A stretch of DNA of 64,000 nucleotides. It comes from Nannocystis pusilla (GTDB lineage: Bacteria > Myxococcota_A > Polyangia > Nannocystales > Nannocystaceae). A program made the position numbers and the translations under genes. How positions within the stretch are numbered: position 1 is the first letter of the stretch; every line of letters begins with the position of its first letter. The notes under the pieces are model-generated. The model had not been told where the DNA came from. It saw only the letters and a list, made by a program, of their open reading frames with translations, and searched no databases. Below, piece after piece: positions 1-64,000 of the stretch. The stretch spans positions 1,737,204 through 1,801,203 of the forward strand of contig NZ_JAPNKE010000002.1 of NCBI RefSeq assembly GCF_026626665.1, written 5' to 3'.

Positions 1-1698
1 GGGCCGGGGGCGCGCTGCCTGGCGAGCTGTATGCTCAATGTCTGCGGCGACGGCGACGTCGGGCCGGAGGAGGCGTGCGACGACGGGGCGGGCAACGGCG
101 ACGAGGCCGCGTGCAAGCTCGATTGCACGTTCAACGTGTGCGGCGACGGCATGGTCGGGCCGATGGAGGGCTGCGACGACGCCAACGAGGTCGACGACGA
201 CGCCTGCAGCAACGAGTGCGTGGCGGCGTCCTGCGGCGACGGGGTGGTGCAGGCCCCGGAGGTCTGCGACGACGGCGACGACGACGACACCGACGCGTGT
301 ACGTCGGCGTGTGTGGCGGCGGCGTGCGGCGACGGGGTCGTCCAGCCCGACAACGGCGAGGGCTGCGACGACGGCGAGGACAACGCCGAGAACGGCGACT
401 GCACGCTGAGCTGCGAGCCGGCGGCGTGCGGCGACGGACGGCTGCACGACGCGGGCAGCGGCGCGGAGGCGTGCGACTACGGGCCGGAGAACGGGACGGG
501 CTCGGCCTGCAGCGGGGAGTGCAAGTTCAACGTGTGCGGCGACGGGTACGTCGGCGAGGGCGAGGCGTGCGACGACGGCAACACCCTCGACGGCGACGGC
601 TGCGTCGCCGACTGTACGCTGGAGACCTGCGGCAACGGGGAGGTCGACGCGGGCGAGCAGTGCGACGACGGCAAGGACGGCGACTGGTTAGACGAGTGTA
701 CCGAATGGTGTACGAGCCCGAGCTGCGGCGACGGGCTGGCGAGCTGGGGGGTCGGCGAGGCTTGCGACGTCGGCCCGAACAACGAGGAACTGGGCGCCTG
801 CACCCCGGCGTGCCAGATGGCTTATTGCGGCGACGGTTACTTGTGGATCGGGGCCGAGGCGTGCGACGAGGGCGAGAACAACGGACCGGAGGGCGCGTGC
901 GCCAGCGACTGCACGCTGCCGGATTGCGGCGACGGGGTGCTCGATCCGCTCGAGGAGTGCGACGACGCCGACGACGACGACTTCGACGGGTGTACCGCTC
1001 GCTGCCGTCTGCCCGTGTGCGGCGACGGGATCGCGCAGGCCGGCGAAGAGTGCGACTGGGGCCCCTACGGCGGCAACTGGCTCGAATGCACCCAGTCGTG
1101 CCAATTCGCCGCGTGCGGCGACGGGGTGCTGTGGCTCGACGAGGAGGCGTGTGACGATGGGAATACCCTCGACGGCGATCTGTGCAACGCCGACTGCACG
1201 GTGCCGCGGCGGGTGTTCGTGACCAGCGCGACGTACACCGGCGACCTCGGCGGGATCGAGGGCGCGGCGGCGAAATGCCAGGAGCGCGCCGACGCGGCCG
1301 GCCTCGGCGGGGTGTGGCGCGCGTGGCTAGCGACGCCGACGACGGCGGTGTGGCAACACATCGACGATTCGCAGGCCGGGTATGCGCGCGTCGACGGGGC
1401 GGATGTCGCGGGGTCGATGTACGAGCTGTTCCAGGGCACGCTGGCGGCGCCGATCGCCGTCGACGAATGGGGGACGCCGCTCGGCCAGTTCGCGGTGTGG
1501 ACGGGCATGAACGCGAACCTGACCGCGGCGACCGAGCACTGCGCGAGCTGGACGGACGCCGGGTCGACGCCGACGGCGAAGGGGCGCGTCGGCAGGACGA
1601 CCGCGACCGACTCGCGCTGGGTCGACGAGGGCGCGGCAAAGGCGGCGAGCTGCGCGAGCAAGCGGCGGCTGTATTGCTTCGAGCAGCTGGAAGAGTGA
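1..1698 (+). CDS. Myxococcus cysteine-rich repeat protein with DUF1554 tail (5' truncated)
   Basis: The reading frame is already open at base 1, so the true start lies outside the window. Twelve tandem repeats of about 30-38 residues follow, each with the pattern CGDG...(E/A)xCDDG...C...C, which is the Myxococcus cysteine-rich repeat (DUF4215) expected to form disulphide-bonded extracytoplasmic modules. The last ~150 residues, beginning RRVFVTSATYTGDLGG and ending with paired cysteines, match DUF1554, a lectin-like domain of exported proteins (KCQERADAAGLGG, WRAWLATP, WTDAG). The protein is therefore probably a secreted or surface adhesin. The partner or ligand cannot be read from the sequence. 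Long alternative frames on both strands here are GC-rich shadows. Confidence 0.88.
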   Translation, partial: GPGARCLASCMLNVCGDGDVGPEEACDDGAGNGDEAACKLDCTFNVCGDGMVGPMEGCDDANEVDDDACSNECVAASCGDGVVQAPEVCDDGDDDDTDACTSACVAAACGDGVVQPDNGEGCDDGEDNAENGDCTLSCEPAACGDGRLHDAGSGAEACDYGPENGTGSACSGECKFNVCGDGYVGEGEACDDGNTLDGDGCVADCTLETCGNGEVDAGEQCDDGKDGDWLDECTEWCTSPSCGDGLASWGVGEACDVGPNNEELGACTPACQMAYCGDGYLWIGAEACDEGENNGPEGACASDCTLPDCGDGVLDPLEECDDADDDDFDGCTARCRLPVCGDGIAQAGEECDWGPYGGNWLECTQSCQFAACGDGVLWLDEEACDDGNTLDGDLCNADCTVPRRVFVTSATYTGDLGGIEGAAAKCQERADAAGLGGVWRAWLATPTTAVWQHIDDSQAGYARVDGADVAGSMYELFQGTLAAPIAVDEWGTPLGQFAVWTGMNANLTAATEHCASWTDAGSTPTAKGRVGRTTATDSRWVDEGAAKAASCASKRRLYCFEQLEE

Positions 1699-1990
1699 GT
1701 CGCCCCCTGGATCGAGAGCGCCGCGATTGCGTGGCAATTGTACTGCTGCGATTCTCTGAGCATGGAGTTGCTCGCAAGATGGCTGGTATCGCTCTACTCG
1801 TAGTAGCGGCGGCGGGCTCGTGCGTGTGGCGAGCCTGCCGCGCATCTGGCTGTTCGGACAGGCGAGCAGGCGCCGGCGCCGGCCGCGGCGGCGCATCGGC
1901 GAGTGGCGGCAGAGCGGCGCGCGGAACCGACGGTGGCGAACGAGGCGCGACTGCAGCGACTACGGCACGCGGTGGCGGTATCCCTGGAGC

Positions 1991-2338
1991 ATGACGGAGG
2001 ATGTCCGGGCCGCGCGCCGGCAGGCGCTCGGCTTCAGCGCGTGGGTATGGCTGTTCGCGGCGATCTACGAGGTCGTGATCCTCCGCGCAGGTGGGATGCG
2101 GGCGGTGCCGGGGGTCATCGTGATGGGGTTGATGTGGGTGCCGCTGTCGGTGTCGTTCGCGCTGCGGATCGAGCGAGCGGCGCGTGCCGGTGATGGGACG
2201 CCGGTTCGCGTCACGATGGAGCGTCGACGAGCTGAGGCCGCGGTGCAGGGTCGGAGCGCGAGGGTGGGCTCAGCGTGGCGAGATCCGCCTCCGGTAGCGC
2301 GTAGTCCCACAGGTGCATCAGGCCGAGGTCGCCTTTGA
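1991..2338 (+). CDS. Small hypothetical membrane protein
   Basis: An ATG-started frame of 115 residues whose first 70 residues look like a real protein: a basic N-terminus, then two hydrophobic stretches (about residues 13-29 and 33-55) separated by a charged turn, and a basic C-terminus. Codons are strongly G/C-ending like the neighbours. The 3' part overlaps the convergent gene below by 128 nt and is low-complexity, so the real end may be earlier or altered by an indel. No family recognised. Confidence 0.35.
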   Translation: MTEDVRAARRQALGFSAWVWLFAAIYEVVILRAGGMRAVPGVIVMGLMWVPLSVSFALRIERAARAGDGTPVRVTMERRRAEAAVQGRSARVGSAWRDPPPVARSPTGASGRGRL

Positions 2339-3944
2339 GGGTCCAGTGCCAGGGCGCTCGCAGCGCTCCACCCGGCGCGAGCCAGAGGTCGGCGAGATCG
2401 TCGCGCGAGTTCGAGGTCTCGACGCCCTGGAGCGCGCCGTCGAGCCACAGCTCGAGCGACGCATCGCCGTCTCCGGCGAATCGGCGGACGAGGGTGACGT
2501 GGTGCCAGTTCGCGTCGAGCACGCCGCGAGGATCCGACGCAGGAGCGTCGATGGACCAGGCGCGACCCGGTCCCACATCCGCTCCGTCTTCGATCAGCCA
2601 GCGCAGCCCGCCGTCGTCGCGGAGGAGCAGGGCGAAGCGAGGCGCCTCGCCGCACGCGCCGCTCGCGTCGGCGAGGAGGGGTTGTTCGTCTCGCCACCAG
2701 CAATCGTCGGAGTAGGGATCGACGGGCGCGGAGAGGGACCGCGGCTCGGCCGCGTCGAGGCGGAAATGGATCGAGAGGGTGAATTCGCGGCGACCCGTGG
2801 GTTCGGGCAAGGCGACGGTGCGCGCGCATGGGAGATCCCAGTCCGTGCAGGCGAGCGCGGAGCGAGGTTCTTCGGAGTAGAAGAGGTACAGATCGTCGAG
2901 GAGGACGAACCCGACGGTCGGGCTGCCCGCACCGAGTGATCTCTTGTCGTCGGGGCCGGAGGCGTCCGCCCTGGCGGCCGGCCGCGGCGGGTCGGCGAGC
3001 TCCTTGCGGAGGCCGAACTTCGCCTCGGTGTTCGGGGCGACTGACGGCCGGGTGTGCGCAGGGTCGGCGCCGCGGAAGAGCGCCGAGATCGGCGTGCCGG
3101 GGCCGGCACACCCATCGAGGACGCACAGCTTCAGCCGGTTGCCCGCCAGCAGCGGGATGAGCGGTTCGTCGCTGCGCAGGAAGTGGTGGGTGAGGATGTG
3201 ACGGGCGGCCTCTCCGCTGTCCAGGTCGGCAGAGAAGGTGATCCACGCCGTGTTCTTCGGGCGTTGCGTCGACACGATCAGGAGCTCGAGGCGCTCTTGC
3301 GGCGGTATTTCGTGAATGCTCGGGCGAGCGCACGCAGGCTCCGACCCGCGCTCGCTCGGGGGCTCGGCGGGCGTGGGCCCGAGCAGCTCCGGCCCGCTCG
3401 AACGGCTGCCCGACTGCGACGGCGGGGGCTCGGGAGGCGGTTTTGCGACGGGTCCCCGCGCACGGGCGAGGGCCGTGACGAGAGAGCCGGCGCCGAGCGC
3501 CATCACGCCGAGGCCGATCGCCAGCAACGCGGCCACGAACAGCCGAGTGGACTCGGACGGTCGAGCGACCGACCTCTCGAGGATGCCTTCGTGCGACCGC
3601 GGCGCGGAGGCGATGCGGGGCGGAGACGGAGGCGGAGGCGACAGCTCCAGGTCGAATCTGTGCGCGACGCGGGCGATGCGGGGGAACTGTCGCGGGCGCA
3701 GCCGCGACAGGCCCATGAACAGCTCGTATTGCAGCCCGCGGCGGTTGACCAACGTGATGAGCTCGCTCGCGAGGTCGCTCACGCTCCAGGGGCCGAGCGA
3801 ATGGACGATGCTGTCGTCGCCGCCTTCGTCGCCGATCGCACGCGCGAGCATTCGCAGCTCTTCCGGGCTCAGGGTGTCGCACAGCAGGGCGTGCAGCGAT
3901 TCACGGCACGGACGGGCCGGGGTTGCAGGCGCAGGGTCGTCCAT
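2211..3944 (-). CDS. EAD1-like death-fold / transmembrane / LamG-like receptor protein
   Basis: Three-part architecture. Residues ~15-92 (LHALLCDTLSPEELRMLARA ... LRPRQFPRIARVA) fit the effector-associated domain 1 pattern common in Nannocystaceae, an all-helical death-like adaptor known from bacterial conflict systems. A single hydrophobic helix follows at ~134-160 (FVAALLAIGLGVMALGAGSL), then a Pro-rich linker. The C-terminal ~200 residues look like a LamG/concanavalin jelly-roll (FTLSIHFRL, NWHHVTLVRRF, LELWLDGAL, DLGLMHLWDYAL). Topology suggests a cytoplasmic EAD coupled to an extracytoplasmic sensor. ATG at 3944 is chosen; a TTG at 3971 adds nine residues. Domain calls are by eye; the biological role is inference. 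Confidence 0.72.
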   Translation of the reverse strand: MDDPAPATPARPCRESLHALLCDTLSPEELRMLARAIGDEGGDDSIVHSLGPWSVSDLASELITLVNRRGLQYELFMGLSRLRPRQFPRIARVAHRFDLELSPPPPSPPRIASAPRSHEGILERSVARPSESTRLFVAALLAIGLGVMALGAGSLVTALARARGPVAKPPPEPPPSQSGSRSSGPELLGPTPAEPPSERGSEPACARPSIHEIPPQERLELLIVSTQRPKNTAWITFSADLDSGEAARHILTHHFLRSDEPLIPLLAGNRLKLCVLDGCAGPGTPISALFRGADPAHTRPSVAPNTEAKFGLRKELADPPRPAARADASGPDDKRSLGAGSPTVGFVLLDDLYLFYSEEPRSALACTDWDLPCARTVALPEPTGRREFTLSIHFRLDAAEPRSLSAPVDPYSDDCWWRDEQPLLADASGACGEAPRFALLLRDDGGLRWLIEDGADVGPGRAWSIDAPASDPRGVLDANWHHVTLVRRFAGDGDASLELWLDGALQGVETSNSRDDLADLWLAPGGALRAPWHWTLKGDLGLMHLWDYALPEADLATLSPPSRSDPAPRPQLVDAPS

Positions 3945-4467
3945 CACTCCGGGATATCGAAAGTCTGACAATACAGCAACCGGTGTAGCGGGCCTGTAAC
4001 GGGAACAGAGTTATCGTAGATGGTGTTTTTGTACGAGCAAGGATCCCATTCTCCGAATGGAGGAGTGGCTGAAGGAATGCGCAGGTCCTCGGCGTGGATC
4101 TGCGGATAGAGGCCCGGGCGCGGCGCTTCGGCCGAGAGACGCCGCCGCAGCCTGTAGGGAAATGGCGTGAGTCCGTCACCGAAATTCGAGCCAGTCATCG
4201 GCGAGGTCCGGGACTCCCGGGGCGTCGAACCGTCGCGGCGAGCGCGGGAGCGCGCCTCTCATCGGTGTCGTCGACGCAGCGGGACGCATCCGTTGCGAGC
4301 CCGACGATCGCTGTGGATCGCCAACGCCGCGTCGTAGTTGCTCGTCGTGCCGTCGGCGAGGACGGCGCCGCCAGAGCGCAGTATTGGACGCTCTCGCGCC
4401 GCATGCGAACGAGGGCGGGCGGCCGTCGAGCGACGGCGTCGGGGCGCCCGGAAAGCCTTCACCTGTC
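3945..4467. other. Intergenic region without a convincing gene
   Basis: About 520 bp between two genes. The part next to the EAD gene (3960-4060) is visibly less GC-rich and is the likely promoter zone for that gene. Short frames on both strands are Arg/Ser-rich shadows. I see no RNA gene or repeat here. Confidence 0.5.
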
Positions 4468-5180
4468 ATGAGTCGTCCTCTTCTTTCTCCGCTCTTCTCT
4501 CGCATCGCCCTGCTCTCGACGCCCGCGGCCGGACCTGCGCCGGCAGACCTCGCACCTCACCGCGCGCCACGTGCAGATGCGCGACACCGACTTCGACGGC
4601 GACGGCAAGGACGACTACGCGGTGTGGCGGCCGAGCGACGGGACCTGGTACATCCTGTTCTCGGGGACAGGTCAGACGGCGTCGTACGCGTGGGGCCTGC
4701 CGGGCGACATCCCGGTGCCCGCCAACATGACCGGCGACGGGCGGGCCGAGCTCGTGGTGTTCCGCCCGTCCGACGGCAGCTGGCACGTCCGGCCGTGGGA
4801 CGCGCCGTCGTACAGCCTGTCCTGGGGCGTCATCGGCGACATCCCCGTGCCGATGGATCACGACGGCGACGGCCTCGCCTCGCCGGCGGTGTTCCGCCAG
4901 GCGCAGGTCGGCGGGACGCAGTGGTCGCGGCGACATCCCGCGCCTGGCCGACACCGACGGCGACGGCACCAGCGAGCGCATCTACTACGAGCCGCGCAGC
5001 GGCGCCTGGTACAACTTCGACCGCTGGTGGGGCGTGTACTGGGGCGAGCCCGGCGACGTGGCGGTGATGCGCCGAGGCGCGGCCGCGGAGGATGTCCCGA
5101 TGGATATGTCTAAAAGGGCATGTTCTTCGGGACATCTTGTCGGCGCGCTCGCCGGCGTGCGGGGAGCGCGGCCGGCGTGA
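4468..5180 (+). CDS. FG-GAP/VCBS-repeat exported protein (frameshifted)
   Basis: Starts with a short signal-like segment (MSRPLLSPLFSRIALLSTPA). After a frame change come about three repeats of ~47 residues with the pattern DxDGDGxxDxAVWRPSDGTWY...WGxxGDIPVP, an FG-GAP/VCBS beta-propeller-like repeat with calcium-binding-type DxDGDG loops. The frame changes near the signal segment (between ~4515 and 4570) and again near 4925, after which the third repeat reads cleanly (GDIPRLADTDGDGTSERIYY) to a TGA at 5178. The last ~25 codons are the ACATGT hairpin element listed next. Probably one intact gene broken by sequencing indels, though a true pseudogene is possible. Likely exported; binding role unknown. 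Confidence 0.6.
5091..5136. repeat. ACATGT-family hairpin element
   Basis: Outer arms GATGTCCC (5091-5098) and GGGACATC (5129-5136) are exact reverse complements. An inner hairpin with a TTCG loop (ATGTTC / GGACAT) is nested within. It lies over the 3' end of the FG-GAP gene and is translated as its C-terminal tail. One of the dispersed copies described in the findings. Confidence 0.6.
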
Positions 5181-5191
5181 GGATGTCGACG

Positions 5192-5219
5192 GCGACATGT
5201 TCTTGCGGACATATGCGCG
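5192..5219. repeat. ACATGT-family hairpin element, degenerate
   Basis: Imperfect arms around GCGACATGT and ACATATGCGC, loop TCTTGCGG, in the gap before the FHA gene. Weaker than other copies. Confidence 0.4.
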
Positions 5220-5365
5220 TGCGGTCGCTCGCGCTCGCCCCGATCGAGCGCAGCGCCGAGCGTGCGTCTCACGCGCGCGTGAGCCCGGCGTGCAGACGGC
5301 GCCGGCGACGGCCGGGCGAGGCCGTGCTAGCCTCGCGGGCGCGTGCGACGGGGGAGAGGCGGCTG

Positions 5366-6275
5366 ATGGGTGTTCTGCGCGGGCCCGAGGGGGACGTCGA
5401 GCTGCCGGAGCGCTGCCTCGTCGGGCGCTCGCGCGGCTGCGATCTGGTGCTCGCCGCGCGCGACGTGTCGGGCGAGCACGCGGTGCTGCAGTGGTCGGGG
5501 ACGCAGTGGGTGCTGCGCGACCTCGGCAGCCGCAACGGCTCGTACGTCGGCGAGGTGCGGCTGGCGCCGGGGGGACGGGCGCCGCTGGCGGTCGGGGCGA
5601 CGCTGCAGTTCGGCCGCGAGTCGGGGCCGTGGCAGCTGGTCGACGCGGGCGCCCCGCGAGCCCTGGCGGTGGCCCTGGCCGACGGAGAGCGGCGGGTCGC
5701 GGAGGGCGGCTATCTGGCCCTGCCGCACGACGAGGAGCCGTGCGCGGCGATCTACCAGGAAGGCGACGGCCGCTGGTGGCTCGAGCAGGACGGCACCGCG
5801 CGCGAGGTCGAGGATCGCGCGGTGGTCGATGCCGACGGGCTGTGGCGAGTACACCTGCCCGCGGGGGCGGCGGGGACGTGGGAGGACGGCGCGTCGCCGC
5901 TGGTGGTCGCGCAGCTGCGCCTGCGCTTCGCGGTCAGCCGCGACGAGGAGCAGGTCGAGCTGGTGGCCTCTTGCGGCGAGCGTCGCGTCGACCTGCAAGT
6001 GCGCGCGCACCACTATCCGCTGCTGCTGCTCGCGCGCCAGCGCCTGGAAGACGCCGAGGCCGGGATGACGCCGGCCGAGCAGGGCTGGGTGCGGCAGGAC
6101 GAGCTGCTGGCGATGCTGCGGATCAAGGAGGATCACCTCGGCGTGGCGATCCACCGCGCGCGCGCAGCTGGCCCGCGCCGGCGTGGCCGACGCGGCGGGG
6201 CTGATCGAGCGCCGACCCGGGACGCGGCTGCTGCGGATCGGGGTGGGGGCGCTCGAGGTGGTGCCGCTCGGGTAA
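5366..6275 (+). CDS. FHA-domain protein with C-terminal winged-helix-like region (frameshifted near the end)
   Basis: ATG at 5366 follows a purine-rich ribosome site (GGGGGAGAGG) at good spacing. Residues ~1-85 are a forkhead-associated domain, a phosphothreonine-binding module: GRSRGCDLVL, VSGEHAVLQW and DLGSRNGSYV contain the conserved GR, SxxH and NG positions. A middle region follows, then a ~100-residue C-terminal segment rich in leucine and arginine that reads like a winged helix (MTPAEQGWVRQDELLAML). One extra base in the CG run at 6153-6167 shifts the frame; correcting it gives AQLARAGVADAAGLIERRPG and a stop at 6273-6275. Likely acts in Ser/Thr-kinase signalling, which is abundant in myxobacteria; the partner is not visible. 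Confidence 0.75.
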
Positions 6276-6447
6276 ACGCGGGTACCTCGCGGGCGCGGGA
6301 GAGCGGCGCATGGGGGCGCTCGAGGTGGTGCCGCTCGGGTAAACGCGGGGGCCGAGCGGACGCGGGAGAGCGGCGCATGGGGGCGCTCGAGGTGGTGCCG
6401 CTCGGGTAAACGCGGGGGCCGAGCGGACGCGCGGGACAGCGGCGCAG
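6245..6447. repeat. 67-bp tandem repeat, three copies, over the FHA gene stop codon
   Basis: Three nearly identical units begin at 6245, 6312 and 6379, an exact 67-bp period. Each carries the last codons of the FHA gene (GALEVVPLG), its TAA stop and a GC-rich spacer ending in an ATG. The third unit has a two-base expansion near its end. Looks like recent slippage duplication of the gene's 3' end. Confidence 0.9.
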
Positions 6448-6842
6448 GCGGTATCGCTGCGCGTCGCGTCGATGTCGAGCGAGGGCGGCGGACGGACGCA
6501 CGCCTTGGCGATGGGCGCCGCGGATCGGTCTGCGCTCGCTCGTGCGACGAGTCGCGGCGAATCATGCGAGTCGTGGCGCGGTGATTCGTGAGCGGGCAAC
6601 GGCTGCTGCGAATGCCGGCAATGCTCGGACCGTGAACGGACGCGCGAGTGCGCATCTTCGGTGCGGGGACGAGCGCGGACGGCTCGCTCGTCTCGCCGGG
6701 GCCGGGCGGCCATCATCGCGCCAGTCGTGGCCACGTCCCCGACGGGGAGCGATGAGCAAGACCGCCCCGTACGAGGTCGTCCGCGCGGTAGGGCTCCACG
6801 CCGTGGGCTTTCGTCATGGTACTGTCCGTGCCGGGATACTCC
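6448..6842. other. Intergenic region upstream of gcvH
   Basis: About 390 bp of GC-rich sequence with no frame that looks coding, no clear hairpin with a T-tract and no hairpin-element copy. It presumably contains the gcvH promoter, which I cannot place. Confidence 0.5.
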
Positions 6843-7232
6843 ATGTCCGACTACCCGACCGACCTCCGCTACACCAAGGATCACATTTGGGTTCGCGTCA
6901 CCGGCGCTCGCTGGCGCGTCGGCCTCACGAGCTTCTTCGCGGCGCAGCTCAGCGACGTCGTGTTCGTCAAGTTGCCGGAGACGGGAAAGGCGTTTGCGAC
7001 CGGCGACGCGTTCGGCCTCGTCGAGAGCGTGAAGACCGTCCAGGACCTCTTCATGCCGGCCAGTGGCACGACCGTGGCGTTGAACGAGGATGTTTGCGAC
7101 GAGCCGGAGCTCGTCAATACCGATCCGTACGGCGATGGCTGGTTCGTCGAGATCACGCCGAGGGACGCGTCGGAGCTCAATTCGCTGATGGACGCCAGGG
7201 CGTACGAGGCTTACGTCAAGAGCGAAGAATAG
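6843..7232 (+). CDS. gcvH: Glycine cleavage system H protein
   Basis: 129 residues, the usual GcvH length. The N-terminus MSDYPTDLRYTKDHIWVRV and the lipoyl motif ESVKTVQDLFMPASG, with the lysine that carries lipoate, are both present. The C-terminal WFVEITPRDASELNSLMD is also typical. GcvH shuttles the aminomethyl group between the P, T and L proteins of the glycine cleavage complex. The partner genes gcvT and gcvP are not adjacent. ATG 6843 is preferred over the upstream in-frame 6816 because it matches family N-termini and has GGGA six bases upstream. Confidence 0.9.
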   Translation: MSDYPTDLRYTKDHIWVRVTGARWRVGLTSFFAAQLSDVVFVKLPETGKAFATGDAFGLVESVKTVQDLFMPASGTTVALNEDVCDEPELVNTDPYGDGWFVEITPRDASELNSLMDARAYEAYVKSEE

Positions 7233-7871
7233 GGGTGGCGCCGTCAGCTCCCGCGTGCGCTCCGACTTCCGCGTCGATCTACAGGCCGCGCACGCTGGCG
7301 CGAGACGCAGCATTCGCTGGTCTCGCGTCAGGATCGTCATCGACCGTCGTCGCTGTCGACCAGGACGCGAAGCGCTCCGGGAGCTGTCGGGCTCGAAGTC
7401 GCGCATCACCACGGTGCCGCCCGGGCGGAGCGTCGGCGCCAGGTGTTGTCGATGAACTCGAGGGAGCCTTCTGTTGTCGTGCCACCCTCGGTGGTCATCA
7501 TCGCCAGCGCAGCTCGTCGAGCCCGAGCGCCGGCCAGCGCCCGGTGTTGCCGAGCAGCAGCTTGACCTCGCGCTCGAGCACGTGAGCTTATCGCGCTCGG
7601 CATCGATGTCCTGCGAGATCGACGTCGGCAGCAGTGTCAGCCCCAGCACCCGCGCGGTGTCCGAGCCGTACACCTTCGAGCGCCAGCGCTCGGGCCCCGC
7701 GAGGTGGTTGCGGCGGCTCCGCGGCCGGCTCTCGCATCGACTCCACGGGCCCGGGCACGTACGCGTGAGTGATGAGAATCATCGGAGCTCCAGCCTCGAG
7801 TTTCGCGCATTCGACCGCCGCGCGCATGCCCGCTGCGGCAGCGCGCGGCGTGAGCGACCGACCTGGCGCTG
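7233..7871 (-). pseudogene. Degenerate or badly frameshifted coding remnant
   Basis: Read on the minus strand this stretch has short protein-like pieces in different frames: SKVYGSDTARVLGLTLLPTS and SISQDIDAERDKL near 7600-7680, then VLEREVKLLLGNTGRWPALG near 7510-7590, then LRPGGTVVMRDFEPDS near 7390-7440. The last piece resembles the loop after strand 4 of class I methyltransferases (LRPGGTVVxRDF). No single frame spans them, so this is either a decaying gene or a region with several indels. Function not assigned. Confidence 0.4.
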
Positions 7872-8173
7872 TCAGCCGTGCAATTGGCCGCGAGCACGTC
7901 GACGTTGTCGATCCGCGGCGGCTCGGCGAGCAGCTCGCCGGCGCGGGCCATCAGGGCCGCGGCGATCGAGCCCTCGAGGTGGGCGCGGCGGCCGGCGTCG
8001 TCGGCGAAGGCGTCGAAGATGCCGAACTCCTGCGGGCCGAGGCGGATGGCGAACCACACGGTGGTGGCCTCCTCGCGCTGCGCCAGCGGCAGCGCGCCGG
8101 CGAGGAACGCGGCGACCTCCTCTTCCTTGCCAGGTTTTGCGACGATGCGAGCCAACAGTCCGACCTTCACCAT
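7872..8173 (-). CDS. Antibiotic biosynthesis monooxygenase (ABM) domain protein (frameshift at the very end)
   Basis: About 100 residues with the ferredoxin-like ABM fold signature: MVKVGLLARIVAKPGKEEEV, FLAGALPLAQREEATTVWFA, EFGIFDAFADDAGRRAHLEG. These small dimers act as quinol or antibiotic monooxygenases, or as heme or dicarbonyl-detoxifying enzymes. The frame runs on past DVLAAN into nonsense; adding one base near 7893 gives VLAA-x-LHG and a stop at 7872-7874, the normal length. It is divergently arranged with a GlxA-like regulator and a perfect 18-bp palindrome lies between them, so it is probably that regulator's target. Confidence 0.75.
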
Positions 8174-8241
8174 GGGTGTTCTCCTTTGTGCGTGACGCCC
8201 GGTCACGGTCGACACCATAACGATCGGGGCCGTCACCCGCT

Positions 8242-8259
8242 ATTGTCGGAACCGACAAT
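8242..8259. promoter_or_regulatory. Perfect 18-bp palindrome, putative operator
   Basis: ATTGTCGG-AA-CCGACAAT: 8-bp perfect inverted arms around two bases, midway between the divergent ABM and GlxA-like genes. Position and symmetry suit a regulator binding site for both promoters. Confidence 0.6.
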
Positions 8260-8277
8260 GATGGTATCGTTTCCGCC

Positions 8278-9219
8278 ATGCATGTGCAGGTGCTCGTCCT
8301 CGACGGGGTGTTCGACGCGGGGCTCGCTCTGGTGCTCGACACGCTCGACACCGCCAACGCGCTGGCCAGCGCGCCGGAGCAGCGCGCGCGTGGCGGTGGT
8401 CGGGGTGCGGCGGCGGGTCCGGACGCACCTCGGCTTCGCGGTGCCGGTGGTCCCGCGGCCGCGGGCGCGGCCGACGTCATCGTCGTGCCGGCGCTCGGGG
8501 CCAAGACGCCGGACGCGCTGGCGCTGGCGCTGGCGCGGCGCGACGTGGTCGACGCGACGGCGCAGCTGCAGGCCGCGGCGGCCGGGGGTGCGCGGGTGAC
8601 CGCGGCCTGCACCGCGACCTTCGTGCTCGGCGACGCCGGCCTGCTCGCGGGCCGCCGCGCGACCACGACGTGGTGGCTGGCGCCGTTCTTCCGCGCGCGC
8701 TTCCCCGCGGTCGCGCTCGACGAGGCGCAGATGGTGGTCGAATCCGACAACGTGGTGACCGCCGGCTCGGCGCTGGCGCACCTCGACCTGGCGCTGTGGC
8801 TGGTCCGTCGCCGCAGCCCGACGCTGGCGCGCACGGTGGCGAATCATCTGCTGTACGACGCGCGCCCGTCCCAGGCGCCGTTCGTGATGCCCGACCACCT
8901 GGCCCACGCGGACCCGCTGGTGGCCCGCTTCGAGGAGTGGGCCCGCGGTCACCTCGCGGGCTTCACGATGAGCGCGGCGGCGCGGGCCGTCGGGGCGACG
9001 GAGCGCACGCTCGAGCGACGGGTGCGCGCGGTGCTCGGCAAGTCGCCGCTGTCGTTCGTGCAGGACCTGCGAGTGGCCCACGCGGTCCACCGGCTGCAAA
9101 CCACCGACGCGTCGCTCGACGCGATCGCGGCCGAGGTGGGCTACAGCGAGGCGACGACGCTGCGGACGCTGCTGCGCCGCCGCACCGGCCGCGGCGTGCG
9201 AGAGCTGCGGCGGGCTTGA
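8278..9219 (+). CDS. GlxA-family transcriptional regulator (DJ-1/PfpI domain plus AraC HTH)
   Basis: The N-terminal ~190 residues are a DJ-1/PfpI-like amidotransferase fold, with the nucleophile-elbow region VTAACTATFVLGDAGLLAGR followed by the ATTTWWLAP segment. The C-terminal ~100 residues contain two AraC helix-turn-helices (FTMSAAARAVGATERTLERR and DASLDAIAAEVGYSEATTLR). Residues ~37-60 are nonsense in this frame, while the neighbouring frame encodes ARVAVVGVRRRVRTHLGFAV, so two compensating indels near 8385 and 8455 are likely. Divergent from the ABM gene, which it probably regulates. Confidence 0.85.
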   Translation: MHVQVLVLDGVFDAGLALVLDTLDTANALASAPEQRARGGGRGAAAGPDAPRLRGAGGPAAAGAADVIVVPALGAKTPDALALALARRDVVDATAQLQAAAAGGARVTAACTATFVLGDAGLLAGRRATTTWWLAPFFRARFPAVALDEAQMVVESDNVVTAGSALAHLDLALWLVRRRSPTLARTVANHLLYDARPSQAPFVMPDHLAHADPLVARFEEWARGHLAGFTMSAAARAVGATERTLERRVRAVLGKSPLSFVQDLRVAHAVHRLQTTDASLDAIAAEVGYSEATTLRTLLRRRTGRGVRELRRA

Positions 9220-9476
9220 TCAGGTCGAGGGCGACGGACGACGCCGCTGCTGCGTCGTCACAGCGCTGCGCGCACGAGCGCCGTGGCGGCATGACGGACG
9301 TGCGCGCGACCGAGGGTGAAGACCGCAGCGCGGCGCGGAGCACGAGCGCTGCGGCAGGCGTGAGCGAGACGATGGAGCGGCGGACGCTGCAGCGCCGCCG
9401 CCGCGACCGCGGAAGGCGAGCGTCGCGGCGGGCGTGCGGTCGCGGGTCCGCCGATGGCGATGATCTTGCCGCGGGA

Positions 9477-10181
9477 TCAGGGCGCGTACTTGAGGCGGAG
9501 CTCTTCGGCGACCTTGCGGGCGGCCTGCAGCGGCACTTGCGAGCACGTCGTGGTCGCGGCGTCGTGGAGCGTCCCGTTGACCACGACCTCCATCTGCTCG
9601 AGGATGTCGGTCGGCGGGTCGCACAGCGGATCGGGGCTGTCGAGCACCTCGAGGAGGGCGGGATCGGCGAACACCTCCAGCGCCTGCGCGAAGTCCGTCG
9701 CCTCGATCTCGACCTCGAGCACCGGGTTGCCGACGTCGCCGAACTTCTCGACGCGCAAGATGCCGGTCCCCGTCAGCTCGACGAACCCGTCGCAGTCCGC
9801 CCGCGGCGGGCACGGGCCGGCGGCCGTGTAAAGGGTGAAGCGGTCGAAGCCGGTGCTGCCGCCGGTGGTCTCGGTGTCGGGGCCGCTGGTGCCGCTGACG
9901 GAGGGGTCGCTGGCGCTGGGGTCGTCGCCGGTGGTGCCGACGCCGCTGGTGCCGCTGACGGAGGGGTCGCTGGCGCTGGGGTCGTCGCCGGTGGTGCCGG
10001 GGGCCGAGGTGCTCGGGGTGACGCCGTCGGTGCTGGACTGGCCTTCGGTCTCGTCACCCGTGGCGGCGGTCGCGTCGCTGTCGGTCTCGAGGGTGTCGCC
10101 GATGTTCTTGGAGTCGGGGGTGCAGCCGAAGACGAGGGTGGAGAGGGCGAGGTAAGGCAGGAGAAGAGCTCGGAAGTGCAT
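9477..10181 (-). CDS. Putative lipoprotein with Ser/Thr/Asp-rich linker
   Basis: Signal peptide MHFRALLLPYLALSTLVFGC ends in a lipobox (VFGC). A ~90-residue low-complexity linker includes two copies of a 20-residue repeat (TGDDPSASDPSVSGTSG). The C-terminal ~120 residues form a compact domain with a cysteine pair (AAGPCPPRADC) and FVELTGTGILRVEKFGDVG. The domain resembles no family I can name. It is the last gene of the minus-strand operon after the beta-barrel and sigma-factor genes, 45 bp from the sigma gene. Likely an outer-membrane or surface lipoprotein expressed with that sigma factor. Confidence 0.8.
   Translation of the reverse strand: MHFRALLLPYLALSTLVFGCTPDSKNIGDTLETDSDATAATGDETEGQSSTDGVTPSTSAPGTTGDDPSASDPSVSGTSGVGTTGDDPSASDPSVSGTSGPDTETTGGSTGFDRFTLYTAAGPCPPRADCDGFVELTGTGILRVEKFGDVGNPVLEVEIEATDFAQALEVFADPALLEVLDSPDPLCDPPTDILEQMEVVVNGTLHDAATTTCSQVPLQAARKVAEELRLKYAP
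9883..10002. repeat. 60-bp direct repeat, two copies
   Basis: Two copies with an exact 60-bp period, encoding the duplicated 20-residue linker unit of the lipoprotein. An in-frame slippage expansion. Confidence 0.85.
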
Positions 10182-10226
10182 GGTGAATGCTCGTTGGCCC
10201 TGAGTGCCCGGGTCGGCGAAGGCCCA

Positions 10227-11509
10227 TCACGGGGTCGATGATTTTTTTGCGGGTCTGCCTGCGCGGAGAGGCCGCAGTCCAGGCGCACGCGGGCCGCGAG
10301 CGCGCTGTCCGGATGCGCGCGCACGAAGGCCTCGGCCTCGCGCCGACCCTCGGCCGCGCGCTCGGAGCGACACAGGGCGATGGCCCGCAGGCCGAGCCGC
10401 TCGCGCAGCAAGACGCCGGCCGGGAATTCGCGCTGGTGGCGGCGCAAGCCGGTGAGCGCGTCGTCGGTGCGGCCGGCCTCGATCGCGGCCCGCACGCCGG
10501 CGATCAGCGCGGCCTCGCGGGCGAGCGGGTCGGCGCGCGTGGGCTCGGTCGGGCCGTCGGGTGGGGCTTGGTCCTGGCCTGATCCGGGCCCGGCAAGCTC
10601 GGTGACACCGAGGAGCGGGGCTGGCTCGATGTGGTCGTCGGGCTGGGCGGACGCGGGCTCGGCGGGCTCGGTGGAGGAGGGATTGTCGTTGGCGTGAACG
10701 GAGGCGGCCGCGCGTCGCTCGGAGGTCGCGGCGATCGAAGGTGATTCGTCGCGCCGCGGCGCCGCGACGATCACGAGGGTGCCGGCCACCGCGAGGCCGA
10801 GCGCCCAGGCGATGGCTTGATGGCCGGCCACGGCGGCGCTCTGGGCGATGGCTTGGTGGCCGGCCGCGGCGGCGCTCTGGGCGAGCGCGGCGCTCGGGGC
10901 CGCCGCGGCGGCGCCGGTGCCGAGGACGAGCAACAGGCCGGCCCAGACGCGCGCCTGGGCGCCGGGCGGCGGAGGTTCGGGGGCCTTGGCGACGCGCAGC
11001 GCGGTCGGAGCCGCGGCGGCGAAGGTGCGCTCGAACTGCTCGCGGACCAGGCGGATCCGCGAATACACGGTGTTGACATTGACGCCGAGCGTCTGCGCAA
11101 TCTCCGGCGCCGACATCTCTTCATATAAATGCAGCACGAACACGGCGCGACGATCGTCGTCGAGGCCGTCGAGGAATTCGGCGAGCCGGCGGCGAGCCTC
11201 GCGGCGCGCGAGCTCGTCGTCGTCGGCGAAGGCCGGGTCGGTGGCGGAGGCGGCGGCGAGGCGGGCGTGCCGGCGCAGCCGCCGGGCCTCGGTCCGCCGG
11301 TGACGCGCGGCGACCCGCCGGGCGACGCCGAAGATCCAGGTCTTGAGGGTCGAGCGGCCGGCGAACTCGGGCAGGCGGCGATGCACGACGAGGAACAGGT
11401 CCTGCAGCGCGTCTTCCTGAGCCTCGGGCGGGACGCCGAGGCGGCGCAGGCAGGCCCAGGCGTACTCGAAGTGGTCCTGGTAGAGCTCGGGGAAGGAAGG
11501 GCCGCTCAC
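10227..11509 (-). CDS. ECF-type sigma factor fused to a membrane segment and TPR-like tail (frameshift at the end)
   Basis: Residues ~6-72 are sigma region 2 (FPELYQDHFEYAWACLRRLG, EDALQDLFLVVHRRL, LKTWIFGVARRVA). Residues ~115-163 are region 4 (LDDDRRAVFVLHLYEEMSAP, EIAQTLGVNVNTVYSRIRLV). With no stop, the frame continues through a Pro-rich linker, Ala-rich hydrophobic stretches (~187-210 and ~235-250), an acidic linker, and a C-terminal helical-repeat segment (IAGVRAAIEAGRTDDALTGL ... LRERLGLRAIALCRSERAAE). GTG 11509 follows AGGAG. The frame overruns into the next gene; one extra A in the A-run (T-run 10242-10248) gives PQKKSSTP and a stop at 10227. The operon context suggests it controls the neighbouring surface proteins. 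Confidence 0.78.
10811..10882. repeat. 36-bp tandem duplication inside the sigma-fusion gene
   Basis: Two nearly identical 36-bp units start at 10811 and 10847, encoding the repeated AGHQAIAQSAA-like segment just before the second hydrophobic stretch. In frame. Confidence 0.75.
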
Positions 11510-11543
11510 GGTGCTCCTGGGTGCCCGCATGCCAGCGCGGCCA

Positions 11544-13087
11544 TCACGGGAATCGGGCTTCGATGCCGAGCATGGGCCGCAGGCCGACGGGCTGGGACCG
11601 CGCGAGCTCGCCGAGGCCGGCGACGTGGAAGCCGGGGCGCCGCAGGGCGACGAGGACGTCGAGGCCGAGGGTGAGGGCGAGGACGCGCGTGGGGGCCCAG
11701 GCGAGGCCGGGGCTGAGCTGGGCGGCGATCCACAGGTCGCCGGCGGGTCGCGGATCGGCGACGCCGCGGGCGACGGCGTGCAGGTACCCGAGCTCGAGGC
11801 CGGCGCAGATCGGGAACTCCAGCCGCCGCCAGCGCGGGACGCCGCAGCCGCGCACGGCCCCGGTCGCGAGCCGCACGCGCGCGCCGACCTCCGCGGGTTC
11901 GGGGTAGGCGAGGGCCCGCGCGGCGTAGGTGCCGGCGAGCTCGACCCGCCAGGGGCCGCGCAACAGGCCGAGGGCGAGGCCGGCGGCCGGGCTGAAGGCC
12001 GGAATGCCGCCAATTCGCCGCCGCCCGCGAGCCTGACCGCCGCCCGCACCGGGGTACGCGGCGCGAGGGCTGCGGGGGCGCGGGTGTCGAGCGCGGGATC
12101 GTCGACGGGAGAGCCGAGGCGACCGCCCGGCGGCGGTGGGCCGGGGAGGCCGGGGTTGTGAAGAGAGGCGCCGGCGCGCGTCGGGGCGTCGGCGTCGGCT
12201 CCGGAGATGCGCGGGCCACCGGGCGGAGAGGCGTCGGAGACGTTCGCCGGGTTCGCGGATGGGCCGGGCGCGCCCCCGGGAGGGGCGTCGGCGCGCGCCG
12301 AGGCGCCGGGCGGGGCGAGGGGCACAGCGGGTGCGCCACGGGGAGGAGCGTCGGCGCGCGCCGAGGCGTCGGCCGGAGCGACGGGCACACCGGACGCGCC
12401 AGAGGGAGGAGCGTCGGCGCGCGTCGAGGCGTCGCCCGCGGCGACGGGCACACCGGACGCGCCTCGGGGAGGAGCGTCGGCACGCGTCGAAGCGGGAGAT
12501 GAGGAGGCGGGACGGCCGGGCGCGCCGCCGGTAGGGGCGCCGGCGCGGGTCGGCGGTCCGGGGGGCAGGCGGGGCGCGCCGCTGGTAGGGGCATCGGTGC
12601 GGGCCGGCGGTCCGGGGGGCAGGCCGGGCGCGCCGCTGGTAGGGCCTTCGGCGCGGGTCGGCGGTCCGGGGGGCAGGCCGGGCGCGCCGGCGGCGTCGGT
12701 CGCCGGGTTGGTGGGTGGGCCGGGCAGGCCGCCGGGAGGCGCGGCGATCCGCGTGGCGACTTCCTCCGGCGCGACGGCGAGGGCGATCAGCAGGGCCGTG
12801 ACGTCCGCCAGGCTGCGACAGTCGCGGGCCTCGATCAGGCGGCGGTCGTCGAGCTGGGCCCCGCGCAACACCAGCCGCAGGCGCCAGCCGGTCCCGGAGC
12901 GCCTCGCCGCGTCGGCCTCGACGCGCACGACCGGCCCGGGCGGGGGTGCAGGCACGAGCTCGCGCAGGCGCCGGTGTATGTCGTCGGCGCTCGGGCACGG
13001 GGCCGGAGCCCGCCAGGTCAGCTCGACGCGCGGCGTGGCCGGAGGCGACGCGAGCGCGACGAGCAGGCCTGCGAGCGCCAGGACCAC
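11544..13087 (-). CDS. Exported protein with Pro/Gly/Ala repeats and C-terminal beta-barrel-like domain (frameshifted)
   Basis: A short hydrophobic N-terminus (VVLALAGLLVALASPPATP) precedes a ~110-residue domain (VELTWRAPAPCPSADDIHRR ... LIEARDCRSLADVTALLIAL) with two cysteines. A long Pro/Gly/Ala region follows, made of an 18-residue unit (GAPGLPPGPPTRAEGPTS-like, three copies) and a 21-residue unit (STRADAPPRGASGVPVA-like, four copies). A base change of frame near 12010 joins it to a C-terminal outer-membrane-barrel-like domain ending in LRPMLGIEARFP (aromatic final residue). It lies upstream of the sigma-fusion gene on the same strand, 34 bp away, so the two are probably co-transcribed. 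Confidence 0.65.
12270..12720. repeat. Degenerate in-frame repeats, 63-bp and 54-bp periods
   Basis: Units of 63 bp (anchors near 12341, 12404, 12467) and 54 bp (anchors near 12554, 12608, 12662) encode the Pro/Gly/Ala linker of the gene above. Both periods are multiples of three. Confidence 0.75.
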
Positions 13088-13490
13088 GCGCCCATTCTAC
13101 GCCGCCGACAGGCCGCGAGCCGGATAGCGAGCTCGAGCCGCGGAACTCCTCGGCCTCCCAGCGGCCGCCCTTCCGGCCCCGTCGACGGCCCCCGGGCTCA
13201 CGCGTGCGAGGTGGCTCGCGCTCGTCGAACTGCCCCGGAGAGCGATCGCTCGGGCCCGGTGTGGCCCTCACGAGCGCGCCACCGGGTCGGGGATTTCGCG
13301 GTCGTCGATCGCGGCCGCGCGAGCCAGCAGTGCTGTCGCCGACGGACCGCGCCAGCGCTCACTCGCGGCGGTTCAGAATCGACGATCGGGGCGTTGAGGG
13401 CTGGCCGATCGGACATGCCTGTTCAAGCATGTCGGCGACGGCTAGTGCCGGCGCGTTGACACGGTCCGCGGCGCGGGCGAAGGATCGCGC
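13088..13490. other. Divergent intergenic region
   Basis: About 400 bp between the divergent beta-barrel operon and the zinc-ribbon gene. It holds one imperfect ACATGT hairpin (13412-13434) and presumably both promoters. No gene supported. Confidence 0.5.
13412..13434. repeat. ACATGT-family hairpin element
   Basis: Arms GACATGC and GCATGTC are exact complements around an 8-nt loop (CTGTTCAA). Lies about 60 bp upstream of the zinc-ribbon gene start. Confidence 0.55.
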
Positions 13491-13850
13491 ATGGCCCTGG
13501 TTCCAGAGACCCACCTGTTCCCCTGCGCCAGGTGCAGCGAGCTGCTGCGCGTCGCCGATCCGGTCTGTCCGCACTGCGGGGCGATGCGGTCACGAGCGGA
13601 GCGCACGGGCCCGCTGGTCGCTCTGGCCGCCGCCCTCGCGGTGGCAGCCTGCGGCACCCCGCAGCCCGAATACGGCGTCCCCGACACGGACACGAATGCG
13701 GAGACGCTCGGCACGGACGCGACGACGACGGACGCGACGACGACGGACGCGACGACGGACGCGACGACGACGGACGCGACGACGACGGACGCGACGGACA
13801 CGACGGCGCCGACGACCGGCACCGGGACGACCGACGAGACGAGCGGGTAG
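13491..13850 (+). CDS. Zinc-ribbon membrane protein with Thr/Asp/Ala repeat tail
   Basis: 119 residues with a good ribosome site (GAAGGA, six bases from ATG). An N-terminal CxxC...CxxC zinc ribbon (CARCSELLRVADPVCPHCG) is followed by a hydrophobic segment ending in a possible lipobox-like AACG, then a tail of repeated TTDA units (TTDATTTDATTDATT). The DNA repeat is a run of ACGACGACGGACGCG units. The architecture, cytoplasmic ribbon then membrane anchor then extracytoplasmic low-complexity tail, recurs in the gene at 17548. No function known. Confidence 0.75.
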   Translation: MALVPETHLFPCARCSELLRVADPVCPHCGAMRSRAERTGPLVALAAALAVAACGTPQPEYGVPDTDTNAETLGTDATTTDATTTDATTDATTTDATTTDATDTTAPTTGTGTTDETSG

Positions 13851-13882
13851 CGGGACGACCGACGAGACGACCTACGTAGGTG

Positions 13883-15181
13883 CTAGCGCAGCTCCTCGCG
13901 CATGCTCTGGCCGACGAGGTTCACGTCGGGGAAGCGGGCGAAGAGCTCGCTCTCGTGCACGATGTCGTTGTAGGCGAGGTCGACGTCCTGCAGGCGAGGC
14001 AAGCGGGTCGAGGCCGCGAGGGCGCGGGCGCCGGCGTCGCCGATCCGGTTGTAACGGGCCGTGAGCGCCTCGAGGCGCGCGAGGTCCTGCGCCAGCGCCA
14101 GGGCCTCGATGCCGGCGTCGCCGATCGACGAGCCCTCGACGGCGAGTCGCACGAGCCCGCGCGTGTGGGGCGAGGCCGCGAGGCTCGCCAGGCCGCGATC
14201 GCCGAGTCCGTTGCCGCCGAGGTCGAGGTGCTCGATCCGCGCCAGCGACGGCTCGGCTGCGAGTCGCGCCACACCGTCGAGGGTGAGGCCCACCTCGAAG
14301 AGCTCGAGGCTGCGAAGGGCCAGGAGCGTCGGGCTGGCGACGATGGCATGGACGCCGGCGTCGCCGATCGGATCGTGAGCCAGGTCGAGCGCCTCGAGGT
14401 TGCCGAGGCGGGGCGAACTCGCCAGCGCGATCGCGCCGCGCGGGCCGATGCGGTTGTGCGTCAAACGGAGGTTGCGCAGCCGCGGCGGCGGCGAGGCGGC
14501 GATCAGCGCGGCCCCGTCGTCGCCGATGCGGTTCTTCCACAGATCGATGGCCTCGTACTCGGCGGTGAAGGGCGCCGCGAGCAAGGCGGCGACGGACGCG
14601 GGGCCGAGCGCGTTGCCGGCGAGGTCGAGCGCGAGCGGGGCGTGCAGATGCGGCGAGGCGAGCAGGCCGGTGAAGGCCTCGTCCGCGAGGTCCAGGTAAG
14701 CCAGACGGATCTGCCGCAGGACCGCGAGCTCGGGGCGAGCCGCCAGCGCCCGCGCGAGCGCGCCGTCGAAGGTGCCGCCACGCATGGGCCGCCCGAAGCT
14801 CACGACGCGCAGCAGCGGCGCGAGGACCAGCAGGCGATCGGCGGCCGCGGCGAACACGTCGGCGGGGACGTAGAGCTCCTCGACGAAGCCGCGACGGAAG
14901 GTGCCGGGCTGGTAGTCGGGCTTATCGGCGACGCCGAGGAGCTCGCGGAGCTCTCCGACCCACGCGGTCTCGTGCTGCCGCCGCAGCGCGTCCGCTCGCT
15001 GCCAGACGTCCTGCGCGAAGAGCGGGCCGGTTCCCAGCGAGACCTGCAGGCGGATGAACTCGCCGCGCGGGTCGCCGCGTCGCGTCAGCCACTCGGCGAA
15101 GGCCAGCCGCGGCGCGTCGTCGGCCGGGTCGGCGAGGATGCGGGCCATGAACTCGCGCTCGGCGCTCGCGGACGCAGGCAT
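13883..15181 (-). CDS. TIGR02996-type leucine-rich repeat protein
   Basis: 432 residues. The N-terminal ~45 residues (EREFMARILADPADDAPRLA, FAEWLTRRGDPRGEFIRLQV) match the TIGR02996 repeat-companion domain found in myxobacteria and planctomycetes. The rest is a ribonuclease-inhibitor-like LRR array with recurring LxxLDLxxNxIGDxGAxALAxS units (LEALDLAHDPIGDAGVHAIV, IEHLDLGGNGLGDRGLASLA). Likely a cytoplasmic protein-interaction scaffold; the partner is unknown. It follows the thioredoxin-like lipoprotein on the same strand after 111 bp. Confidence 0.88.
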   Translation of the reverse strand: MPASASAEREFMARILADPADDAPRLAFAEWLTRRGDPRGEFIRLQVSLGTGPLFAQDVWQRADALRRQHETAWVGELRELLGVADKPDYQPGTFRRGFVEELYVPADVFAAAADRLLVLAPLLRVVSFGRPMRGGTFDGALARALAARPELAVLRQIRLAYLDLADEAFTGLLASPHLHAPLALDLAGNALGPASVAALLAAPFTAEYEAIDLWKNRIGDDGAALIAASPPPRLRNLRLTHNRIGPRGAIALASSPRLGNLEALDLAHDPIGDAGVHAIVASPTLLALRSLELFEVGLTLDGVARLAAEPSLARIEHLDLGGNGLGDRGLASLAASPHTRGLVRLAVEGSSIGDAGIEALALAQDLARLEALTARYNRIGDAGARALAASTRLPRLQDVDLAYNDIVHESELFARFPDVNLVGQSMREELR

Positions 15182-15292
15182 CGCCGCCGAGGATACGCCA
15201 GCGCGAGCCCGCGATGGCCCGCGCGGGGGTGCGTCCCTTGACGAGCCGGGTCCCGCCGTCGAGCCGCGCGCGCGCTCGCGGAGCGCGTCGGT

Positions 15293-15844
15293 CTAGGACG
15301 ACGGGCCGAGGTCGGTGCGCCCGGTGACGAGCCCGGACTTGCTGCCGTCGAGCAGCGCGAGCAGCTCGCGCTCGATCCCGTTCGGCGCGCTCTCGACGAT
15401 CCGGCCGACCTCACGACCGTCGCGCACGACGATCACGGTCGGGACGTAGCGCAGATCGAGCCCCTCCTTGTCGAACCCGGGGGCGGTCTTCTGCCGGTCG
15501 AGGCCGACGTACTTCAACGCGAAGGGGAGGTCGGGGCCGGCAGCGTCGAGGGCCCGCCACAGGCGCGGGACCTCGCGCCGCGAGTCGCCGCACCAGGTGC
15601 CGAAGATGACCGTCACCTCGGCCCCGGGCGGCACGCTCGCCAGCTTCGCCGCGGCCTCGCGGTCGATCTCCGCGTCGCTGATCCAGCCGGGCACCTCGCG
15701 CTCGACCTGGGCGCGCTCCAGCGGACCGACCAGCACCGGCGGGGCCTGGTCCTGCGACGGCGAGGTCGGCGGGGTGGTCTCGCCGGAGCGACAGGCCGAA
15801 GCGGCGAGCAGGACGGTGACTGCGAGGGAACGAGGCGCGGACAT
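15293..15844 (-). CDS. Thioredoxin-fold lipoprotein with CxDS active site
   Basis: 183 residues. Signal peptide with lipobox (MSAPRSLAVTVLLAASAC), Ser/Thr/Pro linker, then a thioredoxin-like domain: VTVIFGTWCGDSRREVPRLW, YVGLDRQKTAPGFDKEGLDL, YVPTVIVVRDGREVGRIVES. The cis-proline region (VPT) is kept, but the usual CxxC is CGDS: the second cysteine is serine, which suggests a reductase or monothiol role rather than disulphide exchange. Same strand as the P450 gene, 35 bp downstream of it, so probably one operon. Confidence 0.82.
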   Translation of the reverse strand: MSAPRSLAVTVLLAASACRSGETTPPTSPSQDQAPPVLVGPLERAQVEREVPGWISDAEIDREAAAKLASVPPGAEVTVIFGTWCGDSRREVPRLWRALDAAGPDLPFALKYVGLDRQKTAPGFDKEGLDLRYVPTVIVVRDGREVGRIVESAPNGIERELLALLDGSKSGLVTGRTDLGPSS

Positions 15845-15879
15845 GATTGCGCGACGATAGCAAACTCGCGCGGCGAGCT

Positions 15880-17193
15880 TCAGGCGATCCGTTGCATGCG
15901 CACGCCGGTCTGCGGCCCGAGGGTGATCCGGCGCCGCACGATCGGCACCGGCCGTGGTTCCCGCAGGGCCAGGGTGGCCTCGCGCAAGAGCACCGCCAGG
16001 GCGATCCGCAGCTCGTAGAGCGACAGCGCGGCGCCCAGGCAGCGCCGGATGCCGCCGCCGAAGGGCACGAACTCGGAGGCGTTGGGCTTGCGATCGAGCA
16101 TGCGCTGGGGGTCGAAGCGCTGTGGGTCGGGGTAGAGATCGGCGCGCTGGTGGACCAGCGGCAGGGCCACGCCGATCGAGGTGCCGGCCGGCAGCTCGTA
16201 GTCGCCGAGGCGCCACGGCCGTCGCAGCCGCCGCAGCACCATCTCGACGACGGGGTGCAGGCGCAGCGTCTCGTCGATCACCGCGCCGAGGAACGGCAGC
16301 TTGGCGAGCTCCTCGGGGGCCGCGGGGGCGGCCGTGAGCTCGTCCTGCAGTCGCGCGCGGACGTGGGCGTTCTCGGGCCGGTGCAGCTCCTCGAGCGCGG
16401 CGGCGAAGGTGGTCGCGGTGGTCTCGTGGCCGGCGATCAGGAGGGTGCGCAGCTCGTCGCGGATGTCGCGGTCGGTCATCCTCGACCCGTCCTCGTAGCG
16501 CGCGCTCAGCATCATCGACAGGATGTCGTCGCGCTCGCTCGCGTGCGGGCGGACGCGATCGATCTGCTCGTAGAGGAGGGTATCGACGTCGTCGGAGCGG
16601 CGCAGGAACTTCGCCCACGGCCCGAGCCCGAGCGGGGCCCGCTGGAACGCCTCGGCGGCCATGAAGATCGGCAGGGCCGCGTCGAGCATGGCGACGATGG
16701 CCTGCGTGTGGCGCTCGACCAGCGCGCGCTCCTCCACGCCGTAGACCGCGCGGACGATGACCTCGAGCGAGATCCGCAGCCCCAGGTCGAGCGCGAGGAA
16801 CTCCTGCCCCGGCGCGACGGCGGCGAGCGCCCGCCGCGTCGCCTCGGCCATCGTGTCGCCGAAGGCCCGCATGCGCTCGCCGTGGAAGGGCGGCAGCAGC
16901 AGCTTGCGCTCGCGTCGATGCGGCTCGCCGGCCATCAGGAGCAGCGAGTGCTGGCCGAACAGCGGCACCAGAGTGGTGGCGCCGAAGGTGTCGAACAGGT
17001 CGACGTCCTGGATCGCGAAGATCTCGCGGGCGAGCCGCGGATCGGCGGTCAACACCAATTTACCGTGCGCCAGCGGGAGCGTGAACGGATCGCCGTATCG
17101 ATCGCGGGCCCGCGTCATCGCCCCGATGGGCTCGCGCATCACCGCGAAGCTGGTCAGCAAGGTCGAGCGTGGTCCAGGGGGCAGCGCCGGCAC
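15880..17193 (-). CDS. Cytochrome P450
   Basis: 437 residues, full length for a P450. The I-helix oxygen-binding motif AGHETT, the K-helix ExxR (ETLRLHP) and the heme-thiolate loop FGGGIRRCLGAAL are all present, so the protein should be functional. It would hydroxylate or epoxidise an unknown hydrophobic substrate and needs a ferredoxin/reductase supplied elsewhere. The N-terminus MPALPPGPRSTLL is proline-rich with no membrane anchor. The next gene downstream is the thioredoxin-fold lipoprotein. Confidence 0.93.
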   Translation of the reverse strand: MPALPPGPRSTLLTSFAVMREPIGAMTRARDRYGDPFTLPLAHGKLVLTADPRLAREIFAIQDVDLFDTFGATTLVPLFGQHSLLLMAGEPHRRERKLLLPPFHGERMRAFGDTMAEATRRALAAVAPGQEFLALDLGLRISLEVIVRAVYGVEERALVERHTQAIVAMLDAALPIFMAAEAFQRAPLGLGPWAKFLRRSDDVDTLLYEQIDRVRPHASERDDILSMMLSARYEDGSRMTDRDIRDELRTLLIAGHETTATTFAAALEELHRPENAHVRARLQDELTAAPAAPEELAKLPFLGAVIDETLRLHPVVEMVLRRLRRPWRLGDYELPAGTSIGVALPLVHQRADLYPDPQRFDPQRMLDRKPNASEFVPFGGGIRRCLGAALSLYELRIALAVLLREATLALREPRPVPIVRRRITLGPQTGVRMQRIA

Positions 17194-17396
17194 GGCGGGA
17201 GTGTCGGGGATGGCGAAGCGCCTGCCAATGGCACGAGATCGCGCGGGGTACCAAACGGCGATATGGCCGGCGACGCCAGGCGCCCATCGGTGGGGCTCCC
17301 GGCGACCTGTCCTGCGGCCTCGCGCGCCCCCTCCACGAGGTGGACGACCGGCGCCCGTCGAGCCAGACCGGCGCGAATTGAGCGGGCGTCGTAAGT

Positions 17397-17432
17397 CTCA
17401 TGGGACATGTCCCTTTCGACATGTCCCATGAG
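17397..17432. repeat. ACATGT-family hairpin, perfect 15-bp stem
   Basis: Arms CTCATGGGACATGTC and GACATGTCCCATGAG are exact complements around the loop CCTTTC. One of the two best copies of the family. It lies between the divergent P450 and zinc-ribbon genes, so terminator function is less obvious here. Confidence 0.92.
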
Positions 17433-17547
17433 GCACACGAGAGGTCGGGCGCGAGCGAGCGGGAGCGGGCGGCCCGCACTTGCGGGCGCCAGGCCCCGAC
17501 AACGGGTGTAAGCCGCGGGCCTGCGGGCGGCGTTTCGGCGGGCGACG

Positions 17548-18158
17548 ATGGACACGCGCACCCTGAAGATCTCCCGGCCTTGCCCCATCGACCTCGAAGC
17601 CGACCGCAGCGGGCGCCAATTCTTTGTGGTCACTGTCAGAAGGACGTTCACGTCCTCGCCAACTGGCCCCGCGCCGAGGCCGAGGCGTTCTTGGCGGCCA
17701 ATCGCGGCAATTCGGTGTGCGTGTCCCTGCGGCGCGACGCCGAGGGCGAACTGCAATACGCCGACTCGCCGGCGCGCGCACCCGCGCCCGCGCTGGTCCC
17801 CGTGACGCGCCTGCGCCGGCGCTGGCTGCCGGAGGCGGTCGCGGCGGCCGGGGTGGCCGCGGCCCTCAGCGCCTGCACACCGCATGGGCCGGTGAAGGGC
17901 TCCGAGAAGCTGGCGAGCGACGACGAGGTCCTGCTGCAGTCGATCGCGGGCGGGGTCAACGTGCCCACGAACTTCGAGCCTCCGCTGCGGCCGGTGCTCG
18001 AGGGCGAGCTGGCCCCGACGCCGCAGATCGAGCGCGGCGAGAAGCCCGCAGAACCGCCGCCGCCGGCTCGCAGCCGACTCGCGCCGAAGCAGGCGCCGGA
18101 GCCGAAAGCGGCGAAGGTGCCCAAGCCGCAGGAGTTCGACGGCGGCATCGACCTGTGA
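17548..18158 (+). CDS. Zinc-ribbon-like membrane protein (frameshifted)
   Basis: Begins MDTRTLKISRPCPIDLEADR and, after inserting one base in the TTCTTTG run near 17625, continues FFCGHCQKDVHVLANWPRAE, AEAFLAANRGNSVCVSLRRD, AEGELQYADSP. This C...CGHC...C pattern is a small cysteine domain often seen at the N-terminus of myxobacterial and planctomycete membrane proteins. A hydrophobic segment (LPEAVAAAGVAAALSACT) and a Pro/Lys-rich tail ending in FDGGIDL follow. Function unknown. The similar layout of the gene at 13491 suggests a shared theme. Confidence 0.7.
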
Positions 18159-18267
18159 GCGACGCGTGACGCGAGCGGCCGGCCGCGTCAGGCTTCGTGC
18201 TCGCGTCCGGCCGAAGGTCCGCGTCGGCCGGCTTGCACTTCGCGCGGAACCGGCAACCCTCGGGAGC

Positions 18268-18939
18268 ATGTCCACCCGGATCTTGCTCATCCGTCACGGC
18301 GCCACCGTCCTGTCCGCCGAGGACCGCTTCGCCGGCTCGACCGACGTCGACCTGTCCGACGAGGGCCGGCGTCAGGCCCGGTGCCTCGGCGAGCGACTCG
18401 CCGATCAGGAGCTGGCCGCCGTGTACGCGAGCCCGCTGCGCCGCGCGTACGAGACCGCGACGCTGGTGGCCACGGCCTGTCGGCGCGAGCCGATCGCCGA
18501 CACGGGCCTGCGAGAGATCGACCACGGCCGCTGGGAGGGCCTCACGCGCGCGGAGGTCGAGGCGCGCTTCCCCGAGGAGTACGGCGCGTGGGAGGAGGAC
18601 CCGTACACCTTCGCGCCCGCGGGCGGCGAGCCGGGCCTCGCGGTGATGGCCCGCGCGCTGCCCGTCATCCGCCGGATCGTGCTGCAGCACGCCGGCCAGA
18701 CCGTGGCCGTCGTCTCGCACAAGGCGACCATCCGCCTGGTCCTGTCGAGCCTCCTCGGCATCGACGCCCGCGGCTACCGCGACCGCCTCGACCAGGCCCC
18801 CGCGTGCCTCAACATCCTCGAGTTCAAGGACGTCGTGCGCGCCCGCCTGATGCTCTACAACGACGTGTCGCACTACGCGGCCCAGCCCGCGCGACCCGGC
18901 GCCAAGCTGTCCAAGTGGTGGGACGCGTCGCGGGAGTGA
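18268..18939 (+). CDS. Histidine phosphatase (phosphoglycerate mutase-like)
   Basis: 223 residues. The phosphohistidine motif LLIRHGATVLSAEDRFAGST, the second arginine region YASPLRRAYETA, the catalytic acid in LREIDHGRWEGLT and the second histidine in VAVVSHKATIRLVL are all present. The family includes CobC-like alpha-ribazole phosphatases, broad phosphatases and cofactor-dependent mutases; the context does not decide. ATG 18268 starts directly at the conserved beta-strand. A perfect hairpin of the ACATGT family follows one base after the stop codon. Confidence 0.9.
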   Translation: MSTRILLIRHGATVLSAEDRFAGSTDVDLSDEGRRQARCLGERLADQELAAVYASPLRRAYETATLVATACRREPIADTGLREIDHGRWEGLTRAEVEARFPEEYGAWEEDPYTFAPAGGEPGLAVMARALPVIRRIVLQHAGQTVAVVSHKATIRLVLSSLLGIDARGYRDRLDQAPACLNILEFKDVVRARLMLYNDVSHYAAQPARPGAKLSKWWDASRE

Positions 18940-18940
18940 C

Positions 18941-18974
18941 CGATGGGACATGTTTGATAGAACATGTCCCATCG
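18941..18974. repeat. ACATGT-family hairpin, perfect 14-bp stem
   Basis: Arms CGATGGGACATGTT and AACATGTCCCATCG are exact complements around TGATAG. It lies one base after the stop of the histidine phosphatase. The terminal TT/AA pair is a compensatory variant of the usual TC/GA. It has no T-tract, so if it terminates transcription it is not a classical intrinsic terminator. Confidence 0.92.
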
Positions 18975-19272
18975 TGAGTGTTCGATTCGCCTCCGCGGCA
19001 GTCGCGACCACATCGCCGACAATTGCGAGAAGAGTAGGACCGTGCCGCGGAGATCACGGTCCCCCGGTCATCTCGCGGGTCGCTTTGGATCACGCCGGCC
19101 GTGTGTCGTGAACGACATCGCCCGGCCGCGGCAGCCCGTGACGTCGCGTCGCTCGTCACACGCCGCGTGAACGCCCCGATCATCACGCGCTAGCTTTCTC
19201 GGTCGACGCGGTAAGCCGACGCCGGACCACGCTCGAACGTGCGTCCGGGGCTCCGCTTCACCAGGAGGCCAG
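18975..19272. other. Intergenic region upstream of the gamma-glutamyltransferase gene
   Basis: Nearly 300 bp, less GC-rich in its first 80 bp. No coding frame looks real. It must contain the ggt promoter; I cannot place -35/-10 boxes with confidence. Confidence 0.45.
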
Positions 19273-21225
19273 ATGTCGATGCGACAACGAGGGACGATGT
19301 CATGGTGCGCGCGGGCGTGGCTGGGCGCGGTCTGCATGGGTCAGGTGGCGTGTCTGGAAGCGGCAGAGGTCGCGGCGTCCGGGGACGACGAGCTCGAGTT
19401 CCGCGCCTTGCCCGACGCCCGGCTACCCACGTCGGTGAATCAGAGCGGGCCCGGGCCCGCCTTTTTCGGCGGGGTCGTCACCACCACCGAGCCGCTGGCC
19501 GCCAACGTCGGCCGCGACATCCTCGCCCAGGGGGGCAACGCCGTCGACGCCGCCGTCGCGGTGCAGTTCATGCTCAACGTCGTCGAGCCGCAGTCCTCGG
19601 GCATGGGCGGCGGCGGCTTCATGTTGATTCATTTCGCCGGGGCGCCGCCGGGGGAGACCGTCGTCATCGACTTCCGCGACGTCGCGCCGGCGAACGTGAC
19701 GATCGGGATGTTCGACACCTCGGTCTCGTCGGCGGTCAAGGGCTCGAGCGGCTACGCCGTCGGCGTGCCGGGCACGGTGAAGGGCATGCTGTACGCGCTC
19801 GAGCACTACGGCACCAAGACGCGCGCCGCAGTGCTGGCGCCGGCGATCGCGGCCGCCACCAACGGCTTCAACATCAGCTCGCGGCTGGCCGGCGACACCG
19901 GGTCGTCGCAGCTGCGCCTCGAGACGAGCACCAACTCGCTCAACAAGGGCTACTACGCCGAGGCGCGCGGGGTGTTCCGGCCCAACGGCAACAGCTTGTC
20001 GACCGGGACCCTGTTGCGGCAGCCCAGGCTGGCGACGACCCTGCAGGCCATCGTCGCGCGCGGCGCCACCGCCTTCTACAGCTGCGCCGATCCTTCGGGG
20101 ATCGCGGCCGCGATCGTCGAGACCCAGACCGCGACCCGCAGCGGCAACTCCGGGGACGCGGTCGCATGACCTGCTCCGACCTGGCGAACTATCAGCTCGG
20201 CGTCTTCGATCCGGACCTGGCCAACTCCGATCCCGTCCACGCCCCGGTCATCGGCAGCTATCACGGCCATACCATCGTGACCGCGCCGCCGCCGTCGTCC
20301 GGCGTCTTTCTGGTGCAGATGCTCGACCTGCTCGAGCGGCTCGAGGCGCGCTGGGGCTTCTCGATCGGCGCCGGCAACTACGAGTTCGGCGAGGTGGGGA
20401 CCCTCAACGTCATGCAGGAGGTGATGCGCGCCGCCTTCGCCGACCGCGCGCGCTGGCTCGGCGATCCCGACTTCTTCCCGGTGCCCGTCGCCGGTCTGCT
20501 CGCGCCCAGCTACATCCAGACGCGCGCTGGCCTTATCACGCCCGGCCAGCGACGCTCGAGCTTCTCCGCCGGCAGCCCGCCGACCTTGGCGGCCGCGCAG
20601 CAGAAGCCGGCGAGTACGAAGGAGACCCAGGAGCACGAGGGCGTCGACACCACGCACTTCACGGTCATCGACGAGGCCGGCAACGTCGTCAGCGTCACCA
20701 GCACGATCAGCGACCTGTGGGGCACCGGCCTGATGGTCCGCGGCCGCGGGTTCATGCTGAACAATCAGCTGCCCAACTTCAACGACGACCCCCAGGGCAC
20801 CGCGGCGAACCCCGCCGCCAACGACGTCGAGGGCGGCAAGAGCCCGCGCACGACGATCGCGCCGACCCTGGTGTTCCTCGGCGACGAGCTGGTGGCGGGC
20901 TACGGCTCGCCCGGCGGCACCGGGATCATCAACGCCATCCTGCAGGTGACGCTGAACCTCGTCGACCACGACCTCACCCTGAGCACCGCGGTGCAGCGGC
21001 CGCGGATCTCGCTCGACAGCGGCAGCAGCTCGGCGAGACACGGAGATCGAGTCGGGCTTCAGCGCGTCGGTGCGCTCGAGCTTGCAGAACATGGGCTACG
21101 ACTTCGACTCGACGAGCTCGATCGGGGCGGTGCAGGCCATCGTCACCTACCCGGGCGGCGGTCAGCAGTACGGGGCCGCCGATTCGCGCCGGATCGGCGG
21201 CGTCAGCGGCCTCGACCAGCACTGA
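19273..21225 (+). CDS. ggt: Gamma-glutamyltransferase (two frameshifts)
   Basis: Strong ribosome site AGGAGG five bases before ATG, then a signal-peptide-like N-terminus. Family motifs run in order: TTEPLAANVGRDILAQGGNA, VDAAVAVQFMLNVVEPQSSG, MGGGGFMLIHF, then, after a shift near 20157, DLANYQLGVFDP, the autoprocessing/catalytic threonine in EGVDTTHFTVIDEAGNVVS, GSPGGTGIINAILQV, and, after a second shift near 21035, ESGFSASVRSSLQNMGYDFD to a stop at 21225. The enzyme hydrolyses or transfers gamma-glutamyl groups from glutathione in the periplasm or medium. Both shifts fit sequencing indels. Confidence 0.88.
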
Positions 21226-21457
21226 CGGGCGAGCGCGCGGCGGCGCGGCAGGGTTCGCGCCGCCGTTCGCCTCGGCCCCCGAGGCCCTGACGGGGCTGCT
21301 CCACGAACTGGCGTGAGCGCTGCGGGGCTCGCGGCGCGGGCGCGGTCGACGAGGGTTTGTCGGCCGTCGACGGAACTCGGGCGACTCCTGCGCCGCCATC
21401 CGGTCGCTACATTGTCGATTTGCCCAGAGCTCGCTCGCCCGCCCAAGGCGGAAAGAG

Positions 21458-21916
21458 TTATTGCCGCATCGATGCTGCTTCGCTCGAAAGTAGAGGCTCG
21501 GCTTCGGGTTTACGGCTCACCAGACACGCGACGCGGTCGATTCGATCAGCGAACTCGAGTGCCGCACGAGCGTCGGCATCGCCCCCCGTCACCGTACGAA
21601 CAATTTCACCGCCGTTACCTCGAATAACAAGTTTCGCCCTCCTCGTCGCGCTGTAGATAAGAACTAGGACAACTACTGCGAGAGCGCCGAGCTGAAACTT
21701 GTCGGCATAAGCCGCCACAACCAGCGCAACCACGGCTAGGATCAGCAAGCTCGGCTCATCACGCTTGACGACTTCAGTCCCGCTGAGACAGTGTAGCAAG
21801 AGGGAAGTTGAGGTCCCTGTCGTGCGGTCGCCGAAGATAACTCGATGGCTGGTGAGCGTGACCGCGTTCCACGTGCAGAGTTCGTGCTCATTCGGGAAGT
21901 ACTTTCGTTGAATCAT
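21458..21916 (-). CDS. Hypothetical membrane protein, possibly PH-like, in a lower-GC patch
   Basis: 152 residues starting MIQRKYFPNEHELCTWNAVT. The N-terminal ~60 residues (LTSHRVIFGDRTTG, SLLLHCLSGTEVVKRDE) resemble the start of bacterial PH-like domains, where a short strand series precedes a membrane segment. Two hydrophobic helices follow (LLILAVVALVVAAYA, LGALAVVVLVLIYSA), then a soluble tail (LVIRGNGGEIVRTVTGG). Base composition is clearly lower in GC than the surroundings and codons are less biased, which suggests transfer. No ribosome site is obvious. Confidence 0.6.
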   Translation of the reverse strand: MIQRKYFPNEHELCTWNAVTLTSHRVIFGDRTTGTSTSLLLHCLSGTEVVKRDEPSLLILAVVALVVAAYADKFQLGALAVVVLVLIYSATRRAKLVIRGNGGEIVRTVTGGDADARAALEFADRIDRVACLVSRKPEAEPLLSSEAASMRQ

Positions 21917-21975
21917 GATGGGTTGACAGCCCGACAGGCTACTCCTTGGGAGGAAGTGAGAGCGAGACCACTTTG

Positions 21976-22278
21976 TCAGCAGGATGGCAAAGTGCCGAGG
22001 TTGTCGCTCGTGGTGTGGTTGGGGTCGGTCGTGATGTACCGACCGTCGCGGGTCAGTTCGACCTTGGCGTTACTTGGCCAACGATTGACGCCATACTCGT
22101 CCGTGTAGACCAAGGACGTATTGACGTTGTAGCCCCGGCGGATCCACGCGACCACGTCTTCGCGCTTGTACAGCATGACGTCGAGCACATGCTTGCCGTC
22201 GTCACTCACCCGGCCAGCGGTGACGAATTCGATGACTCCGCCGTGCTTACGGGATTTGCTGATCAGGTACTGAGTCAT
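21976..22278 (-). CDS. DUF3892-family protein
   Basis: 100 residues, MTQYLISKSRKHGGVIEFVT to DNLGTLPSC. The pattern I...V....gg.I..V, a central lysine/arginine block (KREDVVAWIRRGYNVNT), then VELTRDGRYITTDPNHTTSD with DNLxxLP at the end is that of DUF3892, a small domain of unknown role. It sits 59 bp upstream of the membrane protein gene on the same strand and shares its lower GC, so the pair may be an operon acquired together. Confidence 0.75.
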   Translation of the reverse strand: MTQYLISKSRKHGGVIEFVTAGRVSDDGKHVLDVMLYKREDVVAWIRRGYNVNTSLVYTDEYGVNRWPSNAKVELTRDGRYITTDPNHTTSDNLGTLPSC

Positions 22279-22427
22279 GATGGACTGGACAGGTAGTGCC
22301 GCGAGCTGGCCAATCCGGTAATAAAAAAGAACAGTTCGGCGAATACGAAGGCGATTGCGAGTGACGTTGCGCGACTTGCGAGCTCGGCGGGAGTGGAACC
22401 GATGCGCTCGCTGTTGCGGTCCCGCTT

Positions 22428-23015
22428 TCACGTCTCGTCGGTGGGCGCGAGGGCTCCGAGCGCCGCGCGGGTCGCCGCGAGCGCGCTCATGCCCTCGCCG
22501 TGCTCCGCCCACCACATCAGCGCGGCGAACGTCGCCGCCACCAGGGTGCGCGCGACCAGCGTGGGCGGCGTATCACCCGACGGCGTGCGGCCTGCCATCG
22601 TCGTCGCGATCAGCGCCTCGATCTCTCGCAGCGGCGGGTGGTCGAGCAGCGCCGGCGCGGCCGCCAGCAGTCGCAGGCGCTTGCGCGCCAGCTCGGCCGC
22701 CTCGGGGTCGTCCAGCCGGCGCAGGAACGGCTCCGCGAACTCGCGGAGCACTCCGGCGACCCGCAGGTCGGCGCGGGCCAGGGTGGCGGCCCGCTGGCGC
22801 ACGAGGTCGCGCACCTCGTCGAGGCCGTCCCACACCAGGTCCGACTTCGACGGAAACAGCCGGAAGAGGGTCCGACGGCTCACCGACGCCGCCTCGGCGA
22901 TCTCGCCCATCGTCACCCGGTCGAACCCGTGGCGCTCGAACAGGCCCAGCGCGACGCGGGCGATCTGGCGCGGGTCCGCCTCCTGAGGTCGGCCTCGCTT
23001 CGTCGCAGGTTGCAT
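22428..23015 (-). CDS. TetR-family transcriptional regulator
   Basis: The N-terminal HTH (ARVALGLFERHGFDRVTMGE, IAEAASVSRRTLFRLFPSKS) is a textbook TetR DNA-binding domain. The all-helical C-terminal ~130 residues would bind a ligand. ATG 23015 (MQPATKRGRPQ) is preferred over 23033 because an inverted repeat at 23018-23032 would otherwise lie inside the coding region. The gene is divergent from the P450 at 23088 and very probably represses it. Confidence 0.88.
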   Translation of the reverse strand: MQPATKRGRPQEADPRQIARVALGLFERHGFDRVTMGEIAEAASVSRRTLFRLFPSKSDLVWDGLDEVRDLVRQRAATLARADLRVAGVLREFAEPFLRRLDDPEAAELARKRLRLLAAAPALLDHPPLREIEALIATTMAGRTPSGDTPPTLVARTLVAATFAALMWWAEHGEGMSALAATRAALGALAPTDET

Positions 23016-23017
23016 TT

Positions 23018-23032
23018 TGGCACCCGATGCCA
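23018..23032. promoter_or_regulatory. Inverted repeat, putative TetR-family operator
   Basis: TGGCA-CCCGA-TGCCA, exact 5-bp arms, between the divergent TetR and P450 genes and beside the preferred tetR start. Placement suits autoregulation and P450 repression. Confidence 0.45.
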
Positions 23033-23087
23033 TAATTGAGATGGGAGCAGAAGAGGCGCCCCACGCGGCCTCGAAGGACGAACTAAC

Positions 23088-24344
23088 ATGAGGACTGCGT
23101 TCGAGTCATCGAAGCCCGTGCGGCTCGACGTCCGCCGCGAGATCGAGCGGCCGGAGGCGAAGGCCGACCCCTACGCCGCGTACGCCCGGCTGCGGAGGTT
23201 GGGGCCGGTGCTGCACTGGCGCACGTGGTTCCAGGACAGCCTCGTCATCACTCGCTACGACGACGTGATGAGCGTGCTGCGAGACCCGCGGGTCGCCAAC
23301 GATCGCCGCAACGTCGGCGACGGCGGCAAGGGGCCGCTCGAGCGCTGGTGGATGCCGAGCATCATGAAGTTGTTCCTCGGCAGCATGGTCATGAAGGACC
23401 CGCCGGACCATCGCCGCCTGCGCAACCTCGTGCAGAAGGCCTTCACCCCGGCCATGGTCGAGCGCCTGAACGGGCGCGTCGAGCAGATCACCGCCGAGCT
23501 GCTGGACGCCGCGGCGAACAAGCCGGTCTTCGATCTGATCGCCGACCTCGCGCTGCCGCTGCCGCTGACCGTCATCTCGGAGATGCTCGGCGTGCCCGAG
23601 CCCGAGCGGATGCGCTTCCGCGAGCTGATCGGCAAGGTCCTCGATCCGGAGGGCATGAACCTCGCCGGGTTCGTCTTCAACTACCGCAACATGATGCGGC
23701 TCAACCGGTTCCTCCGGCGCCTCGTGCAGCTGCGGCGCGAGCAGCCGGGCGACGACCTCGTGACGGCGCTCGTGCAGGCCGAGGAGGGCGGCGACCGGCT
23801 CGGCGAGGACGAGCTCATCTCGATGGTCTTCCTGCTGCTGTTCGCCGGCCACGAGACGACCGTGAACCTGATCGGCAACGGCGTGCTGGCGCTGCTGCAG
23901 CACCCCGAGCAGCTCCGGCTGCTGCGCGAGCGCCCCGAGCGGATCGACGGCGCGATCGAGGAGCTGCTGCGCTTCACCAACCCGGTCGGCACGGTGTCGC
24001 CGCGGTTCGTCCGCGAGGACCTCGAGATCGCGGGCGTCCGGATCCCGCGGGGCACCACGCTCACGCTGCTGCTCGCCTCGGCGAACCTCGACGAGGCGGC
24101 CTTCGCCGACGCCGGCCGGCTCGACATCACCCGCGAGCCGAACCGCCACGTCGCGTTCGGCTTCGGCGCCCACTACTGCCTCGGCGCGCCGCTCGCCCGC
24201 GTGGAGGCGCGCGTGGCCATCCCCGCGCTGCTGCGGCGCTTCCCGGGCCTGCGCCTCGCGGTCCCGGCCGACCAGATCCGCTGGCGCGCCAACATGGGGC
24301 TGCGCGGGCTCCAGTCGCTGCCGCTGTCCGTCGCGGGCGCGTAG
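23088..24344 (+). CDS. Cytochrome P450 (bacterial class I, CYP107-like)
   Basis: 418 residues, the typical length of soluble bacterial P450s. I-helix FAGHETTVNLIGNG, K-helix EELLRFTNP and heme loop FGFGAHYCLGAPLAR (FGxGxHxCLG) are intact, as is the F-G region LPLPLTVISEMLGVPEPERM. AAGGA lies at proper spacing before ATG. The substrate is unknown. The adjacent divergent TetR gene suggests induction by a small molecule. Distinct from the P450 at 15880, whose heme loop is of the FGGGxRRCLG type. Confidence 0.94.
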   Translation: MRTAFESSKPVRLDVRREIERPEAKADPYAAYARLRRLGPVLHWRTWFQDSLVITRYDDVMSVLRDPRVANDRRNVGDGGKGPLERWWMPSIMKLFLGSMVMKDPPDHRRLRNLVQKAFTPAMVERLNGRVEQITAELLDAAANKPVFDLIADLALPLPLTVISEMLGVPEPERMRFRELIGKVLDPEGMNLAGFVFNYRNMMRLNRFLRRLVQLRREQPGDDLVTALVQAEEGGDRLGEDELISMVFLLLFAGHETTVNLIGNGVLALLQHPEQLRLLRERPERIDGAIEELLRFTNPVGTVSPRFVREDLEIAGVRIPRGTTLTLLLASANLDEAAFADAGRLDITREPNRHVAFGFGAHYCLGAPLARVEARVAIPALLRRFPGLRLAVPADQIRWRANMGLRGLQSLPLSVAGA

Positions 24345-24355
24345 ACGTTAAGCAG

Positions 24356-24386
24356 CGCGGGCCGAGCCCTTCGAGCCCGGCCCGCG
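24356..24386. terminator. GC-rich hairpin between convergent genes
   Basis: Arms CGCGGGCC (24356-24363) and GGCCCGCG (24379-24386) are exact complements. The hairpin lies between the P450 and the convergent outer-membrane protein gene; there is no T-tract. Could terminate both, and is unrelated in sequence to the ACATGT family. Confidence 0.45.
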
Positions 24387-24420
24387 AGGCGAGCGTCAGG
24401 GGGCGCAGGGGGCGCAGCCG

Positions 24421-26243
24421 TTACCAGCGCGCCTGCGCGAGCAGGAAGAAGCCGAGGCGGTTGGTGACGTTCGGGTCCTCGAACACGCGGATCCGGCCCG
24501 ACTCGTTGCTCGCCTTGACGAACTTCGTGCGGTTGTTGTCGAGCGTGTAGCGGAGCTCGGACACGACCACGAAGAACGGCGCGATGTCCCACTTCAGCGT
24601 CAGCTTGCCCGACAGGATGTCGAACGGGTTCTCGCCGGCGGGGAGGACCTCCTGGTCCCAGTACTCGCGGTAGACGTTGGTCGTGTCGCCGACCTTGATC
24701 GACGCCGGGGACTTGTAGGCCAGCACCGCGCCGGGCGTCAGCTTCGAGCGCTCGAAGTAGTAGTCGAAGCCGAGCGAGCCCCACAGCTCCGGGGAGACCT
24801 TCGCCTCGTGGGGGAACGTCTGGTACGGGAACACGCCCGGGATCGAGAGGACCACGAAGGCCAGGTCCCGGTAGATGGCGTTGGCGAACAGGCGCAGCTT
24901 CTTGATGCGCAGCTTGCCGAGGAACGCGGCCGCCTTGGCCGGCTGGATCCGCGTGGTGTCGGGCTCCTCGAACTTCTGCAGCGTCTGGCCGACCGTGGTG
25001 AACTCGACCGCGGCCGAGCCGGCGATGCGGTTGTCGTAGATCTGGTTCTGCGTCAGCAGGAAGCTGGCGTCGGGGCTGTAGCGGAACAGCGGAAGTCGAT
25101 CGAGGTGCCGATCGGGACGCCCCAGTGGGCGGTGAGGCGGGTCGAGCCGCCGAAGGTCTGGACCGTCTTGCCGCCGATCCGCGAGTTCGGCGAGAACATC
25201 GGGAACGCGCCCGACTGGTAGTAGCCGCCGTTGACCTCCCAGGCGAGCCAGGGGGTGAAGCCGATGCCGAAGCCGGCCAGCGCCGAGTAGTAGGTCTGCG
25301 GCTCGTTGATCTTCTCGTTGAGCAGGCGCGCCGACTTGGCGCCGAGGAACACGTAGCTGTCCTTGCCGGTGCCGACGTTCCAGTCGTAGCGCAGGCGGAG
25401 GCCCGGCGTCTGACCGGTGTTGTTGGGGAACATGCGCTCGCCGCCCCACGTGACCGCGTACGTGTACTCGAGCAGGAACCGCTGCGAGTCCACCGGGAAC
25501 ATCGTCAGCGAGATGTTATCGCCGGTGTAGTCGTTGCGCTTCGTGTAGAAGTTGAGCTTGCCGTACGAGCCGTCGTCGCTGAGCGTCGTGTAGTTCTGGA
25601 ACGTCTTGCCGTCGTGCCACTGCTCGATCTCGGTGACGAACGCCGCCTCCGCGTCCATCCGCTTGAAGAACGTCGGCATGCGCTTGTAGACAACGAGCTG
25701 CGTCTCCGTCTCGAAGCCGCGCTTCTCCTGCTCGATGGCGTCGTAGAACAGGCGGTCGGCCGCCAGCTTGAAGCCGGCCGAGGGCGAGCGGTCCTTGGCG
25801 CCGGCGAGCAGGTTGTCGTCGGAGATGGCGAACGTGATGCGCGTCGCCATCGCGTTGCCGGCGGTCCACTGGTTGTAGCCGGTCGACGGCATGGCCCGCT
25901 GGTCGTCGATCGTGCGCCGCTGCTCCTGGATCGACAGGCGCTTCTCGGCGCGGTCGACCCGCGTGCGCAGGGCCCGGAGCTCCTTCTGCAGCGCCTCGAC
26001 GTCGACGGCCGGCGTGCTGGTCGGCGCGGCGGGGCCTTCGAGACCGGTGACGTCCGGCTCCACCGGCGGCGGCGCGGCCGAGGGGGCCGGCGGCTGCAGC
26101 GTGGGCGACTGCGTCGCGGTGGGCGGCGGTTGGCTCGAGCCCGGCGGCGGACTTTCGGTGCCGGTGCTGGGCTGGAGCGCGAGGGCGAGGCCGGGCGCGA
26201 GCCAGGCGACGGCGAGGACGGCGGCGGGAAGGGGCCACTGCAT
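24421..26243 (-). CDS. Outer-membrane beta-barrel protein with N-terminal coiled coil (frameshifted)
   Basis: Signal peptide MQWPLPAAVLAVAWLAPGLA, a Pro/Ser/Thr-rich linker, a short coiled coil (VDVEALQKELRALRTRVDRA), then a ~480-residue segment of alternating amphipathic strands rich in Y, F, W and N (QLVVYKRMPTFFKRMDAEAA, YGKLNFYTKRNDYTGDNISL), ending LGFFLLAQARW with a terminal aromatic residue. The coiled coil plus barrel recalls phosphate- or substrate-specific porins of the OprP/DcaP kind. The frame changes near 25095, after GTSIDF. It is the last gene after the two-domain OB-like lipoprotein (71 bp). Substrate unknown. Confidence 0.75.
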
Positions 26244-26314
26244 GGGGTACGTGGTCGCTCTCGGCAACGGGGCCAGGGCTGCGGGCTACGGCGGGCAGGC
26301 GGGCGAGGGGAGAC

Positions 26315-27754
26315 TTACTGGGCGATGTCGTCGGCGGTGCGCGGCGCCAGCTTGAAGTTCTCGAAGCTGTACACCAGCGCGCCCGTGATCGAGGTGAAGG
26401 CGTCGCCGACCATCGGCTTGGGCCAGTCGGCGGTGGCGAAGAACTGGTCGTCGAGGATGAGGCCGCCGTCGACGGTCCACTCGCCGAAGTTGTTGGCCTC
26501 GGTGGCGACGGTGACGTTCTCGACGGTCACGAGGACCGACTCGTAGTTCTCGGCCATCGCGCCGCCGGTGGCGACGTCGGCGGCGTCGACGACGATCGGG
26601 GAGGGCACCGCGTCGGTGCCGGTGACCACCACGTCGCCGGCCTGGCCCGCGGTGATCTGGGACATGTCGTAGAACTCGCCGTAGAGCCCGTTGATGGTGA
26701 CGACGTCGCCGGGCTGGACCGCGAGCATGTCGGGGTTCTGGTTGATGTAGACGTAGATGCCGGAGTACTCGCCGCCGGCCGGGTCCTGGACGAAGAAGCC
26801 GTCGCCCTTGAAGGTCAGCGGGCTCGTGACGACCACGTTCTCGATGGTGACGAAGTCACCCTCGCCGACCTTGCCCTGCTGGATGTCGAAGATCGTGACC
26901 GCGCCCATCGGGCCGGTGGTGGTGTCGGTGTCGGTCGTGTTGCCGCCCTCGCACTCGAAGCCGACGTAGTCGTCGCAGCTGCGCGGGACCAGCTTGAAGT
27001 TGCCGAAGTTGTACACCAGCGGCCCGGTGAGGGTCAGCATGGTGTCGACGGGCGGCTTGGGCCCGCCCTCGGGCAGGAAGAACATGTCGTCGATGCGCAG
27101 GCCGCCGGTGACCTCGAACTCGCCGAAGCCGAGGTCGGCGTTGGTCACGCTGACGTTCTCGACGGTGACCGGGACGCTCTCCCACACCTCGGTCAGCGCG
27201 CCGCCGTTGGCGATGTCGGGCGGCGAGACGACCGGCGGGGTCGGAGCGGTGGCGGTGCCGGTGATCATGATGTCGTCGGCGAGCGAGATGTTGATCTCGC
27301 TGAACGTCTCCGAGCCGGTGTCGTCCATCGCCTTGTACTCGACGTACTCGCCGACCACGGTGAGCTTGTCGCCCGGCTTCGGCACCTTGCCCTGAGCCAT
27401 CAGCTCGGTCGCGGTGTCCGGGTAGATGTAGAGCTGGATGCCGGAGTACTCGCCGCCGTCCTGCTCCTGAATGAACACGCTGCCGGCCCCGCTGCCGCTG
27501 AACTTCGTCGGCGAGACGACGACCACGTCCTTGACGCGCACGAGCGTGTTCGGGGTGACCTTGTCCTGCTGCAGGTCGTAGATGTTCGTGTCCTGCAGGC
27601 CGCCGCCTTCGGTCGGCTGGTTGGTCGTGGTCGGCGGGTTGTCGGTGGTGCCCGCGGTGTCGGTGGCGGTCGCGTCGTCGCCGGCGGTGGTGTTGTTGTT
27701 GAACGCGTTGCAGGCGAGCAGACACAGCGCGGTGCAGGGGACGAGTCGACGCAT
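26315..27754 (-). CDS. Lipoprotein with two OB-like domains
   Basis: 479 residues; GAAGGAG precedes ATG. The lipobox (MRRLVPCTALCLLACN) and a Thr/Asp/Asn-rich linker are followed by two homologous ~200-residue halves. Each begins IYDLQQDKV or IFDIQQGKV, then VxxVVVxSPxxF, VFIQEQDGGEYSGIQLYIY or FFVQDPAGGEYSGIYVYIN, a G(D/E)YxE segment, and (L/F)VYxFxNFKLxPR. The repeated half resembles the OB-fold domains attached to secreted nucleases and phosphoesterases (YhcR type). Probably works with the nucleotidase upstream. Confidence 0.75.
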   Translation of the reverse strand: MRRLVPCTALCLLACNAFNNNTTAGDDATATDTAGTTDNPPTTTNQPTEGGGLQDTNIYDLQQDKVTPNTLVRVKDVVVVSPTKFSGSGAGSVFIQEQDGGEYSGIQLYIYPDTATELMAQGKVPKPGDKLTVVGEYVEYKAMDDTGSETFSEINISLADDIMITGTATAPTPPVVSPPDIANGGALTEVWESVPVTVENVSVTNADLGFGEFEVTGGLRIDDMFFLPEGGPKPPVDTMLTLTGPLVYNFGNFKLVPRSCDDYVGFECEGGNTTDTDTTTGPMGAVTIFDIQQGKVGEGDFVTIENVVVTSPLTFKGDGFFVQDPAGGEYSGIYVYINQNPDMLAVQPGDVVTINGLYGEFYDMSQITAGQAGDVVVTGTDAVPSPIVVDAADVATGGAMAENYESVLVTVENVTVATEANNFGEWTVDGGLILDDQFFATADWPKPMVGDAFTSITGALVYSFENFKLAPRTADDIAQ

Positions 27755-28046
27755 GATCCAGCTCCTTCGTATCTCGTGGCCTCGAGAGGCCGTGCAGTGA
27801 TTCGCGGCGCGTGCCGCCAGAGTGGCGTTCCGTGCGCCCGGACACTTACTTTGCGGCCATGCGCGATGTCAAGCCGGGCCCCCGTGATCGCAGCAAGCGA
27901 GGTCCGGTCCCGAGGTCCCCTTGTGAGGCGATCCCCCAGCGAACGCTGTGACGCGGTCGACAACCAGCGTCGTCGGACCGTCGCCGGCGCAGCACGCGGG
28001 CGCCGCCGCGGTCCACCAGCCACGGTCGCCCAGACGCGGCCCGTCG

Positions 28047-29141
28047 CTATTGGCCGACGACCTCGATGTCGTCGTCGTTGCGGGTGTAGAGCAGCCAGGA
28101 CGGTCGCGCGGCGGCGTGGTAACGCAGGTCGCCGACGATGTGCAGCTTGCCGCCGACGTGGTCGGCCGGGTCGAAGCCCGTCGCGCTGAGGGCGCTGACG
28201 ACGTTGACGCCGCCCTTGCCGCTGTTGCAGTTGCCGGCAGGGTCGACGAGCACCACCCACTGGCCGAACGTCGCGTAGCCGTCACCGAGCGGACACACCG
28301 TGACGTCTCGCACCTCGACCAGACGGCTCTCCAGCTTCTCCATCGCCTGATCGTCGTCGACGAGATCGCCGGTGACCTCGAACGGCACCAGGTTGGACAG
28401 CTTGCCGCCGACCCGATAGGTCGGGAAGCCGAGCTCGGTAAAGCCGTAGAACTCGACCACGGTGCCGATGATCTCCTCGATCACCGAGCCCTGCTCGATG
28501 CCCTTCGGCCGCGAGTGGGTGTGGGCGAAGATGGCGTTGTAGCCGGCCGTCATGTCGGACAGGTCGGTCAGGTAGAAGCCGTCGACGGCGATGCCGGTGA
28601 CCACCAGCGTGCGGCCGTCGGCGTTGACCTTGACGAAGTCGCCGTCGAGCGGCGAGCTGGCCGGGATGTCGGTCTCGTTGATCTCCCGCAGCGTCGGGTG
28701 GGCGATGTGGATCGTCGGCGACAGGCCGGTGGCGTAGCTGCCGGGGGCCTCCTCGCTGCCGCGGTCCTCGACCCAGATGTTGGTGGCGCCGTGGGCCCGC
28801 ACGACCTCGACGGGGACGCCCAGCGCCTGACCGTCCTTGATCGTGATGGTGTTGGCCTGGCCCTGCGCGAGCCGCCCGCGCGGGGCGACGTCGAGGTAGA
28901 CCTGTCCCGAGAACCAGGTGGCCGGCTCGCCGGCGTCGTCGACGGCGCGGACGTCGAGGACGAACTGCCGGCCGGTGCTGCTGTAGGGCAGCGGGTTCTT
29001 CTCGGTGCCGGCCGCGCCCTCGAGCTCGACCTTGAAGGTGAGCGGCGCGACCTTGCCGGTGCTCTTGTCGATCTCCTGCACGCAGGCGGAGCCGCCGGCG
29101 AGGACGAGGGCGAGCGCGAGGACGGGGTGCTTCGAGTTCAT
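28047..29141 (-). CDS. Lipoprotein with OB-like domain
   Basis: 364 residues starting 16 bp after the nucleotidase stop, with a good ribosome site (GAGGA). Lipobox LAGGSACV. A ~90-residue Ig-like first part (FKVELEGAAGTEKNPLPYSS, FVLDVRAVDDAGEPATWFSG) is followed by a segment like the OB halves of the neighbouring lipoprotein (LVVTGIAVDGFYLTDLSDMT, VIEEIIGTVVEFYGFTELGF). The tight spacing shows co-transcription with the 5'-nucleotidase. Likely a surface-anchored accessory factor for extracellular nucleotide processing. Confidence 0.75.
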   Translation of the reverse strand: MNSKHPVLALALVLAGGSACVQEIDKSTGKVAPLTFKVELEGAAGTEKNPLPYSSTGRQFVLDVRAVDDAGEPATWFSGQVYLDVAPRGRLAQGQANTITIKDGQALGVPVEVVRAHGATNIWVEDRGSEEAPGSYATGLSPTIHIAHPTLREINETDIPASSPLDGDFVKVNADGRTLVVTGIAVDGFYLTDLSDMTAGYNAIFAHTHSRPKGIEQGSVIEEIIGTVVEFYGFTELGFPTYRVGGKLSNLVPFEVTGDLVDDDQAMEKLESRLVEVRDVTVCPLGDGYATFGQWVVLVDPAGNCNSGKGGVNVVSALSATGFDPADHVGGKLHIVGDLRYHAAARPSWLLYTRNDDDIEVVGQ

Positions 29142-29157
29142 GGCGGCGTCCTCGTTC

Positions 29158-30954
29158 CTAGTACTTGGTGACGATCCGGCCGTCGGGCACCGCGTACCCG
29201 GACTTGCACAGGTCGAGCGGCGTGTTCGCGTCGTAGCAGGCGGGCATGCGGGATGTCGCGCATGTACTGGATCATCGCCTCGCGGATCGGGATGCCGGTG
29301 TTGACCTTGGTGGTGTTGCGCTTGAGCATGCGGAAGCCGCTGCCGCCCCACGCCATGTAGTCGTTGGTGCACATGTCGTAGGCGCGGGCGGCCTCGAGCG
29401 GCTCGCCGTTGACGTGGATGTCCTCGGCCTTGCCGGTGCGGCAGTTCATCGTGAAGCTGATGCCGGAGACCTGGATCTGCGAGTTGCAGCCGCGCTCGGC
29501 GCTCGACCGCGTGGCGAAGTCGAGCAGCTCCTGGACCTCGAGGCCGCTCAGGATCATCGTCGTGATCGTGTTCTCGAACGGCATCACGTTGTACATCTGC
29601 TCGTACGTGATCGGGCCGGCGAGGATGTCGGTGCGGATGCCGAGCGAGTTGGTGACGCAGAACTCGGTCTCGATGTAGCGGCGGTACTGCATCGCCTCGG
29701 CGACCAGGTTGCCGAGCATGCTGTCGCCGCCGGTGTTGCCGAAGCGCCGCAGCGGCTCGGTCGCGGTGGTGATCACGCGGTCGAGCAGCAGCGTCTGCTG
29801 CATCTCGTTGAGGTACTCCTGCAGGACGTCCGGGTGTCGGCGTCCTCGGGGACGGTCGTGTCGATCGGGAACAGCTTGAACTTGTGCGAGGTGATGCGCT
29901 TGTCGCGGACCACGATGTCGAGCCGGGCGACGAACTTGGAGAAGGCGTTCGGGTGGGCCAGCAGGGTCTGGCGCCGGTGCTCCGGCTTGCACTCGCCGAT
30001 CCCGCGCGGCGGGTCGGTGCCGTCGGGATCGGCGCCGGCCTCCGGATCGTCCTCCTCGCCCTCGCTGTCGACCGTCACGACCTCGGCGTCCATGTCGGGC
30101 CGGGCCGAGATGTACTGGGCGTCGGGGTTGTAGTCGATGAGCTTGGGCGGGCTGAGGGCGATGTGGTGGTGGCCGCCGAGGATCAGGTCGAGGCCACAGA
30201 TGTTGCGCGCCAGCACCTCGTCCTCGGTGAGGCCGAGGTGGTCGAGCAGGACCACCAGGTCGACCGACTCGCGCAGGAAGTTGGTGTAGAACTGGACGGT
30301 CTGCAGGGTCTCCTTCGGCAGGATCCCCAGGCTGTTGGTGCCGTCCTCGAGGCTGTTCATCGAGCTCAGGTTGCCCATGCCGATGATGCCGAGCTTGAGG
30401 CCGTCGACGTTGTAGACGACGAACGGCTTGACGATGATGTCGAACTTGGTGGCGAACGGCTTGGCGTCGTCCTCGAACTCGTAGTTGGCCGCGAGCAGGT
30501 CGAAGTCGCCGAAGCTCGAGAACTGCTCGAGCACGTTCTCCGGGCCGTGGTCGAACTCGTGGTTGCCGAGCGCCATGGCGTCGAGGCCGGCCATCGACAT
30601 CGCCCGCACCTCGGCCTCGCCGCCGAAGATGTTGAAGATCGGGGCGCCCTGGAACAGGTCGCCCGAGTCGAGCCACAGCGACCGCCCGGCGTGCTCCCGC
30701 TCGCGCTTGACGATGTGGGCCATCTTGGCGACGCCGCCGTACGGCCCGCGACCCTCGGCGAGCCCGAGCTGCTGCTCGGTGTAAAGAGGATCGTGGTCGT
30801 ACGGCAAGATCCGCGAGTGCACGTCCGAGGTGTGCAGGATCGTGAGCCGAACGTCCTGACCGGTGAGGTCGGGCGGGTTGGAGTCGTAGAGGCACGAGCC
30901 CAGCGACAGGCTCGCGAGCAGGCCGGAGACGATCGATAGACGCGAGTTCCGCAC
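29158..30954 (-). CDS. 5'-nucleotidase / UshA-family metallophosphoesterase lipoprotein (two frameshifts)
   Basis: GTG 30954 gives VRNSRLSIVSGLLASLSLGS-C, a lipobox. The calcineurin-like metal motifs are all present: LTILHTSDVHSRILPYD, LDSGDLFQGAP, ALGNHEFDHG, and LDLILGGHHHIAL. The C-terminal nucleotide-binding domain follows (GNTGGDSMLGNLVAEAMQYR, TNSLGIRTDILAGPITYEQM, VMPFENTITTMILSG, MAWGGSGFRML). Frames change near 29838 (a C-run) and near 29240, after which it ends in PDGRIVTKY and TAG at 29158. It hydrolyses extracellular nucleotides or nucleotide sugars. First gene of the minus-strand cluster down to 24421. Confidence 0.88.
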
Positions 30955-31162
30955 GGGTCCCGGCGAGAGGTAACAGGCCCCGCGCGTTCGCGCAATCCGG
31001 GCCCGGTTGCGGCCGCCGTGGCCCAGGTCATGCCCGCGGCCGCCGCCCGCCGTGAGGCCGCCGCGGGCCGAACGCTGCTCACTTCGCTGTTCCCCACGCT
31101 CCAGGCGGTGGCCGCGCGTGTGTCGCTCCAGGTCACGGCCGGGAGTCGGTATCATCGCGACG

Positions 31163-31597
31163 ATGCATACACCGCTGCTCTGCTTGCTCGGGTTCGGGGC
31201 GTGGACCCTCCTCGTCGCCGTCCTCGGGATCGTGACACCCCGCGTGCTGGCCGTGGCCATGGGGACGGCCCCCGAGGGCGGGTTTCCGGCCGACGTGCCC
31301 CACGGCTCCGACCGCTACCGCCGGACCATGCGGGCGCACCTCAACTGCGTCGAGAACCTGCCGCTGTTCGCGGCGGTGGTGCTGACCGGCGCGGTGGTCC
31401 ACGCCGGCTCGCCGCGCATGGACACGCTGGCGATCGCCTACCTGGCGGCCCGCGTGGCGCAGACGGTGATCCACATCGCGTCGGGCTCCGCCGCGGCGGT
31501 CAAGCTGCGCTTCACCGCGTTCGCGGTGCAGGCGGTCTGCCTGGTGTGGATGGGCGTGCTGGTGGCGCGGGCCCTGGGCGCGGCGGCGGCGGTGTGA
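31163..31597 (+). CDS. MAPEG-family membrane protein
   Basis: 144 residues with four hydrophobic helices (LLCLLGFGAWTLLVAVLGIV, LFAAVVLTGAVVHA, MDTLAIAYLAARVAQTVIHI, FTAFAVQAVCLVWMGVLVAR). The conserved loop RYRRTMRAHLNCVENLPLFA, with the Arg-Ala-x-x-N-x-x-E motif, is that of MAPEG proteins (microsomal glutathione transferase / eicosanoid synthase fold). The ligand cannot be inferred. It is divergent from the nucleotidase gene, 208 bp apart, and is followed by a family hairpin. Confidence 0.88.
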   Translation: MHTPLLCLLGFGAWTLLVAVLGIVTPRVLAVAMGTAPEGGFPADVPHGSDRYRRTMRAHLNCVENLPLFAAVVLTGAVVHAGSPRMDTLAIAYLAARVAQTVIHIASGSAAAVKLRFTAFAVQAVCLVWMGVLVARALGAAAAV

Positions 31598-31602
31598 CAG
31601 TA

Positions 31603-31641
31603 GACCGCGGGGACATGGCCTTTCGGACATGTCCCCGCGGT
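31603..31641. repeat. ACATGT-family hairpin between convergent genes
   Basis: Arms ACCGCGGGGACATG (31603-31616) and CATGTCCCCGCGGT (31628-31641) are exact 14-bp complements; the 11-nt centre contains CCTTTCGG and can extend the stem by two pairs. It lies between the MAPEG gene and the convergent cysteine-rich lipoprotein, a good place for a bidirectional terminator. Confidence 0.9.
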
Positions 31642-31660
31642 AAGGTTCAAGCGAGAGGCG

Positions 31661-32608
31661 TCAGCCCATCGGGATGCCGCACAGGCCGAGGTTCTCCAGG
31701 CCCGGAGGGGCGGTGCCGGGGTCGTACCACTGGATGCAGTCCTGGCCGGCGCCGGGGCAGTCGGGCTCGGTGACGTCGCAGTAGGGCAGGCAGCAGCCGA
31801 GCGCCGCGGGGTCGCACTCGGTGGCGAAGCCGGGGTCCTGGCAGACGAGGCCCTTGTCGCAGGCGTTGGCGTACTCGCACGGGTCGAAGGCGACGCCGGT
31901 CTCGCCGGAGGCGTCGAGGACGCACACGAAGCCCTCGTCGTCGGGGTTCGGCAGGCACAGGTCGTTGCCCATGCAGTTCTGCAGCAGCGGGTCGCACGAG
32001 GGCAGGCACAGGTTGAGCACGCCCTCGTTGGCGATCACGCAGGTGGTCTGCGGGTCGGCGCAGTCGGTGGCGTCGGGCGAGCCGGTGCACAGGCCGACGC
32101 AGGTGCCCTGGCCGGTGTCGCCGTCGACGTTCCAGCACATCGAGCCCTTGCCGCACGAGTCGACGCCGCTGACGCCGTTGCCCTCGACGGTGCACGGGTC
32201 GCCCGGGGCGCCGCTGTTCTCCTCCACGGGCACGCACTTGAGGTTGTTCCACGAGGTGCCGCCGTCGTCGGCGTAGGCGGAACATTTCTGGCCCTCCGGG
32301 CAGTCCTGGGTCCAGTTGTCGCACTCCGGGGCGATCCCCGTGCCGCCGGTGGTCTCGCAGCCGAGGAAGTTGCAGGTGGTGTCGCCGGTGTCGCCGGAGG
32401 TCTCGGTCTCCGTCTCCGCGGCGCTGGTGGCCGGCGGGTCGCTGGTGGCCGGCGGATCGGAGGGCCCGGCGGTGGTGCTCTCGCTGTCGCTCTCGCTGTC
32501 CTCGCCCGACGAGGTGGTGTTGACGCCGGCGGTCGGATCCTGCGGATCCTTGTTCTCACACGCCATCAGCACCAGAGCGGCCGTAAGGGTCGTCCAAATT
32601 CGCTTCAT
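31661..32608 (-). CDS. Cysteine-rich lipoprotein (paralogue of 43129)
   Basis: 315 residues with an excellent ribosome site (GAGGAAGG). Lipobox ALVLMACE, a ~60-residue Ser/Thr/Glu/Asp/Pro linker, then ~220 residues with over twenty cysteines: ECDNWTQDCPEGQKCSAYAD, CGKGSMCWNVDGDTGQGTCV, CDKGLVCQDPGFATECDPAA, CCLPYCDVTEPDCPGAGQDC, ending APPGLENLGLCGIPMG. The domain is a conserved myxobacterial disulphide-rich surface module of unknown role. The paralogue 11.5 kb away aligns along the whole domain. Confidence 0.85.
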   Translation of the reverse strand: MKRIWTTLTAALVLMACENKDPQDPTAGVNTTSSGEDSESDSESTTAGPSDPPATSDPPATSAAETETETSGDTGDTTCNFLGCETTGGTGIAPECDNWTQDCPEGQKCSAYADDGGTSWNNLKCVPVEENSGAPGDPCTVEGNGVSGVDSCGKGSMCWNVDGDTGQGTCVGLCTGSPDATDCADPQTTCVIANEGVLNLCLPSCDPLLQNCMGNDLCLPNPDDEGFVCVLDASGETGVAFDPCEYANACDKGLVCQDPGFATECDPAALGCCLPYCDVTEPDCPGAGQDCIQWYDPGTAPPGLENLGLCGIPMG

Positions 32609-32954
32609 TTCACACCTTCCTCGCGTCGGTAGAGCCGGTTGAGCAACGACATGGCCTTATGGACATGCACGTTGCGACATGTTCTCTGGATCCCCCGCCG
32701 GCAGCCGCCTGCTCGCCGGCGCGCGCCTGCGCAAGTGCAGGCGTCCGCAAGAGAGGTAGGCAAGTGATAAAGCTGCAAAACAGTTAATCCTTGCAACAAG
32801 TCTTATACAACCTCCGAAACCAACGCAAGGAGTTAAGTTTGATTGGTTCGATTGTAAGTTTTACCCGCCGAGCCGGGAGGCACCAGCGGGCGGACCGGAC
32901 CAGCGTCCTTTGCGCGGGGCGAAATTGCCCTGCGTCAGCCCGGACGGACCCAAC
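32609..32954. promoter_or_regulatory. AT-richer leader/promoter region with hairpins
   Basis: About 350 bp upstream of the cysteine-rich lipoprotein. Positions 32760-32870 are strikingly AT-rich for this genome and probably hold its promoter; on the minus strand a TATAAG near 32805 could be a -10 box, but no good -35 is at 17 bp. A 7-bp-arm hairpin (CGCCTGC / GCAGGCG) and a degenerate ACATGT element lie between this and the gene. No coding frame. Confidence 0.45.
32647..32693. repeat. ACATGT-family element, degenerate, in a 5' leader
   Basis: Three half-sites: GACATG (32649), GGACATG (32661) and GACATGTT (32676). ACATG / CATGT pair over ten bases. Located in the probable untranslated leader of the lipoprotein rather than at a gene end. 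Confidence 0.5.
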
Positions 32955-32983
32955 GAAAAACGGCGCCCGCGAGGGGGCGCCGC
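32955..32983 (-). terminator. Intrinsic terminator of the DUF6263-like lipoprotein gene
   Basis: On the minus strand a GC-rich stem (CGGCGCC ... GGCGCCG) is followed directly by five T residues. It lies 28 bp past the stop of the gene at 33011-34069. The only classical T-tract terminator I can see in the window. Confidence 0.8.
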
Positions 32984-33010
32984 TCGTCGAGAGGGCAGAG
33001 AAGGCGCGGC

Positions 33011-34069
33011 TTACTTGCCGCTGATCTGCAGGTTGAGGTCCATGTCCATGGTCATCGGCATCTTCACGCCGTTGGCGTCGGTGGTCATGGCGATCGAGGA
33101 CTTCATGTTCATGTCGCCCTTGATCGGGGCGACGCGGGTCAGGTCGACCTCGTTGGTGCCGGCGCCGGTGGAGTCGAGGCGATCGAGGCTGACCGAGGCT
33201 CCCTCGGGCATGCCGGGGGCGCTGATCTTCTGCGGCGCGGCGGTCTGGACGATGGTGCTGGCGAGCTGGACGACGCTGCCGTCGCGGCCCTTGAGCTCCC
33301 AGGTGGCGACCTGGTCGAGCTTCATGCCCTGCTGGTCGAGCTGCTGGGTGACGGTCCACTTGGCGCCGATGCCGAGCGCCTCCTCGGGGAAGGGCACCGA
33401 CATTTGGTTGATCTGCTGCCGCATGCTGTCGATGGTCTGCTTGATCTGCGGGTTCACGTCGGGCGGCATGTTGAAGTCGGCCGACTTGACGATGCCGCGC
33501 GGGGTGATGAGCGAGGTGCCCGACATCTTGTTCATGGTGCCGAGGACGCTCTTGAGCTGATCGACCATGGCCGCGGGGACCTTGGGGTCGGGCAGGACCT
33601 CGATCTTGTCGAGGCTGAACTCGCTGCGGATGTCGCCCTCGCCGGTGATCTCGCTGACCTTGAGGTTCATGGTCATCTGCATCGGCGGGATGTCGGTCTT
33701 CGGCATGGCGTTGGGGCCGATCTGCATGCCCATGCCCATGCGCATGGTCATGACCATCGCCTGCTCCTGCCCGGCGGTGAGCTTGAGCCGCAGCGGCTCG
33801 CGCGGCTCGGCGCCGGCCTCGATGAGGGTGACGACCGAACCCTGGCCGACGGTGGCCGCAGCGTTCGGCGCAGCGGCCGGGGTCGCCGGCTTGACGTCGG
33901 GGGCGGCGGCGACGGGCGCCGGCGGAGCGTCGGTCTTGGGCGCCGCGGCCTCGGTCTTGGCGGCCGGCTTGGCGTCGGACTTGCCGTCGGTCGGCTGGCA
34001 GCCGAAGAGGTGCAGCGCGACGGCTGCGAGCGGGACACAGAGGGCGCGGAGACGGGGGCGGAGCGACAT
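33011..34069 (-). CDS. DUF6263-like lipoprotein
   Basis: 352 residues. Signal peptide MSLRPRLRALCVPLAAVALH-LFGC with lipobox, an Ala/Pro/Lys linker, then ~270 residues of alternating strands: LRLKLTAGQEQAMVMTMRMG, GEGDIRSEFSLDKIEVLPDP, MSVPFPEEALGIGAKWTVTQ, and a C-terminal strand series (KGDMNMKSSIAMTT). The layout, with a PxExLGxGAxW motif in the middle, is typical of DUF6263. The Met-rich repeated MGMGM stretch is unusual. The gene at 59414 has a similar plan. Function unknown; likely anchored in the envelope. Confidence 0.72.
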   Translation of the reverse strand: MSLRPRLRALCVPLAAVALHLFGCQPTDGKSDAKPAAKTEAAAPKTDAPPAPVAAAPDVKPATPAAAPNAAATVGQGSVVTLIEAGAEPREPLRLKLTAGQEQAMVMTMRMGMGMQIGPNAMPKTDIPPMQMTMNLKVSEITGEGDIRSEFSLDKIEVLPDPKVPAAMVDQLKSVLGTMNKMSGTSLITPRGIVKSADFNMPPDVNPQIKQTIDSMRQQINQMSVPFPEEALGIGAKWTVTQQLDQQGMKLDQVATWELKGRDGSVVQLASTIVQTAAPQKISAPGMPEGASVSLDRLDSTGAGTNEVDLTRVAPIKGDMNMKSSIAMTTDANGVKMPMTMDMDLNLQISGK

Positions 34070-34133
34070 GCGCGGCGAGGCTACCACAGCGCGGCAGTCG
34101 TCGGTGCCGCCCCGCGACGCGCAAGGTCGTCGA

Positions 34134-35761
34134 TCAGGGCATGCGCCGACCGCTGGCGACCACGGCGGCCTTGACCCGGGTCAGCGCGGCGGTGACCTGG
34201 GGGTCGTCGCGCAGCTTCTCGAGCGGGCTCGGCAGCCGCCAGGTCCAGTTGTGATCGCCCAGGGTGGCGGGCTTGTTGATCCGGTCGCGCACGCCGAGCA
34301 GGTCCTGCAAGAGGAGGAGGACGAGGTCGCTGCCGGCCTCGAGGACGAGATGGAGGAGGGCGGCGTGGACGGCCGGGGTGAAGGCCTTGCCGATGTCGGG
34401 CATGTCCTTCAGGCCAGGTAGCTTGACGACCTCGGCCCGCTCGGCGTCGGACAGCTCGTCCCACCACACGGCGACGGGGGCGGTGTCGTGGGTGCCGAAG
34501 GTGGCGACCGAGAGGGCAGGGTAGGCCGCAGGATCGCGGAAGGCGTCGCCGTCCTTCTCCCAGATCAGGACCTTGTAGCCGGGGGCGCCGAGCTTGTGCA
34601 GCGAGGGGCCGACGTAGGCGGGGATCGAGCCGAGGTCCTCGGCGATGAGCTTGGCCCGCGCTCGCCGGCGCTGGCCATGATGGCGCCGATGACCTTCTCG
34701 CCGTGGGCGAGCTGCTCGGGCTCGGTCGGCGGATCGAAGGTGCCGGGCACGAGCTTGCCCCTGGCGTCGCGTCGCTTCTCGTAGGGCCGCATGTACGTGC
34801 GGTAGAAGCCGACCAGGTGATCGATGCGGAAGCGGTCGTAGAGCGTGGCGCTGTAGGCGGCCCGCCGCCGCAACCACGCGAAGTCGGGGTCGCCCGCGGC
34901 CATGATCCGCCAGTGATAGGGCGGGAGGCCCCAGTCCTGGCCGTCCTCGTCGAACTGATCGGCCGGGACGCCGACCGACATGTCCATGCGGAACTCGCCG
35001 CGGTGGACCCATACGTCGGCGCTGTCGCGATCGACCATGAAGGGGAGGTCGCCCATGAGCTCGACGCCGAGCTTCTTCAGCTCGCCGCGCGCGGCGGCCC
35101 ACTGCGCGTGGGCGAGCCACTGGACGTACTCGTAGTAGAGGATGGTCTCGGCGTGGCGAGCCTGGACGGCGCGCAGGGCCGCGCGGTCGCGCTCGCGCAG
35201 CGGATCCTCCCACTGCCACCAGGCGGCGCCCTGGTGGGCGTCCTTGATGGCGCGGTAGAGGGCGTAGTCGGGCAACCAGTGGCGCTGGGCGTCGCAGAAT
35301 TCGAGGAAGGCGCGGGCCCGCGGCGACTTGCCGGCGCCGGCGGCGAGCTCGTGCTCGACGAAGCGCTTCAGGCCGGCGACGAGCGCCTTGCGCTTGAGCT
35401 GGCGGACGGCGTCGTAGTCGATGGTGGCGCGCTTCTTGGCGGCCGCGAGCGCGGCGACGCCCGACGCACCGAGGACGTCGCGGGTGCTCAGGTGCTGCAG
35501 GTCGACCACCGGGCCCAGCGAGATGAACATCGGATCGATGCCGAACGCCGACAGCGCGGCGTACGGCGAGGTGTTGCCGATGGAGATCTCGTTGAGCGGG
35601 AGGACCTGAATCAGGGAGATCCCGGCCTTGGCGATGAAGGCCGCGAACGCGGGCAAGTCGCCGATCTCGCCGATGCCCCACGACTGCTCGGAGCGCAGCG
35701 AGAACAGCGGGACGGTGACGCCGGCGACGCGCCCGACGGACGAGGAGGTGGTTTGTGGCAT
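34134..35761 (-). CDS. malQ: 4-alpha-glucanotransferase (frameshifted)
   Basis: A GH77 amylomaltase of ~540 residues. Conserved segments appear in order: WGIGEIGDLPAFAAFIAKAG, VLPLNEISIGNTSPYAALSA, FGIDPMFISL, VELMGDLPFMVDRDSADVWV, ADQFDEDGQDWGLPPYHW, RIDHLVGFYRTY with the catalytic-site Asp, and, after a shift near 34660, KLIAEDLGSIPAYVGPSLHK and FGTHDTAPVAVWWDEL. It transfers alpha-1,4-glucan chains between maltodextrins. Divergent from glgX, 189 bp away; together with glgB the set forms a glycogen/maltodextrin locus. Confidence 0.92.
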
Positions 35762-35950
35762 GGCTGCGGCGCGCCCGGGCGAGGCCGAGCGCCACGATCC
35801 AAGTAGCAGGCCGCGCCCGCGCTGCGAAGCCCCAACAGCGGAACCTGCGCAAATGGACCGGGGCGAACGCTGAATCGGCGCCGATCTCGCCGTCCGCGCG
35901 CAGGCAGGTCCGTCGCCGCGCGCTGCGGCGGGTGTTGTAGCGTTTGGCCT

Positions 35951-38095
<2,145 letters not shown>

Positions 38096-38402
38096 GAACG
38101 GCGTGTCGCGGTCGTGACCGACGGGTGACGACCGCGACGCGAAACGGCGATCCGGCAGGTGCCGACCTCGACCGCACGGCCGCGGTGAAGCGTGGGGCGG
38201 ACGTCGCTACAGGGCGAGGTGCAAGCTGCGCCGCACGCGTCGGACGTCGTCGCAAGCCGACGCGAGGATGCGAGTGGACGCACGCACGGGGGCGCGAAGA
38301 CCCACGTATCCGCGTCCCGGCAAGGTCACGCGCGAGCCTCCGGTCCCGCGGCCGCGGGCGGTTTGCACGGCGCGCGTTCCTCGGTAAAAGCCGCCGGCCA
38401 GG
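38096..38402. other. Intergenic region downstream of glgX
   Basis: About 300 bp. Long frames on the minus strand across 38.2-39.1 kb are Arg/Ser/Pro shadows of the Ala/Glu-rich frame. No hairpin element or clear terminator seen. Confidence 0.45.
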
Positions 38403-39326
38403 ATGCCTCGCCCTCGCAAACCCGAACGCTCCGCGCCGCGCAAACCCACCCCGAGCCGCCGCGAGGAGACTCGCGCACCCGAGCGCGGCAGCGCGACGCG
38501 AGCCCGCGCGGCGGACGAGGCCGGCACGCCCGCGAAGGCGCCGGAGGTCGTGAGCGAGACGCCGACGCCGGGTGAGGCGCGGACCGTCGACGCGGCGAGG
38601 GCGGCGGTCGAGGCCGGCGAGACGAGCGTGCCCGAGCTCGAAGCGGCCGAGGCGGTCGCGGACGCCGAGTCGACGCAGGCGGCCATCCGCGAGCACGAGG
38701 CGAGTGCGACCGGCGAGATGGCCGGAGCCTCGACGGCAGGCGAGGCGAACGTGACGGAGCTCGAGGCGGCCGAGGCGGTCGCGGAGGCGGTGGCGATGGA
38801 GGCGGCCATCCGCGAGCACGAGGCGAACGCGAGCGGCGAGGCTCACGAAGCTCCGGCGGCGGTCGAGGCCGGCGAGGCGAGCGTGCAGGCGATCGAGGCG
38901 GACGCGGGCGCGGCGTCGGTGGACGGCGAGGCGAGCCGACCCCGGGCGAAGGTCGAGGCCGGCGGGCTGGCGGAGTCGAACGCGCCGGAGGTCGAGGCGA
39001 CCGAGGCCGCGGAGGACGTGTCGGTGGAGGCCGCGCTGCTCGAGCGCGACGCGCTGGCGAGCGCGAGGCTCGTGCCCGGGGGGCGGCGGGAGAACCTCGG
39101 GACATGCTCGAAAGACCCGGTACGGAAGGTCAGGTGCTTCAGGACATGTCGCAAGAGACAGCCGTTACGGTGGAGCCGGCGAGCCCGCTGGGCGACCTCG
39201 ACTACCACCTGCTGGGCGAGGGCACGCACCTGCGGCTGTGGGAGCGCATGGGCGCGCGGCTGGTCGCGGGCGGCGAGGGGGCCCACTTCTCGGTGTGGGC
39301 CCCGAACGCGCGCTCGATCAGCGTGA
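38403..39326 (+). CDS. Ala/Glu-rich low-complexity protein, or N-terminal extension of GlgB
   Basis: A frame of ~230 credible residues with strong codon bias: a basic start (MPRPRKPERSAPRKPTPSRR), then Ala/Glu repeats. A ~40-residue unit is repeated (ELEAAEAVADAESTQAAIRE and ELEAAEAVAEAVAMEAAIRE). From about 39100 the frame runs into glgB in a different phase, and its sequence becomes shadow-like there. So either it is a separate gene whose real end is lost to an indel, or it is a disordered N-terminal extension of GlgB separated by a frameshift at the hairpin element (39101-39150). No function assigned. Confidence 0.5.
   Translation: MPRPRKPERSAPRKPTPSRREETRAPERGSATRARAADEAGTPAKAPEVVSETPTPGEARTVDAARAAVEAGETSVPELEAAEAVADAESTQAAIREHEASATGEMAGASTAGEANVTELEAAEAVAEAVAMEAAIREHEANASGEAHEAPAAVEAGEASVQAIEADAGAASVDGEASRPRAKVEAGGLAESNAPEVEATEAAEDVSVEAALLERDALASARLVPGGRRENLGTCSKDPVRKVRCFRTCRKRQPLRWSRRARWATSTTTCWARARTCGCGSAWARGWSRAARGPTSRCGPRTRARSA
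39101..39150. repeat. ACATGT-family element supplying the glgB start region
   Basis: Outer arms GACATG (39101-39106) and CATGTC (39145-39150), with an inner GACC/GGTC pair. Both candidate glgB start codons (39104 and 39146) fall inside it, and it coincides with the change of frame from the Ala/Glu-rich ORF. Confidence 0.55.
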
Positions 39327-41146
39327 TCGGCGAGTGGAACGCGTGGGACGCCGCGCGCGACCCGCTGCACGCGGCCCGCGGCGGCGTGTGGACCGGCTTC
39401 GTGCCGGCGGCGCGGCGCGGCATGCTCTACAAGTTCCGCATCGTCGGCGCCGACGGGGTCGCGCACGACAAGGCCGACCCGTACGCGCTGATGAGCGAGG
39501 CGCCGCCGGCGACCGCCTCTGTGGTGTGGGACCACGCGTACGACTGGGGCGACGCGACCTGGCTGGCGCGCCGGGCCGAGCGGCAGGCACCGACGGCGCC
39601 GATGTCGATCTACGAGGTCCACCTCGGCTCGTGGATGCGCGGGCCGGGCGGCGAGCACCTGTCCTATCGGGCAGTCGCGCCGAAGCTGATCGCCCACGTG
39701 CGCGCGCTCGGGTTCACCCACGTCGAGCTGATGCCGCTGACGGAGCACCCGTTCTACGGCTCGTGGGGCTATCAGGCGACGGGGTACTTCGCGCCGACGC
39801 GCCGCTACGGCGAGCCGCAGGAGCTGATGGCGCTGATCGACGCGCTGCACCAGGCGGGCATCGGCGTGATCCTCGACTGGGTGCCGGCCCACTTCCCCAA
39901 CGACGGGCACGGGCTGGTCCACTTCGACGGCACGCACCTGTACGAGCACGCCGACCCGCGGCGCGGGGTCCACCCCGACTGGAACACGCTGATCTTCAAC
40001 CTCGCGCGCCACGAGGTCCGCAGCTTCCTGCTCAGCTCGGCGCTGATGTGGCTGCAGGTGTTCCACGTCGACGGCCTGCGGGTCGACGCGGTGGCGTCGA
40101 TGCTGTACCTCGACTACTCGCGCAAGGAGGGCCAGTGGCTGCCGAACCACCTCGGCGGGCGCGAGAACCTCGAGGCGATCGAGTTCCTGCGCGCGCTCAA
40201 CCAGGCGATCCACGCCGAGGTGCCGGGGGCGATCGTGATCGCGGAGGAGTCGACGGCCTGGCCGGGGGTGTCGCACAGGGTCGAGGACGGCGGGCTCGGG
40301 TTCGACTTCAAGTGGGACATGGGCTGGATGCACGACACGCTGCGCTACTTCGGGCGCGACCCGGTGACGCGCGCGCAGCACCACCGCGACGTCACGTTCC
40401 GCATGATGTACGCCTACTCCGAGCGGTTCATGCTGCCGCTGTCGCACGACGAGGTCGTCCACGGCAAGGGCTCGCTGGTCCGCAAGATGTCCCCGGGGAC
40501 AGGCGGCGGGTCGGCCCGGCTGGCCAACCTGCGCCTGCTGTACGCCTACATGTTCGGGCTGCCGGGCAAGAAGCTGCTGTTCATGGGCGACGAGTTCGCC
40601 CAGGTGCGCGAGTGGAACCACGACGGGCAGCTCGACTGGGGCCTGCTCGCCGAGGCCGAGCACGCGGGGCTGATGAAGTGGGTCGGCCGCCTCGGCCACC
40701 TGCTGCGCGCCGAGCCGGCCCTGTACGAGCTCGACCACGACCCGCTCGGCTTCCGCTGGGCCGTCGTCGACGACTACAAGCGCAGCACCCTGGCGTTCCT
40801 CCGCCGCCCGCGTCAGGGGGCGGTGATCCTGGTGATCCTCAACTTCACCCCGATGACGTGGACGAACTACACGGTGCCCTTCGAGGCTCCGGGCGAGTGG
40901 GTGCGGATGCTGTCGTCGGACGAGGCGCAGTTCGGCGGGGCGGGCCACGACGGGCCGGAGCGGCTGATCGCGGACCACTCGGCCGGCGGAGCGCTGCCGT
41001 GCGCGGCGACGCTGGACCTGCCGCCGCTGACGGCCCTGGTGTACCGCGGGCCGGAGGTGAAGGCGTACGACGCGGCGGCGCTCGAGCTGCGCGAGTCGCT
41101 GGCGGCCGAGGCCGAGGCGGCCCGCGAGGGGGCCGTCACGGGCTGA
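39104..41146 (+). CDS. glgB: 1,4-alpha-glucan branching enzyme
   Basis: 680 residues from 39104, or 666 from 39146. N-terminal CBM48 (DYHLLGEGTHLRLWERMGAR, FSVWAPNARSISVIGEWNAW), then the GH13 core: YEVHLGSWMRGPGGEHLSY, VELMPLTEHPFYGSWGYQAT, VILDWVPAHFPND, VDGLRVDAVASMLYLDYSRK (nucleophile Asp), VIAEESTAWPGVS (acid Glu), MLPLSHDEVVHGKGSL (third Asp). All catalytic residues are present. The first ~14-28 residues derive from the hairpin element and are unlike other GlgB N-termini. It makes alpha-1,6 branches during glycogen synthesis; glgX and malQ are neighbours. Confidence 0.95.
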   Translation: MLERPGTEGQVLQDMSQETAVTVEPASPLGDLDYHLLGEGTHLRLWERMGARLVAGGEGAHFSVWAPNARSISVIGEWNAWDAARDPLHAARGGVWTGFVPAARRGMLYKFRIVGADGVAHDKADPYALMSEAPPATASVVWDHAYDWGDATWLARRAERQAPTAPMSIYEVHLGSWMRGPGGEHLSYRAVAPKLIAHVRALGFTHVELMPLTEHPFYGSWGYQATGYFAPTRRYGEPQELMALIDALHQAGIGVILDWVPAHFPNDGHGLVHFDGTHLYEHADPRRGVHPDWNTLIFNLARHEVRSFLLSSALMWLQVFHVDGLRVDAVASMLYLDYSRKEGQWLPNHLGGRENLEAIEFLRALNQAIHAEVPGAIVIAEESTAWPGVSHRVEDGGLGFDFKWDMGWMHDTLRYFGRDPVTRAQHHRDVTFRMMYAYSERFMLPLSHDEVVHGKGSLVRKMSPGTGGGSARLANLRLLYAYMFGLPGKKLLFMGDEFAQVREWNHDGQLDWGLLAEAEHAGLMKWVGRLGHLLRAEPALYELDHDPLGFRWAVVDDYKRSTLAFLRRPRQGAVILVILNFTPMTWTNYTVPFEAPGEWVRMLSSDEAQFGGAGHDGPERLIADHSAGGALPCAATLDLPPLTALVYRGPEVKAYDAAALELRESLAAEAEAAREGAVTG

Positions 41147-41189
41147 AGAGGGCTCGCACCGCGAGCGCGCTCGGCGACGGAGCGTGATG

Positions 41190-41245
41190 AGACATGTCCA
41201 TCGAGACATGTCTGAAGGGCCTTGTAAAACTGTCCCTGAGGACAG
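41190..41245. repeat. ACATGT-family element, two hairpins
   Basis: First hairpin: AGACATGTC / GACATGTCT, 9-bp exact stem, loop CATCGA (41190-41213). Second: CTGTCC / GGACAG, 6-bp exact stem, loop CTGA (41230-41245). Located 43 bp after glgB. Confidence 0.85.
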
Positions 41246-41387
41246 ACGCGAGAACGGTGCGCCCGTGGGGGCAGTATCGGACCCCTCGACGGCACACAGG
41301 GCATCGGGGCGCCATGCAGGAACCGCGGAGCAACGTTGTTCCGAGGCCGTTGCGAGCGGGGAGTCGCACGCCGGACGCCCTTGTCGT

Positions 41388-42805
41388 ATGTTTCGCCGCC
41401 ATGCGCGCCGCCCCCGTTGCCTCCCGCTCGTCGCCCTGGTCCTGGCCTGTCAGCCCGACGGAGGCGCCGAGACCGACAGCGAGGCGATGACGACGGCGAG
41501 CCCGTCGACGTCGTTCGGCGAGAGTTTTACTGGGACCGAACCGACGCCGACGAGCGGGACGGAGCCGGAGACGACGTCGACGGGCGAGGCGACGACCGCG
41601 GCGACGACGGAGGCGGAGACGGCCGCGACCGACGCGACCACCGGCGAGCCCGAGCTGTCGGAGGACGAGGCGCTGCTGCGCAAGGCGATCGCCGGCGAGG
41701 TCGACGCGGAGGAGGCGATGCGCACGATCGCCGAACGCGGGGTTTTCCGGTGGAGGCGGCGTCGGGCGGCTATCTGTTCGCCTGTCTCTGCGGACAGGGG
41801 GGTTGGACGCTGGCCGGCGACCACAACGAGTGGGCGCCGACGCCGATGAGCCAGGCCGGTTCGTTGTGGTGGATCGAAGAAGAGATCGCGGCGCCCGACG
41901 GGAGCCTCTATAAATCTCACGAGCCGGACTCGATGCAGTGGATCGCGGATCCGTACGGGCGCCGCCACGGCTACGACGACTTCGGGGCGTACTCGCTGGT
42001 GCGCGCGAGCGCGGCCCACCTCGAGCGCTGGTACGCGATCGAGGACGCGGACCTCGGGCTCGTGCCGCGCGACCTGGAGGTGCTGGTGCCGCAGGACGGC
42101 GAGTTCACCCACGCGCTGTACGTCCACGACGGGCAGAACCTGTTCGACCCGACGGCTTTCTTCGGCGGCTGGCAGCTGACGACCAGCGCGCCGCCCAACA
42201 TGCTTGTCGTCGGGATCACGAACACGCCGGCGCGCATGGACGAGTACACGCAGGTGCCCGACGAGCTCGACGGCCAGCCGGTCGGCGGCGACGGGGAGCT
42301 CTACGCGGAGCTCGTGGAGACGGTGATTCGCCCGCGCATGGAGGCGGCGTACGGGCCCGCGGAGGTGGTGGGGACGATGGGCTCGTCGCTCGGGGGGCTC
42401 ATCAGCCTGGCGATCGCCGACTTTTACCCCGACCGCTACGACATGGCGATCAGCATGTCGGGCACGGTCGGCTGGGGCTCGCTCGAGCTGCACAACGAGA
42501 CGATCCTCGAGACGTACGAAGCGGCGGGCAAGCGCGACTTCACGATCTACATCGACAGCGGCGGCGAGGGCTCGTGCGTCGACACCGATCAGGACGGCAT
42601 CGAGGACGACGCGCCGGACTCGTTCGACAACTACTGCGAGAACGCGCAGTTTGACGCGATCCTGCAGTCGATCGGCTACACGCCGGAGGTCGACCTGTTT
42701 TACGTGCACGCGCCGGGGGCGATGCACAACGAGGCCGAGTGGGCAGCGCGCGTCGGGGTGCCGATGCAGATCTTCGCGGGGCTTGAAATCGCCGTCCCGC
42801 GCTGA
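41388..42805 (+). CDS. Esterase-family lipoprotein (enterochelin esterase/esterase D-like, frameshifted)
   Basis: Starts MFRRHARRPRCLPLVALVLA-C with a lipobox, then a Thr/Glu/Ala/Ser linker and a helical segment (LSEDEALLRKAIAGEVDAEE). A shift at the GGGGTTTT run near 41750 leads to an immunoglobulin-like N-domain (WTLAGDHNEWAPTPMSQ) and an alpha/beta hydrolase: THALYVHDGQNLFDP, MLVVGITNTPARMDEY, the nucleophile elbow GTMGSSLGGLISL (GxSxGG), IDSGGEGSCVDTD and YVHAPGAMHNEAEWAARV with the catalytic His. This is the putative-esterase family (PF00756). Probably a surface esterase; substrate unknown. Confidence 0.85.
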
Positions 42806-43128
42806 AGGCGCGGCGCCGCCGGAGCGTTTTTGGGTTTCTGGTGATGGATTTCGGCGGGGCGAAGTGCCGCGGTCCACGCGTCCATGCCGGGAAGAATGGT
42901 CGTTTCTTCTGTTTTGTGATGGGAAAGAAGGTAGTCTCGGCTCAGATGGTAGTTTTTCCGCGAGCGCCGTCGAGCCCCGGCTTCAGGCCTTGCCGGGCTC
43001 CGCGGACTCGGCGCCGGCCCCGGCGCGACACCACTCGGGCGCATCGCCACCCCACCCGCGACGGTCGGGGTCCACCGCGACGCTCCGGCGCTCTTTCTAT
43101 CTGGCCGTTCATACAGGTTCCAACAAAC
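42806..43128. other. Intergenic region, locally AT-richer
   Basis: About 320 bp. The first 150 bp are AT-richer with T-runs and a short GAAGAA/TTTCTTC hairpin near 42893, which could act as terminator or promoter. No coding frame is convincing. Confidence 0.4.
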
Positions 43129-44071
43129 ATGTCCTTCGAACATCTGTCCTGCTCCTCCTCTCCGCGTCCGCCTGCAGCGTGCGGCCGATCGATCCGGGCA
43201 GCAGCGCCGGTGAGGCCAGCACCACCGGATCCGGCACCACCACGGAGAGCGTCCCCTCGACGACCGGGGCGCCCGACGACCCGACCGCCGGCTCGCTCGC
43301 GACCTCCTCGTCCTCGGAGGGGGCTCTAGCGCCGGCGACCTGACCACCGGCGACACCAGCCAGGGGTTCGTCATGGTGCCCGACGACGGGACTTCCAAGG
43401 CCTGCGACGTCTGGGCGCAAGACTGTCCCGAAGGCCAGAAGTGCATGCCGTACTCCGGCGACGGCGACAATGCGTGGGAGAGCCTCAAGTGCGTCGACGT
43501 CGTGCCGAACCCTGACGGCTTCGGCGAGCCCTGCAAGGCCATCGGCGGCCCTGTCAGCGGCGAAGACACCTGCGACAAGGGGCTGATGTGCTGGGACGTC
43601 GACGTCGACACGGGCGAGGGCGTGTGCGTGTTCCAGTGCACCGGCAACCCCGAGTCGCCCTCGTGCCCCGATCCCACCTTTACCTGCAACTTCGCCGCCG
43701 ACGGGGTGCTGACCCTCTGCTTCCCCCCGTGCGATCCGCTGGCGCAGGACTGCCCCGGCGGCGACCTCTGTATCCCCAACCCGATGGTCCTCGGCTCCTT
43801 CCTGTGTGTCCTCGACGCCAGCGGTGACGAGGGGCAGGCGTTCGACGGCTGCGAGTTCGCCAACGTCTGCGACCCCGGCCTCTCCTGCCTCGACCCGGGG
43901 CTCGCCGTCGAGTGTGACCCGATGTCCACCGGCTGTTGCGTCCCGTTCTGCGACATCTCGGCCCCGAACACCTGCCCGGGCCAGGGCCAGGAGTGCATCT
44001 CCTGGTACGAGGACATCCCGGCCCCGCCGGGGCTCGAGAACGTCGGGATCTGCTCCTTGCCGGACGCCTGA
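43129..44071 (+). CDS. Cysteine-rich lipoprotein (paralogue of 31661, frameshifted)
   Basis: The mature domain (KACDVWAQDCPEGQKCMPYS, CDKGLMCWDVDVDTGEGVCV, CDPGLSCLDPGLAVECDPMS, CCVPFCDISAPNTCPGQGQE, APPGLENVGICSLPDA) aligns throughout with the lipoprotein at 31661. The signal peptide (RTSVLLLLSASACS, lipobox) is in another frame and a G-run at 43317-43322 changes frame again before the domain. The only ATG, 43129, lies inside a hairpin element (ACATGTCCTTCGAACATCTG) and in a third frame. The start is therefore unresolved. Confidence 0.75.
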
Positions 44072-44162
44072 CGCTCCCCGCAGGCGTTGTCCTCCGGACA
44101 TGTCACGATGGACATGGACAAGCGAGCATGTCGAATCGGACATGTCCGAATCGACATGCTCG
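44065..44162. repeat. ACATGT-family cluster with a nested 40-bp palindrome
   Basis: Between convergent genes. 44123-44162 reads as arm CGAGCATGTCGA, A, centre TCGGACATGTCCGA, A, arm TCGACATGCTCG: both arms and the 14-bp centre are perfectly self-complementary, with only one A/A mismatch. A further CATGTC/GACATG hairpin (44099-44116) and a CGCCTG/CAGGCG hairpin (44065-44086) precede it. Confidence 0.92.
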
Positions 44163-44184
44163 TCAGGCCGGGGAGGGCGGCGGG

Positions 44185-44418
44185 TCAGCGCAGGTCGAGG
44201 TCGACGTCGACGCCCTTCTGGCGGCAGGCGGCGAGGATCTCCTCGGTCAGCTGATCGGTGTCGCGGTTGTCCCCGGGCGGGAGGGCGAGGATGACGCGCG
44301 GGCGCTGGGCCTCGAGCGCGGCCATGCGCTCGCGGTGCTCGAGGAAGCGGGCGAAGCCGGCGTAGGCGACGCCCCCGAGCACCGCGACGAGCACGACCAG
44401 CGCGACCAGGATCGGCAT
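44185..44418 (-). CDS. Small membrane-anchored protein
   Basis: 77 residues: one N-terminal membrane helix (MPILVALVVLVAVLGGVAYA), a basic/amphipathic helix (FARFLEHRERMAALEAQRPR) and a short soluble tail (NRDTDQLTEEILAACRQKGV). It begins 33 bp after the aldehyde dehydrogenase stop on the same strand and so is probably co-transcribed. No family recognised. Confidence 0.65.
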   Translation of the reverse strand: MPILVALVVLVAVLGGVAYAGFARFLEHRERMAALEAQRPRVILALPPGDNRDTDQLTEEILAACRQKGVDVDLDLR

Positions 44419-44451
44419 GTCGGCCCAGGATAGCGCGGCGGCGGGCGGGCG

Positions 44452-46019
<1,568 letters not shown>

Positions 46020-46278
46020 AGAGGCGCAGACGGTACGCCGAGCCGCGCCCGACCGACAAGCCGGCGGGCGGCGCGTTCGATCACGCCTGCGCGCGAGTGA
46101 GGCGAGCCATGCCGCACGAGCGCCGGCGAAGCCCCGAAATCACCGCTGCACGGGCGCGCGCTCGCCGGGTACCGGGAATCCGGCGAGGCCGGCGCGCTCG
46201 AACTCACCGACGCGATCGTGACGCGCCGGTGTCACCCGGCGCGTGCGGGGAGCCGAGGGTCGGGGCCGTCGCGCCCGG

Positions 46279-48219
46279 TCACGTCTGCGCGCCGCCGAGG
46301 TCGCGAGGATCGGTGAGGTGACCGGTGACGGCCGAGGCCGCCGCGACCGCGGGCGACACCAGGTAGACCGGGCCGGGCGCGCCCATGCGGCGGTCGAAGT
46401 TGCGGTTGGTCGTGCTCGCGGTGGTCTCGCCCTCGAGCGGGATGCCCGGGCCGTTGCCGATGCACGAGCCGCAGCCTGGCGCGGTGACCACGGCCCCGAG
46501 CTCGCGGAACAGGCCGAGCAGACCCTCGCGCTCGGCCGAGGCGCTGACCTCGGCGCTCGAGGGCGTGACGGTGACGCGGACCTTGGGCGCGAGCTTGCGG
46601 CCGCGGAGGACGTCGGCGGCGGCGCGCAGGTCGGCGAGCGAGCCGCCGGTGCACGAGGCGATGACGACGTTGTGGATCGGGACGTCGAGGACGTCGGCCA
46701 GCGCGGCGCGGTTGCGCGAGTCGCCGGGGGTGGCGACGGTCAGCGGGACGTCGGCGAGGTCGATGCTGATGGTGCGCACGTACTCGGCGCCCTCGTCGGG
46801 CTCAACGAACAGGGCGTCGGTGTCGACGCCGGGTCGGCGGGTGCGCAGGAACTCCCGCACCGGCGCGCACGGCTCGACGACGCCGGTCATGAGGCCGCCC
46901 TCGACCGTCATGTTGGTGAGCACGCTGAGCTCGTCGACGTTCCACTGATCGAGGCCGGGGCCGCCGATCTGGATCACGCAGGTGTCGGTGGCCGAGGTGC
47001 GCCACTGCTCCTCGCGGAAGTACGGGTCGCCGATGATGTGGAGGATGAGGTCCTTCGGCGAGACGACGCCGCGCGCGTCGCCGGTGACCCAGATCCGCAC
47101 GGTCTTCGGCACGGTGACCGGGACCAGGCCGGTGCGCAGCGCGAAGGCCATGGCCGTGGAGCCGACGCCGAACGCGAAGGCGTTGAGGACGCCGGCGGTC
47201 GGGGTGTGCGAGTCGGTGAGGATGATGATGGTGCCCGGGTTGCCGTACTGCTCGACGACGATGCGGTGGCACACGCCGGCGTCGTACTTCTGGCCGGGCC
47301 CGTGGATCCGGATGCCGTTCTTGAGGCTGGCGCTGACCATCTCGTCGCGCAGCTGGCGGGCCGAGTCGAGCCGCTGCTTCTTGACGCGCAGCGGGACGGT
47401 CGGCTGGTCGATGAGGACGAAGTGGTCCTCGAAGGCGGCGGCGAGCTCGGGGTTCTTGATTGGGGTGGTGCCCCACTCCTGCTCGTAGAGGGCCATCACC
47501 ATGCCGCCGGTGTACTCGTGGACGCCGCGGAAGCCGACCTCGCACAGGACCTGATCGCCGGGCCCCACCGCGGCGATGCCGAAGCGCTCGCCGCCGGTCC
47601 AGGTGCGCGCGGCGATGATCTTCTCGACGCAGTTGAGCGGGCGCGCCGGAGCGTCGGTGCGGTACTCGGGCTCGATCTCGCCGGCGAGCAGGCGGGTGCC
47701 GTAGCGCAGGAGGCCGCCGTTCTGCACGACGGCGCGGAAGAACGGCGGCAGCTCGGCCGCGAGCCCGCCGAGGTCGACGTCCTCGCCGGCCTGCAGGCGA
47801 CCGATCACCCCGAAGTCGGTGGTGAACGGCAGGCCGCTGTAGACCATGTTCTCCTGGAAGATCCGCTGGAAGCTGCGGGCCACCACGAGCTCGATGCCGG
47901 CGCCCTGGTGGGCGACCACGGCGACCTCGCGGCTCGAGCCGGAGCCGTAGGCGTCGCCGCCGACGACGACCTGGAAGCCGCCGTCCTTGATGCTGTCCTT
48001 TTGGACCTGTTCCTTGAAGTTCTCGAGGAAGTAGGGCCCGAGGATGTCGCCGGTGTAGCCGAGAGTGCAGGCGGCGCCGCTGATCATGAGATCGGTGTTG
48101 ACGCCGTAGTGGAGCGACGGGGCGGCGTCCGCGCGGGCGTCGAGATCCGTGCCCGTCAACTGCTTGGCGATGCCGTGCGGGTCGTCGGTGAGCCAGAGGA
48201 TCCTGCCGCGAAGCTTCAT
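46279..48219 (-). CDS. Aconitase / isopropylmalate-dehydratase family enzyme with swapped domain order
   Basis: 646 residues. The swivel (LeuD-like) domain comes first: GGDAYGSGSSREVAVVAHQG, VVARSFQRIFQENMVYSGLP. The LeuC-like catalytic part follows: IIILTDSHTPTAGVLNAFAF, GVGSTAMAFALRTGLVPVTV, the cluster cysteines in CTGGSLADLRAAADVLRGRK and APGCGSCIGNGPGIP, and ASTTNRNFDRRMG. The swivel-first order recalls AcnB but without its HEAT-like domain. Substrate (aconitate, isopropylmalate or a homologue) cannot be told. Stands alone, 259 bp downstream of no same-operon partner; an intact [4Fe-4S] site is expected. Confidence 0.85.
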   Translation of the reverse strand: MKLRGRILWLTDDPHGIAKQLTGTDLDARADAAPSLHYGVNTDLMISGAACTLGYTGDILGPYFLENFKEQVQKDSIKDGGFQVVVGGDAYGSGSSREVAVVAHQGAGIELVVARSFQRIFQENMVYSGLPFTTDFGVIGRLQAGEDVDLGGLAAELPPFFRAVVQNGGLLRYGTRLLAGEIEPEYRTDAPARPLNCVEKIIAARTWTGGERFGIAAVGPGDQVLCEVGFRGVHEYTGGMVMALYEQEWGTTPIKNPELAAAFEDHFVLIDQPTVPLRVKKQRLDSARQLRDEMVSASLKNGIRIHGPGQKYDAGVCHRIVVEQYGNPGTIIILTDSHTPTAGVLNAFAFGVGSTAMAFALRTGLVPVTVPKTVRIWVTGDARGVVSPKDLILHIIGDPYFREEQWRTSATDTCVIQIGGPGLDQWNVDELSVLTNMTVEGGLMTGVVEPCAPVREFLRTRRPGVDTDALFVEPDEGAEYVRTISIDLADVPLTVATPGDSRNRAALADVLDVPIHNVVIASCTGGSLADLRAAADVLRGRKLAPKVRVTVTPSSAEVSASAEREGLLGLFRELGAVVTAPGCGSCIGNGPGIPLEGETTASTTNRNFDRRMGAPGPVYLVSPAVAAASAVTGHLTDPRDLGGAQT

Positions 48220-48354
48220 GCGATGTTCGGTTTAACACCCGTGCGCAGGCTTCGGAAGGTAAAGACGGGGACCGGCGGGTCCGCTTGACGTGGCTCAGCT
48301 CACCGGTGCTCCGCCGGATGGCCGGCCCGGTGCGGTGGAGTATGTTCGCGGCGC

Positions 48355-49266
48355 ATGTTCTTGCGCACGGCCCTTCGCTCCCTCTCGCTGACCGCGCTGG
48401 TCACGACGACAGTCCTCCCTGGTTGCGCCTCCAAGCCGGCAGCCCCGGCGGAGACGCCGGCTCCTGGCGGCGAGGATCCCGCAGCCGCGGCGGTCCGCGA
48501 CGCCGATCCCGCGACGGCGGAGGCGCTCAAGGCGGCCATCGCCGGCCCGCAGCGCTCGGCGGAGAACCGCGCCCGCGACCAGTATCGCCACCCGCTCGAG
48601 ACCCTGCTGTTCTTCGGCCTCAAGAAGGACCAGACGGTGGTCGAGCTGTGGCCCGGCGGCGGCGGGTGGTTCACCGAGATCCTCGCGCCCACGCTGCGCG
48701 ACAGCGGCAAGCTCATCGTCACCAACTTCGACACGAGCGGGCCGGCCGACGCCTACCAGACCCGCAACGGCAAGAAGTTCCTCGACAAGCTGGCCGGCGC
48801 GCCCGAGGTCTACGACAAGGTCGAGGTCGTGACCGTGACCGACCCGTCGGCGCTGGTGCTCGCGCCCGAGAACTCGGTCGACCTGGTCGTCACGTTCCGC
48901 AACACCCACGGGTGGGTCGAGGACGGCATCGACGGGGCCATCTACGGCGCGGCCTTCAAGGCGCTCAAGCCCGGCGGCGTGCTCGGCGTCGAGGCCCACC
49001 GCGCCAAGCCGCAGCAGGTCGACGACCCGAAGAAGGTCGCCGAGACCGGCTACCTGCCCGAGGACTGGGTGGTGTCCCGCATCGAGTCGTTCGGCTTCAA
49101 GCTGCAGGCGCGCTCGGAGATCAACGCCAACCCGAAGGACACCAAGGACTACGAGAAGGGCGTGTGGACCTTGCCGCCGTCGTTCGAGCTCGGCGACAAG
49201 GACCGCGACAAGTACGCGGCCATCGGCGAGAGCGACCGCATGACGCTCAAGTTCGTCAAGCCGTGA
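48355..49266 (+). CDS. Exported class I SAM methyltransferase-like lipoprotein (COG4798 type)
   Basis: 303 residues. Signal peptide with lipobox (LTALVTTTVLPGCASKPA), Pro/Ala linker, then DQYRHPLETLLFFGLKKDQT, VVELWPGGGGWFTEILAPTL (SAM-binding glycine-rich loop), GKLIVTNFDTSG, SVDLVVTFRNTHGWVEDGID, ALKPGGVLGVEAHRAKPQQV and SRIESFGFKLQARSEI. This is the pattern of the predicted methyltransferase family COG4798. An exported methyltransferase-like protein is unusual because SAM is cytoplasmic; the real substrate is unknown. Divergent from the aconitase-family gene and followed by a family hairpin. Confidence 0.85.
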   Translation: MFLRTALRSLSLTALVTTTVLPGCASKPAAPAETPAPGGEDPAAAAVRDADPATAEALKAAIAGPQRSAENRARDQYRHPLETLLFFGLKKDQTVVELWPGGGGWFTEILAPTLRDSGKLIVTNFDTSGPADAYQTRNGKKFLDKLAGAPEVYDKVEVVTVTDPSALVLAPENSVDLVVTFRNTHGWVEDGIDGAIYGAAFKALKPGGVLGVEAHRAKPQQVDDPKKVAETGYLPEDWVVSRIESFGFKLQARSEINANPKDTKDYEKGVWTLPPSFELGDKDRDKYAAIGESDRMTLKFVKP

Positions 49267-49287
49267 GCGGCGCGCGCGAATGAACAA

Positions 49288-49315
49288 AAGGACAGGTCCC
49301 GAAGGACCTGTCCTT
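49288..49315. repeat. ACATGT-family hairpin (compensatory AGG/CCT variant) between convergent genes
   Basis: Arms AAGGACAGGTCC and GGACCTGTCCTT are exact 12-bp complements around CGAA; read on the minus strand the loop is TTCG closed by C-G, an exceptionally stable RNA tetraloop. The usual ACATGT core is ACAGGT/ACCTGT here, a paired change. Lies between the methyltransferase and trxA. Confidence 0.93.
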
Positions 49316-49339
49316 GAAGACTGCTGCGAGCAAGACGGG

Positions 49340-49669
49340 TCAGACGACCGTCTTGATGAACTCGGCGATCTTGCCGCGCGAGCCGCCGCCGACCATGCGG
49401 TTGGCCAGCTTGCCGTCCTTGAACAGCAGCAGGGTGGGGATGTTGGTGACGCCGTACTCGACGGCGGTGTTCTGATTGCGATCGACGTCGAGCTTGACGA
49501 TCTTGATCTGGCCGCCGAGCTCCTCGGCGAGGGCGTCGAGGTGGGGCGCGATCGCGCGACACGGACCGCACCAAGTGGCCCAGAAATCGACCAGAACCGG
49601 GGTCTGCGAGTCGATGACGTCGTTCTTGAAGGTTTGGTCCGAGGTGTTGGTGATCTTGTCGGATGCCAT
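49340..49669 (-). CDS. trxA: Thioredoxin
   Basis: 109 residues, the standard length. Active site [20 protein letters not shown] with CGPC, buried Asp in VLVDFWATW, cis-proline in [20 protein letters not shown]. General cytoplasmic disulphide reductase working with thioredoxin reductase. Its start ATG is 193 bp from the divergent hypothetical gene at 49863. Confidence 0.96.
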
Positions 49670-49862
49670 GGTGGTTGGGGCGGGTGAAGTGCAGGCCAGA
49701 GGGCCGTGAAGCAGTCAGGCTTGGACGGGCTTGCAGTGGAAGTGGGGGCCGCTCGCGGCGGTGGCGCGCGGCGCTCCCGGCGTCGCGCCGGCCAGAGCAT
49801 GGTGCCGGGCTCGCGGCGGCGCAAGGGTTGTGAGGCCGCGCGCGCGGCTACCCTGGCCGGGT

Positions 49863-50249
49863 ATGCCGCGGATCTTCGTCGCTCAGACCCTCGTCGACAC
49901 CTGGCTCTCGACAGGGGGCGTGTCTCTCGAGCAGGACCTCCTCCGCGTGTCGGGTCCGCCGTCGGTCGATCTCTTCATCAACCCCGCGGTGTGGTTCGAG
50001 CGCATCGACGGCGGCGAGGCCGATCCTCACGACGTCGTCGGCCGGGTGAAGACGTCGCAGGAGCTGGCGCAGATGGGCGCCGACCATTACGAGAGCTCGG
50101 TCGTGATGGGCGACTACGCGTACACCGTGAAGCCAGGCTTCATCGCCACGGTGGTCGACGCGCGCGGCGCCGAGGTCCGCCTCGACGGGCCGACGTGGGG
50201 CCGTCTCATGCAACAGATCGAGACCCTCGGCACGTCGTCCGATAACTAG
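49863..50249 (+). CDS. Conserved hypothetical protein upstream of hemX-hemA
   Basis: 128 residues starting MPRIFVAQTLVDTWLSTGGV, with VSLEQDLLRVSGPPSVDLFI, NPAVWFERIDGGEADPHDVV, and YAYTVKPGFIATVVDARG. No signal peptide or membrane helix. It reads as a compact beta-rich protein of a kind I believe is conserved among myxobacteria, without a known function. It ends 6 bp before the HemX/CcsA-like gene, so the three genes 49863-52391 are probably one operon. Confidence 0.75.
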   Translation: MPRIFVAQTLVDTWLSTGGVSLEQDLLRVSGPPSVDLFINPAVWFERIDGGEADPHDVVGRVKTSQELAQMGADHYESSVVMGDYAYTVKPGFIATVVDARGAEVRLDGPTWGRLMQQIETLGTSSDN

Positions 50250-50255
50250 CGTCGC

Positions 50256-51062
50256 ATGCTGATCCTGTTCATCCTCGCCTCGCTCGCCTACGGCGCCGCG
50301 ATCTTCGCGTACGCGCTCGACCCGCCCGCGAGCGAGGCGCGCGCGGACGCCCAGTCCCGCGAGACGCGCGGGGATCTTGCTGGCCCTCGCGGCGGCGCTG
50401 CACGTGGCGTGCATCGGCGCCCAGTGCGTCGGCGGCGAGCACCCCTTCAGCTCGGTGTTCCTCGCCACGAGCTTCGGAGCGCTCATCGCGGTGGTCGGCG
50501 GCCTGGTGGTCGGGCGCATCCGTCGCGCGGCGACGCTCGGCGCGATCGTGGCGCCGGTCGGCCTGCTCGGGCTGTCGATCGGGGTGATGTTCGAGCCGCG
50601 AGCGTGCACGACCCACTGCCGGCGCCCACGAGCGCGCTGGCGAAGGCGCACATCGGCCTGGCGACGGCGGGCCTCGGCGGGTTCACGATCGCGGCGGGCA
50701 TCGCCGCGCTCTACCTGACGATGGACCGGCGACTGCGGCTGAAACGCTGGAAGCCACAGCCTGGCGGGCTGTCGCTGACCGGACTCGAGCGCCTGCACTA
50801 CCATGCAGTGATGCTGGTGGTGCCGGTGCTGACCCTGACCATCGTCACCGGGGTGCTGTGGACGGTGAAGTCGGGCGGAGTGGCGGCGATCGGCGGGCGC
50901 TGGATCGAGGTGGTGATGGCGGCGGCGGCGTGGCTGTGCAGCGCGGCGATCCTGGTGATGCGCGCGGCGCTCGGGGTGCGCGGCCGCAAGTCGGCGCTGC
51001 TGACCCTCGCCGCGTTCGCGTGCACGCTGCTGGTGCTCGTATGGTACGGGGTGCGGGCATGA
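50256..51062 (+). CDS. HemX/CcsA-like cytochrome c assembly membrane protein (two compensating frameshifts)
   Basis: Starts MLILFILASLAYGAAIFAYA. Between about 50370 and 50605 the correct frame is a neighbouring one (LLALAAALHVACIGAQCVGG, TSFGALIAVVGGLVVGRIRR), and then the first frame resumes (LAKAHIGLATAGLGGFTIAA, LERLHYHAVMLVVPVLTLTI, VTGVLWTVKSGG). The corrected protein has about eight helices with the histidines typical of the CcsA/HemX family. It overlaps hemA by ATGA (51059-51062), the classic hemX-hemA arrangement, and may tune glutamyl-tRNA reductase level or handle heme. Confidence 0.8.
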   Translation: MLILFILASLAYGAAIFAYALDPPASEARADAQSRETRGDLAGPRGGAARGVHRRPVRRRRAPLQLGVPRHELRSAHRGGRRPGGRAHPSRGDARRDRGAGRPARAVDRGDVRAASVHDPLPAPTSALAKAHIGLATAGLGGFTIAAGIAALYLTMDRRLRLKRWKPQPGGLSLTGLERLHYHAVMLVVPVLTLTIVTGVLWTVKSGGVAAIGGRWIEVVMAAAAWLCSAAILVMRAALGVRGRKSALLTLAAFACTLLVLVWYGVRA

Positions 51063-52391
51063 CGGAGCTCGTCGCGGTCGGCCTCAACCACAAGACGGCG
51101 CCGGTCGAGCTCCGTGAGCGCCTGGCCTTCGGGGCAGGTGACCTCGCGGCCGCGCTGTCGGCCCTGCGCGAGCGCGCGGGCCTCGGCGAGGTGATGATCG
51201 TGTCGACCTGCAACCGCGTCGAGGTCTACGGGGTGGCGCCGCACTGGGCCCGCGCCGGCGAGCGCGTGCTGCAGGCGCTGGCCGACACGCGCGCGGTGCC
51301 GCTGACCGAGCTGGTGGCGCACACGTTCGTGCGCGGCGAGCGGGCCGCGGCGAGCCACATCTGTCGCGTCGCGGCGAGCCTCGAGAGCATGGTCGTCGGC
51401 GAGCCGCAGATCCTCGGCCAGGTCAAGGACGCGTTCGAACTGGCGCAGCGCGAGGGTACCGTCGGCGGGGTGCTCGACCGCTGCCTCGGCACGGCCTTCC
51501 GCGCGGCCAAGCGGGTCCGCAGCGAGACCGAGGTGGCACGCGGCGCGGCCAGCGTGCCGTCGGTCGCGGTCGACCTGGCGCGATCGATCTTCGGCGAGCT
51601 CACCGGCAGCGGCGCGCTGCTCGTCGGCGCCGGCGAGATGGCGTCGCAGGCAGGGGTCCATCTCAAGGCGGCGGGCGTGGCCGAGATCGCGGTGGTCAAC
51701 CGCAGCGAGGCCCGCGGGCGAGCGCTGGCGGACGAGCTGGCGGCCCGCTTCGCGCCGTGGGACAGCCTCGACGCCGAGCTCCGCCGCGCCGACATCGTCG
51801 TGACCAGCACCGGGGCGCAGCGGCCGGTGATCGACCGCGCGCTGCTGCGGCCGGTGATGAAGGTCCGCCGCGGCAAGCCGATCTTCTTCGTCGACATCGC
51901 GGTGCCCCGCGACGTCGAGCCGGAGGTGGCGCGCCTCGAGCAGGTGTTCCTCTACAACATCGACGACCTGCAGGGGATCGTCCACGACAACATGCGCGCG
52001 CGGGCGGCCGAGGCGGAGCGCGCCGGGTCGCTGGTGGAGGAAGAGGTCGGCGAGTTCGTGGCGTGGCAGCGGGCCCGCTCGATCGGTCCCATCGTGCAGG
52101 CGCTGCAGCAGCACGCGCGCGATCGCGGAGGCGGAGCTGGGGCGCGTCCGCGGCAAGCTGCAGGGCCTGGCGCCCGACCAGCAGAAAGCCGTGGAGGCGC
52201 TGGCCAACGGGATCGTGCAGAAGCTGCTGCACAAGCCGATGACGGCGCTGCGCCAGGCCGCCGTGGGCGAGGGCGCCGAGGCCGACCTGGCCGGGGCGGT
52301 GCAGCAGCTGTTCGGTCTCGAGGTGCCGTCAGCGACGGCGACCGCCGAGGCGGCGGCGGGGCTTGTGAAGCCCGAGCTCGTGCGCGAGTGA
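51059..52391 (+). CDS. hemA: Glutamyl-tRNA reductase (frameshifted near the C-terminus)
   Basis: First enzyme of C5-pathway tetrapyrrole synthesis, reducing glutamyl-tRNA to glutamate-1-semialdehyde. Motifs: VGLNHKTAPVELRERLAF, IVSTCNRVEVYGV with the catalytic Cys, RVAASLESMVVGEPQILGQV, LLVGAGEMASQAGVHLKAAG (NADPH domain), NRSEARGRALADELA, FFVDIAVPRDVEPEV, LYNIDDLQGIV. A shift in the GCGCGCGCG run near 52120 separates the dimerisation domain, which continues IAEAELGRVRGKLQGLAPDQ and ANGIVQKLLHKPMTALRQAA. ATG 51059 overlaps the preceding stop. Confidence 0.94.
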
Positions 52392-52700
52392 CGGGTCGCT
52401 GCGGACCCTCAGGCGGGGCCGAGCCGCGAGCGGAGGCGAAACGCCGGCGCGGGATGGGGCTGCGTTCGCAAGCGCATGGTGCGGCGGGCGCTCTCGCAGG
52501 GCGGGCTCCGTCACTGGTGAGCACGCGAGGGCCGCAAGGGACATGTCGTCGAGAGCATGTCCGATAGGGCGAGGCCCGGCGCGCGCTCGCGCGAGGCGAG
52601 CTCCGTCACTGGTGAGCACGCGAGGGCCGCAAGGGACATGTCGTCGAGAGCATGTCCGATCGGGCATGTTGTGAGGGACATGCCCGTGGGAGCATGTCTC
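52392..52700. other. Spacer between convergent hemA and hemC
   Basis: About 310 bp with no gene. It holds the 61-bp direct repeat and the hairpin cluster listed separately; the first ~110 bp show nothing recognisable. Confidence 0.6.
52505..52660. repeat. 61-bp exact direct repeat, two copies 95 bp apart, each carrying an ACATGT hairpin
   Basis: 52505-52565 and 52600-52660 are identical over 61 bp. Each copy comprises ~35 bp of flank followed by a hairpin with arms GGACATG and CATGTCC (52539-52562; 52634-52657). This is the only case where flanking sequence was copied along with the element. Confidence 0.92.
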
Positions 52701-52702
52701 TC
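52661..52702. repeat. ACATGT-family hairpin abutting the hemC stop codon
   Basis: Arms GAGGGACATGC (52673-52683) and GCATGTCTCTC (52692-52702) pair at 10 of 11 positions; an extra GGCATGTT half-site precedes. The right arm includes two bases of the hemC TGA stop (minus strand). Confidence 0.85.
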
Positions 52703-53697
52703 AGGTCTTGTGCGCGAGGGCGGCGAGCACGGCGTCGGCGCCGAGGCGGAGCAGGAGCTCGGCGACGGCTTTGCCGAGCTCGGGGGCCGTTTCCGGGGGG
52801 CCGACGCGGGCGGCGGTGAAGCAGGGGCGGCCGCCGGGATCGGTGATGACGCCGCGGACGTGCAGGAGGTCGTCGCGCAGCTCGGCGTGGCAGCCCATGG
52901 GGACCTGGCAGCCGCCGTCGAGGCGGGCGAGGAAGGCGCGCTCGGCCGCGGCGACGGTGGCGGCGTGGGCGTCGCCCAAGGGGGCGACGAGGGCGCGCAC
53001 GCGGTCGTCGTCGGCGCGGCTCTCGAGCGCGAGGATCCCGACACGCGGCGGGGCAGAACTGCTCGGGATCGAGGCGCGCGTCGATCCGGTCGGCGAGGCC
53101 GAGGCGGACGAGGCCGGCGGTGGCCAGCAGGATGGCGTCGTAGTCGCCGGCGTCGAGCTTGCGCAGGCGGGTGGGCACGTTGCCGCGCAGCGGGCGGATC
53201 TGCAGGGCGGGGTTCAGGCGCAGGGCGAGCGCGCCGCGGCGCAGGCTGGTGGTGCCGAGGGTGGCGCCGGCCGGCAAGGAATGAATGGACAGGTCACTCG
53301 GGACATGTCCTTCGGGACAGAGCTTGGCCCGCAGCGCGGGGCCGAGGACGAGGGCGTCGCGGGCGTCCTCCCGCGGCGGGGTGCAGACGATGGCGAGGCC
53401 GGGGTGCAGATGCCCGGGCAGGTCCTTCATGCTGTGGACGGCGAGGTCGACGGCGCCGGCGGCGAGCTGCTCCTCGATGGCGTTGACGAACAGGCCCTTG
53501 CCGCCGATCTGGTTGAGCGGCCGGTCCTGGATCCGGTCGCCCTCGGTGGTGATGTGGACGAGCTCGACGACGAGGTCGTCGCCCCAGGCGGCGCGCAGCC
53601 GGTCGCGGATGTGATGCGCTTGCCACAGCGCCAGCTCGGAGGCGCGGGTTCCGATCCGCAGCGGACGGTCGAGGTCGGGCTTGGTCGAGGCGGTCAT
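52701..53697 (-). CDS. hemC: Porphobilinogen deaminase (frameshifted; carries an element-encoded insertion)
   Basis: Polymerises four porphobilinogens to hydroxymethylbilane. [90 protein letters not shown] and [40 protein letters not shown] are canonical. A shift near 53048 leads to [40 protein letters not shown] with the dipyrromethane-cofactor cysteine. Between DALV and [14 protein letters not shown] there are ~14 residues more than in E. coli HemC, and exactly that stretch ([16 protein letters not shown]) is encoded by an ACATGT element at 53287-53319. Faces hemA. Confidence 0.94.
53287..53319. repeat. ACATGT-family element inserted in frame within hemC
   Basis: Arms GGACAGGTC (53287-53295) and GACATGTCC (53302-53310) pair at 8 of 9 positions, and a second overlapping hairpin TGTCC-TTCG-GGACA (53306-53319) has a stable TTCG loop. 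It lies exactly at the extra residues of HemC. Confidence 0.8.
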
Positions 53698-53869
53698 GCC
53701 GGCCGCGAATGATAGCGCCTGCGCTCGTTGACGCGCCACTGCGGCGGACGCGGTCGGCGCCGTGGCCGACCTCGACGCTTCTCGCGGGCGCCTGCATGCT
53801 GTTGCCCGTGCGATCCGCCGATCGGGCGCGAGCGAGCCGCTCGCGGGACAGGTTTCAGGGAGGGCGACT

Positions 53870-54214
53870 TTGATCCGCGTGATGTACTGGTGGCAGGTGA
53901 AGCCAGGCCGAGAGGAAGCGTTCGCAGCGGCCTGGGGCGAGATTACGCGGTGGATGCGGGCGCACGCGCCCGGCGCTTGCGGCAGCCTGCTGGTCCGTAG
54001 CGCCGACGACCCGCACGAGTTCGTCGGAGTCGCGCGCTGGACCAGCCGGGCGGCGTGGGAGGCGTACCAGGCGAGCGACCCGCACGCTGCGGAGCTGCTG
54101 GCGCACACGCAGGTGATGCGGGCGACGTCCGAACGGTCGCGCCCGCCCGCGTTTTTTGAGGAGGTGTCCGACCTGACGCTGCGCGGCGAAGGGGAGCAGG
54201 CGGACGGGGACTGA
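53870..54214 (+). CDS. ABM-like (dimeric alpha-beta barrel) protein
   Basis: About 114 residues: [60 protein letters not shown]. This is the pattern of antibiotic-biosynthesis-monooxygenase/NIPSNAP-like small proteins. TTG at 53870 is chosen because GGGAGG lies six bases upstream; ATG 53882 is an alternative. Divergent from hemC by 172 bp. A second ABM gene is at 7872. Substrate unknown. Confidence 0.7.
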
Positions 54215-54569
54215 GGCGGTCTCAGAGCTCGTCCGCGGACGCTCGGGGCGCCTGTTGCCGTGGGCCGGCGAGCGCGGAGCGGACGCGGTGGCGGCGGACG
54301 AGATTGACCTCGTCATGGTGCCGTCGGCCGGCGACCCGAGTGAGGGCGCGGCAGCGGAGGCCGTGGGAGAGCAAGTCGTCGTCGGAGGCTCGGGCGGCCT
54401 GTGGCCGCTGGTGCGCACTTCGTGAGCGAGGACGCCGGCGCCCAGGCTGCGGCGACGGGCTTCGTCCCCCTATACGCGCGCCGCTGCTGCGTATGCTCGG
54501 AAAGACATGTCGTGATGGGCTTGTCGATAAGGACATGTGCCATTGCACATGTCTTGATGGGCATGTCCT
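54215..54569. other. Gap between convergent genes with a hairpin cluster
   Basis: About 355 bp. 54215-54490 shows no convincing frame. 54500-54588 holds a cluster of ACATGT hairpins (separate entry). Confidence 0.55.
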
Positions 54570-54588
54570 TCAGCGCTTGTCTTTTGCC
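54500..54588. repeat. ACATGT-family cluster overlapping the 3' end of the S26-like gene
   Basis: Central hairpin AGGACATGTG (54530-54539) / CACATGTCTT (54546-54555), loop CCATTG, one G-U pair. Flanked by further half-sites: AAAGACATGTCGTGATGGGC before it, and CTTGATGGGCATGTCC and GCTTGTCTTT after it, so the outer copies can pair across the centre. It overlaps the last codons of the convergent signal-peptidase-like gene. Confidence 0.85.
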
Positions 54589-55430
54589 GGATCTTCGGGG
54601 GCGCCGCCGAGGCGGAGGACGATCTCGCCGCGGATCTGGTCGGACTCGACCCAGCCGATCGCCCGCGAGTCGCAGCAGGCGCCCTCGTCGCGGTTGTCGG
54701 CGACGAGCAGGTAGCCGTCGGCCGGCATCTCGTACGGGCCGCCGTCGGCCGGGACGCCCATGCCGTGCCAGGCGTCGGGGCCGGCGGTGCTGGCGAGGAC
54801 CTGATAGCGGCGATCGCCGATGATCTCGAAGGAGGTGGGGCGCCCGCCGGGCTCGCCGGGGCCGTCGCCGGGCTTGTGCGCGAGCGGCTCGCCGTTGATG
54901 GCCAGGCCGAGAGCGCCGCGCGCGTCGCCGAAGGTGACGCTGTCGCCGGGGACGGCGAGGATCCGCGCGACCCGCAAGCTGCGCGGCGGGGGCTTCCCGG
55001 CGACGCCGCTGCGCCGCTGCACTTTCTCCCACTCGTCGTCGAGGCCGAGCTCCTTGGGATCGACGACGGCGGTGTTGCGCAGGCGATCGCGGGTGCCGGG
55101 CACGCGCGGGCGCGCCTCGGGCACCGGCTTTTCGCCGGGCTGCTCCTGCACGGGCGCGGGCTCGGGCGGCGGGGGCGGCGGCGTGGGGTCGTAGACGACG
55201 AGGTCGCCGCGATCGAGGCCCCAGGTGCCGCGCACGAACAGGACGTGGTCGCCGCTGTGGAGGTTGGGCGCCATGCCGTCGCCGTGGATCTCGACGACCG
55301 TGGCGAAGCTGCAGCGCAGGACCAGCAGGGCGGCGCCGCCGACGAGGACGCACCAGGCGAGCCGCGTCGGCCAGGTGCGATCCGGCGGCGCGGGGTAGTC
55401 GTCAGGCTCTGGTTCGCGGCGAAAGAACAT
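54570..55430 (-). CDS. Signal-peptidase-I-like (S26) protein lacking catalytic Ser and Lys
   Basis: 286 residues. One N-terminal membrane helix (LAWCVLVGGAALLVLRCSFA), then S26 boxes: VVEIHGDGMAPNLHSGDHVL, where family members have SGSM; RGTWGLDRGDLVVYDP; ARILAVPGDSVTF, where active enzymes have K-R-x-x-G-L-P-G-D; and VADNRDEGACCDSRAIGWVE. Position 52 is Gly instead of the nucleophile Ser and position 155 is Ala instead of the catalytic Lys. A Pro-rich insertion (PTPPPPPPEPAPV) splits boxes. It overlaps thiE by 29 bp and ends the thi operon. Most likely a non-enzymatic relative of LepB. Confidence 0.8.
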   Translation of the reverse strand: MFFRREPEPDDYPAPPDRTWPTRLAWCVLVGGAALLVLRCSFATVVEIHGDGMAPNLHSGDHVLFVRGTWGLDRGDLVVYDPTPPPPPPEPAPVQEQPGEKPVPEARPRVPGTRDRLRNTAVVDPKELGLDDEWEKVQRRSGVAGKPPPRSLRVARILAVPGDSVTFGDARGALGLAINGEPLAHKPGDGPGEPGGRPTSFEIIGDRRYQVLASTAGPDAWHGMGVPADGGPYEMPADGYLLVADNRDEGACCDSRAIGWVESDQIRGEIVLRLGGAPEDPAKDKR

Positions 55431-56082
55431 GCGCGACGCGGAGCAGTTCGCTCAGCGCGGCGACATCTTGCTCGACCCGCGCGGGCGGACCAAAGAAGAC
55501 GCCGATCCCGGCGAGGGCCCGGGCCCCGGCAGCCAGGCAGTCGGCGGCGGTGGCTGGGCCGACGCCGCCGAGCGCGACCACGCAGGCTGCGGGATCTGCG
55601 GCCCAGGCGCGCAGGCCGGCGAGGCCGATCGGGCGCTTGCTGCCGAGCGGGGCGCCGGGCTGGGCGGTGGTGGGGGCGAAGACCGGGGCGACGAGGGTGT
55701 AGTCGACGAGGTGGTGGCCGGGCTGCGGCACGCCGTGGACGGCCCGTCCGAGCAGGCCGGGCAGGCGCGGGCGCAGGTCTGCGAGGCGGGCGAGCGAGGG
55801 GTCGCCGCGCAGGTGGAGGCCGTCGACATCGAGCGCGGTCGCGCGCAGGGCGTGCTCGGGATCGACGGCGAGGAGCAGCGGGACGGCGCGCTCGCGGCAG
55901 CGGCGGATCAGCGGAGCCAGGCGACCGGCGGGGTCGAGGAGGGCCTCGGGCGCGGCGCCGGGCTCCCGCAACAGGACGGCGAGGGCGAGCTCACCCGCGC
56001 CGGCGCGCCAGCACGCGACCAGCTCGGGATCGACGGGGCCGGTCGGCGGGGTGATGGCGAGCAGGTGGAAGGGCGATGCCAC
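55402..56082 (-). CDS. thiE: Thiamine-phosphate synthase-like protein
   Basis: 226 residues with a TIM-barrel ThiE layout: FHLLAITPPTGPVDPELVAC, VPLLLAVDPEHALRATALDV, DGLHLRGDPSLARLADLRPR, HLVDYTLVAPVFAPTTAQPG, CVVALGGVGPATAADCLAAG. It couples the thiazole and pyrimidine moieties. Some phosphate- and pyrophosphate-binding positions look divergent (the usual GQxD is GDPS), so it might be a TenI-like isomerase instead. Third gene of the thiS-thiG-thiE operon. Confidence 0.78.
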   Translation of the reverse strand: MASPFHLLAITPPTGPVDPELVACWRAGAGELALAVLLREPGAAPEALLDPAGRLAPLIRRCRERAVPLLLAVDPEHALRATALDVDGLHLRGDPSLARLADLRPRLPGLLGRAVHGVPQPGHHLVDYTLVAPVFAPTTAQPGAPLGSKRPIGLAGLRAWAADPAACVVALGGVGPATAADCLAAGARALAGIGVFFGPPARVEQDVAALSELLRVAHVLSPRTRA

Positions 56083-56127
56083 GAGAGCGCGAGCGGGTGC
56101 GCGAGCGACGACGCGGCAGAGCGCCCG

Positions 56128-56904
56128 TCACTCGATCATGCCGGTGGTCGGGCTCGAGGCGCTGCCGACCACGCGGGCGGGCATGCGGCCGGCGCGGAAG
56201 GCCTTGCGACCGGCGACGATGCCGTCGCGCATGGCCTCGGCCATGAGCACGGGAACCTGGGCGTGAGCGACGGCGGTGTTCATGAGCACGGCGGTGCAGC
56301 CGAGCTCCATGGCGATCGCGGCGTCGCTGGCGGTGCCGACGCCGGCGTCGACGATGACGGGGATCTTGGCCTGCTCGATGATGAGGCGGATGTTGTGCGG
56401 GTTGCGGATCCCGAGGCCGCTGCCGATCGGCGCCGCGAGCGGCATGACCGCGGCGCAGCCCATCGCCTCGAGCTTGCGGCAGACGATCGGGTCGTCGGTG
56501 CAGTACGGAAGGACCACGAAGCCCTCGTCGAGGAGGATCTTGGCGGCCTTGAGGGTCTCCTCGTTGTCGGGCAGGAGCGTGCGTGGGTCGCCGATGACCT
56601 CGAGCTTGACGAGCTCGGCGATGCCGAGCTCGCGCGCGAGGCGGAGGGTGCGGACGGCCTCGTCGGCGGTGTAACAGCCGGCGGTGTTCGGCAGCAGCGT
56701 GTAGCGGCCGCGGTCGATCCACGACAGCAGGTTGTCCTTGACCTTGAGGTCGACGCGCCGCAGCGCGACGGTCACGATCTCGGCGCCGCTGGCGGCCAGG
56801 CAGGCGCGCGTCTCGTCGGCGTCCTTGTACTTGCCGGTGCCGATGATGAGGCGCGAGGTCAGAGTTCGACCGGCGAGGGTCCAGGTGTCGTGTGTGTCGC
56901 TCAC
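56128..56904 (-). CDS. thiG: Thiazole synthase
   Basis: 258 residues, near-consensus throughout: [80 protein letters not shown] with the Schiff-base Lys, [60 protein letters not shown]. Forms the thiazole phosphate of thiamine from DXP, ThiS-thiocarboxylate and dehydroglycine. The GTG start is one base after the thiS stop, and GGAGG within the thiS C-terminal Gly-Gly codons serves as its ribosome site. Confidence 0.96.
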
Positions 56905-56905
56905 T

Positions 56906-57109
56906 TCAGCCTCCGCCGACGAAGGTGACCACCTCGAGCCTGTCACCGTCGACCAGCTCGGTTTGGTCGTAGGTGGCCCGCGGCACGATCTCTCGGTTGC
57001 GCTCCACCGCTACCTGTCGCGGGTCCAGGCCCAGCGAGGCGACCAGCGCCCCGACCGTGGTCCCGGGCGTGAACGGGTGCGGCTCACCGTTGAGCACGAG
57101 CGTCGGCAC
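56906..57109 (-). CDS. thiS: Sulfur carrier protein ThiS
   Basis: 67 residues from GTG 57109: [55 protein letters not shown]. Ubiquitin-like fold with the C-terminal Gly-Gly that is adenylated and thiocarboxylated to donate sulfur to ThiG. First gene of the operon. The upstream 120 bp contain no TPP-riboswitch consensus that I can recognise. Confidence 0.92.
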
Positions 57110-57335
57110 GGGCGGAAAGGTACAACGAACTGGTGGTGGGACGAGCTGGCGCCATGTGCGCCGGCACGACATGGATCACAGCGTTGCCCAATTCACTCAC
57201 CTGTGGCGATCGTGCAACAGGTCTCCAGGGGCGCGATGATCGCCGTATTTTTGGAAGACGATTGGAAAATCAAAGAGTTAGGCGTTCGACGCGCCGTGCC
57301 GGCGTTTGGCCCGCTTTGTGCTGACCTTCACAAGC

Positions 57336-58064
57336 ATGCACGTTGAGTCGGAATCCCGCCGCCCTAGCATCCCCCTGGAGCGCATGGAAGCCCAGGATAT
57401 CTTGTCCTGCGTCGAGCCCTTCACCGCTGCCCGCCCCGCCGAACTGGAAGTGTTGGGCCGCACTGCGGTGCGCGTCCGGAAGACGCCCGCCAGCATCCTC
57501 TGCCACGACGGGCAGCCCGCTGACGGCCTCTATATCGTGCTCCGCGGGCGCATCAACCTGGTCCGGGCCGTCGACGGCAACCGTGACCTCATCCTGTCGA
57601 GCCTCGGGCCCGGCGAAGTGTTCGGCGAGAACTGCGCGATGCCCGGGATGGTGATGTCGACGACCGCCGTCGCCGCGGTCCAGAGCGAGATGCTCCGGAT
57701 CCCCGGCGAGGCGCTCAGCGAGCACCTCCGGCGCGAGCCCGAGACCGTGGTCCGCTTGATGCGGCTGCAGTACGAGAAGCTCCGCGAGGTCGAGGCCGTG
57801 GCCAGCGGCCTGGCGCTGTGTGACGTGGAGCAGCGGCTGCGCCGCACGCTCGCCCGCCTCGCCCGCCGCCAGGGCCGTCGCAACCCGGCCAGCGCCGGCT
57901 GGATCCTCGCGCCCGTGCCGACGCAGTCGGAGCTCGCGCGCATGGTCGGCTCCTGTCGTGAGACCGTGTCCCGCACGCTCAGCGCGATGGCCCGCAACGG
58001 CCTGGTCAGCGGCAGCGGCCGGCGCATGATCCTCAACGACAGCCTCGTCAACGAGACGACCTGA
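57336..58064 (+). CDS. Crp/Fnr-family transcriptional regulator
   Basis: 242 residues from ATG 57336 (57306 TTG and 57384 ATG are in frame). Cyclic-nucleotide-binding-like N-domain (ILCHDGQPADGLYIVLRGRI, LSSLGPGEVFGENCAMPG), dimerisation helix (MRLQYEKLREVEAVASGLAL) and a C-terminal HTH (PTQSELARMVGSCRETVSRT, LSAMARNGLVSG) with the E-x-x-S-R recognition helix. The few N-terminal cysteines do not form an Fnr iron-sulfur pattern. Divergent from thiS by 226 bp; 46 bp upstream of alr. The effector is unknown. Confidence 0.9.
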   Translation: MHVESESRRPSIPLERMEAQDILSCVEPFTAARPAELEVLGRTAVRVRKTPASILCHDGQPADGLYIVLRGRINLVRAVDGNRDLILSSLGPGEVFGENCAMPGMVMSTTAVAAVQSEMLRIPGEALSEHLRREPETVVRLMRLQYEKLREVEAVASGLALCDVEQRLRRTLARLARRQGRRNPASAGWILAPVPTQSELARMVGSCRETVSRTLSAMARNGLVSGSGRRMILNDSLVNETT

Positions 58065-58086
58065 AGCCGCGGAATGTCGGCGGGGC

Positions 58087-58110
58087 CGGACGCGTTGGGG
58101 GACGCGTCCG
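58087..58110. promoter_or_regulatory. Perfect 9-bp inverted repeat at the alr start
   Basis: CGGACGCGT (58087-58095) and ACGCGTCCG (58102-58110) flank TGGGGG. It lies after the Crp/Fnr stop and directly against ATG 58111. Could be an operator, a translational hairpin hiding the start or a terminator of the upstream gene; if alr starts at GTG 58150 it sits in the leader. Confidence 0.5.
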
Positions 58111-59322
58111 ATGCCACGTTCCCCGACTCCTCGTGCTAACTTCAGGCCCGTGCCTTATTCCGGGCCTGAACGTCGGGTCGCCGACCGCAGGCAAGCTCCG
58201 ATCATCGAAGTCCGGCCGACTTATGCGTATGTCGACGCCGGCGCGATGGTCCACAACCTGCGCACCGTGCAGGCCGCCGTCGGTCCGCGCTGCCGCGTGC
58301 TCGCGGTGGTCAAGGCCGACGGCTACGGCCACGGTGCGATCGAGGCGGCCCGCACGTTCGTCGACGCCGGCGCGTGGGGCTGCGCGGTCAGCCTGGTCGA
58401 AGAGGGCGTCGAGCTGCGCCAGGCCGAGATCCGCGCGCCCGTGCTGGTGCTCGGCGGGGTCCATCCGGGCTCCGAAGACGTGATCGTCCACCGCTCGTTG
58501 ACGCCGGTGGTGTGGGCCCGCGAGCACCTGCAGCTGCTCTCCGCCGCGGTCCGCCGCAGCGGGGCGCCGCCGCTGCCGATCCACCTGAAGATCGACACCG
58601 GGATGTCGCGCCTCGGCGCGCTGCCGGGGCAGCTGCCGGAGTTCCTCGACTGGCTCGAGGGCGACGACGGGCAGCACGTCCGCCTCGAAGGGGTGATGAC
58701 CCACTTCGCCTGCGCCGACGAGCCCGACGACGTGACGAGCCCGCGCCAGCTCGAGTCGTTCCGCGACAGCCTGGCGGTGCTGGCCAGCCGCGGGTTCCAT
58801 CCGCCGATCCGCCACGTGTGCAACAGCGCCGGGCTGGTCCGCCTGCCGCACGCGCACTTCGACATGGTGCGCCCGGGCGTGGCGATCTACGGGGCCGCGT
58901 CGAGCCGCGAAGTCGAGCTGCCGGGCCTCAAGATGGCGATGAGCGTGCACTCGCGGATCCTCGGCATCCGCGAGCTGCCGGCCGGCGCGCGGGTGTCGTA
59001 CGGGCATCGCATGGAGCTGAACCGGCCGTCGCGCCTCGGCATCGTGCCGGTCGGCTACGCCGACGGCTACCCGCGGCGCATGAGCGGCCAGGCCCAGGTG
59101 CTGGTCCGCGGGCACCGCTGCCGGGTGGTCGGCAACATCACGATGGACGTGTCGATGATCGACGTGACCGACCTGCCCGACGCCCGCGAGGGCGAACGCG
59201 TGACGCTGCTCGGGCCGCAGGGCCGCGACCGCATCGACGCGTACGAGCTGGCGCGCTGGGCCGACGTGATCCCTTACGAGATCCTGTGCGGGATCTCGAA
59301 GCGCGTGCCGCGGCGCGGGTAG
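58111..59322 (+). CDS. alr: Alanine racemase
   Basis: 403 residues (or 390 from GTG 58150, which may be the real start because residues 1-13 are unlike the family). PLP lysine in VLAVVKADGYGHGAIEAART, LEGVMTHFACADEPDDVTSP, HVCNSAGLVRLPHAHFDMVR, PGVAIYGAASSREVELPGLK, VSYGHRMELNRPSRLGIVPV with the catalytic Tyr region, GYADGYPRRMSGQAQVLVRG, VGNITMDVSMIDVTDLPDAR. Makes D-alanine for peptidoglycan. Followed by two family hairpins between it and the convergent lipoprotein gene. Confidence 0.95.
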   Translation: MPRSPTPRANFRPVPYSGPERRVADRRQAPIIEVRPTYAYVDAGAMVHNLRTVQAAVGPRCRVLAVVKADGYGHGAIEAARTFVDAGAWGCAVSLVEEGVELRQAEIRAPVLVLGGVHPGSEDVIVHRSLTPVVWAREHLQLLSAAVRRSGAPPLPIHLKIDTGMSRLGALPGQLPEFLDWLEGDDGQHVRLEGVMTHFACADEPDDVTSPRQLESFRDSLAVLASRGFHPPIRHVCNSAGLVRLPHAHFDMVRPGVAIYGAASSREVELPGLKMAMSVHSRILGIRELPAGARVSYGHRMELNRPSRLGIVPVGYADGYPRRMSGQAQVLVRGHRCRVVGNITMDVSMIDVTDLPDAREGERVTLLGPQGRDRIDAYELARWADVIPYEILCGISKRVPRRG

Positions 59323-59324
59323 TC

Positions 59325-59392
59325 GGACATGTCCTCGGGGGCATGTCCAAAGAGACAACGACGAAGGGACATGCCCGTGTGGGCATGTCCCT
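59325..59392. repeat. ACATGT-family pair of hairpins between convergent genes
   Basis: First: GGACATGTCC / GGGCATGTCC, loop TCGG, ten pairs with one G-U (59325-59348), two bases after the alr stop. Second: AGGGACATGCCC / GGGCATGTCCCT, perfect 12-bp stem, loop GTGT (59365-59392). The second shows the compensatory ATGC/GCAT change. Confidence 0.93.
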
Positions 59393-59413
59393 CGTGACAG
59401 GCGATCGGAGCGC

Positions 59414-60466
59414 TCAGTTGCCGGAGGGCGGCGGGGCCGAGGTGGTCGGCGGCTGGCTGCTGGCGGGGGGCTCGCCGCCGGCGGGCAGGGGCGGGGCGGC
59501 CTCGTTGCAGTCCTCGGAGCCGACGTAGTCGGGGTGGCAGGGGTCGCTGATGTCCTGCACCTTGGTCGGCGGCGCGCCGCCGGTCTGGCTGGCCGGCTTG
59601 GCCCAATTCACCTCGGTCTTGGCGAAGGTGTTGGTGTTGCCGGCGTCGAAGATCTGCTCCTCGTTGACGTAGCTGTAGAGGTAGTGCTGCTCGGTGGCGA
59701 ACAGGGCGGTGATCGTCGACTGCTTCTTGACCTCGTGGCTGCCGCTCGAGGTGGTGGTGATCTCGGTCTCGTCGGTGTCGGTGACGAGGCGCGCGACGGT
59801 GATCGGCGGCTCGCCGGTCTTGTAGAAGCCGTCGACCTTGCTGGTGACGGTGCCCTCGCTGTAGCGGCCCAGCTTGCCCTTGCGGCCGCGCTTCTTGTCG
59901 TCCTTCCAGGTGTCGCCGGCCTTGAGCGGGCGCGCGGGGACGGTGAGGAAGGCGGTCTCGAGCGCGTCCAGAGCCTGCTGCAGGACGACGCGGAGCTCGG
60001 CCGAGAGGTCCTCGGGGAGCTCGGGCATGTGGAGGATCTTGCCGCTGTCGTCGACGTTGAAGTCGACCTCGAGGCCCTGCAGCTGCTGGCCGGCGGTGCG
60101 GTTGAACTCGGCGACGCTGACCGGGAAGCTCGGCGGGAGGCTCCACTTGACCGAGACGGCGCTGAAGCGCGCGGTGACGGCGGTGCCGCCGTGGGTCTCG
60201 TCAGGACCGCGGACGGTCAGGGTGAGATCGAAGCTGAAGCTCTGCGAAGAACTGGTGGCGCTGCTGGCGGCGCGGATGGTGGCGCTGCGACGCACGCTGC
60301 CCTGGTAGACCTGGCCCGGGGTGAGGTCGTAGCGCAGCGTGATGCCCTCGGCCGGCGCCTCGACCTTGGTGAGGCCGGGTCCGGTGTTGCAGCCGGACAG
60401 CGACGGAGCGGCACAGAGGAGGAGCGCGAGGAGCCAGCGAGGGGCGCGAACCATGGCCCGGAACAT
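59414..60466 (-). CDS. DUF6263-like lipoprotein
   Basis: 350 residues from 60466 (M5 at 60454 is also possible). Lipobox in LLLCAAPSLSGCNTG. The mature part has the DUF6263-like plan: ITLRYDLTPGQVYQGSVRRS, FDLTLTVRGPDETHGGTAVT, VEFDF-like strand (LEVDFNVDDSGKILHMPELP), PARPLKAGDTWKDDKKRGRK, YSEGTVTSKVDGFYKTGEPP. The C-terminus has Cys-rich and Pro/Ser tails (CHPDYVGSEDCNEAAPPLPA). It shares layout with the gene at 33011. It may belong with the L,D-transpeptidase upstream (44 bp away), i.e. envelope assembly. Confidence 0.75.
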   Translation of the reverse strand: MFRAMVRAPRWLLALLLCAAPSLSGCNTGPGLTKVEAPAEGITLRYDLTPGQVYQGSVRRSATIRAASSATSSSQSFSFDLTLTVRGPDETHGGTAVTARFSAVSVKWSLPPSFPVSVAEFNRTAGQQLQGLEVDFNVDDSGKILHMPELPEDLSAELRVVLQQALDALETAFLTVPARPLKAGDTWKDDKKRGRKGKLGRYSEGTVTSKVDGFYKTGEPPITVARLVTDTDETEITTTSSGSHEVKKQSTITALFATEQHYLYSYVNEEQIFDAGNTNTFAKTEVNWAKPASQTGGAPPTKVQDISDPCHPDYVGSEDCNEAAPPLPAGGEPPASSQPPTTSAPPPSGN

Positions 60467-60510
60467 ACGCGGGCGCGCGTCGCACGGTCAACCGGCGCCG
60501 ATCCGACGCG

Positions 60511-61949
60511 CTATCCGGCCGCAGCGGCGGCCGGGACGGCCTCCGCCGCGGCAGCGGCAGCCTCGGCCCGGCGCTCGTCGGCCTCCTCCTGCCGGCGCTT
60601 TTCCTCCTCGGGGTCGGGCGGGCCGATCGGCCGCTCCTGAAAGAAGGCCTGGTCGGGCGGGAGGCTGGAGTCGCGGACGTGGACGACGACGCTGCGCTCG
60701 AGGTCGGCGGGCAAGTAGCCGGTCCACCCGGCCGGCAGCGCCGGGGAGACCCACTCGAACAACCACCGCGCGTCGAGCGGGGCGAGGTTGACGCAGCCGT
60801 GGCTGCGCCGCTTGCCGAACTGGTCGTGCCAGTAGGCGCCGTGGAGCGCGTTGTGGCCCTGGAAGAGCATGACCCAGGGACATGTTCGACCATGTACGGG
60901 TTGTCCTCGTAGTCCTGGTTGGCCATGGTCATGCTCGCGACCTTGGCCCAGATCGGGTAGTTGCCCTTCGGCGTCGGCGAGCCCTTGCCCGAGCTGACGA
61001 GGGTGGCGTAAACGGGCCGCTCGCCGCGGTAGGCGACGAGGACCTGCTCGCCGAGATCGACGTCGATCCACTGGTCGTCGCCGCTGGCGAGCCGGTTGTC
61101 GCGCAAGGCGCCCTCGGGGATCGCGGTGAAGACGACCTCGTTGAGGTTCTTGGCCTGCACGTAGCGTCCGTCGCCGATCTTCCACCAGCGGTCGGGGTCG
61201 GCTTCGCCTGTCTCTTCGAGCAGGTCGACGCGCTCGCGCAGGCCGAGGGTGCCGACCTGCGCAGCCTTGACGGCGGGCTCGGCGAGCACGGGGACCTTGT
61301 CGCGCGAGGACCAGGCGAAGGCGGGGCCGATGGCGGTAGAAGCGTCGATGTAGACGCCGTGCCAGGCGGAGCCCTGGCCGAGCCAGCCGACCGACGACTT
61401 GCTGACGAGCTGGCCGTCGACGGTCTCGACGTAGGCGGCGCCGTCGACCTCGAGGGTGCGCGCGACGGCGAGGTTCATGCCCTCGCTGAGGCTGCGCGCG
61501 GCGACGCCGGTGCGCACGCCGTCGACGCCGCGGTACATGAGGGCGCCCTCTTCGCGGACCTTGGCGTAGTCGTAGGGCAGGCGCCGATCGCCGCGCATGC
61601 GCTCGCCGAGCGCGTGGCCGACGGTCGGCTGCTCGCGCCCGGGCTTGACGTGCTCGGAGCAGACGTAGCCGAACGGGTAGACGGCGTACCACGGCTTGCC
61701 CTTGCAGCCGCTGCTGTCGCGGCTGGCGACCACGCCGCGCACGAGCAAACGTGTCCCTTTGGACATGGTGGCGATCCGCTTGCTCGGCGACCACGGTCGC
61801 GTGCGAATGCCGGTCTCGGGCCAGTGGGTCTCGACGATCGCGGCGGGCGCAGCGTCGACCTTGATGCCCTCGCGCGCCTCGTCCACGGGCTCGAGACGGC
61901 CGAGCGCGGCGAAGGTGCGGAGGACGGTCCAGGCGACGAGGAGCTGCAC
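60511..61949 (-). CDS. L,D-transpeptidase (YkuD family, frameshifted)
   Basis: About 480 residues. Short N-terminal hydrophobic segment, then SH3-like segments (KRIATMSKGTRLLVRGVVAS, RDKVPVLAEPAVKAAQVGTL) and a YkuD catalytic domain: WIDVDLGEQVLVAYRGERPV, YATLVSSGKGSPTPKGNYPI, then, after a shift near 60885, WVMLFQGHNALHGAYWHDQF and GKRRSHGCVNLAPLDARWLF with the catalytic SHGC cysteine. Ends in a Glu/Arg/Ala coiled tail. Forms 3-3 cross-links or attaches proteins to peptidoglycan. The frameshift falls at a GGGACATGTTCGACCATGT sequence. Confidence 0.88.
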
Positions 61950-62031
61950 GGCGAGACGCTACCACGGCCGCGCGCGCGGACCGCAAAGTCGTCCACGCGC
62001 GAGCGGGGTGCGGATATTCCGGCGCGCCGGC

Positions 62032-63613
62032 TCAGGAGCCGGAGCTGGCGCCAAGGACAGGCAGCGGGAACTTGTTGCGCCGCTCGGCCGCCTTGCCCCG
62101 CCGCCGCGCCCACGCGGCCTCGTCGCCGAACTTGAGCGGACGCGCCACGGGCGGCGTGGCCTCGAAGGCACGGATCCAGTCGGCGTAGCGGGCGCCGGCT
62201 CGCACCGCCTGGATCGCAGCGTGACCGGCGTCAGGGCCGCGCTGGGCCAGGAAGTATTCGATGTGCGCCCAGCGCGGCGACTGCGGCCGGATCTCGACCT
62301 TGCCGCCGAGGCCGCTGCGGATCCGTCGCAGCCGCTCCTCGGCCGCCTTGACGCCCATGAAGGCCTGGCCGTCGAGCGGGGTGTTGCGCTTGGCGACGAA
62401 GGTGGAGAAGGTCAGCGCGAGGCGACCGATGCCCGCGAGCTCGCGCGCGAAGCGGATGAGCTCGTCGACGTCGGCGTCGGTCTCGCCGGGGGCGCCGATC
62501 ATCTCGTAGACCTTGAGGCGGTGGAAGCCGTGTTCGTGGACGAGCTTGGCGGCGCGCAGAAGATGCTCCTCCTTGATCTTGCGATCGAGCAGGAGGCGCA
62601 TGCGCTCGCTGATGCCGTCGGAGGCGACGGTGATCGTGCGGTGACCGCTGCGCTGCATGTCGCGCAGGAAGGCCGGGGTGAGGCGATCGGCGCGCAGGCT
62701 GGAGATGCTGACGGAGCGGCCGGACTCGACGAGGCTGGCGACCAGCGGCTCGAGGTCGGGGTGATCGGTGACGGCGGCGCCGACCAGGCCGACCTTGCGC
62801 GCCTGCTCGGGCACGAGGTCGAGGACGCGATCGATCTCGACCAGGCGCATGCCGCCGCCAGGCTGGATCCGCATGACGCAGAAGGCACACTGGCGCGAGC
62901 AGCCGCGCTCGGGCTCGACGAGGAACATGTCGGCGAGCTCGGTATCCGGGGTGAGGATCGCCGAGTAGGCCGGGACCCGCCCTGCTCGCGCGCGCCGGCT
63001 CGGGGATGTCGTGCCACAAGCCGGGGGCGACCTCGCCGACGATGGTGTGCGGGAGCTCGGCGGCGGCGGCGATGGCGGGCTCGCGGCGGCGATGCGAGAG
63101 CAGCCGCTCGATCGCCTCGGGCAGGACGTCCTCGGCCTCGCCGGCGATGAGAAGGTCGGCGAAGGGCAGCAGACTGCTGGGGTTGGAGAAGGTGAGGGGA
63201 CCGCCGACGACGAGGATCGGATCGTGCTCGCGGCGCTCGGCGGCCAGCACCGGAATACCTGACCCTTCGAGCAGGCGGACGAGGCCGGCGAGCTCGAGCT
63301 CATAGGCGACGGAGATGGCGACGACGCGGTACGAGGACAGCGGGCGTTCGCCCTCGTAGGTGAGGATCGGCCGCTTCGGCTGCGGCCACGGCAGCGCCAT
63401 CGGCTCCCAGACATCAGGCAAGAAGGCCCGGTGCGCGCCGATCTGCAGCTCGTGCAACAGACGGTAGAGCGTCTGGAAGCCGAGGCTGGACATGCCGGCG
63501 CGATAGGGGCTCGGATAGGCGAAGGCGACCTCGGAAGGTCGCCCCACGCCCAGAGTCCCGATCTCACGGTCCAGACGGGCCCGCAGTAGGGCCCGCTCGT
63601 CGCTCACGGCCAT
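62032..63613 (-). CDS. B12-binding-domain radical SAM protein (frameshifted)
   Basis: About 527 residues. The N-terminal part resembles a cobalamin-binding-type domain (EVAFAYPSPYRAGMSSLGFQ, LYRLLHELQIGAHRAFLPDV, DPILVVGGPLTFSNPSSLLP, FADLLIAGEAEDVLPEAIER). A shift in the GCGCGCGCG run near 62985 leads to the radical SAM domain: LVEPERGCSRQCAFCVMRIQ (CxxxCxxC), GLVGAAVTDHPDLEPLVASL, VYEMIGAPGETDADVDELIR. A TIGR03960-like architecture. The reaction (methylation, methylthiolation or rearrangement) cannot be told; no substrate genes adjoin. Confidence 0.88.
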
Positions 63614-63635
63614 GCGTGAAGTCTAGCCGCGCCGA

Positions 63636-64000
63636 CTAGAAGCGCAGCGCGAAGGAGCCGGCCGCGCCGCCACCCGGCAGGGGCGCCGCGCCGAGGCCGG
63701 TGACCTCGAGCCGCTTCTTGCCGGCGTAGAAGCCCTTGCCCTTCTTCTTGTTGGTGCGATCGACGGCGATCATGGCGATGCCACCGACCAGCAGCGCGCC
63801 GCCCGCCGCGATGAGGATCGGCGTGACGAGGTTGAGGGTCTTGAGCGAGTTGAAGTCGTCGTCGACGTCGCCGGTGTACTGACCCTGCGGGAAGGTCGTG
63901 ATGACGCCGCCCGGTGCAGCGGCCTCTTCGATACCGCTGGCCCGGTTCTTGGCCCCCACGAGGGTGCCGATGCCGCCGCCGACAGCGCCGACGCCGAGCA
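63636..64000 (-). CDS. Membrane protein, C-terminal part (truncated by window end)
   Basis: The frame is open to the window edge (upstream codons read LGVGAVGGGIGTLVGAKNRA, a Gly-rich hydrophobic stretch). Then a short soluble stretch (VITTFPQGQYTGDVDDDFNS), one clear membrane helix (LVTPILIAAGGALLVGGIAM), a basic patch (DRTNKKKGKGFYAGKKRLEV) and a C-terminus GAAGSFALRF ending in phenylalanine. Resembles proteins with a PEGA- or TPR-type N-terminal part common in myxobacteria, but that part is outside the window. Confidence 0.6.
   Translation of the reverse strand, partial: LGVGAVGGGIGTLVGAKNRASGIEEAAAPGGVITTFPQGQYTGDVDDDFNSLKTLNLVTPILIAAGGALLVGGIAMIAVDRTNKKKGKGFYAGKKRLEVTGLGAAPLPGGGAAGSFALRF

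What the first reader, a model, noticed from the sequence alone, without database searches (positions are those of the whole stretch)
5091..59392. Dispersed ACATGT hairpin family, a possible undescribed palindromic element
At least fourteen places carry short hairpins built on GGGACATGTCC-like arms and 4-6 nt loops. The best are perfect stems: 17397-17432 (15 bp), 18941-18974 (14 bp), 31603-31641 (14 bp), 49288-49315 (12 bp), 59365-59392 (12 bp), 44123-44162 (nested, 40 bp). Arms vary in a paired way (ACATGT/ACATGT, ACAGGT/ACCTGT, ACATGC/GCATGT, ACATGTT/AACATGT), so the fold rather than the sequence seems conserved. Several loops are TTCG. No transposase is adjacent. They resemble REP/BIME or Rickettsia palindromic elements in style but I know of no match.
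Basis: partly seen in the sequence, partly recalled or inferred. Interest (0 to 1): 0.85.

Follow-up and report, generated by a model that had tools for sequence, protein, structure and literature searches.

The report
Genus-specific chromosome-wide 14-bp palindrome
The scattered hairpins in this bacterial chromosome are copies of one 14-letter DNA palindrome that occurs about 1,900 times, inside genes as well as between them and most densely just after genes end; its letters appear to be kept by selection, and it is likely the docking site of a still unknown DNA-binding protein.

Summary
The hairpins are real and far beyond chance, but the repeated thing is not an ACATGT hairpin. It is a 14-bp interrupted palindrome, TGTCC-N4-GGACA (looser form TGnCC-N4-GGnCA); ACATGT is the seam between copies set head to tail at an exact 14-bp pitch. 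This genome has 1,900 exact copies against 4 for the reversed control. Five genus members have 1,341-2,090, the sixth 316, two other genera of the family 85-147, and 48 further relatives 0-17. Inside genes it is about 40 times commoner than after synonymous-codon shuffling; there the mismatch pattern is broadly strand-symmetric, mid-stem mismatches are tolerated and the two halves do not covary, so the sequence is selected rather than the fold. Copies concentrate 0-50 nt after stop codons, above all between convergent genes. The halves covary only in gaps that hold a gene 3' end, which fits a second role as transcript-end hairpins. No RAYT transposase was found in the genus and orthologous positions are mostly shared, so a REP/BIME or mobile element is unlikely. 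Inferred, not shown: a dimeric DNA-binding protein reads the site. Closest known kinds are DNA uptake sequences and HIP1-type palindromes; it differs from both.

The parts
5088..5216 (.). two neighbouring arrays (4 units at 5088-5139; 2-3 units at 5179/5193-5216)
13402..13432 (.). element TGGCCGATCGGACA abutting a second, degenerate copy
17397..17432 (.). two-unit array forming a perfect 15-bp hairpin with a 6-nt loop; two units also in G004, orthologous gaps of G005 and G002 without a recognised array
18937..18974 (.). array that begins at the TGA stop of a histidine-phosphatase-family gene (18268-18939 +) and includes the perfect 14-bp hairpin 18941-18974; 2-4 units in the three relatives where the place could be aligned
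31603..31641 (.). hairpin/array between convergent genes (MAPEG family + / unknown -); present in the five syntenic relatives with changed spacers
32647..32684 (.). three-unit array upstream of gene 31661-32608 (-), present in the five syntenic relatives
41190..41244 (.). two-unit array plus a further exact element TGTCCCTGAGGACA (41231-41244)
44096..44162 (.). five-unit array with the nested inverted repeat 44123-44162, between convergent genes; no relative could be aligned here
49288..49315 (.). perfect 12-bp hairpin with CAGG/CCTG cores between convergent genes (no Pfam family + / thioredoxin -); 10-bp unit arms identical and loops varied in six genomes
52539..52576 (.). partial array in a stretch repeated 95 bp further on; no recognised array at this place in the five relatives
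52634..52713 (.). six-unit array at the junction of the convergent hemA-like and hemC-like genes; 4-6 units in the five relatives
53287..53324 (.). three-unit array inside the Pfam porphobilinogen-deaminase domain of a - strand reading frame; aligned without gaps in six genomes, recognised as an array in four of five relatives
   Evidence: residue position computed from the ORF coordinates
54503..54582 (.). five- to six-unit array
59325..59348 (.). two-unit array starting 3 nt past the alanine racemase stop codon; present in the five syntenic relatives
59365..59392 (.). perfect 12-bp hairpin in the same convergent gap; arms change together between species (CCC/GGG to CTC/GAG in G004 and G006)
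36105..36118 (.). single in-gene element TGCCCGAACGGACA, identical in five relatives
40488..40501 (.). single in-gene element TGTCCCCGGGGACA, kept in four of five relatives
51123..51136 (.). single in-gene element in the glutamyl-tRNA-reductase-like gene; motif kept in five of five relatives
61752..61765 (.). single exact element TGTCCCTTTGGACA; motif kept in five of five relatives
34403..34416 (.). single looser element TGTCCTTCAGGCCA; motif kept in five of five relatives
39660..39673 (.). single looser in-gene element; motif kept in two of five relatives (about one of the 18 window matches is expected by chance)
45843..45866 (.). two-unit array with element 45848-45861 inside the aldehyde-dehydrogenase-like gene; element kept in two of five relatives
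32289..32302 (.). single looser in-gene element; motif kept in three of five relatives
43424..43437 (.). single looser in-gene element TGTCCCGAAGGCCA; place not aligned in relatives

Best explanation
The ACATGT hairpins are head-to-tail copies of one 14-bp interrupted palindrome whose strict form, TGTCC-N4-GGACA, occurs 1,900 times in this genome, inside genes and between them, and which is likely recognised as double-stranded DNA by a two-fold symmetric (dimeric) protein that has not been identified. Shown: the motif, its rigid 4-bp spacing, its genus-restricted amplification, its broadly strand-symmetric mismatch pattern, independent half-sites inside genes, better conservation of its specified bases than of its free positions, and its concentration in the first 50 nt after stop codons. 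Inferred: each half is contacted by one subunit, and abutting sites at 14-bp pitch let dimers bind side by side. Also inferred: at gene 3' ends, where the halves covary, copies double as transcript-end hairpins or as a bound roadblock that separates convergent genes, much as uptake sequences have been co-opted into terminators in Neisseria. The protein, and any effect on transcription or chromosome structure, are untested.
For: Exact TGTCC-N4-GGACA: 1,900 vs 4 (reversed control) in G000; 1,341-2,090 vs 2-6 in G002-G006; 316 vs 4 in G001. Among all 5-bp inverted repeats with gaps 0-12 in 1.264 Mb of G000 it ranks first, 200 vs 1.5 expected, once 13 rows caused by a masked run of N are set aside. 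In 623 confident G000 genes (733 kb): 61 exact vs 1.55 expected from 20 synonymous-codon shuffles; reversed control 0 vs 0.1; gap 3, 0 vs 0.1; gap 5, 1 vs 0.8. One-mismatch variants in 1,047 genes of three genomes (my sums): at positions 1, 2, 9, 10 (TG/CA) 44 seen vs 43.5 expected; at 3 and 8, 130 vs 11.3, including changes that would break a stem in its middle (T3G 36, A8C 37); at 4 and 7, 24 vs 2.1; at 5 and 6, 66 vs 5.5. Positions 3 and 8 are independent in genes (96 complementary vs 93.5 expected, z 0.4). Interspecies identity at specified vs free bases: 97.0 vs 90.1% in genes, 91.3 vs 67.1% outside; same halves at other gaps 94.1 vs 93.9 and 86.3 vs 90.7. Stop-codon peak in G000 gaps of 200 bp or more: 3.22/kb at 0-50 nt (59 elements), 0.71 at 100-150 nt (11), against 0.34 in the 50 nt before starts (8); a decline is also seen in gaps of 400 bp or more in the pooled sample.
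Against: No binding protein was identified. Covariation in gaps with a gene 3' end (124 vs 100.3, z 4.5) is not expected of protein binding alone and points to a fold there. The mirror symmetry of variants is not complete: T3C 20 vs A8G 6, C5G 5 vs G6C 15, T1G 23 vs A10C 8, C4G 0 vs G7C 5 (codon constraints differ between strands). With one mismatch allowed, gap 3 in genes is also above expectation, 26 vs 10.0, though far below gap 4, 375 vs 65.7. Units of longer arrays show some within-unit covariation at positions 1 and 10 (z 2.8 and 3.9 in the 28- and 42-bp sets). Thousands of sites, 369 of 835 sampled elements inside predicted genes, are hard to explain by site-by-site function and could reflect a drive process. 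Genes with the strongest codon bias carry fewer copies, which simple architecture does not predict. Gene calls come from a home-made finder and miss genes (the hemC array was called non-coding), so context counts are approximate.
Confidence: 0.47

Rival explanations
1. It is a DNA-uptake (self-recognition) sequence: the competence apparatus would prefer DNA carrying it, transformation drives it through the genome, and paired copies after genes were co-opted as terminator stems.
Against: Known uptake sequences are described as not palindromic (PMC1939737, passage); I see no reason in this model for abutting arrays at 14-bp pitch; ComEC is also found in most family members without the motif (24 of 29 genomes searched), so it does not discriminate.
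Confidence: 0.2
2. It is an RNA hairpin family only: intrinsic terminators or 3'-end exonuclease barriers whose fold is selected.
For: Concentration after stop codons, covariation there, perfect hairpins of arm 10 or more at 71 in 62 kb of convergent gaps vs 48 in 1,648 kb of predicted genes, compensatory changes at 59365-59392 and loop changes at 49288-49315. U-tract terminators are about twice as frequent in array-bearing convergent gaps (20 of 115) as in others (10 of 128).
Against: Strong enrichment inside genes without a pairing constraint; 95 of 115 array-bearing convergent gaps have no U-tract terminator by my rule (random 170-nt windows 9 of 300); 25 of 71 perfect hairpins in convergent gaps are more than 3 mismatches from the unit, only a couple of them looking related, so the fold alone does not need this sequence.
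Confidence: 0.1
3. It is a HIP1-like highly iterated palindrome, created and kept by a DNA methyltransferase coupled to mismatch repair.
For: Lineage-restricted palindrome over-represented in genes and outside, as described for HIP1 (PMC4390886, abstract and section list seen).
Against: HIP1 is uninterrupted and, by that abstract, its single-base deviations lie mostly at its first and last bases; here variants of the end bases are at expectation and those of positions 3/8 are in excess. HIP1 is not known to me to form fixed-pitch arrays or to peak after stop codons (recalled).
Confidence: 0.12
4. It is a mobile or selfish repeat of REP/BIME or MITE type.
For: Thousands of dispersed copies; 27- to 45-fold more unit pairs in G000 and G002-G006 than in G001 (1,423-2,357 vs 52). 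In 6 of 403 orthologous checks only 6-35 bp lie between the flanking anchors, as if the array were missing; target duplications were not examined.
Against: No RAYT (PF01797) in 7 genus genomes while 5 of 14 control genomes ring; 334 of 403 orthologous checks show an array at the same place, and 39 of the 69 absences are stretches of unchanged length (my count); spacers are unconserved, so copies are not recent duplicates.
Confidence: 0.03

Closest known systems
DNA uptake sequences of Neisseriaceae and Pasteurellaceae (DUS/USS)
   Different: Interrupted palindrome with a rigid 4-bp spacer, tandem arrays at 14-bp pitch, mostly no T-tail; uptake untested.
Highly iterated palindromes (HIP1) of cyanobacteria
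   Same: Lineage-specific palindrome over-represented genome-wide including in genes.
   Different: Interrupted, end bases fixed where HIP1's vary, 3'-end peak, arrays; no methyltransferase linked here.
REP/BIME elements with RAYT transposases
   Same: Dispersed hairpin-forming repeats, often after genes.
   Different: No RAYT found, unit only 14 bp with a free spacer, abundant inside genes, positions mostly shared between species.
Rho-independent terminators
   Same: Hairpins just after stop codons, often between convergent genes.
   Different: One stereotyped stem sequence, mostly no U-tract, also inside genes.
14-bp operators of small dimeric repressors such as phage 434 repressor (recalled, not looked up)
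   Same: Two 5-bp halves around 4 central bases.
   Different: Thousands of sites instead of a handful; protein unknown.

Membership tests
REP/BIME | RAYT (Y1_Tnp) tyrosine transposase in the genome or its close relatives | tested here: not met
   0 of 7 genus genomes; 6 of 29 genomes searched and 5 of 14 control genomes ring
REP/BIME | confined to extragenic space (definition recalled) | tested here: not met
   61 exact in-gene copies vs 1.55 expected in G000
DNA uptake sequence | short motif with of the order of 1,000 or more copies, shared within the taxon | tested here: met
   1,900 exact; 1,341-2,090 in five genus members, 316 in the sixth
DNA uptake sequence | paired copies enriched in tail-to-tail gaps | tested here: met
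   89 of 178 strict arrays in convergent gaps, 2.25 per kb vs 0.13 in divergent gaps
DNA uptake sequence | DNA with the motif is taken up preferentially | not testable with these tools
   ComEC found in 6 of 7 genus genomes but also in most relatives without the motif
HIP1-type palindrome | over-represented palindrome in coding and non-coding DNA | tested here: met
HIP1-type palindrome | single-base deviations concentrated at the end bases | tested here: not met
   in genes 44 variants vs 43.5 expected at positions 1, 2, 9, 10 and 130 vs 11.3 at positions 3 and 8 (my sums)
HIP1-type palindrome | matching DNA methyltransferase in the genome | not tested
   no methylome; no methyltransferase search made
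Rho-independent terminator | stable hairpin shortly after the stop codon | tested here: met
   peak 0-50 nt after stops, perfect hairpins in convergent gaps
Rho-independent terminator | U-tract after the stem | tested here: not met
   met in 20 of 115 array-bearing convergent gaps only; mean 1.7-2.1 T in the next 10 nt where about 1.4 is background
Operator of a dimeric DNA-binding protein | fixed half-site spacing, free spacer, strand symmetry, independent halves | tested here: met
   symmetry is broad, not complete, and halves are independent in genes but not in gaps with a gene 3' end
Operator of a dimeric DNA-binding protein | a protein that binds it | not testable with these tools
   none identified

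The most novel reading that the evidence does not exclude
A chromosome-wide, genus-specific palindromic code: thousands of 14-bp docking sites for one dimeric protein, laid at gene ends and inside genes, that mark the chromosome as self or partition it into transcription units. It would be the first palindromic, array-forming analogue of DNA uptake sequences or HIP1, with the gene-end copies recruited as hairpins.
Probability: 0.35. Interest if true: 0.88.

Novelty: new variant of a known kind. Interest (0 to 1): 0.72.

Why it matters
Only a few short motifs are known to me to fill a bacterial chromosome by the thousand, and each led to a cell-wide process such as uptake, methylation, recombination or segregation (recalled). 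This one is palindromic, rigidly spaced, tandemly arrayed, maintained inside coding sequences against codon usage, and amplified within one genus, while two other genera of the family hold about 100 copies. That gives a comparison series from about 100 to about 2,000 copies and a 14-bp bait with built-in negative controls (3- or 5-bp spacer), so the reader of the signal can be sought directly.

Tried and rejected
REP/BIME membership was tested through PF01797 and rejected. Rfam gave no match in the window at gathering thresholds and ARAGORN no tRNA. The self-palindromic unit GGACATGTCC as the functional unit was set aside: in the 420 adjacent pairs positions mirror-paired within a unit do not covary (z -1.1 to 1.0), although positions 1 and 10 do in the 28- and 42-bp sets (z 2.8, 3.9), and the gap scan puts the signal in TGTCC-N4-GGACA.

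RNA tetraloop selection: GNRA spacers are not enriched (43 vs 42.1) and UNCG is enriched equally on both strands. G-U versus A-C pairs on the sense strand looked like an RNA signal (153 vs 105 in 82 oriented arrays), but part of it follows the G-rich chromosome strand whatever the gene orientation. A gene-orientation effect remains (my sums, positive-skew blocks: GU 122 of 148 GU+AC in ++ and 92 of 159 in --), which mutation bias could also cause, so I do not use it. Canonical U-tract terminators explain few sites. Among 56 non-coding unit pairs in which neither core is AT, 30 have the same core and 10 a complementary one, a result against simple inter-unit pairing.

The context of 23 sites in genus g4 (20 in G009, 3 in G019) was too mixed, with poor gene calls, to place the ancestral role. 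One viral-contig scan found one contig with an array, a single element in the 9.1 kb held.

Counts pooled over G000, G002 and G006 contain some orthologous genes more than once; one search repeats the key ones in G000 alone. Dropped before counts: genes scoring 100 or less or shorter than 450 nt, and 60 nt at each gene end; three window arrays that I took to be in genes (39128, 45843, 53287), and from its tallies sites with fewer than four genomes; convergent gaps under 20 or over 500 bp; thirteen rows made of masked N.


Full report
Observation. The window holds four perfect hairpins with arms of at least 12 bp and loops of 3-8 nt, all of this family; 20 Markov-2 resamples of the window gave 0 or 1 each. 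RCATGY-N8-RCATGY occurs 16 times in the window against 0.02 expected from shuffles. Genome-wide, GGACATGTCC has 798 copies against 3 for the reversed pattern, and RCATGY-N8-RCATGY has 1,832 against 1.

Anatomy. Units are spaced at exactly 14 bp: in 400 kb, 106 pairs lie 14 bp apart, 46 at 28 and 37 at 42, while no distance that is not a multiple of 14 (up to 150) has more than 5. The four bases between 10-bp units are not conserved. Arrays often end in half-units, TG before the first and CA after the last. A gap scan shows why. TGTCC and GGACA with a gap of exactly 4 occur 679 times in non-coding DNA with up to one mismatch, while gaps 0-3 and 5-8 give 6-24; in genes gap 4 gives 375 against 65.7 expected, gap 3 gives 26 against 10.0, and the other gaps lie near or below expectation. 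In an unbiased scan of all 5-bp inverted repeats with gaps 0-12 in 1.264 Mb of this genome, TGTCC-N4-GGACA ranks first, 200 found against 1.5 expected, after 13 rows from a masked N run are set aside. The elementary unit is therefore a 14-bp interrupted palindrome.

Distribution among genomes. Exact TGTCC-N4-GGACA: 1,900 in this genome, 2,090, 1,341, 1,780, 1,599 and 1,980 in five genus members, 316 in the sixth (G001, a 6.6-Mb fragmented assembly), 85 and 147 in genus g4, 87 and 110 in genus g10 of the same family, and 0-17 in the other 48 of 59 genomes; reversed controls 0-10 throughout. Paired units follow much the same order. Density along this chromosome averages 7.3 looser elements (TGnCC-N4-GGnCA) per 20 kb against 0.4 for the reversed pattern, uneven but without an origin or terminus pattern that I could see (82 stretches).

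It is in genes. In 1,047 confident genes from three genomes (about 1.27 Mb after trimming gene ends) exact copies number 111 against 2.6 expected when synonymous codons are shuffled within each gene. In this genome alone the figures are 61 against 1.55, with the reversed control at 0 against 0.1, gap 3 at 0 and gap 5 at 1. Six genes that I picked from the 52 in-gene GGACATGTCC hits, and three window reading frames with looser elements, each matched at least one Pfam family. One three-unit array lies inside the porphobilinogen-deaminase domain of the window's hemC-like frame (53287-53324).

Sequence or fold. Inside genes the one-mismatch variants are broadly mirror-symmetric between strands (C5T 21 and G6A 22; T3G 36 and A8C 37), with exceptions (T3C 20 and A8G 6; C5G 5 and G6C 15; T1G 23 and A10C 8; C4G 0 and G7C 5). 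Variants of the end bases TG and CA are at expectation (44 seen, 43.5 expected), while positions 3 and 8 accept many changes (130 against 11.3), including ones that would break a stem in its middle (my sums). A hairpin would be expected to show the opposite order. Positions 3 and 8 vary independently in genes (96 complementary, 93.5 expected) and in the 30 divergent-gap copies (18, 18.7), but not in convergent and tandem gaps, which hold a gene 3' end (124 against 100.3, z 4.5; this genome). In the pooled set the values are z 0.7 in genes, -1.4 in divergent, 2.2 in convergent and 3.1 in tandem gaps. So the sequence appears to be recognised everywhere, and pairing seems to matter in addition at 3' ends. 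Orthologous hairpins fit this: at 49288-49315 the unit arms are identical and the loops vary in six genomes; at 59365-59392 CCC/GGG changes to CTC/GAG on both arms in two relatives. Against it, unit pairs with non-AT cores more often share the core (30 of 56) than complement it (10 of 56).

Conservation. Between six syntenic genomes (ordered comparisons, so most pairs are seen twice) the eight specified bases of in-gene copies are 97.0% identical against 90.1% for the other six bases; the same half-sites at other gap lengths give 94.1 and 93.9% (240 and 501 aligned comparisons). Outside genes it is 91.3 against 67.1%, with control gaps at 86.3 and 90.7% (145 and 80 comparisons). Arrays recur at the orthologous place in 334 of 403 checks, with changing unit number; of the 69 absences 39 are stretches of unchanged length and 6 leave only 6-35 bp between anchors (my count). 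This argues against recent mobility as the rule; no RAYT was found in the seven genus genomes.

Place in the genome. Of 178 strict arrays in 1.264 Mb of this genome, 89 lie in convergent gaps (2.25 per kb), 52 in tandem gaps (0.28-0.38), 11 in divergent gaps (0.13) and 26 in predicted genes (0.027 per kb); in tandem gaps 32 of 52 lie within 60 nt of the upstream stop and 5 of 52 within 60 nt of the next start, where random placement gives about 16%. Single elements behave alike. In gaps of at least 200 bp density falls from 3.22 per kb in the first 50 nt after a stop to 0.71 at 100-150 nt, against 0.34-0.47 near starts. The decline is also seen in gaps of 400 bp or more, so it looks like a preference and not only lack of constraint. 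Inside genes density is roughly even, somewhat lower towards the 3' half (deciles 41, 50, 34, 43, 41, 37, 31, 26, 28, 38). Genes with the strongest codon bias have fewer copies above expectation (0.066 per kb in the top fifth, 0.246 in the bottom). U-tract terminators occur in 20 of 115 array-bearing convergent gaps, 10 of 128 without arrays and 9 of 300 random windows.

Reading. The data show a sequence under selection or drive as duplex DNA, with two independent half-sites at rigid spacing. The usual cause of that pattern is a dimeric DNA-binding protein, which I commit to at about 0.47. Fixed-pitch abutting arrays fit side-by-side binding (inference). At 3' ends copies probably also act as hairpins or as a bound roadblock. 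The nearest precedent for the placement is Neisseria: Kingsford et al. (PMC1852404, passages and table lines seen) report uptake sequences concentrated in tail-to-tail regions and forming terminator stems. Uptake is therefore the main rival (0.2); ComEC is found in 6 of 7 genus genomes but does not discriminate. HIP1 (PMC4390886, abstract and section list seen) is the nearest palindrome in genes but differs in which bases deviate. Uptake sequences are described as non-palindromic in PMC1939737 (passages). PMC5217627 (passages) lists other spaced motif pairs in prokaryotes, including one near gene 3' ends; this motif is not among the passages I saw.

Print status. Searches for Nannocystis with palindromic repeats (5 papers), for the literal sequences (45 papers, 15 listed, p53-family papers on top and unrelated titles below) and for N. 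exedens genome repeats (3 papers) showed no description in the listings; the library lacks most subscription journals.

Limits. Gene positions come from a simple finder trained on these data; it misses genes and its start sites are rough. Genus and family names are not verified. Pooled sets include some orthologous genes from three genomes. The binding protein, transcription effect and uptake are untested.

Noticed in passing
52606-54108 (-): The hemC-like gene seems split between two frames (Pfam domain in ORF 52606-54108, predicted C-terminal piece 52701-53000 in another frame), which suggests a frameshift or assembly indel; G000 is listed at 80% completeness while five other genus members have 90-91%.
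   Followed up: no
52525-52713: A stretch including the start of the array is repeated in tandem 95 bp further on in this genome, with no recognised array at the first place in the five syntenic relatives.
   Followed up: partly
G000, G002 and G006 blocks: A CAGG variant of the seam is commoner on the G-rich chromosome strand than CCTG (90 vs 40 outside predicted genes in positive-skew blocks, my sum), in both gene orientations.
   Followed up: partly
G002:C1:9000001-9200000: A 200-kb stretch poor in the motif (0-7 looser elements per 20 kb) against 7-29 per 20 kb at 2.0-2.2 Mb of the same genome; possibly newly acquired DNA.
   Followed up: no
L266:8930: An IMG/VR contig (59 kb) carries a two-unit array extended into a longer inverted repeat; a single element in the 9.1 kb held.
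   Followed up: partly
convergent gaps of G000, G002, G006: 25 of 71 perfect hairpins with arms of 10 bp or more are not close to the unit; most are G+C-rich and unrelated, some repeated nearby, so other 3' hairpin families exist in this genus.
   Followed up: no
L009-L028, L146-L165: 5,000 bases in the 0.9-1.7 Mb block read N.
   Followed up: no
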